Assembly: GCA_037447655.1 (NCBI GenBank)
Contig: JBBHKE010001552.1
Location: 162,498 to 226,497, forward strand
Direction: 5' to 3'
DNA: 64,000 nucleotides
Origin: Zygnema cylindricum
Taxonomy: Eukaryota > Streptophyta > Zygnematophyceae > Zygnematales > Zygnemataceae
The notes beneath the pieces are model-generated. The model saw only the letters and a program-made list of their open reading frames with translations. It did no database searches and was not told the DNA's origin. This document shows positions 1 to 64,000 of the stretch, piece by piece (position 1 is the first letter of the stretch; every line of letters starts with the position of its first letter). The translations under genes were made by a program, and so were the position numbers.

Positions 1-2052
1 TTGTTTTTACCTTTTTTGAATACTATACAGACGTCACCTTTAAAAGAATGCCCTGTATTACCTTTCAGCGGACCTCCCATGAAATGATTTGTGTGAAATT
101 TGTCCGTTTGTGGTGGTTATGCTAAAAAAAGTCTCACTAGGTTTTTTTTTTGTTTTTTCCCATACATTATTTTCGGTAGTATACCGTTGCACTTTTCTTG
201 GTAAGTTTTTGTCTTGGTATAAGCATTCACACATGTCTTGGATTATGTAAACATAAAAAAACCAGGTCGTAAAAAATCCCGCTCGCACATATTCGTCCGA
301 CAGCCGCGTTTCGACCGTGTGAATGTACGATTTGTGTACGATTTGTCAGATTTTGTACGGAAACTTATATTAGTGTAAGCATGTTTGCGACCGACATTTT
401 TTTTTTCAAAGATCCAAATTACCATAATCAAACAATTAGAATGTATGATTTTTTCCAAAATTTTCAAATTCTTAAATAGCGTACACCACGGTAATTATTT
501 GTATGCGCTAATGAAACCTACACGCTAATAGCGATTGGCGGTGTAGTTTTAACTGTGAATCGCTTTTAGTTTATGTTACGTTAATTGCATCCCAGTTTTT
601 TCTGCTTTCACCAAAAAATTGGTTAAACTTTTGTTTTCCTTAACGTCTTTCTGCAGCTCATGATTGTTTGCACCATATGGACCGAAGATAAAGTAATTTC
701 AGTTGTTGAAATAGTAATTTTTTCTGATCTCTAGAAGTTTCATGCCTGTGGACAAATTTCAACCAAAGTGACTATTGGGCAGAAATTAGGCCTTTAATTT
801 GGTTCTCTGTATTTGTCTACCCGAAAAGGTGCAACCGACTATGTTACTAACCTCATTTTTTTTAATAACACAGTTCTACTGTCCATCGTTCACATCATTT
901 AAAGTTACCAACATTAAACAGTCCTAATTATTTCTTAATGCTGATAGTGATTCACGGTTTAGTGTAATTCCAAGTTTGGAAATTCATACAGCAATGTACT
1001 ATTATGGACAACAATATTTAGTGATACTGCAAACGTCCTTTTCGGCTCCTTTCCTGCAAAACCAGTTTGTAATAATAATACTTACAATAACCAGTTTATC
1101 AACCATGCTTATGTCAGATAAAAGTTCACTATCTGCTGTATAAGAATACTTACCAAATTTATTGAAAAGCGCGATGGTAAACCACCCAGTATGGACTAAA
1201 AAACTATTGACCACCAGCAGGAATTAATGTAGAAACCCAAACAAAAATATCAGTATTACTTTTTGCACAAACCCACCCTCAAACAATCACAATACTGATT
1301 TTTTTTGCTTTTTTTTTCCTTTGTTAAATTTTTTTTTTTACTATCTTTAACACATAAGTTGCTCGAAACAAACAAGTGAAACCTATGTTGACAGTCTCCA
1401 GTATTCAGAGAGGAAACATCGAAGAAAAAATAGAAGGAGAAAAAGGAGAAGGATAAGGAGAAGACAAAAAAGAAGAAGGACGAAGGAGGAGAAGAAGGAG
1501 ATGACAGAGGAGGAGGTGGAGGAGGAGGAGAAGACAAAGAAGGAGAAGACGGAGGCGGAGGAGGAGGAGGAGGAGGAGGAGGAGGAGAGAAGGTGAAGCA
1601 AGAAGGAGAAGAAAGAGAAGGAGAAAAAGGAAAAGAATGAGAAGAAGGAGAAGAAGATTGAGGAGGGGAAGAAGGAGAAGACAAAGTAAAAGGAAAAGTA
1701 GGTGAATGAGGAGGAGGAGGAAGAGAATGAGAAGAAGAGAAGGCAAAAAAGGACAAGAAGGAGAAAAAGGAGAAGGAGAATGAGGAGAAGAAGGAGAAGA
1801 CAAAGGAGGAGGAGAAAAAGGAGAAGGAAAGAGCAGGTGAAGAGGGAGAAGAAGGAGAAGAAGAAAAACGAGGAGAAGAAAGAGAAGAAGCCGCCGAGGG
1901 AAAGAAAGAGGACAAGAACGAGAAGGAGGAGGAGGAGAAGGAGAAGAAGGAGAAGAAGGAGAAGAAGGAGAAAGAAGGAGAAGAAGAAGGTTAACAAATC
2001 ACATTATGAAATGTCACATTAGACGGCAACTGAAATCTTTCCCTTTTTTCCA
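1..2052. other. intergenic region, AT-rich
   Basis: No open frame here resembles a protein. The stretch is AT-rich, with scattered fragments of the small inverted-repeat family described elsewhere (core motif ATCGCTATTAG, for example around 480-570). From about 1415 to 1992 it is a polypurine tract, listed separately. It lies downstream of the RimP-like gene, whose stop is at 2053-2055 on the minus strand. Confidence 0.6.
1415..1992 (+). repeat. polypurine (GAA/GGA)n tract
   Basis: Almost 580 bases of A and G on the plus strand, mainly GGA, GAA and GAGAAGG units, with very few pyrimidines. Open frames on both strands through it (Lys/Glu/Arg-rich on plus; Ser/Leu/Phe/Pro-rich on minus) come only from the composition and should not be annotated as genes. 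Confidence 0.9.
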
Positions 2053-5000
2053 TTAAACATCAAGAAACAATCGCACAAATTTTATGTCCAAGAGTTGTAT
2101 CTTAACTACTCTCTCCCTTTGTTTCTTAGACAAACCCCTTCCTTTTCCTTTTGCCTCACGATTCATCCGTACATTTGCAATTTTCCATGAAGAAAACCCA
2201 TTTCCATCATCAACTTCTAAAATGTTTAACACCTCCTCCATGACTTTATCGCCCTCGATATACTTCACAAACATAGGAATTTCTTTGAACCTCTCCAAAT
2301 CTCCCGGTATCCTTAGAAAACGTTCGGCTCCAGGAGACGAGACCTGTGAATGCAAAAAACCACATTGGTCTTTTTTTCTTTACTGCCAAAGCTTGATAAT
2401 ATCCACTCTCATACCGGTGATCCCCATGTAAATATCTGAGAAATGGTTGTAAACACCATCATGATACATTGAATGAACTGAAAATAGTTGTTACTGCCAA
2501 TTTGGGTTTCATTTTTTCCTTTTTCTGTTTACACATTTTGTTTCTTGCTTCAAAAAAATCATGAATTCCCCATCATCAATGTCAAATTCAATATTAGAAC
2601 GTGTAGAAGTCCTTATGTACAAGCCCTTTTTATACATCTATTAAACTATAACTAGTTTATAGTGTAGTTATATGCCATAATAATGTGCAGCTTTTAATAA
2701 TTTCAAACATCTGTACAAGTCTATGTATTTTAAATTGCAATATTTCAGAAATTCCACGCAGATAAATGTACCTTTTTTGCCGGATAGGCAAAAAATGCCA
2801 AGTTTTTATAAAGTCTTTTATCCCGTCTTTACATTCGTGTATGACTCTACGATACAGAAATGTTCACCATATAGAGGTATACATCCCTAAATAAATAACA
2901 TTATTATTCCACCTTCCGGAGTCGGAAACATTGGATACAAAAAGATAAGAAACTAACGTATTAGCAGTCCTAGTTCACTTTTTTCAGTTCAACATTTTGA
3001 AGTTTGGTTACTGTTATGATAAGCATTTAGTAACACCTAATTCGTGTCAACCAACTAACCTCCACGGCGACATCGCTTGGAATCGTGCCATCTGTCCCGG
3101 CCTTCTCCAAAGCCTCATTCAAATCGCGCGAAAATTCCTCGATTTCCATGAGTGTGGGGGAGCCGTATCTGCTAAACATCTCTCCAACTTCAGTAAAACA
3201 AAATCTAGTAAAATTCCATAAACATGAAGCCTCTCTTCCCCCCTCTCTTTCTCCCTCTCTCTCTCTCTCCATCTCACATGTTCCATACCATAAATACAAC
3301 AAACTCTAGTGAACTCCTCCCTCTCCTCCCTTTACCTCTGTCTCCATCTTACACCTTCAATATTGTAAAAATAAATAAACTCCAATAAACTCCTTTCTCC
3401 CCTCTCTCATACTCTCTCTCCATCTCACAGCTTCCATACAGCAGATGAAAAATCACTTTCAAAGACATATAACTTGATGGTTCTGGTCCATTTTCTGTCC
3501 TGCTAGTTCCTAAGCCCAAGATTACTAGTTTCCGCATCTACATACACTCATATAATATGAGTATAGTTAATAGGCGTAACTGAACTTGCAAATTACTGAT
3601 GTTACTGGCCAGAAATCGTAACAAACGTAGAAAAATATGTACAAACCATTTATACACATCTGTGTACAACAACACTGTTCTTAAATTTGCGGGATTACTG
3701 ACTTTACTGACCAGTAGTCGTAGTAATCAAACATATTTCTATACGATTACTGGCCAGTAACGTCAGTACTTCTGCAATTACACCCTATCAGTTATACAAT
3801 TATTACAATTATTGGCCCGTAATGCCTGTAATCTCCTAAATGTACTCTAGAGTGTCACAACTTACCTGTCAGAAAGCTTGTCCAATCTTATCCTGACAAG
3901 AACCCGCTCTGGGAGAACCTGAAATCCGTACAATGCCAGACTGGCACCGTACTTTTCCAGCTTTAAGACACTTTCTGCAATCTCCATTGCCACCTGTCCC
4001 CACGAGGCTCCTCCAACTGCTACTCCTCCTCCATCACCACCATCTCCCACCTGTGAAAGAAAAAAAAACACAGACAAATTTTGAGAAAAGAGAAAAGCCA
4101 GAAGATAAAATCATCCAGTGAACAAACATCTTCGTCGTCACAGGTGAAAAAGTCAAAAACGACGTGACGTTTAAAAGAGAAACTAAAAAATTAGAACTAA
4201 TTTATCTTCTTCGGTTTGAAGTTAAACTTCTTTCCAAATCTTCTTTCTACCAAATCACATGTAGATCAACTTGATTCCTAATTTTTTAAGCATCTCGACC
4301 TCATCCCAATCCATGGCTCACCTGTGCCTCCCCCTCTTCCTCTTCGTCCCCCCAAAGATCTTCAGTTTCGGTGATCTCGAATTCCCCGTCCTCATCTGAA
4401 CCTCATGCACCCCAAAATTTTATTTGGTCAGTCACGTCAGCTTCAAACAACTGTAGAATTGCCCAAGGAATTCCTGCAAACATGGTGATGTCAACCCTTT
4501 TGGACTTTCTGTGTTATTCTTACAAAAGCCTGACTCTCAACACCCGCAAAAGCTATTTGAGAAGTGAAGAACCTAAACAGACTACAAGAAATTACGAATT
4601 TGGTCAACTATAAGACGATGTAATGTAAGCGGCAGGCCTTTTATTCAGAATAAAATACCAACGGAGGGAAATCAATAGGTAAATCCTCAAATTGCTCCAA
4701 AAACAGTCTACCCTTTTGCACACCCTCCATCTCCTACTCTTAATACTATTTGCGCCCCAATTCTGCGTACCTCCAATCTTGCTTATCTCGCATGCAATCA
4801 CACTTATCGTACTTCAACAAAATGACAAAAAGAAGTACGTCAAGTGTGGTCCTTGGATTCAAAAGTTGCATAGTTGAACCCAAGTTGACTTTTGATGTGG
4901 GAACAGAAAACATCTGCAGTACAGCCACCGAAACACGGAACTGTATTGAACATAGAACGCCCTCCAGGTCCCTAGTAGACTTCCAATTTCCTATACAACT

Positions 5001-6553
5001 TCACATGTATATTACAGCAGGTTCAAAATTAGCGTGGATCCCAAATCAGGGCGGGCCACACTAACATATGTGTGGAGGAAATAAAATTTCATCCACACTA
5101 ATGACTTAATCAGGACGAAATGGAAGGTGTGGGCCACATCACTTTACGGTTAATGTCAATTTATAAACAGTGGTTGAAATTAGGCCATACTGTGTTATGT
5201 AAACTAAATTTCAAACTGGTAAAAACTTCATTGGGTATGCAAAACCAAGCTTGCACATTGTATTGAACAATGTGCAGTTTATCTTAAACTGCATTAGCAC
5301 TTTGAACAAGACAAACAGTAAACCAATGAACCACATTATTTTATGTGCAGGTAACCTTTTCTGTATTGACTGAAGAAAAAAGACGAGTAGGGATGCCACG
5401 AAGTCATACTAGTTTAAAAAAAAATTAGAACGGTCCGCACTATTTTATTTACCCAAGTAACCAACAAACTTAGTGAGACAAACCTCGAGCTTTTAGAATG
5501 CTGATTATCATGGATGGTGTATCAATTATGAAATTCTATGAAACCAAAAGAGACTCACAATAAATGCAGAGTCAAAATGCAGGTCTAAAACCCTATATAT
5601 ATTCAAACTTGAAATTGAGCAAATTGACTTCCTATTGTGAACCTCACATTCAGAACATTAAACCCGTAAAAATTGAAAACCGGTTTCATTTGACCCAAAA
5701 AAAATGAAAACCAGCTGAACTTGACAACCTGTTAAACTTGAAAACTGATTGAGTTCGAAAACCCGTTAAACTTGAAAACCTTGACGTAACCAGCTTAGAC
5801 AGTATAACACATAAAACCTGTGCACAGCAATCCTAAAGCCTCTCACATAAGAAAAACATTGGAAACCTAAACCCTAAAAACATTCGGCAAACGCCACCGT
5901 GAATTAATGTTGATAAAACTACCTAGGTGCCAGTTCTTTTTGGTCATTACATAGTAAAAATACTCATTAGCGGCCGGAAATAAAACAAGTTTTCAAATCC
6001 TTAACTAGAATCAATAACCCTATAAAAGTTATCATATGATTATACTAATAATTTGCAACACGGTGTAGATTCCCTTACCGTCAAAAATAATCTCCTCATC
6101 CGAAATTTTCGCGAATTCCATCATGTCCTCCTCGTCCGTACTAGTTTCAGCTCCTTCTTCTGCTGTAACATCTTGCCAAGTGAATTCTTCCTCGGTTTCC
6201 TTCTTTCCCTTTTTCTTTCCTGCCTCTTCCACGTGTCCCTTCTTCGCCTGTAACACCGTCAAACTTAATTTCCGGGTTCCGTGTAATCCCTCTCTTGATT
6301 CCGGTAACCCTAACCCTAACCCTAACCTCAACCTATTGTAAGAAAATAATGGCAACGACACTCCAAGACTGCAGTCTTTAAGAAAACCTTTGCGAGGATT
6401 TGCAATGGAAATTACGGATTTCCGTGTGCAATTATATCCAGAACAGTAGGATTGCACATAGCCAGTTTGGAGAGACTTGGGAAGAAGACAAACGGCAGCC
6501 ATGGCGCGGGAGGAGCGAGTGAGAGCTGCAAGAAAGCGCATTCCGTCAAACAA
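2053..6553 (-). CDS. RimP/DUF150-like plastid ribosome-maturation protein, 5 exons
   Basis: Exons on the minus strand: 6553-6079, 4395-4322, 4050-3866, 3168-3060, 2343-2053. All junctions are GT-AG and in phase, giving 377 aa. Residues 1-110 are rich in basic and hydroxylated residues like a plastid transit peptide; the first ATG (6553) was used, and an ATG four codons later is also possible. Acidic stretches follow (about 135-183). Residues about 196-315 resemble the RimP (UPF0090) N-terminal domain: a helix ending in EKYGASLALYG, a VRIRLDKLSD strand, a helix with EEFSRDLNEAL, then VEVSSPGAERFLR, matching the RimP VSSPG hallmark. The C terminus (about 315-377) is basic. Bacterial RimP helps mature the 30S subunit, so a role in plastid small-subunit assembly is inferred. 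Exon 1 contains a telomere-like repeat. Confidence 0.82.
3200..3450. repeat. CT-rich tandem repeat in intron 3 of the RimP-like gene
   Basis: Two to three diverged copies of a roughly 75-100 bp unit, each holding a CTCTCTCC tract followed by a CCATCT(C/T)ACA motif and an AT-rich segment with AAACTC. They lie in the intron just upstream of the exon that begins at 3168 on the minus strand. Confidence 0.5.
5620..5790. repeat. degenerate short tandem repeat
   Basis: About seven diverged copies of a 20-24 bp unit of the type GTTAAACTTGAAAACC, inside the long first intron (4396-6078) of the RimP-like gene. The rest of that intron is AT-rich and shows nothing recognisable. Confidence 0.6.
6307..6328. 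repeat. telomere-like (CCCTAA)n inside coding exon
   Basis: Three and a half perfect CCCTAA units, read as TTAGGG on the coding minus strand, inside exon 1 of the RimP-like gene. They encode alternating Leu/Gly in the presumed transit-peptide region. The tract is short and internal, so it is not a chromosome end. Confidence 0.8.
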
Positions 6554-6607
6554 CTCTAGATGTTGGTCCGACCATCCCTTAAATGTTATGTACCTCTATT
6601 AGAGAAG

Positions 6608-7781
6608 TACACCGTGAATCGCTATTAGTGTTAATGCTTTTTTCGTCTCTAAAAACATTTTTCCTCCGTACACACATGTCCAAATGTAGATCTGACGGTT
6701 GCGATTGAAAGGTAAAATCCTCAGCTTCCAATTGGCGGTCTCAAATTGAGAATCAGAAAGGTGTGTACGCAGAAAAGATGTTTTAAGTGACGAAAAAATT
6801 CTTTACACTAAGGGTACGTCCCCATGTGTTAAAGTATCTACTTTTTCTCTGTCTTTTTGCCCTAAAATTCAGGGAGCTTTGACAAAAACTTTAGCCGTAC
6901 GATAACATCATGTTTACCAAAGTATAGTGAACGTCAATTCATACTTTGGATGTACGGCGTGTTTGTCGTCATGTGAACGCATTTTGGCGTTTTCCCCTTT
7001 TCGACTCCCGGGCAAGAGAATCCAGCCCAGAAAAAAACTTCATCCAAAATCACCTCGAGGGGGTGATTTTAGTTAAAGTACCGCCCAAACAGCGAATGAA
7101 AAACGACCCACGCACGCGCCACACGAGAGCGAAATTTTTTGGAATGGGGAGAGTCCTCGCTATTTTTCTCCGTGGCCGTCACGCGCATGTACGGAAAAAA
7201 ATTTGCAGGGTTCTCGGACCTCCTCTTTCATTCATGGGTCCTTTGGATATATTTTCGCCGTCGTCGTCTCTCCACTCTCCCTCTCACACTATCGCTTTTA
7301 TCTCACACTTTTTAGAACGAGACACGACAGTATTGATATAAAATGAAAGATCTTTGAAAAATATTTGTTTTGACAATTTTTAGGTTTTTTTTTTAATAGC
7401 AAGTCGAATGAGAAAAGTACAAAAAACGAAATCGGGAAACCATGGCGTAAAGTTCTTGAATCAGTGACGTCGACGTTGTCACAAGTGAGCGTGACGTCAT
7501 AATGTCACCAAACCCGAAACATCTACAATTTCACAAAAATCTAGACGTCTACCACTGTCGCTGTTTTTGTTGGCGTCACTAATCGTCGGAAGTTTCGTAG
7601 TCGGCTTCAATCGTCACAAGTTGTACCTACGTCTACAACTGTCACATGTCAAAGTTCCGATTTCATTTTCGCACATTGGGACGCTCTTCAAAGTAGTACG
7701 GGGAATCTTCACTACAGTCCAAAATACTTTATCAAAGTACCGATTACATGCGGACGTACCCTAATAGCGATACACGGTGTA
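6608..7781. mobile_element. TA-flanked inverted-repeat MITE, interrupted by a second element
   Basis: The left end reads TACACCGTGAATCGCTATTAG and the right end, inverted, reads TACACCGTGTATCGCTATTAG. Without the inner insertion (6812-7764) the element is about 220 bp, like the copy at 34694-34907. The outer TA at each end fits a TA target duplication, as in Tc1/mariner-type elements. It lies upstream of both the minus-strand RimP-like gene and the plus-strand zinc-finger gene. Confidence 0.75.
6812..7761. mobile_element. non-autonomous PIF/Harbinger-like element nested in the MITE
   Basis: The termini are inverted repeats: GGGTACGTCCCCATGT at the left, and GGGTACGTCCGCATGT as the reverse complement of the right. 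Both sides carry TAA (6809-6811 and 7762-7764), a 3-bp target duplication of the kind made by PIF/Harbinger transposases. The 950-bp interior shows no transposase frame. Removing it with one TAA restores the host MITE end. Confidence 0.75.
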
Positions 7782-7927
7782 CCGCACCGTTTGTGGAAAC
7801 TCGGCACTAATTTCCCGTACATTTTGTTTGTAGGAGAGTACAGTACTGTACGGATCGACGTCGATATCAGTTCCGTACAAGTCGCTCAAACTCCTGTCGC
7901 ACGGGATTGACTTGCGTATGTAGCCCG

Positions 7928-8020
7928 ACACGTGGCGCCATTTTACTTTTCAAAAAACAGCCAATCTTGTGTGTGCTCCTCGTCAGCGGACCATCATTTG
8001 GTTGCCACGTGGCTGCTTCA
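7928..8020 (+). promoter_or_regulatory. ACGTG (G-box-like) motifs upstream of the zinc-finger gene
   Basis: GACACGTGGCG at about 7928 and GCCACGTGGC at about 8007 are perfect CACGTG cores within 200 bp of the ATG at 8129. In plants such cores bind bZIP and bHLH factors; a regulatory role here is inferred from sequence and position only. Confidence 0.4.
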
Positions 8021-8128
8021 GTTCTTTTCCTTAACCCTAATTTCGTCATTTCTTCAATTGTGCTTTTTACATCTTTATCTGTTAATAAATTCTTCCTGTT
8101 TCCTCTTCAAACTCTTTCTCTGGCAGCC

Positions 8129-11100
8129 ATGGCTTCCTGCCACGTGTCTCTTTCGTCGTGTGTTGTGTTGCAAAAACGAGCGGAGACCTCTCTGGTAGCC
8201 ATAACTTCCCGTGTTCCTTCAAGATGGCGCTGTTGTAGTTCTATGGACGACAAGGAGGTATGGCTTTCTTCCTTTCTCTCTGTCCAATCCGTCAGCTACA
8301 CGTGGTTGCATGTCTTACGGACATTGCTGGTAGAAAAAGACGAAGGAAGAAGGAAAGGAAGGGGAAATAGGCATCATTGAGCCCTTTGAGGCTAGGAGAG
8401 AGTTTGAAGTTGGAAAAAGGAAGAGGCGGGTAGTAGTCTAAGGAAAAAAAAAATCAACGGAGAAAAGCCATAGTAAACATTACAGAAAATCTCAGCTTTA
8501 ATATTGAAGAGTTAGGAATATTGGACTCTCTAAGTTATTTTGGCGATGAAATGTTTTAGTAGTATTTGATTGCATCAGCGGGTGAGCAGAGTGTTATTAT
8601 CAAACTTGTATTCTAGCCTGTTACCAGAAAAAGGACATTGTTTGCTTATCATATGTAAGTTGTTATTCTATGTTGAGTGATGACGAAATTGAAGTGTTTC
8701 CTAAGAAAATGGCCGATCTGTCGTACAAATCTCATCATACAATATGGGGGATGTAGTTTATGTCAACTATGTTTGTCACATTAGCTGTATGACTCACTAT
8801 TTGGACAGTCTAATAGAGTGGATGGAGAAATACAACTTGTATTGCAATTAGCGTTAATGTTTCTTTTGCCATTTGAATAAACTTTCCTCCATGCACACGT
8901 GTCTGATTTTCATTTGGAGGTCACCAATTGGAAGAGGAGCATCTTACCTTTCCATGGGAACGAAGTATGAACAGGGAAAAGGACCGAGCAAAAAATTAAC
9001 CCTAGTTGTGATACACGCTGTAGTTTGGTCTTCGCTAAGTCACACATGCACAAGGAGGGCATACGTAGTGGACATATATCATTGTCCAGGATTTGTGAAG
9101 ATAGTGGTCTATGCTAATTTATGTATGGACGGCAAAAAATTGATAGTTGTAACTCTCGTGGTCAAGACTAATTACGGGGAGAAGTACGTATGTGATTCTG
9201 GAGGGTACACCGTTAATCCCTTTTTGCGTTTAATAAATAATTAGCATGAGGACTGTTTTAATTTTAGCATTGTTTTTCCGGTCTGAATGGCATGGTCGAT
9301 TGTGAACCGCCGAAAAAATTAGCGTTAAGAAAAAATAATTAGAACTATTGATGTTATTTTGTGTTCAGAGGACAAAAAAAGCGGGGACCAAATTGGCATC
9401 ATTAACGGTGATAGCGAATTAGCGATTCACAGTGTAGCATGCGTCCATATAGTTATTCGGTCTGTTTATGATATTGTCGATGAAATGTTTGGCGGATTCT
9501 CATTTCCAATTTTTATGTATAATTAATCTCATGTTGTATTGTTGTTGTGGAGCTTGTCATAGAAGTTTTGTAGATTTATCTATTATTCTATTGTATCACG
9601 AGGTATTGTGAGGGTATTTTGAATGCTACACATGAGAAGAATTCATGAATTTTTTTTAGCATCACGAGGAACTGTCAAAAGCTTTGTATGTGTTGTTACA
9701 TATAACATGAAAGGACTCTCTTTGTCTACTGATAAATATGTGGGGCAGTTTTTTGTTTTTTAATGTGTTCGCTGTATGGGCTGGTAGTGACATGACTAAT
9801 TCCACATGCAGCAAACTTGCCAGCCATTTCTAATATACCCCAAATCATTTTTAGATTTAGTGTAAAATTCAATATTACTCTTTAGCAAACACTTATTGAG
9901 CTATGTGGACATCGGTGAACATAGGTGCTCTCACCATTTCAGAATAGGCATCCATAGTACCCATGTTTAATTGCCAAATCACAACGTAAAGCTCTATCAT
10001 TGGCTTCCTTCCACATCTGTAGTAAGCCTCCTTATTGAGATGTTTCTTAAAAGATGAATAAAAATGTTGGCTATTGTTGTTATTATTTACCCAAATAACA
10101 TCAGTCTAAACTTGGCCTGCCTGACACAAGTTAGGAAAGAAGAAAACGAACCTAAACATATACCGTATAGGAGCAGGAGAGATATTTGAAATTCCTACAA
10201 CTTTTGAGGTTGTAATTGAAATGAAAATGAATCCTGGATTGAAATTGGGATTGCAATTCGGGTTAATTTTTTTGGGGGCCAGGCAAATCGCCCAGGAGGA
10301 AACCCTTCCCCCTCCTCCTCTGTGAGATACCGTAGTGAATTAGAGCGTCTCTATCAGTGGGATTCAACAATTCCTTCGGAAGCCATTGAGAAACCGAGAG
10401 CCGTCGCGACTATGTTGGCGAGGTCCATTGGGGAGAAGCCTCCTTGTTCAAAGTGTCGGTGTGTGGGATTGGTTGAGTGTGCGACATGTGACGCCTCTGG
10501 TCTTTATGTGGAACCCATTTTAGAGAGTCAAGGAGTCGTCGTAAAAGTTCGTTGTCTCGGTAAGTTTCTTTTGCCCATTTTTCTTTTTTGTGGTCCTTAT
10601 GTGATTTTTCTTGTGTTGGTTTTATGCTGGTTTTTGCACGGAACCCATTTTAATGAGGGGGGGAGTGGTTGTGAAAGTTTGTAATCTTGTGATGCAATAA
10701 ACCGCGTCTATGAGGTTTTTATTTGGTTTTTATGTGCTTCTTATGTTTTTTATATTAAACCCATTTATAAAAAGTTAGGGAGTAGTTCTGAAGTTCCTCT
10801 GTCTCAATAGTATTCTTCTTTTCCCAATGTAACAAAGCCTGTCTTTTCCTTTACACTCATGCGTGTCTTCTCACACTGACAATCTCTCCTCTCACTCTGC
10901 CTCTCCCTCTCCCTCTCCCTCTCCCTCTCTCCCCCTCTCCCTCTCCTTCTCCCTCTCTCCAGCTCTCCTGCCTTATCTTCTTTAAGGAAATCTTCATTGC
11001 TAACTACCACCCTTTTTTTTTTTTTTTTTTGGGTCAATCATTGTAAAATTGCTTAGCCATTGAATGACATCTGACCTATTGTCCAGCCTCAGTCTCTCTC

Positions 11101-12916
11101 TCTCCCTCTCTCTCTCCTCTCTCCTCTCTATCTCTCCCCTCTCCCCTCTCCCCTCTCCCCTCTCCCCTCTCCCCTCTCCCCTCTCCCCCTCTCCCCTCTC
11201 CCCTCTCCCCTCTCCCCTCTCCCCTCTCCCCTCTCCCCTCTCCCCTCTCCCCTCTCCCCTCTCCCCTCTCCCCTCTCCCCTCTCCCCTCTCCCCTCTCCC
11301 CTCTCCCCTCTCCCCTCTCTCCCCTCTCCCCTCTCCCCTCTCCCCTCTCCCCTCTCCCCTCTCCCCTCTCCCCTCTCCCCCTCTCCCCTCTCCCCTCTCC
11401 CCTCTCCCCTCTCCCCTCTCCCCTCTCCCCTCTCCCCTCTCCCCTCTCCCCTCTCCCCTCTCCCCTCTCCCCTCTCCCCTCTCCCCTCTCCCCTCTCCCC
11501 TCTCCCCTCTCCCCTCTCCCCTCTCCCCTCTCCCCTCTCCCCTCTCCCCTCTCCCCTCCCCTCTCCCCTCTCCCCTCTCCCCTCCCCTCTCCCCTCTCCC
11601 CTCTCCCCTCTCCCCTCTCCCCTCTCCCCTCTCCCCTCTCCCCTCTCCCCTCTCCCCTCTCCCCTCTCCCCTCTCCCCTCTCCCCTCTCCCCTCTCCCCT
11701 CTCCCCTCTCTCCTCTCCCCTCCCCTCTCCCCTGTCTCCTCTCTCCCCTCTCTCCCCTCTCCCCTCTCCCCCCTCTCCCCTCTCCCCTCTCCTCTCTCCT
11801 CTCTCCCCTCTCTCCTCTCCTCTCCTCTCCTCTCTCCTCTCCTCTCTCCCTCTCCCCCTCCCCCTCTCCCCCTCTCCTCTCTCCCCTCTCCTCTCTCCTC
11901 TCCTCTCTCCTCTCTCCTCTCTCCTCTCCCCTCTCCCCTCTCCCCTCTCCCCTCTCCCCTCTCCCCCTCTCCCCCTCTCCCCCTCTCCCCCTCTCCCCCT
12001 CTCCCCCTCTCCCCCTCTCCCCCTCTCCCCCTCTCCTCTCTCCTCTCTCCTCTCTCCTCTCTCCTCTCTCCTCTCTCCCTCTCTCTCTCTCCCCTCTCCC
12101 CTATCTCCTCTCTCCTCTCTCACCTCTCCTCTCTCTCCCTCTCTCTCTCTGTTGTTTGTTTTTGTGATTAAAGCTTCAGTCGAATAGTATAAGTATAGCC
12201 TCATTAACTGCTGTATTTGTTTTGGTTTAAGATTTATATCGTATACATGATTTTGTCTTCTACTTGGGAGTTTTACTGGCATGCCATTTCATTTATTTGA
12301 AGTACTAAACGTATTATATGTATCCTTTTTATACTATGAGACGCTGGATTTATTCTCCCACTCTTAAGTTCTCTTTCTCTTTTGTAGATTTTTATTTTCC
12401 ATCGGATTGAGTGTTGAACCTCGGTTTACACTTATTAGAAAACCTACTACTGAAAAAATATTAGTGTTAAAGTTGTTTTTTTCTCATGCCATAGAATTAT
12501 AAAATTTTATCGCAATATCACAATTGAACGGTTTTACTTTTATCTTTCACCCTCCTGAAAATCCGATGATGGATTAACGGCTATGTTTAAATTTCTATTT
12601 ACCAGAAAGTTGTTTAACACTTACATCGATTTAACGGGTATTTGTTCGCATCAAATGCCTCTAATGGGATTGTAGAAAAAGAATGGAGCCAGAAATAGGC
12701 CGAAGATTAAGCAGAAATATCTCCTTTTTTCCTTTTTTTTATTTTTCTATTTTTTGTAATTCAAGGTCATGTCAATATAAACCGAATCATGTTAAATGTT
12801 TTGTATGTACATATGAATGTGACGCTAGTTTTTTTTTCTTTTTTTAAATATCTTCAGGATGCGGAGGGTCTGGAAACCTTATGTGTCCCAAGTGTGGAGG
12901 TCGAGGTCACTTGTAG
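8129..12916 (+). CDS. small plastid-type DnaJ-like zinc-finger protein, 3 exons
   Basis: Exons: 8129-8257, 10283-10559, 12858-12916, with GT-AG junctions at phases 0 and 1, giving 154 aa. The start ATG sits in GCAGCCATGG. Residues 1-43 resemble a plastid transit peptide. The C-terminal half carries four CxxC pairs (C98/C101, C109/C112, C134/C137, C145/C148) with G spacers as in the cysteine-rich domain of DnaJ, but no J domain, so two zinc ions are expected. Such stand-alone DnaJ-type fingers in plants (BSD2-like group) act as thiol or assembly chaperones in the chloroplast. The segment around [20 protein letters not shown] followed by [18 protein letters not shown] is typical of an uncharacterised plant subgroup. 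The exact substrate is unknown. Confidence 0.85.
8258..10282. other. intron 1 of the zinc-finger gene, with MITE copies
   Basis: This 2-kb intron starts GTATGG and ends in a T/G-rich tract before CCAG at 10282. It holds one diverged inverted-repeat copy at about 8830-9022 and a fuller one at 9206-9436. An open frame of 123 codons (8873-9244) runs through this transposon-derived sequence and has no protein-like features. Confidence 0.6.
9206..9436. mobile_element. TA-flanked MITE (same family as 33193-33395)
   Basis: The left end is TACACCGTTAATCC; the right end is the inverse of TACACTGTGAATCGCTAATTCG. The length of about 230 bp and the inner GCGTTAAGAAAAAATAATTAG block match the family. It is inserted in intron 1 of the zinc-finger gene. 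Confidence 0.65.
11090..12150 (+). repeat. 1-kb (CCCCTCT)n array in intron 2 of the zinc-finger gene
   Basis: From about 11130 to 11720 this is an almost pure 7-bp repeat CCCCTCT. It then passes into CCCCCTCT, CTCTCC and CT variants up to 12150. It is all pyrimidine on the sense strand. The opposite strand is (AGAGGGG)n, so four-G runs recur every 7 bases. The whole array lies in the 2.3-kb intron 10560-12857. The long open frames across it are products of the repeat. Confidence 0.95.
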
Positions 12917-13094
12917 ACAAAACTGGAGACGAAGAGAGCGCCATTTTTCTTGAGAGTTTTTGGACAGAATCAGAAAATTACGGAAAGTTACTGAAGATTA
13001 CGGAAAATTCTGCCCATGGAAGCAGCCACATCCATATCCATTCTAAGTCTTTTTGTTCAATACTTTTCTCCTTCGACGAGTGAGGACTGGTGGA

Positions 13095-15147
13095 GAAACC
13101 TCATCACAACCACAGTATCCATATGTTATGTAAAGTAAAAAGGGGGTATTGGAAAGTATATGGGGGTAAAGGAAAGTAAAATCTGATTTATGTTTGAAAA
13201 ACGAGGCTCCTTTTTAGCATTGATAGATATAGACATAAAATTTATGGATATAAAATTTATGGGAGCTCGATAGTAGTATAACTGAGTATAAATTGGTAGT
13301 TGATAAGGAGACATCTGGTGAGGTGGAAAATGTAATTTTTTTCGAGGGCGATTGTTCTCGAAGTTTGAGAAATTACTATATTGGGATGATGACCCGAATT
13401 ATAGATAGGGGCTTTTTTAAATGTAAGTGCATATTTTGCCAGTCTGATGGTCTTCATAAATCAGTTTATGGCTTACTTTTGGCGTGTACCAGACACGTTC
13501 TCATACTTTTTTTTTTAATGTCTTGTGGTACAGTAAGAGCCACCCCTAAGTACTTAAAATAATTAGGTCCAGTCGAGTTGAACTTTTTCTATATTGTTTC
13601 GTGACTTCGTTCAGAAGTTTGAAAATAACAAGTCAGCCGTACGACGACAGGTAATCTCCGCCAACTAAAAGCGTCATAATCGTACTTTCCCTAAAAAATT
13701 GATGCAACTGGCTTCAAGTTGAACAGGGTGGCTGCTAGGGTGTCTCGGAAGAATCCTTGATATGAAACTACATTAAAATTGACTAATTCAAGCAAAACAA
13801 CTGGTCATAAATCTCGAAGAAGAAGATAAGTTTTGATTAACTGAAGGAATCTTACTACTCGTTTTTTCCGGTGGAACATCAAAGTCTTTTGTGTAAAATG
13901 TTTGTAACCTGCATCAACCTTTTGAATAGAAATTAGAGTGTCAAAATTCGCAAACTTTTCACCAACGATTCTCAAACCCAAAAAACATGTCTTCACAATG
14001 CTGGACTTCCCTGAATGGGACAGAAACCGACACCAATTGTGTGGCATAATTATCAGTTTTGACCCCAATAGAAAGGAAATTTGCAAGTCCATTATCTATT
14101 CTCTGATTGCTTAGCAACGATTCTAGTTCAAACTCTTTCCATAGTTTTTCCAGGGGGCAGCGGCAATTCTTGTAATGATGAGTAGGCTCTTTATTTTGCT
14201 GATGCAAACATGCATTCTAACGTTACCTAGACATTGAATCTTAAGTTTTTTTGTGCAAGCATGCAGCCCAAAGCTACCTATAAGCATGCTACAGTATTTG
14301 CAAAAGGTATAACCTAAACATCTTGGCCTCACAATCAAGAAAACCTTACAATGTTCTCCCAATCCTCTCTCTAATGCCATCTAAACACTTTATTATAGAC
14401 GAATAAGATCCTTATTCCTTAGTCACGGTTGACTATGTTTGTTGAAAAGTTTCGTTAGAGACTAACATAATCTTTATTCTTTAATCACCGTTGACTGTGG
14501 TTGACTTCGTTTGTTCCTCCAGTCCCTTCAATTCGTTGCTTTGACACAGAGATTACTCGCCGAACCAGAAGACTTCTCTACTCCTTCTACCACCTTCTCT
14601 CTACCAAATCCAATGTCTTCTCTCACAGTCTGTTCCTCCACTTTCTTTCTACTGAAAATTCCCCATCTCACGGCAGATTTTATCTTGAGCCAGTCCTGTC
14701 CTTCACCTATCCCTCCCTCTCCTCCTCCTTGAGACAGCCCTGCCTCCTTCACATTCTCCCTCTCCTTCACTCCCCCTCCTCCCACGATCTGACTTTGCTC
14801 CACCGCCTGTGAAGTCGGAGGGACGGCTTTTACGGGAGACAGGGCTCCAAGAGTAAGAGGAGAGAAGGGAGAAAAGGGACCTGGAGAAAATGGGGTAGAA
14901 AGTGCGTTCCAGACGTCCCAATTTACGGTTTGGGGTGAAGTGAGAAGGGGACTGAAAAGGGGTTTAGGAGTTTCTGCGGGACGGGAGAAGAGAGAATTGA
15001 GTTCCTCTGCCAAATCCGGTTGAGTCAGCATCGCTGAAGTGCTTTTTCGAAAACAACCTTCTTTTACCACCATAGCAGTCATTTCTGAAACACAAAACAA
15101 AACATAAAATTTTGCTAAATTGTACAATTTGGAGGGCTTGGAACGCA
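13095..15147. repeat. tandem segmental duplication, copy 1 (about 2.05 kb)
   Basis: The segment from GAAACCTCATCACAACC at 13095 is repeated from 15148. Copy 2 runs to about 17178, offset 2053 bases at the left and 2031 at the right through small indels. The copies are very similar over their length. Each contains one 557-base CBP60 terminal exon plus about 1.4 kb of AT-rich sequence with no recognisable gene. Confidence 0.9.
14528..15084 (-). CDS. duplicate terminal exon of the CBP60-type gene (copy 1)
   Basis: The exon runs from a TTTCAG acceptor (start 15084) to a stop at 14528, exactly 557 bases as in copy 2 (17115-16559). The frame is fully open, with around eight amino-acid differences, no frameshift and no early stop. 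It could serve as an alternative last exon of the CBP60-type gene or be a recent relic; its intact frame supports use or very recent origin. It starts AA ATG ACT and completes a Glu codon with the G left by the upstream exon at 18016. Confidence 0.65.
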
Positions 15148-17178
15148 GAAACCTCATCACAACCACAGTATCCATATGTTATGTAAAGAAAAAGGGGGTA
15201 TTGGTAAGTATACGGGGGTAAAGGAAAGTAAAAGCTGATTTATGTTTGAAAAATAAGGCTCCTTTTTAGCGTTGATAGATATAGATATAAAATTTATGGG
15301 AGCTCGATAGTAGTATAACTGAGTATAACTTGGTAATTGATAAGGAGACATCTGATGTGGTGGAAAATGTATTTTTTTTCGAGTGCGATTGTTCTCGAAG
15401 TTTGAGAAATTACTACATTGGTATGATGACCCGAATTTTAGTTAGGGGCTTTTTTAAATGTTAGTAAATGCATATTTTGCCAGTCTGATGGTCGTCAGCC
15501 TTGCTTTTGGCGTGTACCAGACATGTTCTCGTACGTTTTTTTTTAATGACTTGTGGTACAGTAAGGGCCACCTTTATGTACTTTAAATAATTAGGGTCCA
15601 GTCGAGCTGAACTTTTTTTATATTGTTTTGTGACCCCGTTCAAAAGTTTGAAAATAACAAGTCAGCCGTACGACGACATGTAATCTCTGCCAACTAAAAT
15701 CGTCATAATCGTTCTTTCCCTAAAAAAAATGACGCAACTGGCCTCGAGTTGAACAGGGTGGCTGCTAGGGGTTTCGGAAGAATCCTTGATGCGAAACTAC
15801 ATTGAAATTGACTACTTAATGCAAACTGGTCACAAATCTCGAAGAAGATAAGTTTTGATTAATTGAAGGAATCTTACTACTCGTTTTTTTTGGTGGAACG
15901 TCAAAGTCTATTGTGTAAAATGTTTGAAACCTGCATCAACCTTTTGAATAGATATTAGAGTGTCAAAATTCACAAACTTTTCTCTAACGTTTCTCAAACC
16001 CAAAAAAAGTGACTTCACAATGCTGGACTTCCCTGTATGGGACAGAAACCGACACCAATTGTGTGGCGTAATCATCAGGTTTGACCCCAATAGAAAGGAA
16101 ATTTGCAAGTCCATTATCTATTCTCTGATTCTTAGCAACGATTCTAGTTCAAACTCTTTCCATAGTTTTTCCAGGGGGCAGCGGCAATTCTTGTAACGAT
16201 GACTTGGCTCTTTATTTTGCTGATGCAAACATGCATTCTAACGTTACCTAGACATTGATAACTTTGAAATCTTAAAGTTGTTTTTATGCAAGCATGCAGC
16301 CCAAAGCTACCTATAAGCATACTAGAGTATTTGCAAAAGGTATAACCTAAACATCTTGGCCTCACAATCAAGAAAACCTTACAATGTTCTCCCAATCCTC
16401 TCTCTAATGCCATCTAAACGCTTCATTATAGACGAACAAGATCCTTATTCTTAGTCATGGTGACTATGTTTGTTGAAAACTTTCGTTATAGACTAACATA
16501 ATCTTTATTCTTTAATCACCGTTGACTGTGGTTGACTTTGTTTGTTCCTCCAGTCCCTTCAATTCATTGCTTTGACACAGAGAGTACTTGCCGAACCAGA
16601 AGGCTTCTCTACTCCTTCTACCACTTTCTCTCTACCAAATCCAATGTCTTCTCTCGCAGTCTGTTCCTCCACTTTCTTCCTACTGAAAATTCCCCATCTC
16701 ACAGCAGATTTTATCTTGAGCCAGTCTTGTCCTTCACCTATCCCTCCCTCTCCCCCTCCTTGAGACAGCCCTGCCTCCCTCACATTCTCCCTCTCCTTCG
16801 CCCCCCCTCCTCCCACGATCTGACTTTGCTCCACCGCCTGTGAAGTCGGAGGGACGGCTTTTGCGGGACACAGGGCTCCAAGAGTAAGAGGAGAGAAGGG
16901 AGAAAAGGGACCTGGAGAAAATGGGGTAGAAAGTGCGTTCCAGACGTCCCAATTTACGGTTTGGGGTGAAGTGAGAAGGGGACTGAAAAGGGGTTTAGGA
17001 GTTTCTGCGGGACGGGAGAAGAGAGAATTGAGTTCCTCTGCCAAATCCGGTTGAGTCAGCATCGCTGAAGTGCTTTTTCGAAAACAACCTTCTTTTACCA
17101 CCATAGCAGTCATTTCTGAAACACAAAACAAAACATAAAATTTTGCTAAATTGTACAATTTGGAGGGCTTGGAACGCA
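15148..17178. repeat. tandem segmental duplication, copy 2
   Basis: Second copy of the unit at 13095-15147. Both end in the same GGAGGGCTTGGAACGCA boundary sequence. The copy nearer the CBP60 body (this one) is the default terminal exon of that gene. Confidence 0.9.
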
Positions 17179-19191
17179 CAAAATTATCAAAAAATCTTCT
17201 TTCCTGAAAACAAATAAAGAATCGCGAAATATCAAGAAATTAAATAGTATGGTTTTAAGGTCTTGAAACGTACAACATCGTTGATATATTAAGTAGAGAT
17301 TTTGATGTGAACTTTGAATGATTGGAATATGAGTGACGATTTTACGTTAATTGCGATCGGGGTTGATTTATTTTTTTTGTTTCACTTTTAAATTCATTTG
17401 CAAAATGTAATTAAAAAGTTGTCTTGTCCAGGACTACTGACAGGGAGTGTTAGTTCGTTAAGTTCCTGCTATTGACACCCGTTTTTTTTTTTTTTAACAG
17501 CATACCCATTTTTTCGGTTCTTCATTTGTTTGATCGCTGCTCTTGAAGCAGTTTTTTTTTTTCTTTTTTTCTTCCCTGAAGTCTAAACTTCGTACATAAA
17601 TCAGTTTATCTACCCCACTCATCAGCTGCAAAGTATATCCAGTGAAACTTTATTAAGGTAAATATTTGAATTCGATACTTGAAACTTTTTGGGATTGTAG
17701 CTTGAATTCAATATAGTTGAAATGCATTGAAATTATAGCTTTAAATCAATATGCTTGAACCTTATTGAGATTGTTGAATTCAGAAAAGTTGAAACTTATT
17801 GAAATTTTAACTTCAATTCAATACAGTTGAAGCTTATTGAGATTATGGCTTGAATTCAATAGAAAGCTAATTTCACGGCATTAAAATTATAGCTTGCCTT
17901 CAATATAGTTGAAACTTATTGACACTATACAATTCAGTTCAATACAGTTCAATCTTTTAAGATTATAACTTCAATTAAATAAACTTTAAACTTATTGAGA
18001 TTACAATCGTCTCACCCGTATCAGACTCGCCCAAGCATTCTCCGGACTTTCCATCTCCCTTCTTCAAAAATGGCTTATTGGAGACATCCCCTCCATCTCC
18101 CTCTCCTCCTAAAAGGGAAGCCACAGAGACTTCCCTTCCCTCTACCTCTCTTCCTCCTCCTAAAAAGGATTCCACGGAGACTTCCCCTCCATCCCCCTCT
18201 CCTCCTCCTCCTCCTCCTCCTAAAAAGGAAGCCACGGAAATTTCCACTCCATTTCCCCCTCCTCCTCCTCCTCCCCCCCCTCCTAAAAAGGGAGCCACGG
18301 CTTGTTGGGGAAAATCTGGAAACTGAGAGTTTTGAAACAGAACTTCCCTTGTCTTATCCCTTGATTCTTCACAGCCTTCTATTCTCTGATCATGTCTGCA
18401 AAATAATACAAAATGGCAAATAATGGAATCCATAGTATATAAATAATAATATGTAAATGTATAATCGCCGTTTTAAGGGTTTTATCTACAACCAATGGAG
18501 AATTAAATGTTCCATGAATTATTGAACATTCAAAGAAAACAAAAAAAAAAAGAAAGAGACGAGGAAAGTGTTACATTGGAACATAGATTAAAATCGTTTC
18601 ATTGAAATCTGAAAGGATTTCCAAAAAGAAGTGAATTCAAAAAAATAAAAAAACATTCCAAACAAAAGAACGAAAAAAAGTGAATTTTGGATTAAGATAC
18701 CAGACATTTCACTATCTTCAGAAAGTGAAATACATTATAGAAATATTACAAATTCAGACGAAAAGATTCTGAAAACAGAACATTAAATTGCTTTTACTTT
18801 AAGTGAACGGAAACGATATCTTTACAAAATTATAGTTTCTACCGTAAGTTTGTCGCTCCCTTTTTCGACTCCACAAACTCCGTGACTTGCATTCCGTGGC
18901 TTCCGGTGAAAAAGGCGTGTGACGTGACACGTTGTCTACAAGCTTGTAAAGGAGGGAGAGGGGCAGCTGACGTCACTTTCCGTCCTGCAAATTTTTTTTT
19001 TTTCTTTTGAGAACATAACGACGACGAAACTCATCCCTCAGCTTCAAAATTAGAAGATTTACTTAGAAAACTTCACTTCCGTTTTAGGGACCAAACAAAA
19101 ACACAGTCCAATTCAACGCAAATACCGAGTGCTCTTTCTATACCTTGATTATACACAAATACATATGTATACTATAACTATATGTATCTAT

Positions 19192-19229
<38 letters not shown>

Positions 19230-20737
19230 CTAAAAAAGGGTAGTGCTCACCGGTAGGAGGTTTTGACGGTTTTTTCTCTCCTTCTCCTGTCCCTTCAGAG
19301 CCACCAAGCACACTTCCTTTTTGTCTTCCACTCCCACCTGAACCCACATCCCCGACCTCCCTCAAAATAGAGAGCCTTCCTCCTCCTCCTCCTCCTACTC
19401 TCCCTCCTCCTCCTTCACCTTCTCCTCCTCCTCCTCCGCCTTTTTCTCCTCCACCTCCGGAACTCATAGTTGGGTTTCCAGTTTGAACAACTCCTTCTCC
19501 TCCTAAAAAGTTTTTTCTTTTGCGTCTCCCATCGACCTTTTGAGGCCAAAAACTACCAGGATTCATGGCTCCTCCTCCTACTCCTCCTCCTCCTATTGCT
19601 CCTCCTACTACTACTCCCCCTACTCCTACTCCTACTCCTCCTCCACCTCCACCTCCTCCTCCTCCTCCTCCTCCTCCTCCGCCTCCTCCTCCTCCTACTC
19701 TTATTCCACCTCCTACTCCTCCTGCTCCTACTACTCCACCTCCTACTCCTCCTATTCCTCCTCCTCCTTCTCTCCCTACTACTACTCCTCCTGTACAGCG
19801 CTGTGCTAAAGCCTGAGCCGCTGGATTTGGTCGGAGAAGAGTGAGAGAGGAAGGAAGAGGACGAATGGGCTCCGATCGACGACCAATGAGATCTTCCTCA
19901 TCGTACGGAATTGTACGATCCCATCTCTCATAGGCAGCCTTAACTAATCTATCTGCAACTGCCTGGGAAAGGAGAGGGAGACGGAGAGGCAGGGGGAGGG
20001 GGAGACGAAGGAGAGGAAGAAGGAAAGGAGCGAAGGAGAAAATGAAAGGGCAGAAGATCGAGATCATGTTTTAAAGTGAAAAGAACCATAATTGCCACCA
20101 TTTTTTATGCCAGATTTTGGGATTTGAGATCCATTTCTAAGCATTGATTTGCGAGCTAATACCTTATTAATACGTTTTTACTTAAGCTTTCATCATCACA
20201 ACTTTCTAATCTTTGTCAAATCCTCTCTCACAAAGAGGGAGCTCACATTTGAACCATCTCCAGACTTTAAATGATCTCACTCACTAGCAAATTGGCATGT
20301 TATGCATCCTAAAAACTATGTTTGTCCTTCAGTTGGACAGCTGAGCCTCCGGGACTTGTCCGTAAAGAAAGAAACAAAGAAAAAAAAAAGAGAGAAAATA
20401 AGCCTTTTCATTCTTACCTGTTCGTCGGATGTGAGTTTTTCCAGTGGAGTATATTTGCCTCGTGTTATACATCCCATGAGCTGAAAAATATTGTTGAAAA
20501 CAGCCCCCATTTCTTGACCTTCTTCTGGATAATATACATAAAGTTTTCCATTCAACACACAAGTTTGTGCGTGTTCCACCAATCCTTCCCACATTTTAGC
20601 GGACATTCCGGGACCAATTACCTGCAACCCCATACGCTTTTTCCCTTTCTGATAGGTTCCCATGAAAATTTGTTCTTGCTTTTCCATCAAAAAGAAATCC
20701 GAGCTTGATTTTTTCTGCGAATCCCTCTCTCTTCCTC

Positions 20738-20769
<32 letters not shown>

Positions 20770-23700
20770 CCCCTCCCCTCTCTCTTTATATATTACCTGC
20801 AATCTCATGATTAGTTTTTTTCTTTACCATAGCATTTGTCGATGCTTTTCCATTAAGAAACAATCTTTGCCTAATTTTTCCTGTGGATATCTTTCTCTCT
20901 CTCATTTTGTATTTTGTCCTTATGATTCTTTACTATTTAAGAACTGACCCTAATTGATATGATAAAAGGAAACAATGCATGAGTTCGTGAAATGATTGTG
21001 CAGGGAATATTGCACTAAAATTAGTATGGAATGGCATTGGGAATACAAAAGAAACCTTGCTAACACAACACACACTAACAGTACTATAAATATACTCTTT
21101 TTTCACCTTTTACAAACGTCTCGTATCCAAATCAGTGTCGAATGGCCTTCGCAATACAATAAAATCCTTGCTATGACAATCTACTCTATTACTGGTGGAA
21201 AAAATGGAAAAAATTCCTTTCCCACCTTTCATATACGCCTCGGATCCAAGTTAGTGTTACATGGCAATGGCAACAAAAACCTTGATAGCGCAATCCACAG
21301 TATTAGTAGTGAAAAATTACTCTCTTCCTACCTTTCGTAAACGCCGCGGATCCAAGACGAGCCATCGAAGAACATCTTCCACAGTATACATTCGCGCATC
21401 AATGAGCCGTTGATGAAAAGCTCCATCTTTCCCAATTCCCTCTAATCGCCACACTTCATCTTCAAGAGAAGGAGGATAATGCTTTTTATACACTGCCCAT
21501 TATACCCACCTTTACAATTGTATAAGCCATTTTCTCATCATTTACAGTGAAGCAAGATTATCTTCGTTTCATTACATTGAAATCGGCACTGGCAACAATT
21601 CCCTACTTTCAGAACAAAACAAAAATAAGTGAACAAAACAAAAACCAACAAGGAGACAACGAAAAAACTGTAGTAAAAATAAAACGATACCGCTCTCTAA
21701 AACACATTTACGCCATAAATAAAAACCAGTGTGGATTTTAGTCTCTCACATTCTCCTCGGTTGTCTTTGACTGTGAAAGCTTCTGTTACAGCCTCTCGAA
21801 TACGAAAACCAGGAGGGCAAGTTCCTGGAAGGACTCTCAAGGCCAATCGAAACTTTCGGCTTCGCACCCAACTGGAATTGTCAGAAAATGACACATCACC
21901 AATAGTTCCCAGACCCTCCTGTTCACAATAAAACAGAAAGATCAACATTAAATAAGACTTGTACAAATATATTTGGATCAATGTGGACAATAACATCGAC
22001 ATTAGTAATGACGCTGATATTTATATCATCGTTAATAGTCCTCAGACCCTCCTGTTCACAATAATGACAGAAATACACAACGTTTGATTTGAATTATAAG
22101 AATGTGATAAGGTCGACATGGACATTAACATTGAAATTAGAAACATTGTTTGTACTAGCTTCGTCATCAATAGTTCGCAGACCCTCCTGTTCACAACAAT
22201 AACAGAAAGATTAACATTTGATTCGACTTGTAAAATGTACCAAGATTAAAATGGACATCAACATCCTCATTAAAAATAACATTGACTTTATCAATTCTGA
22301 ACTTGGAATTATGATTGACAAAGATGTCATCGTCGAATTAGTTTTAGGCATAAGCGTAAGTATCTAGACATTTATAAACACTGACATTGGTTTTGGCTAA
22401 ATACTGACATTTGGTATAAACATTGGTGTTGGCATCAAACGTTTGAGATAAGTGCAAGAGTTTTGTCAACCTCCTCTATTTTAAGCTTCTTCCTCATCAT
22501 AATAAAGACAAATCATGAGCAGTAAGACTATACCCTAGAAAATTGTATCCACTAGGTTGTGTTTAAATGACTTCCATACATTTATTTCACATATCATTTC
22601 ACTCTCCCAACTATTTCAAAATCAGACGCTTCACCTTCAGACTGATGATAATGTCCCCTGTGAGTAGTGGTCTTCTTCCTCCTCTCTCCCTCACAATTGC
22701 AGCTTCAAATTCCTCCACCTTCCACTCTCCATTCTCTGCTTGGGAAAAATCGCCTTCCAATGCTAAAAGCTCTAACTGAACGGCGGAGACAGGTCCTTCT
22801 AAGACTGTGACACCTGTCGCCGGGTCCTCCAGAGTAACCATTAAGGGCTTCCCATTCTCTGCTTCTATACGACTGCACACAAGAAGACAAGGAAGACATT
22901 TGGTATTCTTTGTTACAAAATTCTCTTGCGATTGAAATTCTGACGCGTATTATTAAGAGACTACAGACTGGAACATGCCTATTTGGTCCACATCCGAAAA
23001 AAAATTCATGCGCTTTAGAGGAAATCCGACCGACGGACTTTGCCATGTATCTTGTCATCCTTTTGAGAAAATGGGCAGAAACTATGAGAGACAAACTTTC
23101 AATAAACTAATAATACTACTCACCTTCCAGTGAACAAGGGTAGAGAAAGCTTGCTGCACAAAGATAGTCGCAGGAGTGTTTCTTCTTGAAAGCAATTTCC
23201 AGTAACAACCGATCCTCCACTATTACTAATAACTTTTTGTCGATCACTACAACATCACAAATGTAACAAAACCAAAAAAATATAAGATGCGCAGGTATTC
23301 AGGCAGAAATATAGCAAAGGGAAACTTGAGAACTGTAGACAAAGATTGTATGGACTCCAGAATGAACTTAAAAAGCAGAAAAGGTAAAGAAATGAAACAT
23401 TGAAAGAATACTAATTTGTAGGTGAAAGTCGGAATGATAAAACCAGGTGCAGTCAGGGAGTCATGACGACAAACTGGTAAAGAGAGATTAATTGATCACA
23501 AAAGCAGCCTTCACCCTTGACCATCCGGAATAAGATCTCTTACAGTCGGTCCAGTGGAACCCGGGTCCTTTTGTTTGACGGTGAACGTAGTGCCAGAGCT
23601 TTGTCTATTTCCTCTGCCACCTATTATAAGAAACAAAAATAAAGGAAAAAAAGAAAAAAAAAGGTAAAAAAAAGAAGAAAAAAAAAGGATCCTTTCATTT

Positions 23701-24937
23701 GTCTATTTTGTCTTTTCTGTTTTCAATTTGAAATAACCACATCAGGTAAATTTCACGTGATTGATTCCGGATGAGTTTTGGTAAGTTCCCGTGATTTAAG
23801 CTTTGCACAAGGACAATCCGCAGCCATACATAATTAGCATTAAAAATTACAACGGCAAAACCCGAACAGTAAGAAAAAACATACAGAACAAGTGCAAGTT
23901 TTACATTCAAAATCTCTCTCAAAACAGGCAAGAAGGTCAAACAAGACAGAGCAACCCGGTCACGACAACATTGACAATTTAATTATATGTTTGAGACAGG
24001 GTACACACCACGCGACGCAATAGAGGCTCAAATGAAGAGAAGAGCTTTTGCAACGAGTCGAACTTAATTCCATCGATGACTTCCCTGTATGGCGAAAATG
24101 AAATCATTGATCAAATAATCTTACAGGAGAATGACACGTCTGCACGTTTGCACTCACATATTAGAATACTAATTAAATAGTGCTACAGGTGAATCACGTA
24201 GGTAAATGTTTGAACTCACATACTTTTGATTACTGATCAAATAATCTTAAAGGAGAATTACATATCTGAAAGCTTACCCTCACATATAATTGTTGCTAAT
24301 CAAATAATCTTACAGGGAATTATTTACACGGAATTAGCTTAAGTTATCAGCAATTACAGTAATCTTACAGAAAAATGTATGATTCATAAACATTTCTGTA
24401 TATTGACTACGGTTACTCATATTAGCATGAGTAAATTCCACATTTGTAATTCCCTTATAAGTAATCAAAATAAATAATTATGCAGCTTTTCTTTGTTGCA
24501 ACGTCTGTTGCAGTACTATCCTTACTTTGACAGAGCAACGAGTCTCTAAAAAAAAAATGACAATTGAACAAATGTAATCAGAAACAGCCAACCCTACGAT
24601 TCAGATGGGGCATACCAGCTATACCTAAAAATCAACCGAATCATTAAAAAAGAAGTATTAGAAAACCAAACTACAGACGCAAGCAGCAAGATGCCCTATC
24701 ATCCAGTCCACTTTCCCATCCCATCCTTCCCATTTTTGCTTATGTATCTCCTCCTGTATCATCCCCTTTCTCCCAATTTCTCTTCCACCTTCTCGTCCCT
24801 CACGTCCTCTTCTCTCTCACTCCCTTTATCTTTCTGTATACTCTCTCAAGTTCTCTTCCCTCTCCCTCCCTTTCTCGTCATACATTCTCTCTCTACTCAC
24901 TGAGAGAGTTCTGGCCGCAACCGTTTATGGCTGCCAT
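16559..24937 (-). CDS. CBP60: CBP60-family calmodulin-binding transcription factor
   Basis: Exons on the minus strand: 24084-24009, 23620-23544, 23225-23124, 22872-22635, 21918-21750, 21492-21332, 20621-20418, 19962-19251, 18984-18843, 18395-18016, 17115-16559; all these junctions are GT-AG and in phase. Family hallmarks in order: [130 protein letters not shown]. In plants CBP60 proteins bind DNA through the central region and many bind calmodulin; CBP60g and SARD1 control salicylate immunity. The C terminus is unusual: long Gly-rich microsatellite-coded tracts. The 5' end is unresolved: a candidate first exon is 24937-24901 (MAAINGCGQ...) with a GTGAGT donor, and a 20-base micro-exon may lie at 24545-24526, but neither joins in phase as drawn. 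Confidence 0.87.
17650..18010. repeat. diverged minisatellite in the last CBP60 intron
   Basis: About eight copies of a 40-45 bp unit containing TTGAATTCAATATAGTTGAAACTTATTGA. It begins right after the donor of the exon ending at 18016. The other part of this intron (17180-17650) is AT-rich with no recognisable feature. Confidence 0.75.
18090..18300 (-). repeat. coding GGA/GGN microsatellite, CBP60 penultimate exon
   Basis: Four blocks of CTCCTCC (plus strand), each closed by CCTAAAAAGG, encode on the minus strand repeated Gly runs separated by a phrase like V(A/E)SFLGGG. The blocks share 45-60 bp units, so this part of the protein grew by tandem duplication as well as by slippage. The frame is kept throughout. 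Confidence 0.75.
19195..19228. repeat. (TA)n microsatellite
   Basis: Seventeen TA units just beyond the donor (GTGAGC) of the CBP60 exon ending at 19251. The minus-strand open frame that continues through it as IYIYIY is intron, not protein. Confidence 0.9.
19570..19795 (-). repeat. coding (GGA/GGT)n tract giving a poly-Gly domain in CBP60
   Basis: About 225 bases of CTCCTCCTAC-type sequence on plus, read on minus as Gly-rich protein with interspersed Val, Ala and Ile, including a pure run of more than ten Gly. Three frames are open over it. The minus frame is the real one because it continues in frame from the conserved [10 protein letters not shown] region and leads to an in-phase donor. 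Confidence 0.8.
20990..21332 (-). repeat. splice-site echo array: CBP60 donor after the VLDPRRLRK exon
   Basis: The end of the exon plus its 5' splice site (CTTGGATCCGCGGCGTTTACG..., true exon end 21332) recurs diverged with exon-end equivalents at 21226 and 21107, and perhaps once more near 20990. The copies keep AAAG|GT at the junction. Spacing is 106 and 119 bases. Confidence 0.8.
21901..22215 (-). repeat. splice-site echo array: CBP60 acceptor before the EGLGTIGD exon
   Basis: The acceptor and first exon bases (minus strand: TTGTGAACAG|GAGGGTCTG) are present three times: the true exon start at 21918, and copies at 22051 and 22186. Spacing is 133 and 135 bases. Each copy includes the AG and 10-15 bases of exon sequence, plus the CTTTCTGTT(A)T pyrimidine region before it. 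Confidence 0.85.
24100..24345. repeat. diverged 60-bp tandem repeat
   Basis: Three to four copies of a unit with AAATAATCTTACAGG(A)GAAT and ...GCACTCACAT..., in the first CBP60 intron directly upstream (sense) of the exon starting at 24084. Confidence 0.55.
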
Positions 24938-27250
24938 TGCTGCGGCTCCCGACTCCTGTACCTGCTTCCCTTTCCTGCTTATGACCACTCTCCATGATTT
25001 GTATCTCTCTCTCCCTCTCTCTTCCTCTCTATATAGCTGGCGTACGTCTTGTTCGAGTGTATTCCTCCGTACAATGGCCAACATTGGCGAGAAAAGGTTT
25101 TCGAGCGCTGACCTTTTTTTTCCCATTTGAGGGTTAAAGCAGCTTTGCATGGAAGGGAGCCATGCATAAGCTGACGTCCGCCGGGGAAAGCTGGTGAAGA
25201 GGTTCAGCAATACGTATCGTTTTAAAGAAAAAGATATCGCGATATATAAGGGTTCTGCGTTTAAGCACCTTGTCTGCAGCTAAGGGGTTCAGCAGTATGT
25301 ATCGTTTTTGAAAAAACTCGGTATTCAAAATATCGCGATACATAATTTTATGTGTTAGCTCTTTTATTGCCAGTCATTTTAACGCGGCACTTTAATTGGA
25401 GCGTGTGCAAGCAAGGCATGCTCAAAATTGAAATGCTCGCAACCTGGTACGAGGCAAACCAGGGGAGAGGTCCAAGAATTAGTTCATCTGAAGAAACCGT
25501 ATCGCGGAGTACGTCAGATTTTAAGACGGGAGGGTTGCCTCTACCAATGGCATCGACTACAAAGCCCATCATTATTAGCGTTAACAAACCTTAATTTTAT
25601 ATCGGCCTTTTTTGGTCCAGAATCCGAAATTAGTGCTATTAACGTCAGAATAGCATTTATGCTAATTTGGAAACTTAATGTCATCCACTCTATATTATGT
25701 TCGTATAAATAAGCATTGCGTGACACTCCACTTCTACAACGTTAACTGCAGTTCAAATGTCATAGCTGTTAGCCACCCGAAATAGCGTGAAAATCAAGAA
25801 TAAACTTTCACAGTAATAAAAAAGTCTGCTTAACCTAAACCATAAAATATCGTAAAATTACCTAAAATAATGTTGAATCCTAGTCTAATATATAAGTTTA
25901 GTACGATTTCAAACCCACAAATAAGTCACCCGGCAGATGCCGTCAGAATACGACATAATACTTGAAATAGTGGTCATGCCAGCTCAGGTGTAAAGTGCCA
26001 AAATTAGTATTAATGTTTTTCAGAATTTCGACGCACGTACACAAAATAGGGCACTAAATTACGCTAATAGTTCTTTAACGGTAACATTGTTGGGCAATGT
26101 ACATGACTACCCTCATTATCTTTGCACTTCCCTCTCCTATTGTGCTGACATGGTCAGACATCATGGACTCATGAAATAGAGCGATATTCTTTAACCATAA
26201 TATTATGTAGCAAAAGACATCAACATACATACGGTCCTGTTTTTTACTTACAGTTGAAAAAATGTTAAAGATGGATAGCTTCAGGGCAAATTTTAGAGAA
26301 TCAGCACGGGCCGTTAAAAATCCAAAAAAACGTTGCAATGGGAATTGATACATGCCATGCAGCACAGCATTGACAAGAAAGGCTTAACAGCGAGAAATAC
26401 AGGAGTCGACTACACACATGGTTCTTAAACAACCGGCAATAAAGTATTCTGATTATGACACTCAGTCAATGTGGTCACTTCATGTAGATAGTGACTCGAA
26501 GTTTTTAGGCGGCTGACAATTGTTTTTCCAATGAAAGACACTGCAGGTCTGTATCAATTTGCAAAGCATTTCTACACTAAATATCTTTCTCAACAATGCA
26601 AATTTTGAAGACAAATACACCATTAACTCATTTTACCCTCCATATGAGAAGAAAGACTTAAAAAAGTAATGTGACCAACGCAACAGCCTCGTCCTTAACG
26701 AACCTTCAAATTGACACCATGGCAGATATTATTCTTCCATTCAACATAATTCATGCCCTAAAAAAACGTCTACAAATCATGAAAAGAAACTGTAGTTTAC
26801 GAGACCATGATCATAATGAAATTTCCAAGTAACTTAAATCGCTCTACAGGGCCATATAACATGTCTTCCACAACTTCAACTGCCAAAAAGACTATGAAGG
26901 GAAACTCTTTGAGAGAGCGAATCTCTTAAAGGGTCTATTAAAAAGACTTAAAAAACTAATTAAGATTCTCATTTGTTGAGGATGTTTTATTAACAGACCA
27001 ATGTAGTTCAACAACAGGATCATAGCCAGTCAACGCTGTCCTCAGCAATTTAACGGCAATCGAACTGGTCCAGGCCCCCTCTACATTCTCCTTTCCCTCT
27101 CTAATTTCACAGTCATCATCATCATTTATTATTCCTATCCATCAAGAAGCAAAAACATTGCTCGTTTATGTTTTTGATTCTTTGTTTGTTGGTTAGTTTG
27201 TTTGTTTGTCTGTTTGTCTGTTTTGCCCAAAAATTGTTCATTAAACAATT
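24938..27250. other. intergenic region between CBP60 and MED27
   Basis: No protein-like frame was found. A short imperfect repeat of GGTTCAGCA(A/G)TA(C/T)GTATCGTTTT followed by ATATCGCGATA occurs at about 25200-25250 and 25285-25345. The rest is AT-rich with scattered ORFs of no family resemblance. Confidence 0.55.
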
Positions 27251-30200
27251 TCAACTTCGAAGCGGCGCACAAAGTAGGTGATAACATAGCCCGCTGTTAA
27301 CAGGTGGTAATATGTTTTCAGAGCCGGGGCTCTCCGTTTTCAGTGCATTGGACAAAGGGCGAATGAGAGGAGGAAGTAGAGACGCCGTGGGAGGATGTAC
27401 CGCGAGAATACGCTGACATTGACTGCAACATAAAAATAGAAAAAAATAAAGACAACGTGAAATTAGCGGCAATAAAATATACCGCAAAAACACGTTGACA
27501 TTGACTGCACAATGATACAAAATTAAGGCCAAGTGAAACTACACCGCCCATCAATATTAGAGTAAAGAAATTATTAGTCTAAATGTGAAATTATCATTTA
27601 GTGTAGGGGGACATGGCGGATTGTAGCTCAATCCTTTAAATAGTGTTATTAACACTACAATTTTCAGCCAAAAAAAAGAAGCGACCAAATTAGTAGTATT
27701 AACTCGAATAGCGATGGGTAGTGTAGAGACAGTACAATGCACAAAAAGTTACAATTTTAAAAGAATGTAGATGTCAAATTTTATAATGTTATACTTTATT
27801 ATTTTACAATATGTTATATAACACATGTTATATAGCCAATACCAGCTAACGTACATGATATTGTGGAAAGTCCCTCGTCATGCGACTGAATCTTGTGACC
27901 TCCTAAGCACTAAAACATTAGATAATAATTTGAATAGAATGCAAAAGAAATAAAAAATGAAATAAAAATTGAGAGTAGGACAAGATACCTGCAAGGTTCA
28001 CTGAATAATGTCCGATATGAAGAAAGCCAAACCTGAAAACACCAATAAAGAAATCGACAAAAAAATCAAAATTGCATGTCAGATTAATCACAAGCTTAAA
28101 ACAGCCCTATTTTAATATCCTCCAAGAGCTCAAAGCCTATAATTTAACTGGTAACGGAAAACTAAAGATTGGCAACGGCATAGGTGGGACAGAGGAGTGC
28201 AATTACAGAAGCCTCAAACAGATAAAAAGGGGAAGACAGATTTTCAGGCTAGATAACTGTTACACCGCCCATCGCTATTAGAGTTGGTAAACAGTTACCA
28301 TTAACACTTTATTAGAATTGACTACACTAAGTTATGGTCTGCAACGTAGCTCATTAAGGGCCACTTACTGAAATACTGTTACTAACACTAATTTGTGATT
28401 TTGGGTAAAAGAAAAACTCACTCGAATTAAAATGATTAACTCTAACAGCAACAAGTAGTGTACTGCGTCGAAGGACAGAAGGGGAACAGAGAGCTGAACA
28501 ATTACAACTTGCATTTGAACTGAAATAATGGCTCATTAACTGTATCCACTGCATAACCACAGCATCTGGTTGTGCACCATTGTATCTCCCACACCAACAG
28601 CATGTTTACACAAAACCCACCAGGAAATTCTCAAGTGCTGCGGACCCCATTGTCTGGTGGAGCACATGGTCAGCTTGTCCCTGCACAGCAAAAAAAAGGG
28701 AATATCTTCTCTCAACAAGCTACGAACCTTTAAAAGCATGGTGCGGGAAGGTACACCATCCATTGCTATTAGAGTTACAGCCAATTGCTATTAGAGTTAC
28801 AGCCAATTGCTATTAGAGTTACAGCCAATTGCTATTAGAGTTAGTGAATTATTAACGTAAACAATTTACTAGAATTGACTCCCCTAAATTGAGTTTTGTC
28901 AAGTGGCTCATTATAGGCTACAACCACTAATTCAATTTTGGATCAAAAAACTTAAGAGTGATTAACTCTAATAGAGATGGGCAGTGTAGCATGAAGAGGC
29001 TCAAGCAGCCCACTTTTCTGTATCTCTCCAATATAAGCATAGTTGTCCTTAACAGATGACTTAAGCTTTCAATACATGAATCCCTGTGCATTCTAGCGAA
29101 CACAGTAGAATAATGGTACATACCGATATGCATCTGAAGGTATAGTGTGCAGATGTGCCCCACGGATGGACATGAGAACCTTCCTGTGTCCGCGAGGCAC
29201 CCAATTATAAGATCCTGTGAATTCTTCTGAGCTGGAAAGCAATAGACTTAGCAGGCCACTCAGTCTATAAAACCTTTAAATTTTCAATCAAACATATCAA
29301 AATTTGGATCTTCAAATTTACAAAATAGGATTCTTTTGAAATCCGAAAACATTCAAAAAGGCTTAGGATTTTTTTTTTTTGAAGCTTAGGGCTTATTCCG
29401 GATTTCCCGTACCTCATGTGCAGCAAATACTGTAACTGCATCTGGACGAGCACTGCCAGCTGGCACAAGAGATATGGCAGCTCTGAGGACACCTGGCAAA
29501 ACGGCCTCAACCACTCCAGGAGCATCCCAACCGTCTTTACCATCTTGCTCTCCTCCATAACCTAATCCATCCTCTAATTTGGTACCATTCATAGCCTCAC
29601 CTGGCTCCAATTTCACCGCCCCAAACTGTGGACTGTCTGAACCTCCTACTCCTCCAATAGACATTCTGGTTTTCCCTCTTAAGCTAGGCTCTGACTGTTG
29701 TCTACCAGAACCTTCTCCCGACTGTTGAGACAGTGATCCAGTTCCCATCAATAAGGGACTTCCTGACCTTGAATTTTTCCCGCTTGCTTTCACCGGTTGA
29801 GTCGGATCTCCTGACAAAGACAATGAGTAATCTGCCCAGGAAGACCGAGAAAAAACTGAAAGGGAAAATTCTGGCACCATCTTCCGTACTCTTTCCAAAA
29901 CAACAAGGAGTGGACCAAACCGATGATCCACATTCTCACCGTTCTGCTTAACCGGTCCTTCCCCTAAACTGGGACTATGTACCCCCTCCTTCTTTACTAC
30001 ACTAGCTATACCAGGCATCCGCCAACTAGTATCTCCCTCCAGCGGCCCTTGAGACTCCCCAGCCTTTATTCTCTTCACAGGACTCGCAAAAGATGGTCCA
30101 TCCCCGGGACTTCGTGGTCGCTTGGTAGGACGATGAGGGAAGGTTTGTCGATGCTGGCGGTTAAACGCATTCAGCGTCAGGCTGTAGATTACAGATCAGC

Positions 30201-32219
30201 ATTATCATCAAAAATAAACAACAGTCAGCATCATCAATAAATAAAAAACAGATCAAAAACATCATCAATAAATGAACAATATATCAGCAGTCTAATCAAA
30301 AAATGAACGCCAGATCACAATTATCATCAATACATGAACAACAGGTCAGCATTATCATCAATGAATGAACAACATATCAAAATTGTCATCAATAAAAGAA
30401 CAAAAAAAAACTAAAAAAAATCCATTACCTGTTGCCGGATTGCAGTTAGTTTGCCAGACAAGTCAGTCAGGCAAAAGATCCAAACATGTGAGAAAAAAAA
30501 AATGCATGAGCATTGTAAAGGTGGACAAATACAACCCTCCATTAACCACTGCGAATGATTCACAAAAAGAAGTAACAAAACAAAGCAATCGGACATATGC
30601 AAACACACCTGACGCGGTCAGCGGCACTGCTTGCTGCTTGTGTCATCATATGTCGTCTCCACATATAGGGCAAAAGGACAGAATCGGGACAAACCAAAGG
30701 GGCCATGGAGGCTGCCATGGGACCCCCGAGTCTGACTTCGCGGTCTCCGGAGGGTGCTGCTGAGGGGGAAGCAAATGCTCCAGCTGCTTCAAGCTTTTTC
30801 CCTGCCACAACATTCTGCATAGGCCTTATAGGTTTTTTAGGTTTTTTAAGGCTTCCATAGTTTTTAGGTTTTTTAGGGTTTTCTAGTGCATAGGCCTTTT
30901 AGGATTGCAGGTGAGCTGTAAAATCCACCAGAGCATGTAACCAGCTTTCAACAGCTTTTCACCGGTTTCATATGTTTTATTAAGGTTTTAACACGGGTTT
31001 TTATGTTTTTTGCTACCAGAGCATGTAATCTGCTCTCAGCTGCTGGACAGGTTAACCATACGTGTTCCAAAATGTTTTTTGTTAAATCATTGTTTAAAAA
31101 ATATATATAACTTGTGATTGACCATGCTAGTATCGCGTAAGATAAAAATTATCGGAATAAGAAATTGATGTGAAATTTTTGGCATCTTCTCACTTTTCAT
31201 ATTCAAGAACACAATACAATGTAAGCTGTTATCTCTTTTGTATTGCATATTAAGTGACGAAGTTAAGGTATTTTTGTTGAAATGTGTGACTTCAAACCAT
31301 ACCATAATTGACGAAGGGATCCAACACCGGTAACTTCATGAGACGCATTTTCTTGGTAATCGGAATTTTAAGGACATGTCTCAAAAATTTGGAACCATTA
31401 GTTTTCTAGGTTCTCTAGCTTTTTTAGGGTTTTTACAATTTTGAAGATTTTAGGGTTTCTGCCACCAGAGGATGTAACCTGCTCTGAGCTGCTGGACAGG
31501 TTTAAATTTTTTAACATCTTTCAGGATTTCTATAGTTCATTAGAAGATGTGAAGGGGACTGCGGTATGCAGGATGACTGCGGTATGCAGGATGACTGCGG
31601 TATGCAGGATGGCTGCATATTACAAATTTTGGTATCTATTGACGACTGGACTTAAAAGCTTTGATGAGACCACACTTAGTTTCAGATATATTGTAGTGTT
31701 GCAGTTGACGAACTTTATTCTTCATATGGATAACAAAAGCTTTTAGCACATTTAGCCTTATATTGCAGACAATTTGTAAATTCTCTATACTACATAAAGG
31801 AGTAATTTATGTTATAATTTGTCAGTCAAAACTAATCACCTAAGATTTTAGTAAGATGTCCCCACAGCAATAAGGCAGAAACAGTAACACTTAATGCAGA
31901 CCCTAAAAACACTTAATAACAACCTCAACAAATGCTAATAAACTCATACACTGTAACACTTTTGCAGTATGCACTTACCAAGTAGCCTAGCTTGTTGCAA
32001 TACACTCTTAGCCCTTTCCAGCGCAGCTACCACAGCATCACTCGGCTTTTCTCCTCCTGTTTCTCTATCCTTCCGTATACCTGCGCGGATCTGTGTGGCA
32101 TTGCTGACAGCTTCGAGAGAGAATTCGCCGACGGTTCGAGCGTCCACCAGAAGGCGGCTCATCTCGTCCAGCTGAGAGAGAATAGCTGCCAGGCGAGCAG
32201 GAGGACCAGGAGGAGCCAT
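27251..32219 (-). CDS. MED27: Mediator complex subunit 27 (MED27)
   Basis: Exons: 32219-31979, 30801-30609, 30181-29413, then probably one at about 29236-29118, one at about 28672-28623, 28032-27988, and 27427-27251. Plant MED27 signatures: an N-terminal helix LAAILSQLDEMSRLL, then MAPLVCPDSVLLPYMWRR...ASSAADRV, LNAFNRQHRQTFPHRP, a C-terminal VVEAVLPGVLRAAISLVPAGS.RPDAVTVF, the exon VWLSSYRTLFSEPC and a last exon with QCQRILAVHPPTASLLPP. MED27 belongs to the Mediator head/tail connection and links activators to RNA polymerase II. The first three exons join in phase, as do the last two. The exon at 29.2 kb has two open frames (one reading GSYNWVPRG, the other in phase with exon 3) and its junctions remain unsolved. 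The long Ser/Gly-rich insertion (about residues 200-330) is typical of a disordered linker. Confidence 0.85.
27540..27725. mobile_element. TA-flanked MITE in MED27 intron
   Basis: The left end is TACACCGCCCATCAATATTAG. The right end, inverted, is TACACTACCCATCGCTATTCG. TA is at both edges, and the inner AATTAGTGTTATTAACAC-like segment is the family core. It lies between the last two MED27 exons. Confidence 0.75.
28261..28462. mobile_element. TA-flanked MITE in MED27 intron
   Basis: The left end is TACACCGCCCATCGCTATTAG. The right end, inverted, is TACACTACTTGTTGCTGTTAG. About 200 bp, same family as the neighbours at 27540 and 28752. Confidence 0.75.
28752..28988. mobile_element. TA-flanked MITE with amplified left terminus
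   Basis: The left end TACACCATCCATTGCTATTAG is followed by four tandem copies of a 25-27 bp unit, ATTGCTATTAGAGTTACAGCC, so part of the terminal inverted repeat has been multiplied. The right end, inverted, is TACACTGCCCATCTCTATTAG. Confidence 0.75.
31559..31614. repeat. 18-bp tandem repeat, three copies
   Basis: Three units of GACTGCGGTATGCAGGAT in intron 1 of MED27 (sense on minus). The copies are nearly perfect, so the array is young. No function is evident. Confidence 0.85.
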
Positions 32220-32545
32220 GGCCGTAGCTTTCCCAAACCTGCCAGCAGAAAGAAGCTGGAGAGGCTGAGATTCCGGAAATCCCTCAACCAGTTTTTAATC
32301 CTGAATTCCAGACGAGGCCTCTTGCAGCTGTAAAGTTTTAAAAACGGTGTTGTGGTGTGGACTTGGAGAGACGGGCAGGAAGCTGGAATTGGCGAATAGC
32401 TACGCACAGTCTGTAAGCTCGTGTCCGCTGCAAAAAATTCCCCTGTGGGCGGAGTTTCCCCAAAAATATATATATTACAATTATATATATTGAATTATAT
32501 TATGTGTATTGAATGGAATTAACAAATGTTCTATCAAGAGTACGG

Positions 32546-32878
32546 TACAGTACTGTAATGTTTGTACTATCCACACGGCAAAAAAAATTGGGATCGCAAT
32601 ATTTGTACTGTAAAAGCACTTTATTGTAATGCAAGAACAGCCCAAAAGAATCCGTACGAAAATGTACGATACCGGAACACGTATATATGGCCAACCATAT
32701 CCAAAACTCTGTATACGTATACAGACTTTTGGATACGGTTGGCCACGTGGCATCATGCCGGTATCAATTTTTCAGTGTGGACGGACGGTCGATGGGAGAA
32801 CCGGACCGACTAATTTCGGACAAGTCCGTACTCTATTTTGATACGAAGGCCCTTAGGACAGTACATTACTGTACTGTA
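32546..32878. mobile_element. palindromic inverted-repeat element
   Basis: Terminal inverted repeats TACAGTACTGTAATGT (32546) and, inverted, TACAGTACAGTAATGT (ending 32878): 15 of 16 match. At the centre lies a 56-bp near-perfect palindrome (32689-32744, arms beginning GGCCAACC, two mismatches) centred on GTATACGTATAC. No coding frame and no clear target duplication. Confidence 0.65.
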
Positions 32879-33192
32879 GACTGCAGGAACCAGTAATGAA
32901 AAGTAAGTACCCAAAAAAAAAGTACGAAATACTTGGAATTAGTCGGTTTGGTTCGCCTGTCGACGGTCGTCCCACGCTAAGAAAATTAAAACCGGCGCAA
33001 TGCGACCTGGTTAACCATATCAAAAACTCTGTAACCTGTTGCCGATATCTCCGCTCGTTGTCAGAGATGGCGTTAACGACAGTCCGTACGGACTCAGAAT
33101 TTTTCACGGGGTTGGGGGTAACACCCCTGAAAGCGTAGAAGCTGCCCTGAAAGTGTACTTTTTCATACGGCTTTTCTCTCAGGGTATCCAAC

Positions 33193-33395
33193 TACACCGC
33201 CAATCGTTATTAGCGTTAAGAAATTATTAGGGTAAAGAAAAAATAAGCGTCATTCATTCTAATTTAGTGCCAGGAGAGGTGGCAGATTATGGTCCACGTC
33301 CTTAAATAGTCTAGTTTATTCTATTTAAGGTATCAATATCAAAATTTAGGGGCGCCGATATAGAGTTCATAACTCTAATAACGATTCGCGGTGTA
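33193..33395. mobile_element. TA-flanked MITE, 203 bp
   Basis: The left end is TACACCGCCAATCGTTATTAG and the right end, inverted, is TACACCGCGAATCGTTATTAG. These near-identical 21-bp termini make this one of the best-preserved copies in the window. The interior has AATTTAGTGCCAGGAG and GGTCCACGTC. Confidence 0.85.
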
Positions 33396-33424
33396 CCGTA
33401 CAGTACCTGTAATGTACAGGTCAG

Positions 33425-33626
33425 TACACCTTGAATCGTTATTAGCGTATAGAAATTATTAGTGTAAATAAAAAATTAGCATCATTCACTCTAATTTAGT
33501 GCCAGGAGACGTGGCAGATTATGGTCCACGTCTTTAAATAGTGTAGTTTATTCTATTTAATATATCAATGTCAAAATTTTGGGGTGCCGATATAGAGTAC
33601 ATAAGGCTAATAACGATTCACGGTGT
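33425..33626. mobile_element. TA-flanked MITE, 202 bp, adjacent copy
   Basis: Left end TACACCTTGAATCGTTATTAG; right end, inverted, TACACCGTGAATCGTTATTAG. Same orientation and nearly the same interior as the copy 30 bp upstream, so the two form a direct tandem pair in the promoter of the plus-strand gene. Confidence 0.85.
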
Positions 33627-33749
33627 AGCGGTTAGGGGTGTCCACAGAGCAATTCCTTGACTGTTTCACTATTTTGGACGAGAGCAGAAGCCCTGCGTTA
33701 TTCCAATCTCATTGTTGCCTCCAATCCGTCTCTCTTCCTGTCTTCAACG

Positions 33750-36700
33750 ATGGCCTCTCTTCGCCTCTCCCCGTATCCCTCTCTCTCTCTCCCCTCGTCT
33801 CTCTACCGCACTTCCACCACTTCCCTCTCTTTTCCACCCACCTCTACTCGTTTTCTCACCATAGTCTCCAAAGACAGTACGGACACTAAATCAAATGCTT
33901 CTTCCTCCTCCTCTTCCTCCGAAACCCTAAACTCCACCGGCAGCAAGTTCCGCACCTCCTCTAATGCCTCCCTTCCCTCCAACTCCTTAGAGGAACCAGA
34001 ATCCACCATGGATGTGGAGGAAGAGTACGAAGACGATGAGGAAGAGGAGACATGGCTGGAGGAGAAGCTTGGAGACGCGTACGATCTTGCTTCGAGCGCC
34101 ATGGCGGAAGTTCCCGGGCCAAGAGTCGCCTCCAGTGAGGTTCCATGGCTGGTTGCCGTTCCCGTGGGCTACTTCGCCCTAACTTTTGTCTGGTCCGTCG
34201 TACGACTCGTCCAGAAGTACAACGCTCCCAAAGCGAAAAGACGAAGGCAGGTGCGCGGGTACGGATTGTACGGATCATACGGATGTACTTTCTTAGTTTT
34301 GTGTGTTGGACGGATTATTTGGAGTTTTTTTCTAGGGTTTTTTGGGGTTGCGCGGAATGGCCGGATTGTTTGGATATGGACTATGCGCATTGTACGGAAT
34401 GGCAGATATCGATTGGGCGAATTGGATATGGATTTTACACACCAAGTGGACGGTTCTTGCAGGGTTTTTTAGGGTTTGCTAGGGTTTTTTAGGGCTTGCT
34501 AGGGTTTTTTTTTGAGAGCTCGTTTTTGTGGAGGCGTTTTTTGGTTAATCATATGAGCGTGATTAGCCGAATTACGCCAAATTTTGATTGGACGGTCAAA
34601 AAATTTGGCTTTTCATTCTCGTTTGACCCAAAAAGTGGCTCGATGGAGGCGAGACTTAAAATTTTTCTCTAGGGTTTGTGCAGAGTATGTATCTACACTT
34701 CTTATCGCTCTTAACGTTATTTTTTGGCCTTTAAATTCATTTTTTTCTGTGGGCTTTTGCCGCGTTATTAACCTGACTGTTCCGATGGAAAGATTAGATT
34801 CTTACCTTTGGATTGGCGGTCCCCGTATGAAAACCAGACAGGTGTGCACAGAGTAAATCTGATTAAAATGGCAATAAAGACTGTAACACTAATAGTGATA
34901 CACGGTGTTGTGTAAAGGAATTACTAGTATTAAAACGAAATAAGTATCAATCACACTAATTTAGTGTTATTAGTGTAAAGGAATTATTAGTGTTAGAACT
35001 TAATGTAAAAAATACTAATTTAGGTGCCTTGGCCGATTTTAGGCCACTCTCTTAGGTAGTGTTATGAGCACTAATTTATGATTTTAAGCTTAAAAAACTT
35101 GCAACTGAAACTAGTTTTACGGTTCTAGGGTTTATTTAGAAGGGTTTCCTTTGGGGTTTTACCCAGGGATATGCGCAGTATGTAGCTTGTACGGATTGTA
35201 CAGATTGTACGGATTGAAGTGAGGGGCTGCAGGGAGACAGACACGTGTTTTCGGTGATTTTGTTGTTGTAAGGTGTTTTTTGTTTTTTTGCAAGAGTGTA
35301 CAAAGGACGGAGGGGTGGCCGTAGGAATCCTGCAGGATTTTGTGCAATCATCTCCAGTCCAGGAGCTGAATGTTTGAGGGAGAGGGAGAGGGGAGAGAGG
35401 GAGGGGAAGAGGGTGAGGGAGAGGGAGAGGGGAAGAGGGAGAGAGAGGGAGGGGAAGGGGGAAGGAGAGAGGTAGAGAGCGGGAGAGGAGGGGGAGGAGG
35501 AGAGGCAGAGGGCGAGAGGGAGCGGAAGAGAGGGAGAGAGGAGAGAAGAGCGAACAGAAGTTTTTCACATGTGAATTTGTGGTTGTTCACAAACATTTAT
35601 AGCGTTGTTTATAGTTAATTTAAGTTAACTCGTATTTTTTGTTCAATTTGTATCTTAACTGTTCACATTTAGCAGCAATTTTTTATCTTCTATTTAAATT
35701 GTGTAATGTTTTAGTCGATAGAGATGGTAAGTCCAGCTCTTTTGAAGTTCATCTATACATTTACAGGAAGGATTGGTAACTTCAACATTCTATAGATACC
35801 TTTATAGATAGGATTGGTAATTTGAACAGTTTATAAGTTGTACATAATCTTATGAAGGGTTTCTTCTAGTTAATTATTGAGGAAGTTGCTGTTTTCGAAG
35901 TGTAAATTAAAGCTGAGCTCATTTTTCTCTAAAGAACATTTTGACAGTGTTGGGATCGAAGAAGAAAATTCCTCGTGTCCTCTTTTTTTGTTTTCCAGTT
36001 TTTATATGTAAACACGAATGGATTAGAATTGTTTGGATAGGAGCGGCAAGGCAATAAAGGAATGGGTTTTAGGCTTTTTTGTTCTGACTTTTATAGGTTA
36101 TACGCTGCCCATCATGTTTTTTTAATCCAAAGTTATAAATTAGTGTTAATAACACTATTTAGTTAAGTCGGCCATAATGAGCTACGCGGCAGAACACAAT
36201 TTAGTGTTGTTATTACTAAATCCGCTTTAGCGCTAATAATTCATTAACTTTGATAGCGATATAAGTTGTAGTTCGATGCTTAGAGGGAACACTGACTCTA
36301 TGGTCCCGGTAGTTTCCAGTTATAAACTTCAAAAGTTAAATGAGAAAAACAAAAACGACAAAGATCACCATTTAAAAGGGGAGTGTGACGGAATTGTTGG
36401 CGTGATGAATACCCGGACGCATTTCTGAAACACATACATTTTTTGATGGTGGGATTTTTCCGTGGACCATAACATTTCTGTTGATATATAATGGGTGAAA
36501 TTAATATATCTACTCGTAAGTCTCACAAAGTTTATGTAACCTTTGATTGCTACATGCAGATAGGTAAGAATGCGCTTTTATGCGAATCATTGGATGAGTA
36601 CTTAACGGCAAAAAGAGATTCTTTTACCTCTAAGGAGCTCCGCCAACTCGAACAGCAGGTGAGAGCAATGGGACAGAATCTATAACAATGGGAAAACCAA

Positions 36701-39112
36701 AGCAGGAGCACGAGTTAAAAGGCATGTTCAGAAATTCATTAGCTATGGACTGAGGTGGAATTTAGCTGTTTATTGGTTACACTTGAGGTTTGTAAAGTTC
36801 TAGGCTAAAATGTATCATTGATTGGAATTGTATGCACACTGTTGCGTCTGACCACTACACCGCCCGTCGTTATTAGTGTTAAACGTTTTTAGGCAGTTAA
36901 AAGGCATTTTAACTTAATATTCGACTGTTGGTTTTTCTGGTTTGCGGCAGGCAATTGAAAGGTAACGATCTGACCTTTCAATGCTACGATTAAATATCGG
37001 AAAACTGTGTAACAAGAATTATGGCTCTTTGACTGCCTGAAAATTGTTTTACGCTATTAGTGATGGCATCATAGGGTTTTTTGTTATTTGGCAGCAGAAC
37101 CGATAACATATATTGAGGTTTTGGTGTTACAGTGTGGTTTTACAACTGACGAAGTACTTCGCAAATATGTGAGATATGCATTAAATGAGAAACCTTTTGG
37201 TCCGGAGCTTGTGGCGGATTTGGTTTATTTACGGAAAATTTCCTCTTTGGAAGACAAAGATGTGGCAGAGCTTCTAAACGAAGTCTCACGTCGAGTAGTC
37301 AAGGCAAAAGGTAATTGTATAATTCTTCCAATCGAGATTAGAGACAATGAATAGAGCGGGTTTTTTAACTCGTGAATGTGTGAATTACTGAGCTTGTATA
37401 GGTCATAACGATTTGGTCAAGCAATGGTTGGTTGTTTCTAAACGAGGTCTCATGGCGAGTAGTCAAAGCAAAAGGTAATTGGATAATTCTTTCAATCGAG
37501 ATTGGGAATTAATAGAGCGGTTTTATTAGTGGGTGAATGGGTGAATTATTGAGCATGTATAGGTGATAACGATTTGGTCCGGCAATGGTTGGCCCTCTTG
37601 GATGAGTAATGTGTTATCTTAAAGAAGACAGGGGGCTTTCTTCTTTGAAGGGTATGTGAAAGTTTGGAGTATCGGCCATTTTTTTTTACTTTTTAAGCAA
37701 CCTCTGTTCTGTAAGGTCCTCATTTGAAGATCATAGTGTCAACTTTAGAGATATTTCCCGGTTATTAATTGAGGGTAGTTACTATTTCGTTTTGCAGGAC
37801 CCATTGTTATGGATACTACTGGCATGACTGAGAAAGGAATTAAAAGAAAAGCATCAGTACAGGGTATTTTCACCAAGCTTTTTTACCTCTCTAAGGTAAG
37901 TTCTGTCTCAATGAGCTCTCGGTATTGGTTGGGACTGGCCATAATCAAACGTTGAATCAGTGGGTTTTGTTTTTCGAGTATGGATTATTTTAAAGTGGTT
38001 GCGATCCAGTTTGAGTCAATTTCATCTTGTAAATTGTTCAGATAAACAGTGTGAGGAGTAATTTGCATGTGTCACGTGTTGTCCCAAAGTATCATTGGTT
38101 ACAATATTGTGGTCAAGTTTGGTTATGGATGAGAAATTGTGCTGAATTTTATGTCAAAATTCAACGATTTAAGAATGACTTGGCATTCGAAAGAATATTG
38201 GTCTGCCTTTTACCGATAATGGTTAGTAATTTTTTTATTTCAGTCTGATCTGGAGCGCTACTTTATCGTATGGAAATTTAACCAAATGAGATTGTAAATA
38301 AAGATAAAGTTTCATGTTAGCATTTTGAGCCGAAAACTGTTACGACGTCACTTGTTCCCCTGAATGTGTCAGTGATTCCATACTTCATCTTATTGTTTGT
38401 AAGGAGGAATGTGATATCTCGACATAAAATGCAGCTTTTTCTGTTGCTGTTTTGTTGTAATTGCTTCTAGCTTTCGGTTTGTTTTGAACATAAAAACTGT
38501 TAGTGGAATAATGTGAAGCTGTTCTATGTGCAGTTAGAAGACTTCTGTTCAAGCAGTGCCCACGACCTACTTAAGATCAAGTCGATCTTCGGCATCACGG
38601 AGTATGATTTTAGACCCTTTCCCTTTAATTTCTGTGTTATTTCTTTGGTATTCAATTAGAAACTTTGGGTGTTTTTTTTTCTATTGGGTTACTTTTTTTT
38701 TAAAGTGACCTATCTGCTTGTTGAAGCATTTTTTCTTTGACTTCCGTTTTTGGAGGAGGTTTGTTCACGTGACCAAATCAATGCTGTGAATTAAAAGTGT
38801 CGTGAAAACCCTGAAAGCTTGAAATACCCGAACTAAAACAATCTAAAGTTTCTCAGGCTTTGAAAATACACAAAGAGCTGTGAAGGGTATATGCTTATGA
38901 TGTGTTCCCAGATCTGGAACTGATTTCTCGAATGCAATTTTTTTTATTTTTTTTTTTACCTTTTTTGCAGTGAGGACGCAGAAAGTATCAAAATTGAGAC
39001 TCTTACAGGAACAGCTGATATCGACAGTTTGGAGAAGTTAATGACGTCAAAACCGGCAGTAGGAGGAAATTTATCGGAGGACGAAGACGATGACTCAGAA
39101 GCTGATTTATGA
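33750..39112 (+). CDS. plastid-type single-TM protein of unknown function, 6 exons
   Basis: Exons: 33750-34250, 36560-36658, 37133-37310, 37798-37895, 38534-38601, 38971-39112; all GT-AG and in phase, 361 aa. The ATG at 33750 (TTCAACGATGGCCT) was preferred over an in-frame ATG 31 codons upstream because it starts a Ser/Leu/Thr-rich stretch (1-75) that reads as a plastid transit peptide. An acidic block follows (about 88-105), then one membrane helix (about 131-155) and a basic stop-transfer KAKRRR. Residues 168-361 are soluble and helical (LLCESLDEYLTAKR, GFTTDEVLRKYVRYAL, VAELLNEVSRRVV, FTKLFYLSKLEDF) and end in an acidic tail. I recognise this layout from plant proteins annotated as armadillo-like and chloroplastic, but I know no proven function. 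A role in plastid membranes is inferred. Confidence 0.82.
34251..36559 (+). other. intron 1 of the plastid-type gene
   Basis: This 2.3-kb intron contains TTTAGGG-like repeats right after the donor (34460-34510), a full MITE (34694-34907), diverged MITE pieces (34915-35100, 36105-36275) and a GAGAGGG-type purine tract (35370-35545). The ORFs crossing the purine tract reflect its composition only. Confidence 0.7.
34694..34907. mobile_element. TA-flanked MITE, second subfamily
   Basis: About 214 bp with CTTATCGCTCTTAACG at the left and, inverted at the right, ACCGTGTATCACTATTAG. The inner part (GATTGGCGGTC, GTGTGCAC) differs from the 33193 type but matches the element at 6608-7781 and the fragment at 8830-9022. 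Confidence 0.65.
36856..37066. mobile_element. MITE in intron 2 of the plastid-type gene
   Basis: The left end is TACACCGCCCGTCGTTATTAG and the right side carries CGCTATTAGTGATGG. About 210 bp, ending some 65 bases before the exon starting at 37133. It supplies much of that short intron. Confidence 0.55.
37240..37600 (+). repeat. splice-site echo: donor of exon 3, plastid-type gene
   Basis: The end of exon 3 with its donor and about 110 bases of intron (GTAGTCAAGGCAAAAG|GTAATTG, true end 37310) is repeated once, 164 bases downstream (copy exon end 37474). The exon part of the copy carries a few substitutions but keeps AAAAG|GTAATTG. Confidence 0.85.
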
Positions 39113-40723
39113 TTTGTTTAGAAAAGGGAAACGAAAACCGGCAAAAAAAAGCCGATTGCAATTTTGCAGAAGATATTTTGTTTAAAGGGCCTTGTTTTTC
39201 AAGAAATGCAAAGAGAGCATTTTTTTTGGTTATCTCAAATAATTGACCTAGCGTGAGGAGGAGAATTCCGTTAGATCGTAGGAAAGTCTATATAGCTCAC
39301 TTTGTTTTTGTGACGGCAAAACTTTTTAAAAGTTTTTATTTTTCCTTTTTAAAGTGGAGGTGGCCGAGTGTCCTTCGAGCGTCAAAAGAATGTGTTGGGA
39401 GTCACATACTTCCCTTCTTTTTATTTGAGCAATTTTTGGGTCAGTTTTGGTTTGAATAGAATTTCAGTATTTCCACCCATTTCTGTAATGTGAATCTTCC
39501 ATTCGTGAGACCTCTATACTACAGTACAGCGACGACGACAAAGTGATCGCGACAATTGACCCGCGGCCTACGACGTCAAGGATGGTTTTGTACGGACGGA
39601 TTTGAGTCATCGGCGCTTTGTCGTACGGCAACATTAATCACATCGCGACGTTTATGTTGACGTAAGTTGGCGCCAAGGGCGATTCACGTCCAAACAAATT
39701 TGACGTCACGCCAAAATGTCGTGTTATCGATACCGTAGAGTACAGTAACGTATTGTATCGTACTTTTAATTTTTGCGCGTGCGATCTGTCACATCACGCC
39801 ACGCTGTCGTATTCTCAAATATCCGTACACTACCGGAAACGGATTGATACGTGGAGTACATGTAACTCCTCGAAAAATTGTGACTCTCCTATTGGTCCGC
39901 GTGTACAAAAACGATAGGCCCTTGACAATCAAAGGGCAAAGAACCGGGTCGCCCGCGACTATTATTGTAACTTATGTCTGGAGGATTCATATTCGGCGAC
40001 CAATTAACTTTTTTATTGGACAAAAGCTGTCTTTGGTGCGATGGGATAACACGTATGGGAAATTACGACTGGTATGTATTGTTTAGTGTCTCCGTTGAAC
40101 AAAAAGCCTTGACCGTCACCGTTATCACCATGTGCCAGTAGAGAGAGATGAGACGCAATAGACTTCATTTGACTCGATAGTTATTAAGTGTGAAAAATAA
40201 TGTCGGTAACTGAGAGTTATTTGTGCACAAAATTGTAGCATTCGAATGAAAAATGAAAAGTATGCCTGTCACTTTGCCCTCGTACTTGGGTGGGTTTCCA
40301 TTGCGCTTCTTTCGGTGAAGTTTATTATTTTAAGAATCACAAATGAATAGTTTGTCGAGATTTTGATAGTGTTCAATTACACGAGAAATCATAATTTAGA
40401 TATCTGATCAAAGTGTCACGATACAAAGAGTTTGCTTCAAACCTACAAAAACTTTTAAAGGGAATGATTTGAGCAAATTCCTCACAAACTTCCGTCTTCA
40501 ACTAGTCCTCGAGAAGCGCGTTGGTACGAATACAATTGATGTGTTTCTCACGTTCCTGACTTTCTACGGTTTTGTTACAGAGGGCTACCACTTCAAGCCA
40601 TTCCATTGGCATTTCCATTATACCTTTCTCTGTTTGTTTGTCCTTTTGTGGACTTTGTGCCTTTAAAGAACAACTACCCCCATTTCTTCGCTGCATAAAT
40701 CCTAAAAACGAAGAAAAGTGATT
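39113..40723. other. intergenic region between convergent genes
   Basis: The plastid-type gene ends at 39112 (plus) and UAH ends at 40724 (minus), so this is the shared 3' space. The part at 39520-39860 is rich in GTAC and CGTACGG motifs resembling the GTAC-rich element region at 32.5-33.1 kb. No gene-like frame was found. Confidence 0.55.
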
Positions 40724-43700
40724 CTACTGGTGAGAAAGAGTGGCGAGAGTGAGAGCCAAAACTTTAACTCCATCCTCCATCGCCTGTTTCGATGCAAACT
40801 CATCCGTGCGATGGCTATAACCTGTCACAAATATTTTCAAACAAACAAAATAAAACGATTCTTTAAACAGTATTGTACATCGCATCAAATTTTTGAAAAA
40901 TGTCACGATGCGATACGCACACAATATTCATACGATAGAGCGATACACGATATCCAATATAAAATATGTAAATACTAAATAGTGTAGAAGTAAATGCTTG
41001 AAGCTCAAGGTAGGATAAAAATATGGTCACTGCCCATCTTTACTAGAGTCAATCACTATTATCCGGGTGAGTGTTTTTTTACCCAAAATCATAAATAAGT
41101 GCTAATAACACTATTTAGGTAAGTGGTCCATAACGAGGAAGTTTTCCCAATTAGAAAAGTATTCGGACAAAGAGGGTTTGAAATAATATTAAAAAAAAAA
41201 CAAATTAAAACAAAACAAAATTAGAAAAAGGGGAAAAAAAGGAGGGAGAGATTAGAGACTTACCTTTATAACATGGAATAAAAATCATTCCCATGGGTGC
41301 CACTCTGTCCCATACACAAACTTAAAAAATGAGAAAAATTAGAAAAAACCAAAGAAAAAACTCCCATATCCGCCTTCCTCTACCACCCCAAAGGAAATTC
41401 CAAAAAAAACATCTCTCCGCAAAAATCCACCCAAAAAAAACATCATCAAAAAATAAAAACCAAAACAACAAAACAAAACCACACGAAACAATCAAAACCA
41501 AAAAACGAACAAGGGAAAAAACATTTTTTTGACATTTGAATTTCATTCGAACAATGCATTCCCTTCTTGAAAAATGCAAATATTGTAAAAATTGCAACAA
41601 AAAAAAAAAAAAACTGCAAAACCACAAACCAGTGGCAGAGAGGGATTTGAGAAGTAAATGGAGGGGACGAAGGGGGAGGGGCAAAGGCGACGTTATTGCG
41701 ATAAATTGATTTTCCCAACAAATGAGGCATTTACAAAATAAAAAATTTGCCCACGAGATCTCTTTCTCTCTCGATCCCTCTCCCTCATCCTCCCTCTCCC
41801 TCTCCCTCTCCTCTCTCACTCTCCACCTCTCTCTCCCACCTGGCATGAACAGTGAGACGTGATAAGCTTGACTCCCTCTCTCTCTGCCTTCCATCACTTG
41901 CTCCCTTCCCTCCCTCCCTCTCTCTCGCTTTCTATCACCTGGCCACGAAGGGAGAGTCATGATAGGCTGGACTAATCTATAGCTCTCCCTCCCTTCCTCC
42001 CTCCCCTCTCTCCCTTTCCCCCTCTCACTCACCTGGCCATGAAAAGTGAGTCGTCATAGGCTCGCCTCCCTCTCTCTCTCTCCCCTCCATCCCTTCCTCC
42101 CTCCCTCTGCTGCACTCTCCTTTGGACATGAACAGTTCGTGATATGCTCGCCTCCCTCCCTCCCTCTCTCTTCCCTCCTTCCCCCCATCCTCTCAACACA
42201 CCGCCACCCCCTTGCCTCTCTCCTTCACTTTCTCTCTCTTTCTCCCCCCTTCCCTCCCTTTCCTCCATGTCTCTCCCTCTCTCACCTGGCCATGAAGAGT
42301 GAGTCGTGATAGGCTCGACTGACCATCCTCCGAGAGTTCAAACCCAATGTTTCGACGGACGACTCCACCGCTCTCACTATCCCCTCGTCACTTTGAGCCG
42401 GAGGATCCGCATTGACCACCTCCAATTTTTCTAACTCCACATTTCTTTTCTTCGCGATGTCCTTGGCGGATTCTATTATGGAGCTCACGACAACGTCACG
42501 TCGCTCGCCGTCGATGTCTCGAACATCTGCACCCTCTCTCTCTCTCCCCAGAATCGAGCATTTGAGTTTTCCGTTTTTTTGAGTCCTTCAAGTTTCTCAG
42601 ATTTGAGTGTTTTGGGATTCGAGTTTCTGAGATTTTTGAGTTTTAGCTTTTCATGGTTCTGAGTTTTTCAAGTTTCTGACAATTCACAAGGTTTTCGAGT
42701 TTTTAGGATCGCTGAGTTTTTCGAGTTTGCGGATCTCCAAGTTTTTCGAGTTCTTGCGTTTTTGAGTTTCCGAGGTTTTAAAGCTCTGGAGTCTTTCAGG
42801 TATTTGAGTTTTTTGAGTTTCTGAACTTCTCCAGCAACTGACTTTTTAAGTGTAGGGATGGCGAATTCTCAACAACGTTTTTAGAATTTAAAAGAAAAAG
42901 TTTTCCAATTTCACATTAGTTCTTTCTTTTCTGGAGAAGATTTTCTATTGGTATTAAAACTGCCTCTCCAACTCATTTTCTGGGCGCATATTAGGACTTT
43001 TGTTAAAATTAAGAAATTGAAAGATAAACAACCCTTACAATTCAAATTCGATTTCGAACAAAAAAAATGACTGGCTTTTGCCAGTGAAGTGGGATTTGCA
43101 ATTAAAAGTAAGGAATCAAAAGATAAACGAAATTTTCAAACAAAATTTCGAGAGTCGCGATCAGAAAACAACAAGTTTGAGGAACGGGAAATAACATAAA
43201 CTCTAATAGACATACACGTAATCTCCAAGTTCAGAGGAAAAACTTCCAAATTCTTTGAAGAAATTCCAGCTTCTCTCGAAAGTTTTCAAAATCTCTAATT
43301 TCAAACTTCTCTGAAAAAACGTCCCAACAATTTTTGAAAAAAATTCCAGCTTTTCTGCAAAACTTTCCAACTTCTGCGAAAAAGTAAAGCTTTCCTTCCA
43401 GCTTCTCTGAAGATTTTCTCAGCTTCTCTGAAGATTTTCTCAGCTTCTCTGAAATTTTTTCTCTACTTCTTTGATTTTTTTTTCAGCTCCTCTGGTTCTT
43501 TTTTCCAACAAAGCCAAAAAAAAAATCCATCTTTTCTCCCCCTTACTTTCCTCTTACCTCCTTACCTATTTCCAGATGTGCCTCCCGGGGAACACTATTT
43601 ATGGCTCCCGGATAAAGCTCCATTTTTCCTGTGCTTCCCAAATCCATTTTCCAAATAAGCTATACATCATTACACAAGAGAGTAAAACAATTTTTTAGTA

Positions 43701-46700
43701 TTAACGCAAAATTAGATAAGATATTTTAGATTTTTTTTATTTTTTTTAGTTAATAACTTCGTTCTATAAACTTACCCACAGTGACCTGGATAACTTTCAA
43801 GCCCTAAAATACCCTTAAAAACCCTCTATTTGTTTTTCTACACTTTTTAGCGGTCAAACGCCGAAAAAGACCAGAAATTACTAATTTTGGTATAAACTCT
43901 GAACTGTGATCCACAGTGTGATTTTTCTAAACATATCCCTTTCAAAATACATGTGTGTGGGTGTGTGTGGGTGTGTGTGGGTGTGTGTGTGTGTGTGTAA
44001 ATATATACAGCATTTCTTCCAATATTCGAACCAACCTTTCAGTCTGGCCTTCCGTCTCTGAGTGAAAGGCCAAACTGAATGACAACCTTTTGCCAAGTAA
44101 AATGAACAAGCTCTGCCAGAGTTGACTAGTGAACTTCGAACATCTGTCGGACACAACAGACTCATGTAAACCATGGAGTTCGTAAATATGCTGAAAGGAT
44201 AATTCGCCACCCGAGGTGCGGTAATGACGGTTTTAATGGTGAAGAAACTATCAACAATCACTAAAATAGCATTCTTTTGTCGTTTCGTGTCTCAAAGTCG
44301 TAATGAAATCCAAGGAGGTGCTTTGACAAGGACGGGAAGGAATGGGTAATGGTTGCGATAATCCGGCTGGTGCTTGGCGCGAAGGTTTTACTCTCTGAAG
44401 ACATCACACTCCAAAAACGAATTTTGTGACATCATGGGCTAAACTTGACCAAAAATGCCTGACGCAAGAACTCAAGAGTCTTGAGTTCTCCACAATGTCC
44501 CCCGGATGCAGTGGAATGATTTTCCTCAATGAGTAACATGCGAATTTCTCTCACATGGGGAATACATCGCAAATCAGCATTGCCTAATCGAATAATACAG
44601 AAGACCATCATCTACTTGGAAATGCCAAAGCCATTTGTGAAATAAAGACGTAATGTCCCCAGAAGGTCTCTGTAAATGAAAGAGAATGAGACCCATGAAC
44701 GAGTCATATCAATATTCGACCGGAATGTGCTGAAGGAAATTGTTATATATGACCATCGATATATGAGCTAAATGGGTTCTTCTGGAAAGGGCGACAACTA
44801 GATTTAACTGCCCAAGCACGTGAACAACATCAAAACTATACTCCTGTACCTTCATAATCCATCACGCTTCTCTTTTGTTTGGTTGCGTCAAAGTCGGTAG
44901 GTAAACAACCACATGATTATCAGCTTCAATAACAAAATTTTGAACAATCAAATGTTCGCTGAATGCCCAACGCGTGATTGACTGAAAGAAATTCCAAATG
45001 GTGTACCATATAATTTTTCTCACCGGCAGACAATCTTCGGCTTACTATGCCAAATGAGGGGGCGATAATAATAGGCAGGTTTACAACTATTAAAAACTGA
45101 TAAGGTTGAAGTATCCACAGCCACGTCATCTTCTTCCTTGATCGAGGCGAATACCAGAATGTCTTGTTTTTGGGTCAAATCCTGTTCTACTTACAGAAAA
45201 GGAACAGAGATTGTTCAGGGACATTACAAGACGTTTACAAAAATGGTTACTGAATTTTCTTTTGTAACATCGGTTAAGCATTTTGACCTGCTGTGCATCC
45301 CTATGTTCGTGAAATCCGACGTCTCATCATCGGAGAAAATCACTCTAAATATCCACGGGTCATTGAGGGGAGAAGACAAGAATTATTGAGACAGGCATTT
45401 GGTCTCCGAGTATGGCAAAGATGTCACAAACTTTTTTGTGATACCTGCCAAAGGGTCAAACCCTCATGACAAGCACCAACTGGGCTTTTACAACCGTTGC
45501 TAATCCCTACCAAGACATGGCGAAGTATTTCCTTGCATTGGCCTCCCAGACACTAAAACACAAAACGCATTTTTGGTCATCGATGATAAGTTTTCAAAAA
45601 GAGCCAATTTTTTCGCCACCAAAACCCAGACACTAAAACGCAAAATGCAATTCTGGTCATCGATGATGAAGTTTTAAAAAAGAGCCCATTTTTTCGCCGT
45701 CACCATACCCTCAATTCGCCGATTTATTTTTTTCGGCACATCTATAAACTCCATGGCTTAACGGAGTCCATAATGTCCAATAGAGATTTAAAATTTACGA
45801 GTCAATTTTGGTAAAGTATGTTAACTATGCTCGGTACGCGCTTAATGTTCAGTTCGTTCAGTTCCGCATTCCACAAGGAGACGAACTGTCCAATTGAGGG
45901 AATTAATCGGACTTTTGGTGTGAATAGAAAGGAAACATCAAGGCCCGGCATGTTAAGGTGCGAACTTTGGTTATATGTTTTCCTAAACCGAAGAGGGGAG
46001 AAAAGGGCATCGAGGAAAGGGAAACGAGGGAGTAGGAGGTGGTGGAATGAGAGGAAGGGGAGGAGGAGAGCAAGTTTGGGTGTCCACTGACCTGTGGTCC
46101 CCACTGTGTGTTTTCCTAAACCCAAGAGACTTAAGAAGTGAGGGGAGAAGGCGGAATCGAGGAGAGGGAGACTGGGAAGTAGGAGGTGGCGGGATGAAGA
46201 GAGGAGGGGGAGGAGGAGGGAAAGTTTGGATCTCCACTGACCTGTGGTTCCCACTGTGTGTTCGCCTAAGCCCACGGAACTTGAGTGGAGAAGGGGAAAA
46301 GGAGGCATAGAGGAGAGGCAGACGGGGAAATACAGGGTGGCAAGTGAGGACGGGAGGAGAAGGAGAGAAAGATTCTGTCTTCACTTACCTGTGGTCCCCA
46401 CTGTATCCCGCGATCCTGTAGCCACCACGTGGCGCTCCACGGCCAGCGCCAGCTCAGCACCCGCCAGACCCGCATCGTTTCTGGGAGGGAGGGAGAGGGC
46501 GAGGGGAAAGTAAGTCAGAGAGGCAGGGAGAGGGAGAGAAGAAGGGGCGAGGAAGAGGAAGGGGGAGAGGGAGAGGGAGAGGGAGAGTGAGAGGGAGAGG
46601 AAGAAGGAGAGGGAGAGGCAGATTGAGAGAGAGAGGGAGAGGAAAAGGGAAAAGGAGAGGGAGATTGAGGGAGAGGGAGAGGTAGAGGCACTACGAGAGG

Positions 46701-49700
46701 GAGAGGGAGAAGGGGAGGCAGATTGATGAGAGGAAAGGGAGGGAGAGGGAGGGGAGAGGGAGAGGGAGAGGGAGAGGGAGAAGGAGAAGGAGAGCGAGAA
46801 GGAGAAAGAAAGAGAGGGACGAAGTGGGAGAAGGGGAGACGGAGAAGGAGATTGAGCTGGAGAGGGAGAGGGAGGGCGAGGACGACAGTGTGGGAGAGGG
46901 AGAGGGAGACGAAGAGGCAGAGGGAGAGGGAGACAAAGCGTCAGAAGAAGAGGGAGAGAGAGGAAGAGGGAGAAGGAGAGGGAGAGGGAGAGGGCCAGGG
47001 AGAAAGAGAGAGAGGGACAGAAAGGGGAAGAGGGGGAGACAGAGGAAAAGGAGCGGGAAAGAGAGAGGGAAGGGGGAGGGGAAGATGGGGAGGAGAAGAC
47101 AAGTCAGAGAGGGAGGGAGAGGGAAAGGGAGAGGAGGAGAGGAAGGAGGAGAGAGAGAGGGAGCGGTAAAGAACGCCAGTGCCAGCATAGCAACAAACCG
47201 ACATCGTTTCTGAAAGGTGGAGGAAGGTCCCCAGATGGTTGGCAAGGGAGAGAGGGGATGGGGGGAAAGGAGGAAGGGGGAGAGGGAGAGAGGGAGATAG
47301 AGAGATTTATGATTAATGTATAAACTGACCTGTACTCCATGAGTAAACCACCGGCATGTCCTCCTCCTCCCTTCATTTTCACTATGAGAGCTGCAGGAGC
47401 AGCTATGGCAGTCACGACTCCAATAGAAATTCCTGAAGAATTAATGTAGAGAGAGGAGAGAGAGATTGTCACAGTGAAAGAAAGAAAAGGGCATGAAGGA
47501 CAATCTCTACCTTCTGTTTCCAAAACTGGGCCCTGCTCTATGTGGAGTTCCACAAAAGCAGATAGTTTTTCCGGAGGAACTAAACTCAGTTTTTCCAGAG
47601 CTTCAGACAGAGATGAGCGAGGAGAGAGAGAGGAAAGAGAGGAAGAAAAGAGAGGAAGGAAAGAGAGGATGCCCCAGTGAAGAAGAGGAGGGAATAAAGG
47701 AAGGATCTCTACCTTCTGTTTCCAAAACTGGGCCCTGTTCTATGTGAAGTTCTACGAAAGCTGACAGATTTCCCGGAGGAAACACAACAGTTCAATTTTC
47801 CAACGATTCCAGGTAGAGTGATAAGAGAGAAAGGCGAGAGAGAATAGAGAAGAGAGAGGAGAGAGAGGATGTCACAGTGAAAAGAAGAAGGGGATGAGGG
47901 AAGGATCTCTACCTTCTGTTTCCAAAACTGGGCCCTGTTCTATGTGGAGTTCCACAAAAGCTGACAGTGTTCCTGGAGGAATCACAACGGAGTTCAGTTT
48001 TTCAAGAGCTTCCGGATAATCGGCTGAGGCAGCCGCTTCCGAGAAACTGATGTTGTTTTTGTCCACCGCATTTTTTAAAATTTCAGCGAATCCTTTTTGA
48101 TTCGCAATCATTCGACTGAGAGACAAACGTGAACAGTCGATAAAAAAACATGTTAATCAAAAAGTGGAACAATTAAGGAATTAATTAACAAGTTAAAATA
48201 TTAATAAAAAAATGTCGTTGATGCTGATCTGAGCTTACAACACGTAAACAGTCTATAAATAAATACAATAAATTGAGAAAGATAAAGCTTGAAGCTAAGC
48301 TTGTGGCTATGGATGCAATACACACTAATATGAGTGTAAGTGTAAATTATTGACATTCTACGAGTCACAAATGCAATGGAATATAATCCACGAAAAGAAA
48401 CATTTATTATTATTTTTTTTGCCATTCTAGCCTTCACAAATAATCTAAATCTAATCTAATAATTTATTTTCAAGTTTAAAATTGAAGGAGTTTAAGCCAG
48501 AATGCAATGCAGTTCACAGGAAAAAAAAAATTATAATCATAATAACTATACATATATACATATATGTTACCATACAAAAGTAATCTCCGATAATCTCACA
48601 AATAATCTCCAAGTTAAGAAATTAAACAAACCTGCCAAGGCAGCCATAACCAAATCTTGTCGGTTCCTCGGAAGTAAACATTAAAACTTCAATCGTTCTT
48701 TTTGGGACAAAACCAACCCTAAGAAAGTGGCAAAACACAAGCGAAAAAAAAATGATGCCGAGTCAGAAAAATAAAATGCAGCCTGTCAAGGGGAAACCAC
48801 TCAGAGCTTCTCTCATCACAAATCCTAGAGAATTATAGAGTTGCAATTCAAATCTTTCCCCAATTGTTCTATCCTCACTTCTTAAGGGCAGAAATGGCTT
48901 CAATTGCTCCCAAAACTCCAAGAACTCCGTCGTACTTCCCCGCATGAGGAATTGCATCAGTGTGGGACCCCGTGAGAACATAAGGGAGAGAAGGTTCACT
49001 CCCTTGCCTGCAAAAATTATCAATTATTTTTCATAATAAAAAATCTTTCTTCATTCTTCAATAGCTTGTGATATTAGTTTGTGACAAATTTTTGAAATCA
49101 TTGATGAGTTTGTATGGACCAAAATGACAAGAATGAAACACAGTAGTCGAAAAAACTTCCAAATGAAAAATGCGAAGGAAAAAATACAAAAAATACAAAA
49201 AGTTAGAAAAATCAAGCGTGAAAAGAATAGACGAAGTGTTGTTACTTGTCATCGTTTCTAAAGAAATAATTAAAAAAAAATTGCCCACCAGCTTCCAAAA
49301 ATGTTTCCGATGGCGTCTTCACGGACCTCCAGCCCAGCAGAAGCCATAAGTGAACGCACATACCTGGAAACTTCCAGCAGAGAGAGGGGGGGAGGGAGAG
49401 GGATTGGGAAAGAGAAATGAAGAGAGTGGGAGAGGGAAATGGAGAGAGGGGAAGAGAGGGGGAGAGAAAGGAGGGAAGGAGAGGGGGAGAGAAAGGAGGG
49501 AAGGAGAGGGGGAGAGGGAGAGGGAGTGAGAGAGGAAGAGGTTCTCGTGATTGGTGTATGATGTTTGCACTGGCAATGCAAAGGTCTTCCTTCATAAAAA
49601 CAGTAGATATTGTTCTAAAAATCACTGAACCTTTTTTCAAAAAAACACAAAAAGTAAGAAAATCACCGTAGAAAAGGATACAAAAAGTAAAAATAAAAGT

Positions 49701-50312
49701 GAATGAAACAGCACCTTCTTCCGGCTACATCGGTACTTGTAAACAAAATTCTGGTTACTGAAGGTGTCTCGTGATCTGAAAGTAATCCAAGTTTATCAAT
49801 CTGCACGTATAAAATATGCCTTTTTAAAAAAATTGTGAAAAAAAATTGTTGTTTGATCGGCTCCAGAGCACTGTAGCTCACTGTTGAATAATAGCGCTAA
49901 AAAGGTATTAGTATTTACAACACTTATTATGGTTGGATGATGTAGCTCATTTTCGGCCATTTACTTGAATAGCGATGAAAGGTGTGGCTTCTACACCTTT
50001 ACGATTTTGCCAAAAGCACTAACATACAGAGGAACTGTATGGTTTTTAAATTCTTCATATAGCTGCTTTTGAAAATTTAAAAGGAAAAATCACCTGATCC
50101 TGAAGTCGATCGATATCCACCTCCACATTTTTTGGTGTTTCAGCCTCGGCTGTAACTTTTCCTGTCACTGTCAGTGGTTCTATTGACGATCCTTCCGAGA
50201 AAGTGGCTGGATCTGTATCCTCTTTGAGAAGCCCTAAAGAGAAAACCAGCATGCCGAAGACGACAGCTAAAACTGCTGTGTAGAAAACCACTGGCTGCAA
50301 AAAAGTCGTCAT
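40724..50312 (-). CDS. UAH: ureidoglycolate amidohydrolase (UAH), 12 exons, 478 aa
   Basis: Exons: 50312-50094, 49800-49715, 49363-49289, 49007-48879, 48718-48632, 48115-47913, 47432-47330, 46480-46389, 43628-43566, 42526-42286, 41304-41264, 40821-40724; every junction is GT-AG and in phase. UAH hydrolyses (S)-ureidoglycolate to glyoxylate, CO2 and two ammonia, the last step of purine-ureide breakdown. It belongs to the Mn-dependent M20/amidohydrolase family with N-carbamoyl amino acid hydrolases and allantoate amidohydrolase. Metal and catalytic residues visible: H142 and D153 (GSHTDAIPHAGKYDG), E187/E188 (TSEEPTRFG), H256 (HIEQGP), H292 (GGHAGG), H426 (YHDSLF). The stretch IGVVTAIAAPAAL points to UAH rather than allantoate amidohydrolase. 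Residues 8-29 form a hydrophobic signal-anchor, fitting the ER location known in Arabidopsis. Several introns hold echoes of neighbouring exon ends. Confidence 0.96.
41760..42310 (-). repeat. splice-site echo array: UAH exon 10 donor
   Basis: The exon-10 end, coding YHDSLFMAR with donor AG|GTGAG (true end 42286), recurs with exon-end equivalents at 42033, 41939 and 41840 and as a decayed copy near 42122. Units of about 90-100 bases are separated by CTCTCCC (plus strand) tracts. Similarity falls with distance from the exon. Confidence 0.85.
42560..42840. repeat. GAGTTTTTGAGTTTC degenerate tandem repeat
   Basis: Many diverged copies of a 10-14 bp unit of the GAGTTT(T/C)TGAG type, in UAH intron 9 directly upstream (sense) of exon 10. 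The rest of that intron up to 43565 is AT-rich with GCTTCTCTGAA repeats near 43390-43460. Confidence 0.65.
43880..45130 (-). mobile_element. Ty3/gypsy retrotransposon relic, minus orientation
   Basis: In UAH intron 8, in the same orientation as the gene. From 45130 downward, the frame around 45060-44930 shows an RNase H-type stretch (AGEKNYMVHHLEFLSVNHAL). At 44154-43990 an integrase core piece reads SDRCSKFTSQLWQSL then ETEGQTERLVRILEEML. Stops and frameshifts break it and no LTRs were recognised. It is a decayed fragment, not an active element. Confidence 0.75.
43935..44000. repeat. (GT)n-rich microsatellite
   Basis: Blocks of GTGTGTGTGG and GTGTGTGTGT covering about 60 bases at the downstream edge of the minus-strand retrotransposon relic. 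Confidence 0.9.
45390..45930 (+). mobile_element. Ty3/gypsy integrase relic, plus orientation
   Basis: A zinc-binding piece (CDTCQRVK) at about 45435-45460 is followed by integrase-like FLVIDDKFSKRANFF at about 45570-45620. A near repeat of that block (45625-45690) follows, and then LTESIMSNRDLKFTSQFW and AFHKETNCPIEGINRTF up to about 45920, across several frameshifts. It is opposite in orientation to the relic at 43880-45130, so two insertions or an inversion are needed. Confidence 0.7.
46085..46395 (-). repeat. splice-site echo array: UAH exon 8 donor
   Basis: The exon-8 end coding TVGTTG with its donor (true end 46389, ACCACAG|GTAAG) is echoed with exon-end equivalents at 46242 and 46092. 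Spacing is 147 and 150 bases. The echoes read ACCACAG|GTCAGTGG and are followed by the same purine-rich (plus strand) spacer. Confidence 0.85.
46490..47165 (+). repeat. polypurine (GGGAGA)n tract in UAH intron 7
   Basis: About 675 bases of GAGAGGGAGAGG-type sequence on plus, pyrimidine in the sense of UAH. All long open frames here (Arg/Glu/Gly on plus; Ser/Leu/Pro on minus) are compositional. Confidence 0.92.
47170..47216 (-). pseudogene. decayed copy of the start of UAH exon 8
   Basis: TTCAG|AAACGATGTCGGTTTGTTGC... (sense) resembles the true exon-8 start AG|AAACGATGCGGGTCTGGCGG at 46480, including the acceptor. A one-base insertion after AAACGATG shifts its frame. It sits 736 bases upstream of the real exon, on the other side of the polypurine tract. 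Confidence 0.7.
47505..48115 (-). repeat. splice-site echo array: UAH exon 6 donor
   Basis: The last 60-100 bases of exon 6, coding FVELHIEQGPVLETEG, with donor GAAG|GTAGAGAT (true end 47913), are repeated with ends at 47713 and 47511, a 200-202 base spacing. All three keep the reading frame and donor. The copies lack the first half of the exon and its acceptor. They are separated by GAGAGAGG-type purine spacers. Confidence 0.9.
49380..49545 (+). repeat. polypurine tract in UAH intron 2
   Basis: AGAGGGGGAGAG-type repeats on plus, directly next to the acceptor of exon 3. On the UAH sense strand they form the long polypyrimidine stretch before the 3' splice site. Confidence 0.85.
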
Positions 50313-52209
50313 TATGTTTCGTCTCGATGAAGTAATCTGAAAATCAACAAAAAAACAGCTTGAATAAGCTTCTTAGTTTTTACCCAGACAAAATTTGCAT
50401 CTAAGGTGATGATCCCTGTCTGTACATTCGGTACAGTTTATCTGTATTAGTACTCTTATTCTTGTTGCTATATTTGGTGAATGAATTTTTTAACAGCACA
50501 TAAAGTAACTGTTGATTAAATTGTATTTGGTCGCACGTGACACTAAAAAACTGAGCACAAGATAAACTAGAACGATGTCAAATGGCAACAGCTCTACCTC
50601 AAAAATAAATAACGCCATTCGACCATGACAAAGATGAAATTGCTTATATTTGTCCAAATTCGAGCTAAAAAAATATTTTAATATATCCGAGTAAAACAAC
50701 AAATGGAATTGTGCTCCATTTGAACCTTAAATAGCGACGGAAATCAAAGACAGACAGAAGAAGTTCCATACATCTTACACAAAAGAGGAAAGTACAAAAA
50801 AAGGAGAATGTCGATTGAACTGAACTGAGAATAAAGGCTCAAAAGATCAGACCCAGATGGTTTCCAATAGTTTGGTAAACTGGCACAACATGTAGCAAAA
50901 TTTGTGTTTTGGAACCACTGCTACATGTTAAGCAAAACCCAGTAAAAGTTTTGAGATGTAAGAACAGGATTTGTGCACATCACGTTACTGGAAATATTTT
51001 ATATTCTCAAACTGCTTATTTTCTACATAATTACAGAGACTTAAACTTAGTCAGACCTTTCTGGCTACGAAAAATCACAATTTTCTAGGAAATAGCGTCA
51101 GATGATCGGGAATTGCAGAATAAACACATTTTGGAGGCAGTGGAAAAAGACAAATTAGTGAATGTCAAAAACAAATTTCAAATGTAAATTCATGGCGATA
51201 AAGAGCATTGCCGGGATTGCATATCTCAGGAACAACTCAACGGCATTTAAAATGATGAAATTACAAGTTTGAAACTTACAAGTTTGCTCTCCACTATCGA
51301 TAACAAAGGGAAAAATAAATAAAACTTAAGTAAGCTTTGATATGCGTAAACCTTTAAAAGCACTTTATTTGAATAGTCAGGGAAGCCAGCATACTGAAGG
51401 GTGAACTCCAAAATCAATTCTTTGACTCTTACAAGTTTCAAGTGGGGCTTCCAGCAATGCATTTTCACTGGACTGAAATTTGAACTGATCCTTCCTCTCT
51501 ACTGAACTTACAACTATAAGCCATTTTCATTGATATACACTAAAGCTTGGTAAACATTAAAATTTCCATCAAGCCTCTGAACTGAGACAACTACAATTTC
51601 CAGCAACAAATTCAACTGTGCAACCTTACAAGAGTCTAAAAACCAAAATCTGAAAAGAAAAGCACAGTTCTTCTTCTTCCGCAGACTTGTGGCGCACATA
51701 TCTGCAACATTTACTCCTATTTTTACAATTTGTACTGAAAGAAAGTCATGTCACACGAGAAAACAGCCAACCAGCTCTTGCAATAACAATTTAGTCTAAA
51801 ATAAAGTAAATGCGTTTTTCTCTAAAACAGACTTTGCTTAAACTCTGAAGGATCCTTTTCAGCAGTGTTCCCTCAGTCTGTGCCTTACAACACAGCTGAG
51901 TTCCCCAGCGGCATTGATTTATAAGAGAAGCCATGGAAACTGTGAGAATCCATAGTAGCCAAAGCGGCAGTGTAGGAACAAAGCGAAGTCGCCTACATGG
52001 CAGCAAAACTCACCTAGACGTGACACGTGGCACGTTAATAGTAATCTCTGAGAACCGCAACAATGGCACGTGTCTTTACAAGGTTTCGTTTCGAATTTAG
52101 GCTTCTGAAGGAATTTGTCAATTAGTGTTGAGTGCCTTCATCAAGGAAGCAAAGAAAAGACAAAAAAAAGTTGTCGCTTTTGAATGTGAAGCTTCTGGTC
52201 GATTCAGCC
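50313..52209. promoter_or_regulatory. shared divergent promoter region of UAH and UGlyAH
   Basis: The 1897 bases between the two start codons, presumably including both 5' UTRs. It is AT-rich with no transposon recognised. TTTTCAG about 27 bases before the UAH ATG could be the acceptor of a 5'-UTR intron. ACGTG motifs cluster near the UGlyAH side (listed separately). No open frame here looks like a protein. Confidence 0.6.
52016..52076 (+). promoter_or_regulatory. cluster of CACGTG/ABRE-like motifs
   Basis: GACGTGACACGTGGCACG (about 52019-52036) and GGCACGTGTC (about 52064-52073) give several ACGT cores in 60 bases, 140-190 bases upstream of the UGlyAH start. Such cores bind bZIP factors in plants, including abscisic acid and stress regulators. 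Function here is inferred. Confidence 0.45.
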
Positions 52210-55200
52210 ATGGCATTTCTCGGCTATCAAATTTCTTCTCTCTTGGTCGTCTTCCTTGCTGTCGTACGGCAGGTTTCTGCTCAAATCCACTTGGAAGGTG
52301 GGCTATGGAGTTTCTGCCCCTTGCGATTTTAAGTTTCAAGTGTTGTTCATATCTGTACGATTTAACAAGAGGGATTCAAGTTTCAAAGTACTAACAAGTT
52401 TATTTGCAGTGCTTCCGTGGTTTTGAGTATTTCGAATTGTTGCCAAGTTTGTGCGGGTTTAGTGGCATGTACATTTGAAAAACATGCAAAAAGAAGTGGA
52501 AAGAACAAAAAAATAAAAAGGAAACAGGGCGGTGAGGTCATTATTCCACACTGGGCAGGCTCTAAAAGTACCAGTATGTCTTGCAAAGTGCAATAGATTT
52601 TTTTAGAAAACGTACCTTTATGCAATAAAATTTTTTTTTTTTTTCAAGTACTTTGTGAATGCGGCCTTTCGAGGTTGCTATTTTGCATTTGACAATGTCG
52701 TCCAATGAAGTGTTTTTCATATCATATTTCATGTCTGTCTCAGTTCAGTATGTTTTGCATTACTTTTACCCAACAGCCTTAGCTGGCGCTCCATGTGGTC
52801 TAATGTACAAAAATCCCATGCCAAAGGAAAAAGAAGAGGAATAGATTTTATAGTCCAGCTAAACATAAAATTTTAATCGATTTTTTCTTCCAATCTGTTG
52901 AAAATGAACGGAATGGCTCAGGCAGATAAGTGTTTTTTTCCTCTCATTTCTGGCTAGCAGAACAGCTAAAACTTAAATGACACGTGGCAGCAATTTTGAC
53001 ATTTGGAGATGAAGCAAATCAAGTCCTTTCGCTTGTCTTAATTGGGATGATTGATGCGGCTAGTCATTTACAGAATAATAAAAATATTGATGGAACATAG
53101 GAATTAATTTGCAAATGTCCATGCAGGAGGCACTCATGAGAGCACTATTCTTGGAGACGTTCAAGACATCCACTACGACAAAGTTATCGATCCGACATTG
53201 AAGCCTCTTCACTTGGCTGGTGAGCAAGCGGTCTGCATTTGTTCTATTTTCCTACCTTCGTATGATGAGATCTTACAACAATTAAAGTCTTATCATTTGA
53301 GCTTATATGCAAATGAATTACTGTAGATACAACGCAAAAACACCATTATTTTAACACAATGCAAAGAGAATAATTTGCATTCCAGAGATTCATGTGAAAA
53401 TCTGGAAAAAGATGAACCTATCAGATGTTTTAATCTGAGATCTGGACCTGTGCAATGCTATCTGGCACACCGAACGTTTATTCGTTTTAGTTGCTGATAG
53501 TCATATTAATGTTAGATTGGGAGTTTGAAAAAGTAAAAGAACTTTTCTAAGAATATTACAAAATGGTGAAAATGGAATACAGATCTCCCGGGCTTCACTC
53601 GCAGTGTATATGAAAGAGACCACGCTCTCATCACCACAGAAAGTCAAGTATATGGTCCCCTTCCAGGATGGTAGGAACATCCTCTTTTCGGACCATAACA
53701 AAAAGCAAGCTTCTTTTATTTTTCATGCAAAAGAGTGATAGATTGCTGTGCCATAATGTAGTAAATGGCGTCATATTATTTAGAGTGGATGAGTACATCC
53801 TCTTTTCAAACCATTTGATGTAATTAAGAAGCGGAATTTTTTTTTTAACTTCAGGCAGAAGGTGGTAGATTGCTTTAATATTAATGCCGTGAGGTTGTAA
53901 ATGACTTCACTTTATTTTACAGTTGATGAGGTTTATTTCCTGTACGGTTCTCTTCGAGGATGGGTGAACGTCCTCTTTTCAGACCATTTTATGCAACAAA
54001 AATCAATCATTTTTTTTACTTTTCATAAAAGGGTGGTAGATTGCTTTGAGAGGACTGTTTTCTATGTTGCCATAGGATAGTAAATGGTTTTCACATGTTT
54101 TGGAGTGAACAAGGTTTATTTCGCTTCATATTGTAAAAATTGTGTATATATTAAGTTGTTATTTTATTATTACATCATTGTTTACGTATTATTATTTTTG
54201 TATCAAACTATTGTTTAAATATTTAAAAAAATTGTTTGTCAGGAAAAACTCTATTGGAGCATATCTCATCACACCGGCCATGGGAGCCCAATTTGTGATG
54301 TATATCGCACAAATGTCAGGTGAATAACCAGTCTTATAGTTAATCTATGCTTAATTTAGTTTTTGAGTCTAAAGTTTAGTTTCCAAGCTTAAAATTTAGT
54401 TCCTAAGTTTAAATTAAGTTTCCAACTTTCATTCAGTTTTCCGAGTCCAAAATTTAGTTTCCTAGTTTAATGTTTAGCTTTTGAAGTCTAAAGCATAGTT
54501 TCCAAGTTTATGATTTAGTTTCTGAGTGTTTAAATTCAGTTAATAAGTCTAAATTTCAGATTCTAAGTTTGAATTTCGTCTTAATCTGTGCAGGAAACTC
54601 TTCTTCTGCTTCCCCAAGTCCGGATGTGGAGAGGTAATTTAAAATCAAAAGGAAACGAAAAGGAAAAGAAAAAAAAATGAAAGAAAACGAAAACGCTTTT
54701 CTATCTTAATTTTGTGTTTTTGACTTATAATATCATAAAAATGTTGCAATTCTTGAGGAGTAGGAGCGAATCAGAAGCCTTCAAAATCCTTAAATAAATT
54801 CAGGTGTCTAAAGTTTGGATGCATGAAGCCATCCAATGGGGTAGAACTGGGTTATAAATGGCATTATAAAATGGGTAGAAAAGGGGTATAAATGAGGTAT
54901 AACTGGGGAAACAAGATTTCTTGTTTCTGTTCCTTTTGTAGGTTGGTATTTGTGGTTAAAGGAGACATCATCTTTACTGCCGGATCGTTGATGGTGCGAG
55001 AAATTAAGGTAAACAATTCCTATATTTTGATTTTTTCCAATTATAAATTCCAATCAACTTAAATCCCATTTTTGGGATACTGGAAAACATTCCACCTCAC
55101 TTAAAGAATGGTGTGTGAGAGTTCAGATATTCGACATGCAATCTTTGAAGAAAACTGTCTAAAAAGTTTTTTTTCGAGCAGGTCGATGGCTACGCTTATG

Positions 55201-55442
55201 TCCCTCCCCATCAAGAACATGAGATCACCTCCTCTTTTGGGGCATCTATTCTGGTGGTGGAAAGAATGTGAGTTTTAAAAACCCTATTTATACCCTATAT
55301 ATGCCTATATATACCTATATATACCTATGTATATTGATATATCTCTCCTCCTCCCTCTCCCTCTCCCTCTCCCTCTCCCTCACCCTCTCCCTCTCTCCTC
55401 TCTCTCCTCTCTCTCCTCTCTCCCCTCTCTCCCCTCTCCTCG

Positions 55443-55515
<73 letters not shown>

Positions 55516-58500
55516 TTATATGTTTTGTTGTTCCCCCTTTTTTGGGGCCTCGTCAATTTTGGGTGACATCCACATAAATTAGAGTGAATTGCACATCCTT
55601 TTTCTCTTTTCCTTTTCTATTCCTTTCCTCTTTTTATGTGAATTTCTATACACTCATAAAGAGTGTGGTTTTATGCTTATTTATCGTCCACACTATTTGA
55701 TTTGCATTATGTAGCTTACCAATCTTCTCTTTTATCATCTTTGGTAAGAATTTTCAGGTCTTTATTAAGAGAATAAAGCCCTCATGCATATTATAGTTAA
55801 AAAAAAGGTAGAAAAGGGTAGGGAAAAAAAGGGTAGGGTAGAAAAGTTCTCCCATATTTTTGGTGACAGGTATACTGACTGTTAAAAGAATGGTCTAAAT
55901 AACCCACCTTTACGAGAAGCCCATAGGCTTTAATTAAGGAGAAAAAAATCTTATTTGAAAGGAGAAAAAAATATTTTTTGAAAGAGAAAATGTAATATAC
56001 TTATCCGTACTTCCATCAAATAGATATACTGTGAAAGAAGCCGCCCACTCATGGGCCACTATTTAGAAAGCAACCCTATCTTTAAGGAAAAAAACCTTAA
56101 AACGTTTTTTAAAACAAAAAAAAACATTTCCCAAGAAAAAACTCTTTTATAAAATGAATTTCAAAAGAAAGTAACCCTATTTTGGGTGGGCAGATACACT
56201 ATTAAAGGAGCCCCCCATGGATTGGCTCCCGAGGTGGTAGTGGGAGTAACCAGCGAACAGCCCCTTATCGAAGTTCCAGGAGAGGTAAGCTTTATTTTTC
56301 ATCCCTCTCCCTCATTTACTCCCCCTTACCAAAGTCCCAGGAGAGGTAAGCTTTATTTTACATCCCTCTCCCTCTTTTACTCCCCCTCATCAAAGTCCCA
56401 GGAGAGGTAAGCTTTATTTTACATCCTCTTTTACTCCCCCTTGTCAAAGTCCCAGGAGAGGTAAGCTTTACTTTACATCCCTCTCTTTCTTTTACTCCCC
56501 CTTATCAAAGTCCCAGGAGAGGTAAGCTTTATTTTACATCCTCTTTTACTCCCCCTTGTCAGAGTCCCAGGAGAGGTAAGCTTTACTTTACATCCCTCTC
56601 CCTCTTTTACTCCCCCTTATCAAATTCCCAGGAGAGGTAAGCCTTTTTTACATCCCTCTCCCTCTTTGCCTCCCCCTTATGTCCCAGGAGAGGTAAGCTT
56701 TATGTTACATCGCCCTTCCTCCACTTTGTTTTCCTCCCCATTTTTGTTTTGTGTTTTGTTTTTTTGTTCGTTTTTGTAACTGAAATTTATTGATTCCCAA
56801 CTTTATTGTAAAGGGCGTTCTGAAGGGATGATAAAAAAAAGAGTAAAGTCGTTTAAATAGAATGGTTTTACAACCTAGAGACCCAATTAATGCAACATAA
56901 GGACTATTGCTTACCTGATTAGTGTTCTGTACTAAATGTTATTTTTTTCTTCTTTTTTTTCTTTTTTTTTTGCAGGTTTTTGCCCTTCGTAAGCTTCTCC
57001 CGACTGGTCCTGCGTATGACTTTAACATCCATGTATGGAATTCCTTACCTCTTCTTCCCTCTTCTCCCTCTTCGTACAAAATCAACATTCACCAAACATT
57101 TTCAAAATCAACATTCAAAATCAATAGGCATAGTAATTTGATCATTTTGATGTTACAACATAGTGGGGAGAGAAAAAGTGGTGGGGTAAAGAGATGTGGA
57201 AATTTGGATGTTGAGCAAGAGGGAGAGTGTATCCGAGAGCGAAATGGAGTTCTGTTCTTTTCTTTTTTTTGTATTTCTGAATGGTCAATAAGTACATACA
57301 CTTCAAATTCGAGAGAAAAAAATTGAGTCAGTCACGAATTGTGTTGGTTTGCATTTTTGCTTTTGCTTAACTGCTGGCGCCTAATTCTATGTTGAAAACT
57401 GTAAAGAAGCGATATTTTTTTTTGTCAAAAGCATAGCATCAACTCCATTAAATGTATACCCTGTCAGTTACTTTTTCATAATTATCACCCATTTTAATTT
57501 CCCCATTTTTTAAGATGGAATTAGAACAAATGACACTTTTATGATTGAGAACACGAACATTTCTGAAAGTCACAGAATCAATTTTGGTTTAAAATTCTGG
57601 TTTTTACTACAAGTACTCAGCTATGGGATATTTATGTTTACTGTCAGGAAAAGAATCCATTCATTTTTTTTTTGTCATTTTTTTTTCCCTCTATGCAGGT
57701 GATGGATTTTCAGCCTGGGGAATATCTCAATGTCAAGGTGATATTTTCAGTTACTTGGCCCCACGTTTTTTTAACTTAGGAAATTGAAACTGATTTTTCA
57801 AAATATACAAATGTTTTCGCTCTCAGAAACTAGTTTGGCCCCATTTTACTTCGTCGAATTAACGGGCACTCATGGAAAAATCGAATAGTTTGTCGTAATT
57901 GCAGACTATAAGTTTATGTCGTCCAAGACTTATTTGACATTATCTCGCATGACATTGTGTCAATCAACACTGTCAGCTTCAAAATAAATGTGCATCTTTG
58001 TTCACACTAACTATGGCTCCGCAACGTTTTCACTACACCGTGAATCGCTATTAGCGTGTTGGTCGCTAATTGAGGTACCCTGTTTTTTTGGGCAAATTCT
58101 CAAATAGAATTAGACATTCTAAATGTTCCTACACGTTATTTGAGGTGTTCCATAAAACTAATCACGGTAATTTGTAATGTTTTCATTGCTTGTGGCAATT
58201 TGTTTCAATTTTTGCACTAATAGTTTGACAATATCTACCGTAATTACGCTAATTTCTAACAGAATTCACAAGAATTATGGTAACTTGCACCAATATTCAC
58301 ATTAACTATGATAACTTGTAAAAATATTCACACTAACTACAGTGTTTTTACCAGTGTTCATGCTAATTATGCTAATTGCAGCATTATTCACACTAATTAA
58401 ATAGCTTGAAACAAAGCGACTAGTGATGATAGTTTGTACCAATATTCACACTAATTTCAGTAGTTTTAACAGTTCTCGTAATAATTGCAGTACTTTCTAA

Positions 58501-60168
58501 CAATACTCAGACTAATTACTGTCATTTCTAACATATTTGCACTAATTACAGTAATATGTATTAATATTTATACAAATTTGGGTTGTAACAACGTAGCGAT
58601 ATCCGCATTAATTACAGTAGCAATTGCATTTGTTGTGTATCTAACAAATCTGCATCTCTCTTGCCGTGTCCAGGAAGTGCACTACAATCAACACGGCCTA
58701 ATCCTATTGGAGGGTCGTGGGATTTATCGCCTTGCAGACAAATGGTAGGAGTTTTGGGTTTTTTTTTTAAATGAAGTAAAATTTTATTTCACTCACCGTC
58801 CCGTTGTTTCGGGTTTTGGGGCTTGTATGAGGAGTATTGTTCGGGTTTCTGGTTTTTGAGAGTTACAAAGATTTTTAGGAAATTTTGAGGGCTTTTTAAG
58901 GGCTAAAATTTCCGATAGCTTAGCTTTTAATTTCCCCGTTTGACAATAGAATGGTTCAAAATGACGAGCTTGTGTCTGTGTGTTGACTTATACTCAGAAA
59001 AAAGATTCTTATTAAATCTTCCCAATTCTACGGAATGGTTTTTTGCAGGTATCCCGTACAGGCCGGGGATGCCATTTGGATGGCGCCTTTTGTACCGCAA
59101 TGGTAGGCATTCCCTCCCCCACTTTCTCTCTCTCTCTTCCTCTCTCTCCCTCTCCCACTCCCACTCCCTCTCCCTCTCCCTCTCCCTCTCCCTCTCCCTC
59201 TTGCTCTCCTTCTCCCTTCTCCTTCTCCTACTCCCTCTCCTTCTTCCTCTCCTTCACCTTCTCCTTCTCCCTCTCCCTCTCCCTCTCCCTTTCCCGCTCC
59301 TTCCCCCTCTCTCTCCCCCCTCCCTCCCTCTCCCTCCCCCTCTCCTCCCTCTCACCCTCCCTCTCCCTCTCCTCTCCCTCACCTCTCCCTCTCTCTCTCC
59401 CTCTCCTTTCTCTTCCTCTCCCCCCCGTCTCCCTCCCTCTCCCTCTCCCTCTCCCTCCCTCCCCTATGTCCCTCTCCCTCTCCTCTCCCTCCCCTCCCCC
59501 TCTCCTCTCCCTCCCCTCCCCCTCTCGCTTACTCTCCCGCCTTTTTGCCTCTCCTCCCTTCCTCCCTCCCTTCCTCCCTCCCTCCCTCCTCCCCTCTCCC
59601 TGCCCCTTCTCCCTCTCACTCTCCCTCTCCCTCTCCCCCTCCCGCTACCCTCTCCCTCTCCGGCAGCATTTTAACTTTGGTTCACTATCAATTTCTGCCG
59701 CAATAAAATTTGGTTTTAGCTATTTAACTTGTTATGTTTTTTCTATATTTATTATTAAGAATGGACATATTTTTCTGTTTTATTTTGTTTTTGTGTGTTT
59801 CCTTACTTTTAATTTCACTGCTGTAAAATCTATTGCATTTGTCTTGTTCTAACAGAAAATCACTACAAACTTGGTGCTAATAAATCTGAGTGAGAAGTAA
59901 AAGATTTTCTAAACGATTTTGATAACAACTTCTTAATGATGTTCGTAACAGTTTTCTTAATGATCTTCTAGACTATTTCCTTAAGGATTTTCTTAACAAT
60001 TTTCTTAACGATTTTCTTGATTATTTTCTTTCGATTTTTCTTCGATTTACTGGCATATCTCTTACTATGTTTTGTTTGTTGAGCTGCAGGTACGCTGCAC
60101 TTGGAAAAGATCGTTCTCGTTATTTTCTTTATAAGGATGTAAATAGAGATCCTCTTTTGCATACATAG
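52210..60168 (+). CDS. UGLYAH: (S)-ureidoglycine aminohydrolase (UGlyAH), 13 exons, 309 aa
   Basis: Exons: 52210-52297, 53127-53219, 53583-53670, 54243-54319, 54594-54633, 54942-55008, 55182-55267, 56194-56284, 56976-57032, 57699-57737, 58674-58744, 59049-59102, 60090-60168; all GT-AG and in phase. The enzyme converts (S)-ureidoglycine, formed from allantoate, to (S)-ureidoglycolate and ammonia in the ER. It is a bicupin Mn enzyme. Residues 1-24 are a cleavable signal peptide ending VSA/Q. The N-terminal cupin carries GAYLITPAMGAQFVMY and DGYAYVPPHQEHEI. The C-terminal cupin holds the metal ligands E243, H245 and H249 (EVHYNQHG) and Q283 (FVPQW), plus K299 (LYKDVN), matching the Arabidopsis ligand set. 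Its length is close to plant homologues of about 300 aa. The signal peptide and ER fit the signal anchor of the neighbouring UAH. Confidence 0.96.
53655..53995 (+). repeat. splice-site echo: UGlyAH exon 3 donor
   Basis: The exon-3 end with donor (CCAGGATG|GTAGGAACATCCTCTTTTC..., true end 53670) recurs diverged near 53783-53820 and again near 53955-53990 (GAGGATGGGTGAACGTCCTC). About 100 bases of flanking intron are repeated too (AGGGTGGTAGATTGCTTT motif). Confidence 0.7.
54335..54590. repeat. degenerate 25-bp tandem repeat
   Basis: About ten diverged units of the type AGTTTCCAAGTTTAAAATTT fill the intron between UGlyAH exons 4 and 5. Confidence 0.7.
55345..55513. repeat. CT tract joined to (TA)n
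   Basis: A CCCTCTCCCTCTC tract (55345-55440) passes directly into about 33 TA units (55447-55513) in UGlyAH intron 7. The TA tract can form a cruciform. No coding role. Confidence 0.93.
56270..56700 (+). repeat. splice-site echo array: eight copies of the UGlyAH exon 8 donor
   Basis: The exon-8 end and donor CCAGGAGAG|GTAAGC (true end 56284) is followed by seven more copies, with exon-end equivalents at 56345, 56406, 56460, 56521, 56575, 56636 and 56692. Spacing is mostly 61 or 54 bases; the last is 56. Each unit also holds TTTACATCC(CTCTCCCTC)TTTTACTCCCCCTT. The donor core is unchanged in all eight. Confidence 0.95.
58180..58640. repeat. diverged tandem repeat in UGlyAH intron 10
   Basis: About ten units of 35-45 bases built on AATATTCACACTAATTACAGTA. 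A terminal-repeat-like piece of the MITE family (TACACCGTGAATCGCTATTAG at 58034) lies just before it without a recognisable partner. Confidence 0.75.
59105..59665 (+). repeat. CCCTCT-type polypyrimidine tract in UGlyAH intron 12
   Basis: About 550 bases of CTCCCTCTCC and CCTCCCT sequence begin right after the exon-12 donor. The two long Ser/Leu/Pro open frames through it are compositional. Confidence 0.92.
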
Positions 60169-60480
60169 TGAGTTCAAAAGGTTAAGCTTCCTCAAGGGTT
60201 TGTACTCTCATATTCATATTTGAATTGGCTTTACTGATAATGTTTAGGTTTTTGCAAATGTATTGGCTTTAGACAATATGGTTACTGTTTCTTTTGCAAA
60301 TATATTAGTAGCTTAGATGACATGTCATTCAGAGGAATTAGTTGAATTGTATAAATAATCGTATCAGGGTAGGCAGCATTATAGCTGTGCATTTATATCA
60401 GGTGAAGTTTTGATCAGTCTTTTTTAACAGTATCTCATATTATGTTTGTTTGTTTTGTTTTGTCTAAAATGTGTGATAAG

Positions 60481-60839
60481 TAGTGTTGTGTATCGGTGAG
60501 CTTCCTATCGGCGATGAGTCTGATAATTGATACATCGGTTATCGTTATCGGTACGAGGACCGATAAATTTCGATATATCGTTATCAGTAATTATCGCCGA
60601 TAAATACAGATCAACACCGATAATCGATAGCCACCGATAACCAATATATCCCCCAAGGGGGGGAGGGGCTCAACGGGGGGCAGGGATATCTGAAAAAAAA
60701 TTGAAGGTCAGGGTACGGTACTTTCAGTACGTAATACGAACCGTACGTGTGAAGTACGGACCTATGAATATTGATTATCGGTAGGTCAAAAAAAAGTACA
60801 TATAGGTTATCGGTAAAAGGCTATGGATACACGACACTA
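60481..60839. mobile_element. non-autonomous hAT-like element, 359 bp
   Basis: Ends are inverted: TAGTGTTGTGTATC at the left and, inverted at the right, TAGTGTCGTGTATC. The flanks GTGATAAG (60473-60480) and GTAATAAG (60840-60847) are an 8-bp target duplication with one mismatch, as expected for hAT transposases. The interior is full of ATCGG/CCGAT inverted motifs and has no open frame. Confidence 0.75.
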
Positions 60840-62927
60840 GTAATAAGTCAATGTTTGAAGAATAGGCATCAAGCAAAAGAAAATTCTTTAAACCAAGGTG
60901 TAGAATAATTATATGAGGTTTCATATTTTTCTTTGTCGTATGTATATTTAACTGGTAACCACGTACATATATTTGAAGTTCGACTTTATTAAGAGGTCAC
61001 GATAGTAAACCATCTGAGAACAAGTAAACAAAAAATGGAAGGCTGAAACTGATATACCGAACATGGGTAGAAGCAAACTAAAAGGAAAAACAGTGCCAAA
61101 GAAAATAGCACAAACAGGGGCAAGTCAATGAAAGACACTAAAATGAGCAATAAGTTCAAAAAGTACAACAACATACCATACTCAACACAAAAAATACCAA
61201 ATCAAACCTCAACATAGCGAAGAATCTGAAAAGGCAAAACCCCTTAAACGCTCCTGGCTCAGTAGGGCTTGCTGAGGGAGCTCTGGACGTCAAAGGAGGA
61301 TAAACCCTCGCACCCATTCTAAAGTGACAGATGAAGTTAAGGAAAAGTGGGAGGGGTTCCCATGGCTCCTCCTCTCCAAAGAACAGCGACCACTAGTACA
61401 GAGGAACTCATCCAAAGCAACTCGCAATCAGCCATACATAATAGGGGGTAACTGAGTATAAATTTCCATGTTTCTCAAGCATTAAGACTACGATTCAAAT
61501 TCAAGACAAGCAAGCGAAATGTATATTTCTTTCTAAACTTGATAACTTTATGTGCAAGTTGACGGTCACCAGACAGTAACAAAACTTTGATTTCCACGTG
61601 AGCGTATAAGCACATCCTCGTAGTAGACGCAAACCATTCGAGTTTTAAAAGATGGGTAATCAACTAGGGGATCACGGCATTTGAAGCCTTCGAAAACCAG
61701 CCCAGCTTTTTAAGCTTATGTTAATTGTGGCAAATTCTGGCTTATATACCTTGAAAATTTTTCTAGGGGGATCATGCAAGCATTTTCTAATTTATTTTCA
61801 CCTGTATTTACGATTTCCAGAGGTTCGGTTGCATGTGAATAGGATTGGTGACACTGTTTAATGACATCAAAAGCAACAATACAAAACTAAAGATGACAAC
61901 GTGTTCACGCTCTGGCGGATGTTAGGGTGAGTTTCCGTTGTAACACCAGATGAGTAATATCTCATACCTACCCTAACCTGAGGCGTGACAAAAAACCGTA
62001 ATCGCGGTTGATTGGCAATTTCGGAAGAAAAAAAAATTGTAGATTCAAGCACTATATCATCCTTCATGCCGAAATTTGGCAAATTTGAAGGTTTGGCCTC
62101 GGTAACAACTTAATTCCCTATGTTCTTGCACGGAAAGCTTTCGCAGGACTCACCGGAATCAGTGTATAAAGTAATTCTAGTGCTCATATAGTTTGGTATT
62201 TATTTTTCACTTTGTTTTTCTAGCTTTCAAATTTAGGCTTTTAATGTTGCTAAGCTTTTGTAGTGTTTTTAGTCCTGTTGGTATTTCATCTGTTACCTTT
62301 AATGGCGTCAATAATTTTCCATTTCAAACATGTTTTGTACTTTGATGGTTTGAACATCACATTTTTCATAATCAAATACCCTTCTCACCGCGACGATACT
62401 TTAGGTCATGTTATCATACTTTTTAACCGGTGTTTCTAGTAACATTGCGTTTTATTTTGTCAGTTCTTTCGTTTTCATCCTTGAATTCAATCGTCCTCTT
62501 CCCTCTTGTTATAATAAAAAAGTTGTTGAAGAAACATCGTAGTTAAAAAATGCTAGTTAGCCCAAAGCGAGTTAAATCATAAATTTTATTTCATAAAGTG
62601 ATGTATTAATGAAAATTATGTGAACTTGTTAACTTTATCCTCAAAATAACGACGCAAAACTTACTTCGGGTGATCACTAGTTTTTGTGACGATTTTTTTT
62701 TATTATTGCCAAATTCAATTTTTTTTGCCCCTTTCTTTTTACGATTAGTTTCTTTTTGGTTTTTGTTGTTTTTTGTTTTTTTTATTCCATGTTCTTTTTG
62801 ATAGGCTATAGAATTGATAAACTATAGAAGAATTTGTTCCTCTAATTTAATCTCACTAGAGGAAGTGTAGGAAATCGGCAATATTCAACTTATCGCATGG
62901 GCACCAAAGCGTTAACTTTGGAAAATG

Positions 62928-63000
62928 GCCAAAGCCGACAATCAAACTTGAGACATTGTGTTAGCCATAGACTAGCTATACCAACAGAGCTACAAAGTCG
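62928..63000 (-). pseudogene. degenerate tRNA-like sequence
   Basis: On the minus strand, TAGCTCTGTTGGTATAGC resembles the tRNA A box/D arm (TAGCTCAGTTGGTAGAGC). About 30 bases further on, AAGTTTGATTG resembles the B box (GGTTCGATTCC). The acceptor stem does not pair well, so it is a tRNA pseudogene or the head of a SINE rather than a working tRNA. The minus-strand trail shows no clear poly-A tail. Confidence 0.4.
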
Positions 63001-63144
63001 ATGGTACCAAATTTAACGATGATTAGCGGCGTACTAGCAAACCAACACCCCTTTGTGTTTCAACAAGAATAACACCCTGGCAGACAAAAACTCTGACCAC
63101 CCCCTTGACAACCTTCACCCCTGAGAAGACAAGACTCCCCTGAG

Positions 63145-63384
63145 TCGATAGCAAAAATCTTTGAATTTGCTCCCTTGAACATTAAGCTATAAAGGGTCAA
63201 AGTTGACCTTTTGTACATAAGCACTCTGGGGGAGAAGCACCTACCTACCAAATTTTCTAAGTCCTCGATAGCAAAAATCTTTGAATTTGCTCCCTTGAAC
63301 AGTAAGCTATAAAGGGTCAAAGTTGACCTTTTGTACATAAGCACTCTGGGAGAGAAGCACCTACCTACCAAATTTTCTAAGTCT
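63145..63384 (-). repeat. 120-bp tandem duplication with open frame
   Basis: Two nearly identical 120-bp units (63145-63264 and 63265-63384). On the minus strand each is 40 codons without a stop, reading for example RCFSPRVLMYKRSTLTLYSL, and each contains TTTGGTAG|GTAGGTGC, a plausible donor. It may be another splice-site echo of an unrecognised minus-strand exon, or simply a repeat. Confidence 0.7.
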
Positions 63385-64000
63385 TAAATCCCTCTCTAAA
63401 CCCTCTACTACTAGAGTACGACACCAATCAGAATATTGTGTCGTACAAAAAGGTACAGGTGCCGGAGTACTTTTTGTGGTCATCGTACGGCATGGCAAAA
63501 ATGTCGACATCTGCCATATCCGGATTCGTTCCCATATTATCCGGAGATGCCGTAAGCCAATGAGGTTGTGCCACATGTCACATGACGTGGTGGTGACCGA
63601 AAACCGCCAAAACGCCTATTCCGCGATCTCGGCACCTATCGTGGCGATCAAAACCGACTTTCAACTCTAGTCGTCGAAAATAAATGCGAGGTGTTTGTTT
63701 CGCCGTCGAAACAAATGCGCGGTATTTGTTTCGCGAAGTACCGTAAGCCGTACTTATACTCTAACTGTGTCTATGTGCCACACGCGTCGTTAAATGAATT
63801 TATCTATGTGTACATCTTTAAATATTTAACGAATCCTATATACCTCAGTACTGGTCTTAAACTATAGGACAAAGCTAACGAATAATGTTGACTTTGACGG
63901 GTGGGAAGGTACCAGGGTCTGTCACGTAAATTTTAGTAAACCTACGAAAAACTACTGCCTGTCTCTCTCTGTGGACAACATAGGCATCTCTCTGGACAGC

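Follow-up and report, generated by a model that had tools for sequence, protein, structure and literature searches.

Tandem Copies of Exon Edges and Splice Sites in Introns of Four Neighbouring Genes, Mostly at Donors, in a 64-kb Genomic Window

Eight exon-intron borders, in four neighbouring genes of the 64-kb stretch of DNA analysed here (the window), were found to carry within their own introns tandem copies of the exon edge together with its splice signal and the adjoining intron. Seven of these borders are donors and one is an acceptor (Table 1). The extra copies (echoes) are probably the survivors of ordinary local tandem duplications which are tolerated, the exon-proximal donor keeping the product unchanged and acceptor copies being more often filtered out.

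Table 1. Arrays of repeated splice borders in the window, with two possible further echoes (positions are those of the window).
Feature	Span	Strand	Real splice site	Copies or match
UGlyAH intron 8 donor array	56261..56721	+	donor 56284	seven copies, 54-61 bp apart
UGlyAH intron 3 donor array	53651..54048	+	donor 53670	one weak echo at 53964
UAH intron 6 donor array	47472..48010	-	donor 47913	two copies, 200-202 bp apart
UAH intron 8 donor array	45992..46404	-	donor 46389	two copies, 147-150 bp apart
UAH intron 10 donor array	41802..42323	-	donor 42286	three clear copies
ARMH5 (plastid-type) gene donor duplication	37272..37592	+	donor 37310	one copy, 164 bp on
CBP60 donor array	21018..21356	-	donor 21332	two copies, 106-119 bp apart
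CBP60 acceptor array	21896..22280	-	acceptor 21918	two copies, 133-135 bp apart
Possible older donor echo, zinc-finger-like gene	10500..10750	+	donor 10559	z 7.9, 62% identity
Possible acceptor echo, MED27-like gene	27395..27557	-	acceptor 27422	z 7.1, 82 bp away

The GC content of the window is 33-54% per 2 kb, the introns are long and the genes are of plant type. Seven gene models (RimP-like, zinc-finger-like, CBP60, MED27-like, ARMH5-domain, UAH and UGlyAH) were built by hand by sequence reading and frame checks and gave 50 introns, hence 100 borders. RimP, MED27 and zinc finger are presumptive names assigned by us, and the ARMH5-domain gene is the one called plastid-type in a preliminary description of this DNA. 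The frame is open throughout in the UGlyAH, UAH, ARMH5 and zinc-finger-like models. The weak points are a CBP60 model without a start, a RimP-like exon 1 which fails to join in frame, one MED27-like acceptor which was not found (its intron was excluded) and a possibly missing exon at 34250-36560. Pfam matches were obtained for CBP60 (three calmodulin-binding domains), the ARMH5 gene (ARMH5), UAH (M20 peptidase), UGlyAH (cupin) and the RimP-like protein (DUF7912); the zinc-finger-like and MED27-like proteins gave no Pfam match, and neither Rfam nor tRNA scanning gave a match anywhere in the window.

In a midpoint-rooted tree of 21 UAH proteins, the UAH of the window groups first with a Logan-derived protein (87% identity), and the two next join a protein of a EukProt transcriptome (100/98). 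This group stands, together with a row whose locus prefix we take to be that of Spirogloea, apart from the land plants (88/92); other forks of the tree have higher support. The best named matches of UGlyAH are from mosses and one clubmoss (66-67% identity). As judged from one protein, UAH, the genome probably has a streptophyte-alga affinity.

For the detection of copies, each border query (30 nt of exon plus 50 nt of intron) was searched against its own intron with 300 shuffles. The strict masked test covered 83 of the 100 borders, 17 being skipped as low-complexity or too short. All eight borders named in the preliminary description were recovered, with z values from 11.9 to 34.6, 84-95% identity over the border query and P 0.0033 each (the floor for 300 shuffles), and they are the top eight border-crossing matches among the 83 testable borders; the CBP60 donor 18015 gave a non-crossing match whose z of 14.0 ranks among their scores. 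The copies are diverged, the matched parts being ~68-88% identical over the eight arrays, and most of them keep the splice site intact. The unit range of 54-202 bp given earlier agrees with the copy spacing at six borders (54-202 nt); it fails at 53670, with a spacing of 293 nt, and at 42286, where the copies lie 253, 347 and 446 nt away. Cross-comparison of the eight units found only 12-nt matches, so that the units are mutually unrelated and the duplication events are independent, as had been proposed. A single mobile or introner-like repeat family was rejected as a candidate, the units at different loci having no similarity beyond these 12-nt matches.

Frequent local duplication, another part of the preliminary description, was likewise seen: 104 TRF rows were obtained (some of them for the same array), and 16 in-gene tandem arrays at 40 bits. 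The view that the arrays stand out because exons are conserved did not hold, since seven of the eight persisted when all modelled coding sequence was masked; the 42286 array was the one lost.

The clearest array is that of UGlyAH intron 8, in which all seven copies of the 56284 donor have the GT with PWM scores of 8.9-10.5, that is, tandem units at the exon 3' end with canonical donors; the real donor and six of the seven copies carry the same ten bases, GAGGTAAGCT. The weakest of the eight is 53670, whose echo has a PWM score of 1.8 and which gave one further alignment without exon sequence. The copies in UAH intron 6 include ~110 nt of exon 6 each, and by eye alone copy 2 was seen to hold a possible in-frame 90-nt cassette. 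In the 42286 array each clear copy has an exon edge of ~37 nt, with CT-rich spacers (+ strand) between the copies, and two broken copies and one partial copy are also present. The crossing copies at donor 10559 and acceptor 27422 were absent from the preliminary description and were found at lower stringency; the event count at 32 bits (see below) classes both arrays as intronic. An echo of the UAH acceptor 46480, seen by eye at 47170-47213, was rejected: the border tests did not recover it, and the best matches of this acceptor lie elsewhere in the tract (z 3.0-4.2).

Since tandem repeats abound throughout these introns, the significance of border arrays as a class hinges on the comparison chosen. 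The expectation that borders are richer in copies than interior intron windows of equal size was not clearly borne out for borders in general: copies were found at 8/100 borders versus 78/1405 interior windows in an unmasked test (z 10), at 10/89 versus 119/1087 in a sensitive test (z 5, which left 11 of the 100 borders untested) and at 9/83 versus 101/1826 in the strict masked test (z 10), with P values of 0.21, 0.52 and 0.046, respectively, which are rough, because the interior windows overlap one another and the Fisher tests treat them as independent. Only donors were raised above interior windows, with 7/50 versus 39/721 unmasked (P 0.024), 7/41 versus 44/924 in the strict masked test (P 0.004) and 8/44 versus 59/546 in the sensitive test (P 0.11). 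The corresponding values for acceptors were 1/50 versus 39/684, 2/42 versus 57/902 and 2/45 versus 60/541, and the direct comparison of donors with acceptors, 7/50 versus 1/50 unmasked, gave P 0.059. Intergenic windows in the strict masked test carried copies in 13/561 and 7/560 cases. The windows of the border arrays were retained in the null, which biases these tests against a finding; on the other hand, the window was nominated because of the pattern itself, so that the P values are optimistic and overstate the case. A masking bias against acceptors was considered and rejected, as the 60 nt of adjoining intron were masked to 17% at donors and 14% at acceptors and the unmasked rerun shows the same asymmetry.

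Arrays were also counted as events (offsets 30-360, 40 bits). Among the 16 in-gene arrays, the 42286 array included, seven contain a donor, one an acceptor and eight intron only, whereas units placed at random over the allowed positions would be expected to include a donor in 1.7 cases and an acceptor in 1.8. For the donors this gives P 0.0008 at 40 bits, with a range of 0.0001 to 0.0047 when seven thresholds are compared; donors and acceptors taken jointly give 0.0017 to 0.061. An earlier count of 14 arrays, which omitted the 42286 array, with its best offset of 344, as well as two dispersed MED27-like repeats (28259 and 30999), gave six donors versus 1.6 expected (P 0.0024). That donor arrays are nearly as numerous as purely intronic ones may be due to chance in a chosen window, to a donor-directed process or to selection. 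The link to CT/GA tracts suggested in the preliminary description was not found: tracts occur in 5 of the 16 arrays, versus 5.6 expected (P 0.71), and they were accordingly rejected as a driver.

Leave-one-out scoring gave a median of 7.75 for the real donors; among intronic decoy GTs the 95th and 99th percentiles are 5.24 and 7.55. For the 18 echo donors (the broken and partial 42286 alignments, three in all, excluded) a matrix was used to which the real sites also contributed; 17 of them lie above the 95th percentile of the decoys and 15 above the 99th. In agreement with the rows of competing sites described earlier, most echo donors thus retain strong canonical sites. All 18, if used, would lead to a frameshift or a stop. 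The proteins P0121 and P0001 of a relative are colinear with the exon-proximal product at five of the eight borders, namely the three UAH and the two UGlyAH donors. Which of several competing 5' splice sites is chosen is governed by where they lie, how strong they are and which proteins are bound. In PMC5585400, SRSF1 is described as favouring the intron-proximal site. In the present arrays a preference of the SRSF1 type would be for the wrong donor.

If the arrays are tolerated duplications, tandem duplications with units of roughly 55-300 bp would arise often and independently in the introns of this genome, and in UGlyAH intron 8 the unit would have expanded into a minisatellite. Where a unit spans the exon 3' end, the real donor would still adjoin the exon, with the extra donors downstream in the intron; choice of the exon-proximal donor would then leave the product unchanged and the intron lengthened. 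A unit spanning an acceptor would introduce a competing AG upstream of the authentic site, which would be harmful more often, so that fewer acceptor arrays would survive. We infer the neutrality of the copies, this sequence of events, the filter by tolerance and the use of the exon-proximal donor in this species. In favour of this reading, tandem arrays are common with or without a border, 8 of the 16 in-gene arrays being purely intronic and interior windows carrying copies at 5-11% across tests; borders taken together do not clearly exceed interior windows, the units are unrelated, donor arrays outnumber acceptor arrays by seven to one, use of any of the 18 echo donors would break the frame, and the proteins of the relative fit the exon-proximal product. 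Three observations speak against it: tolerance explains the few acceptors and not the near equality of donor and intronic arrays (7 versus 8), the splice cores of the extra copies are more alike than the remainder, and the changes nearest the donor in the UAH exon 6 copies fall at third codon positions.

The first of these observations would be met by a mutational process favouring exon 3' ends, such as transcription-time breaks at 5' splice sites which are repaired by duplication. The seven donor arrays against 1.7 expected at 40 bits, and the 7/41 donors against 44/924 interior windows in the strict masked test, argue for such a process; however, the sensitive setting gave just 8/44 against 59/546, the arrays are few, the window was chosen for the pattern with manual models, and the CT/GA tracts are not involved. 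We regard it as unlikely. The other two observations would fit a retention of the extra copies for a function, as decoys docking U1 snRNP or as a switch towards unproductive splicing, in which case the exon edge would belong to the signal. When only extra copies were compared, in six arrays, the mean identity was 0.91 for the splice core, 0.82 for exon-derived parts and 0.65 for intron, and in all six the core ranks between the 77th and 96th percentiles within its own unit (combined P 0.0055), although the search for copies, made by alignment of the border region, is biased towards a conserved core, and gene conversion from the real exon would give the same likeness. In the UAH exon 6 copies, six changes specific to a copy lie within 54 nt of the donor; all fall at third codon positions and, read by eye, are silent (chance 0.0002 to 0.0018), but the 54-nt limit was a post hoc choice, two more copy-specific changes within 60 nt are not silent, and both copies degrade further upstream, copy 1 with a 2-nt gap. 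By eye, the exon-derived parts of the copies in UGlyAH, UAH 42286 and CBP60 21332 hold amino-acid changes or stops, a point in favour of tolerated duplication. The strength of the echo donors, 17 of 18 above the decoy 95th percentile, also fits a function; the break in frame which they would cause is expected of almost any intron sequence. A function for the copies appears improbable on balance. Equally doubtful is the fuller proposition that exon 3' ends are duplicated or retained several-fold over other intron, with cores and exon edge under selection, as rows of strong decoy donors, and that an exon-bound mark would guide the choice among up to eight near-identical donors.

The border-crossing duplications with AGGT could also be read as intron gain, with splicing between units as in the potato gene of PMC4974935. 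AGGT is present at the border in six of the seven donor cases (53670 has TGGT) and precedents are given in the excerpt of that paper; against this, no new intron was seen, the copies lengthen introns which the models already require, and the proteins of the relative are colinear. This origin is very unlikely here. False repeat copies from an assembly error are the least credible source of all and quite improbable: no point in their support was found, and the copies are diverged (~68-88% identical) and bear indels, which argues against such an error, since false copies would be near-identical. Tolerated tandem duplication thus remains the reading we prefer.

The statement that nothing of this kind had been described does not stand, as a multi-donor minisatellite and tandem-array introns, both human, are in print. 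The human IFI6 gene reportedly has, by the title of a paper cited in PMC4526556 and PMC2572611, a minisatellite supplying multiple splice donors. Like the arrays here it is a tandem repeat at an exon 3' end with a donor in each unit; it differs in the size of the unit, reportedly ~12 bp there and ~55-300 bp here, where the units are diverged and recur in four neighbouring genes. In IFI6 the use of the copies has reportedly been shown, whereas the present arrays are known from DNA sequence alone. Human alternatively spliced introns are said, by the title of Zhuo et al. (2007, PNAS; cited in PMC2812944), to have come from tandem arrays; as here, splice sites would be repeated in tandem at introns, but those introns are alternatively spliced and ours are read from genomic DNA.

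According to an excerpt of a citing paper, downstream repeat units of the IFI6 minisatellite act as donors (PMC4526556). In human paralogs, variable internal tandem repeats at exon-intron boundaries are able to alter splicing (PMC2812944, excerpt); they cross exon-intron borders like those found here, but are recent, variable and situated in segmental duplications, whereas the present copies are diverged and the genes are not known as duplicated. In an RdRp gene of a green plant, the potato, an intron was gained by tandem duplication across an intron-exon border (PMC4974935, excerpt). The layout is like that of the CBP60 acceptor array, but the potato duplication made a new intron, whereas here existing introns are lengthened, mostly on the donor side. 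A search of the open-licence literature for splice-border duplication by name or for algal and moss introns gave nothing on point with the terms used.

The arrays thus belong to a known kind, tandem repeats at exon-intron borders, and the parts worth attention are their density in one 64-kb window and the donor side. Rows of near-identical natural donors would offer a test of exon-proximal site choice where sequence strength cannot decide. If the donor excess were genome-wide, it would point to a route of intron growth which is filtered, or driven, by splicing itself.

A tandem duplication of 2 kb (offset 2053, 92.5% identity) gives rise to a second copy of the final exon of the hand-modelled CBP60 gene, including its acceptor. 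In intron 6 of UAH, copy 2 of the two tandem copies of the exon 6 end showed, on inspection by eye, a pyrimidine tract and an AG, which would give a putative 90-nt in-frame exon.

One intron of the zinc-finger-like gene contained about 1 kb of an almost pure CTCTCCC-type repeat, and a few telomere-like CCCTAA repeats were seen by eye close to the 5' end of the RimP-like gene. A further tandem duplication, of 120 bp, is recent (98% identical) and was located beyond the modelled genes. In addition, several sites, both intergenic and intronic, were observed, partly by eye, to carry a short dispersed element containing a motif that resembles gctattagcgtta.

Positions of the repeats and duplicated segments in the window
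Feature	Position
CBP60 2-kb tandem duplication	13094-17182
UAH exon 6 copy 2	47472-47640
CTCTCCC-type repeat	11093-12149
CCCTAA repeats	~6305-6332
120-bp tandem duplication	63145-63383
Short dispersed element, gctattagcgtta-like motif	33193-33630, 28259-28364, 28818-28921

UAH (50312, minus strand) and UGlyAH (52210, plus strand), which share the ureide breakdown pathway, form a head-to-head pair separated by 1.9 kb. The longest contig was 3653 nt for both P0121 and P0001, the Logan-derived proteins of a close relative matched to UAH and UGlyAH, and 17,765,579 nt was given for both Physcomitrium rows (P0124 and P0009). Since the figures are equal within each of these two sets, the pairing of UAH with UGlyAH may be conserved in relatives.
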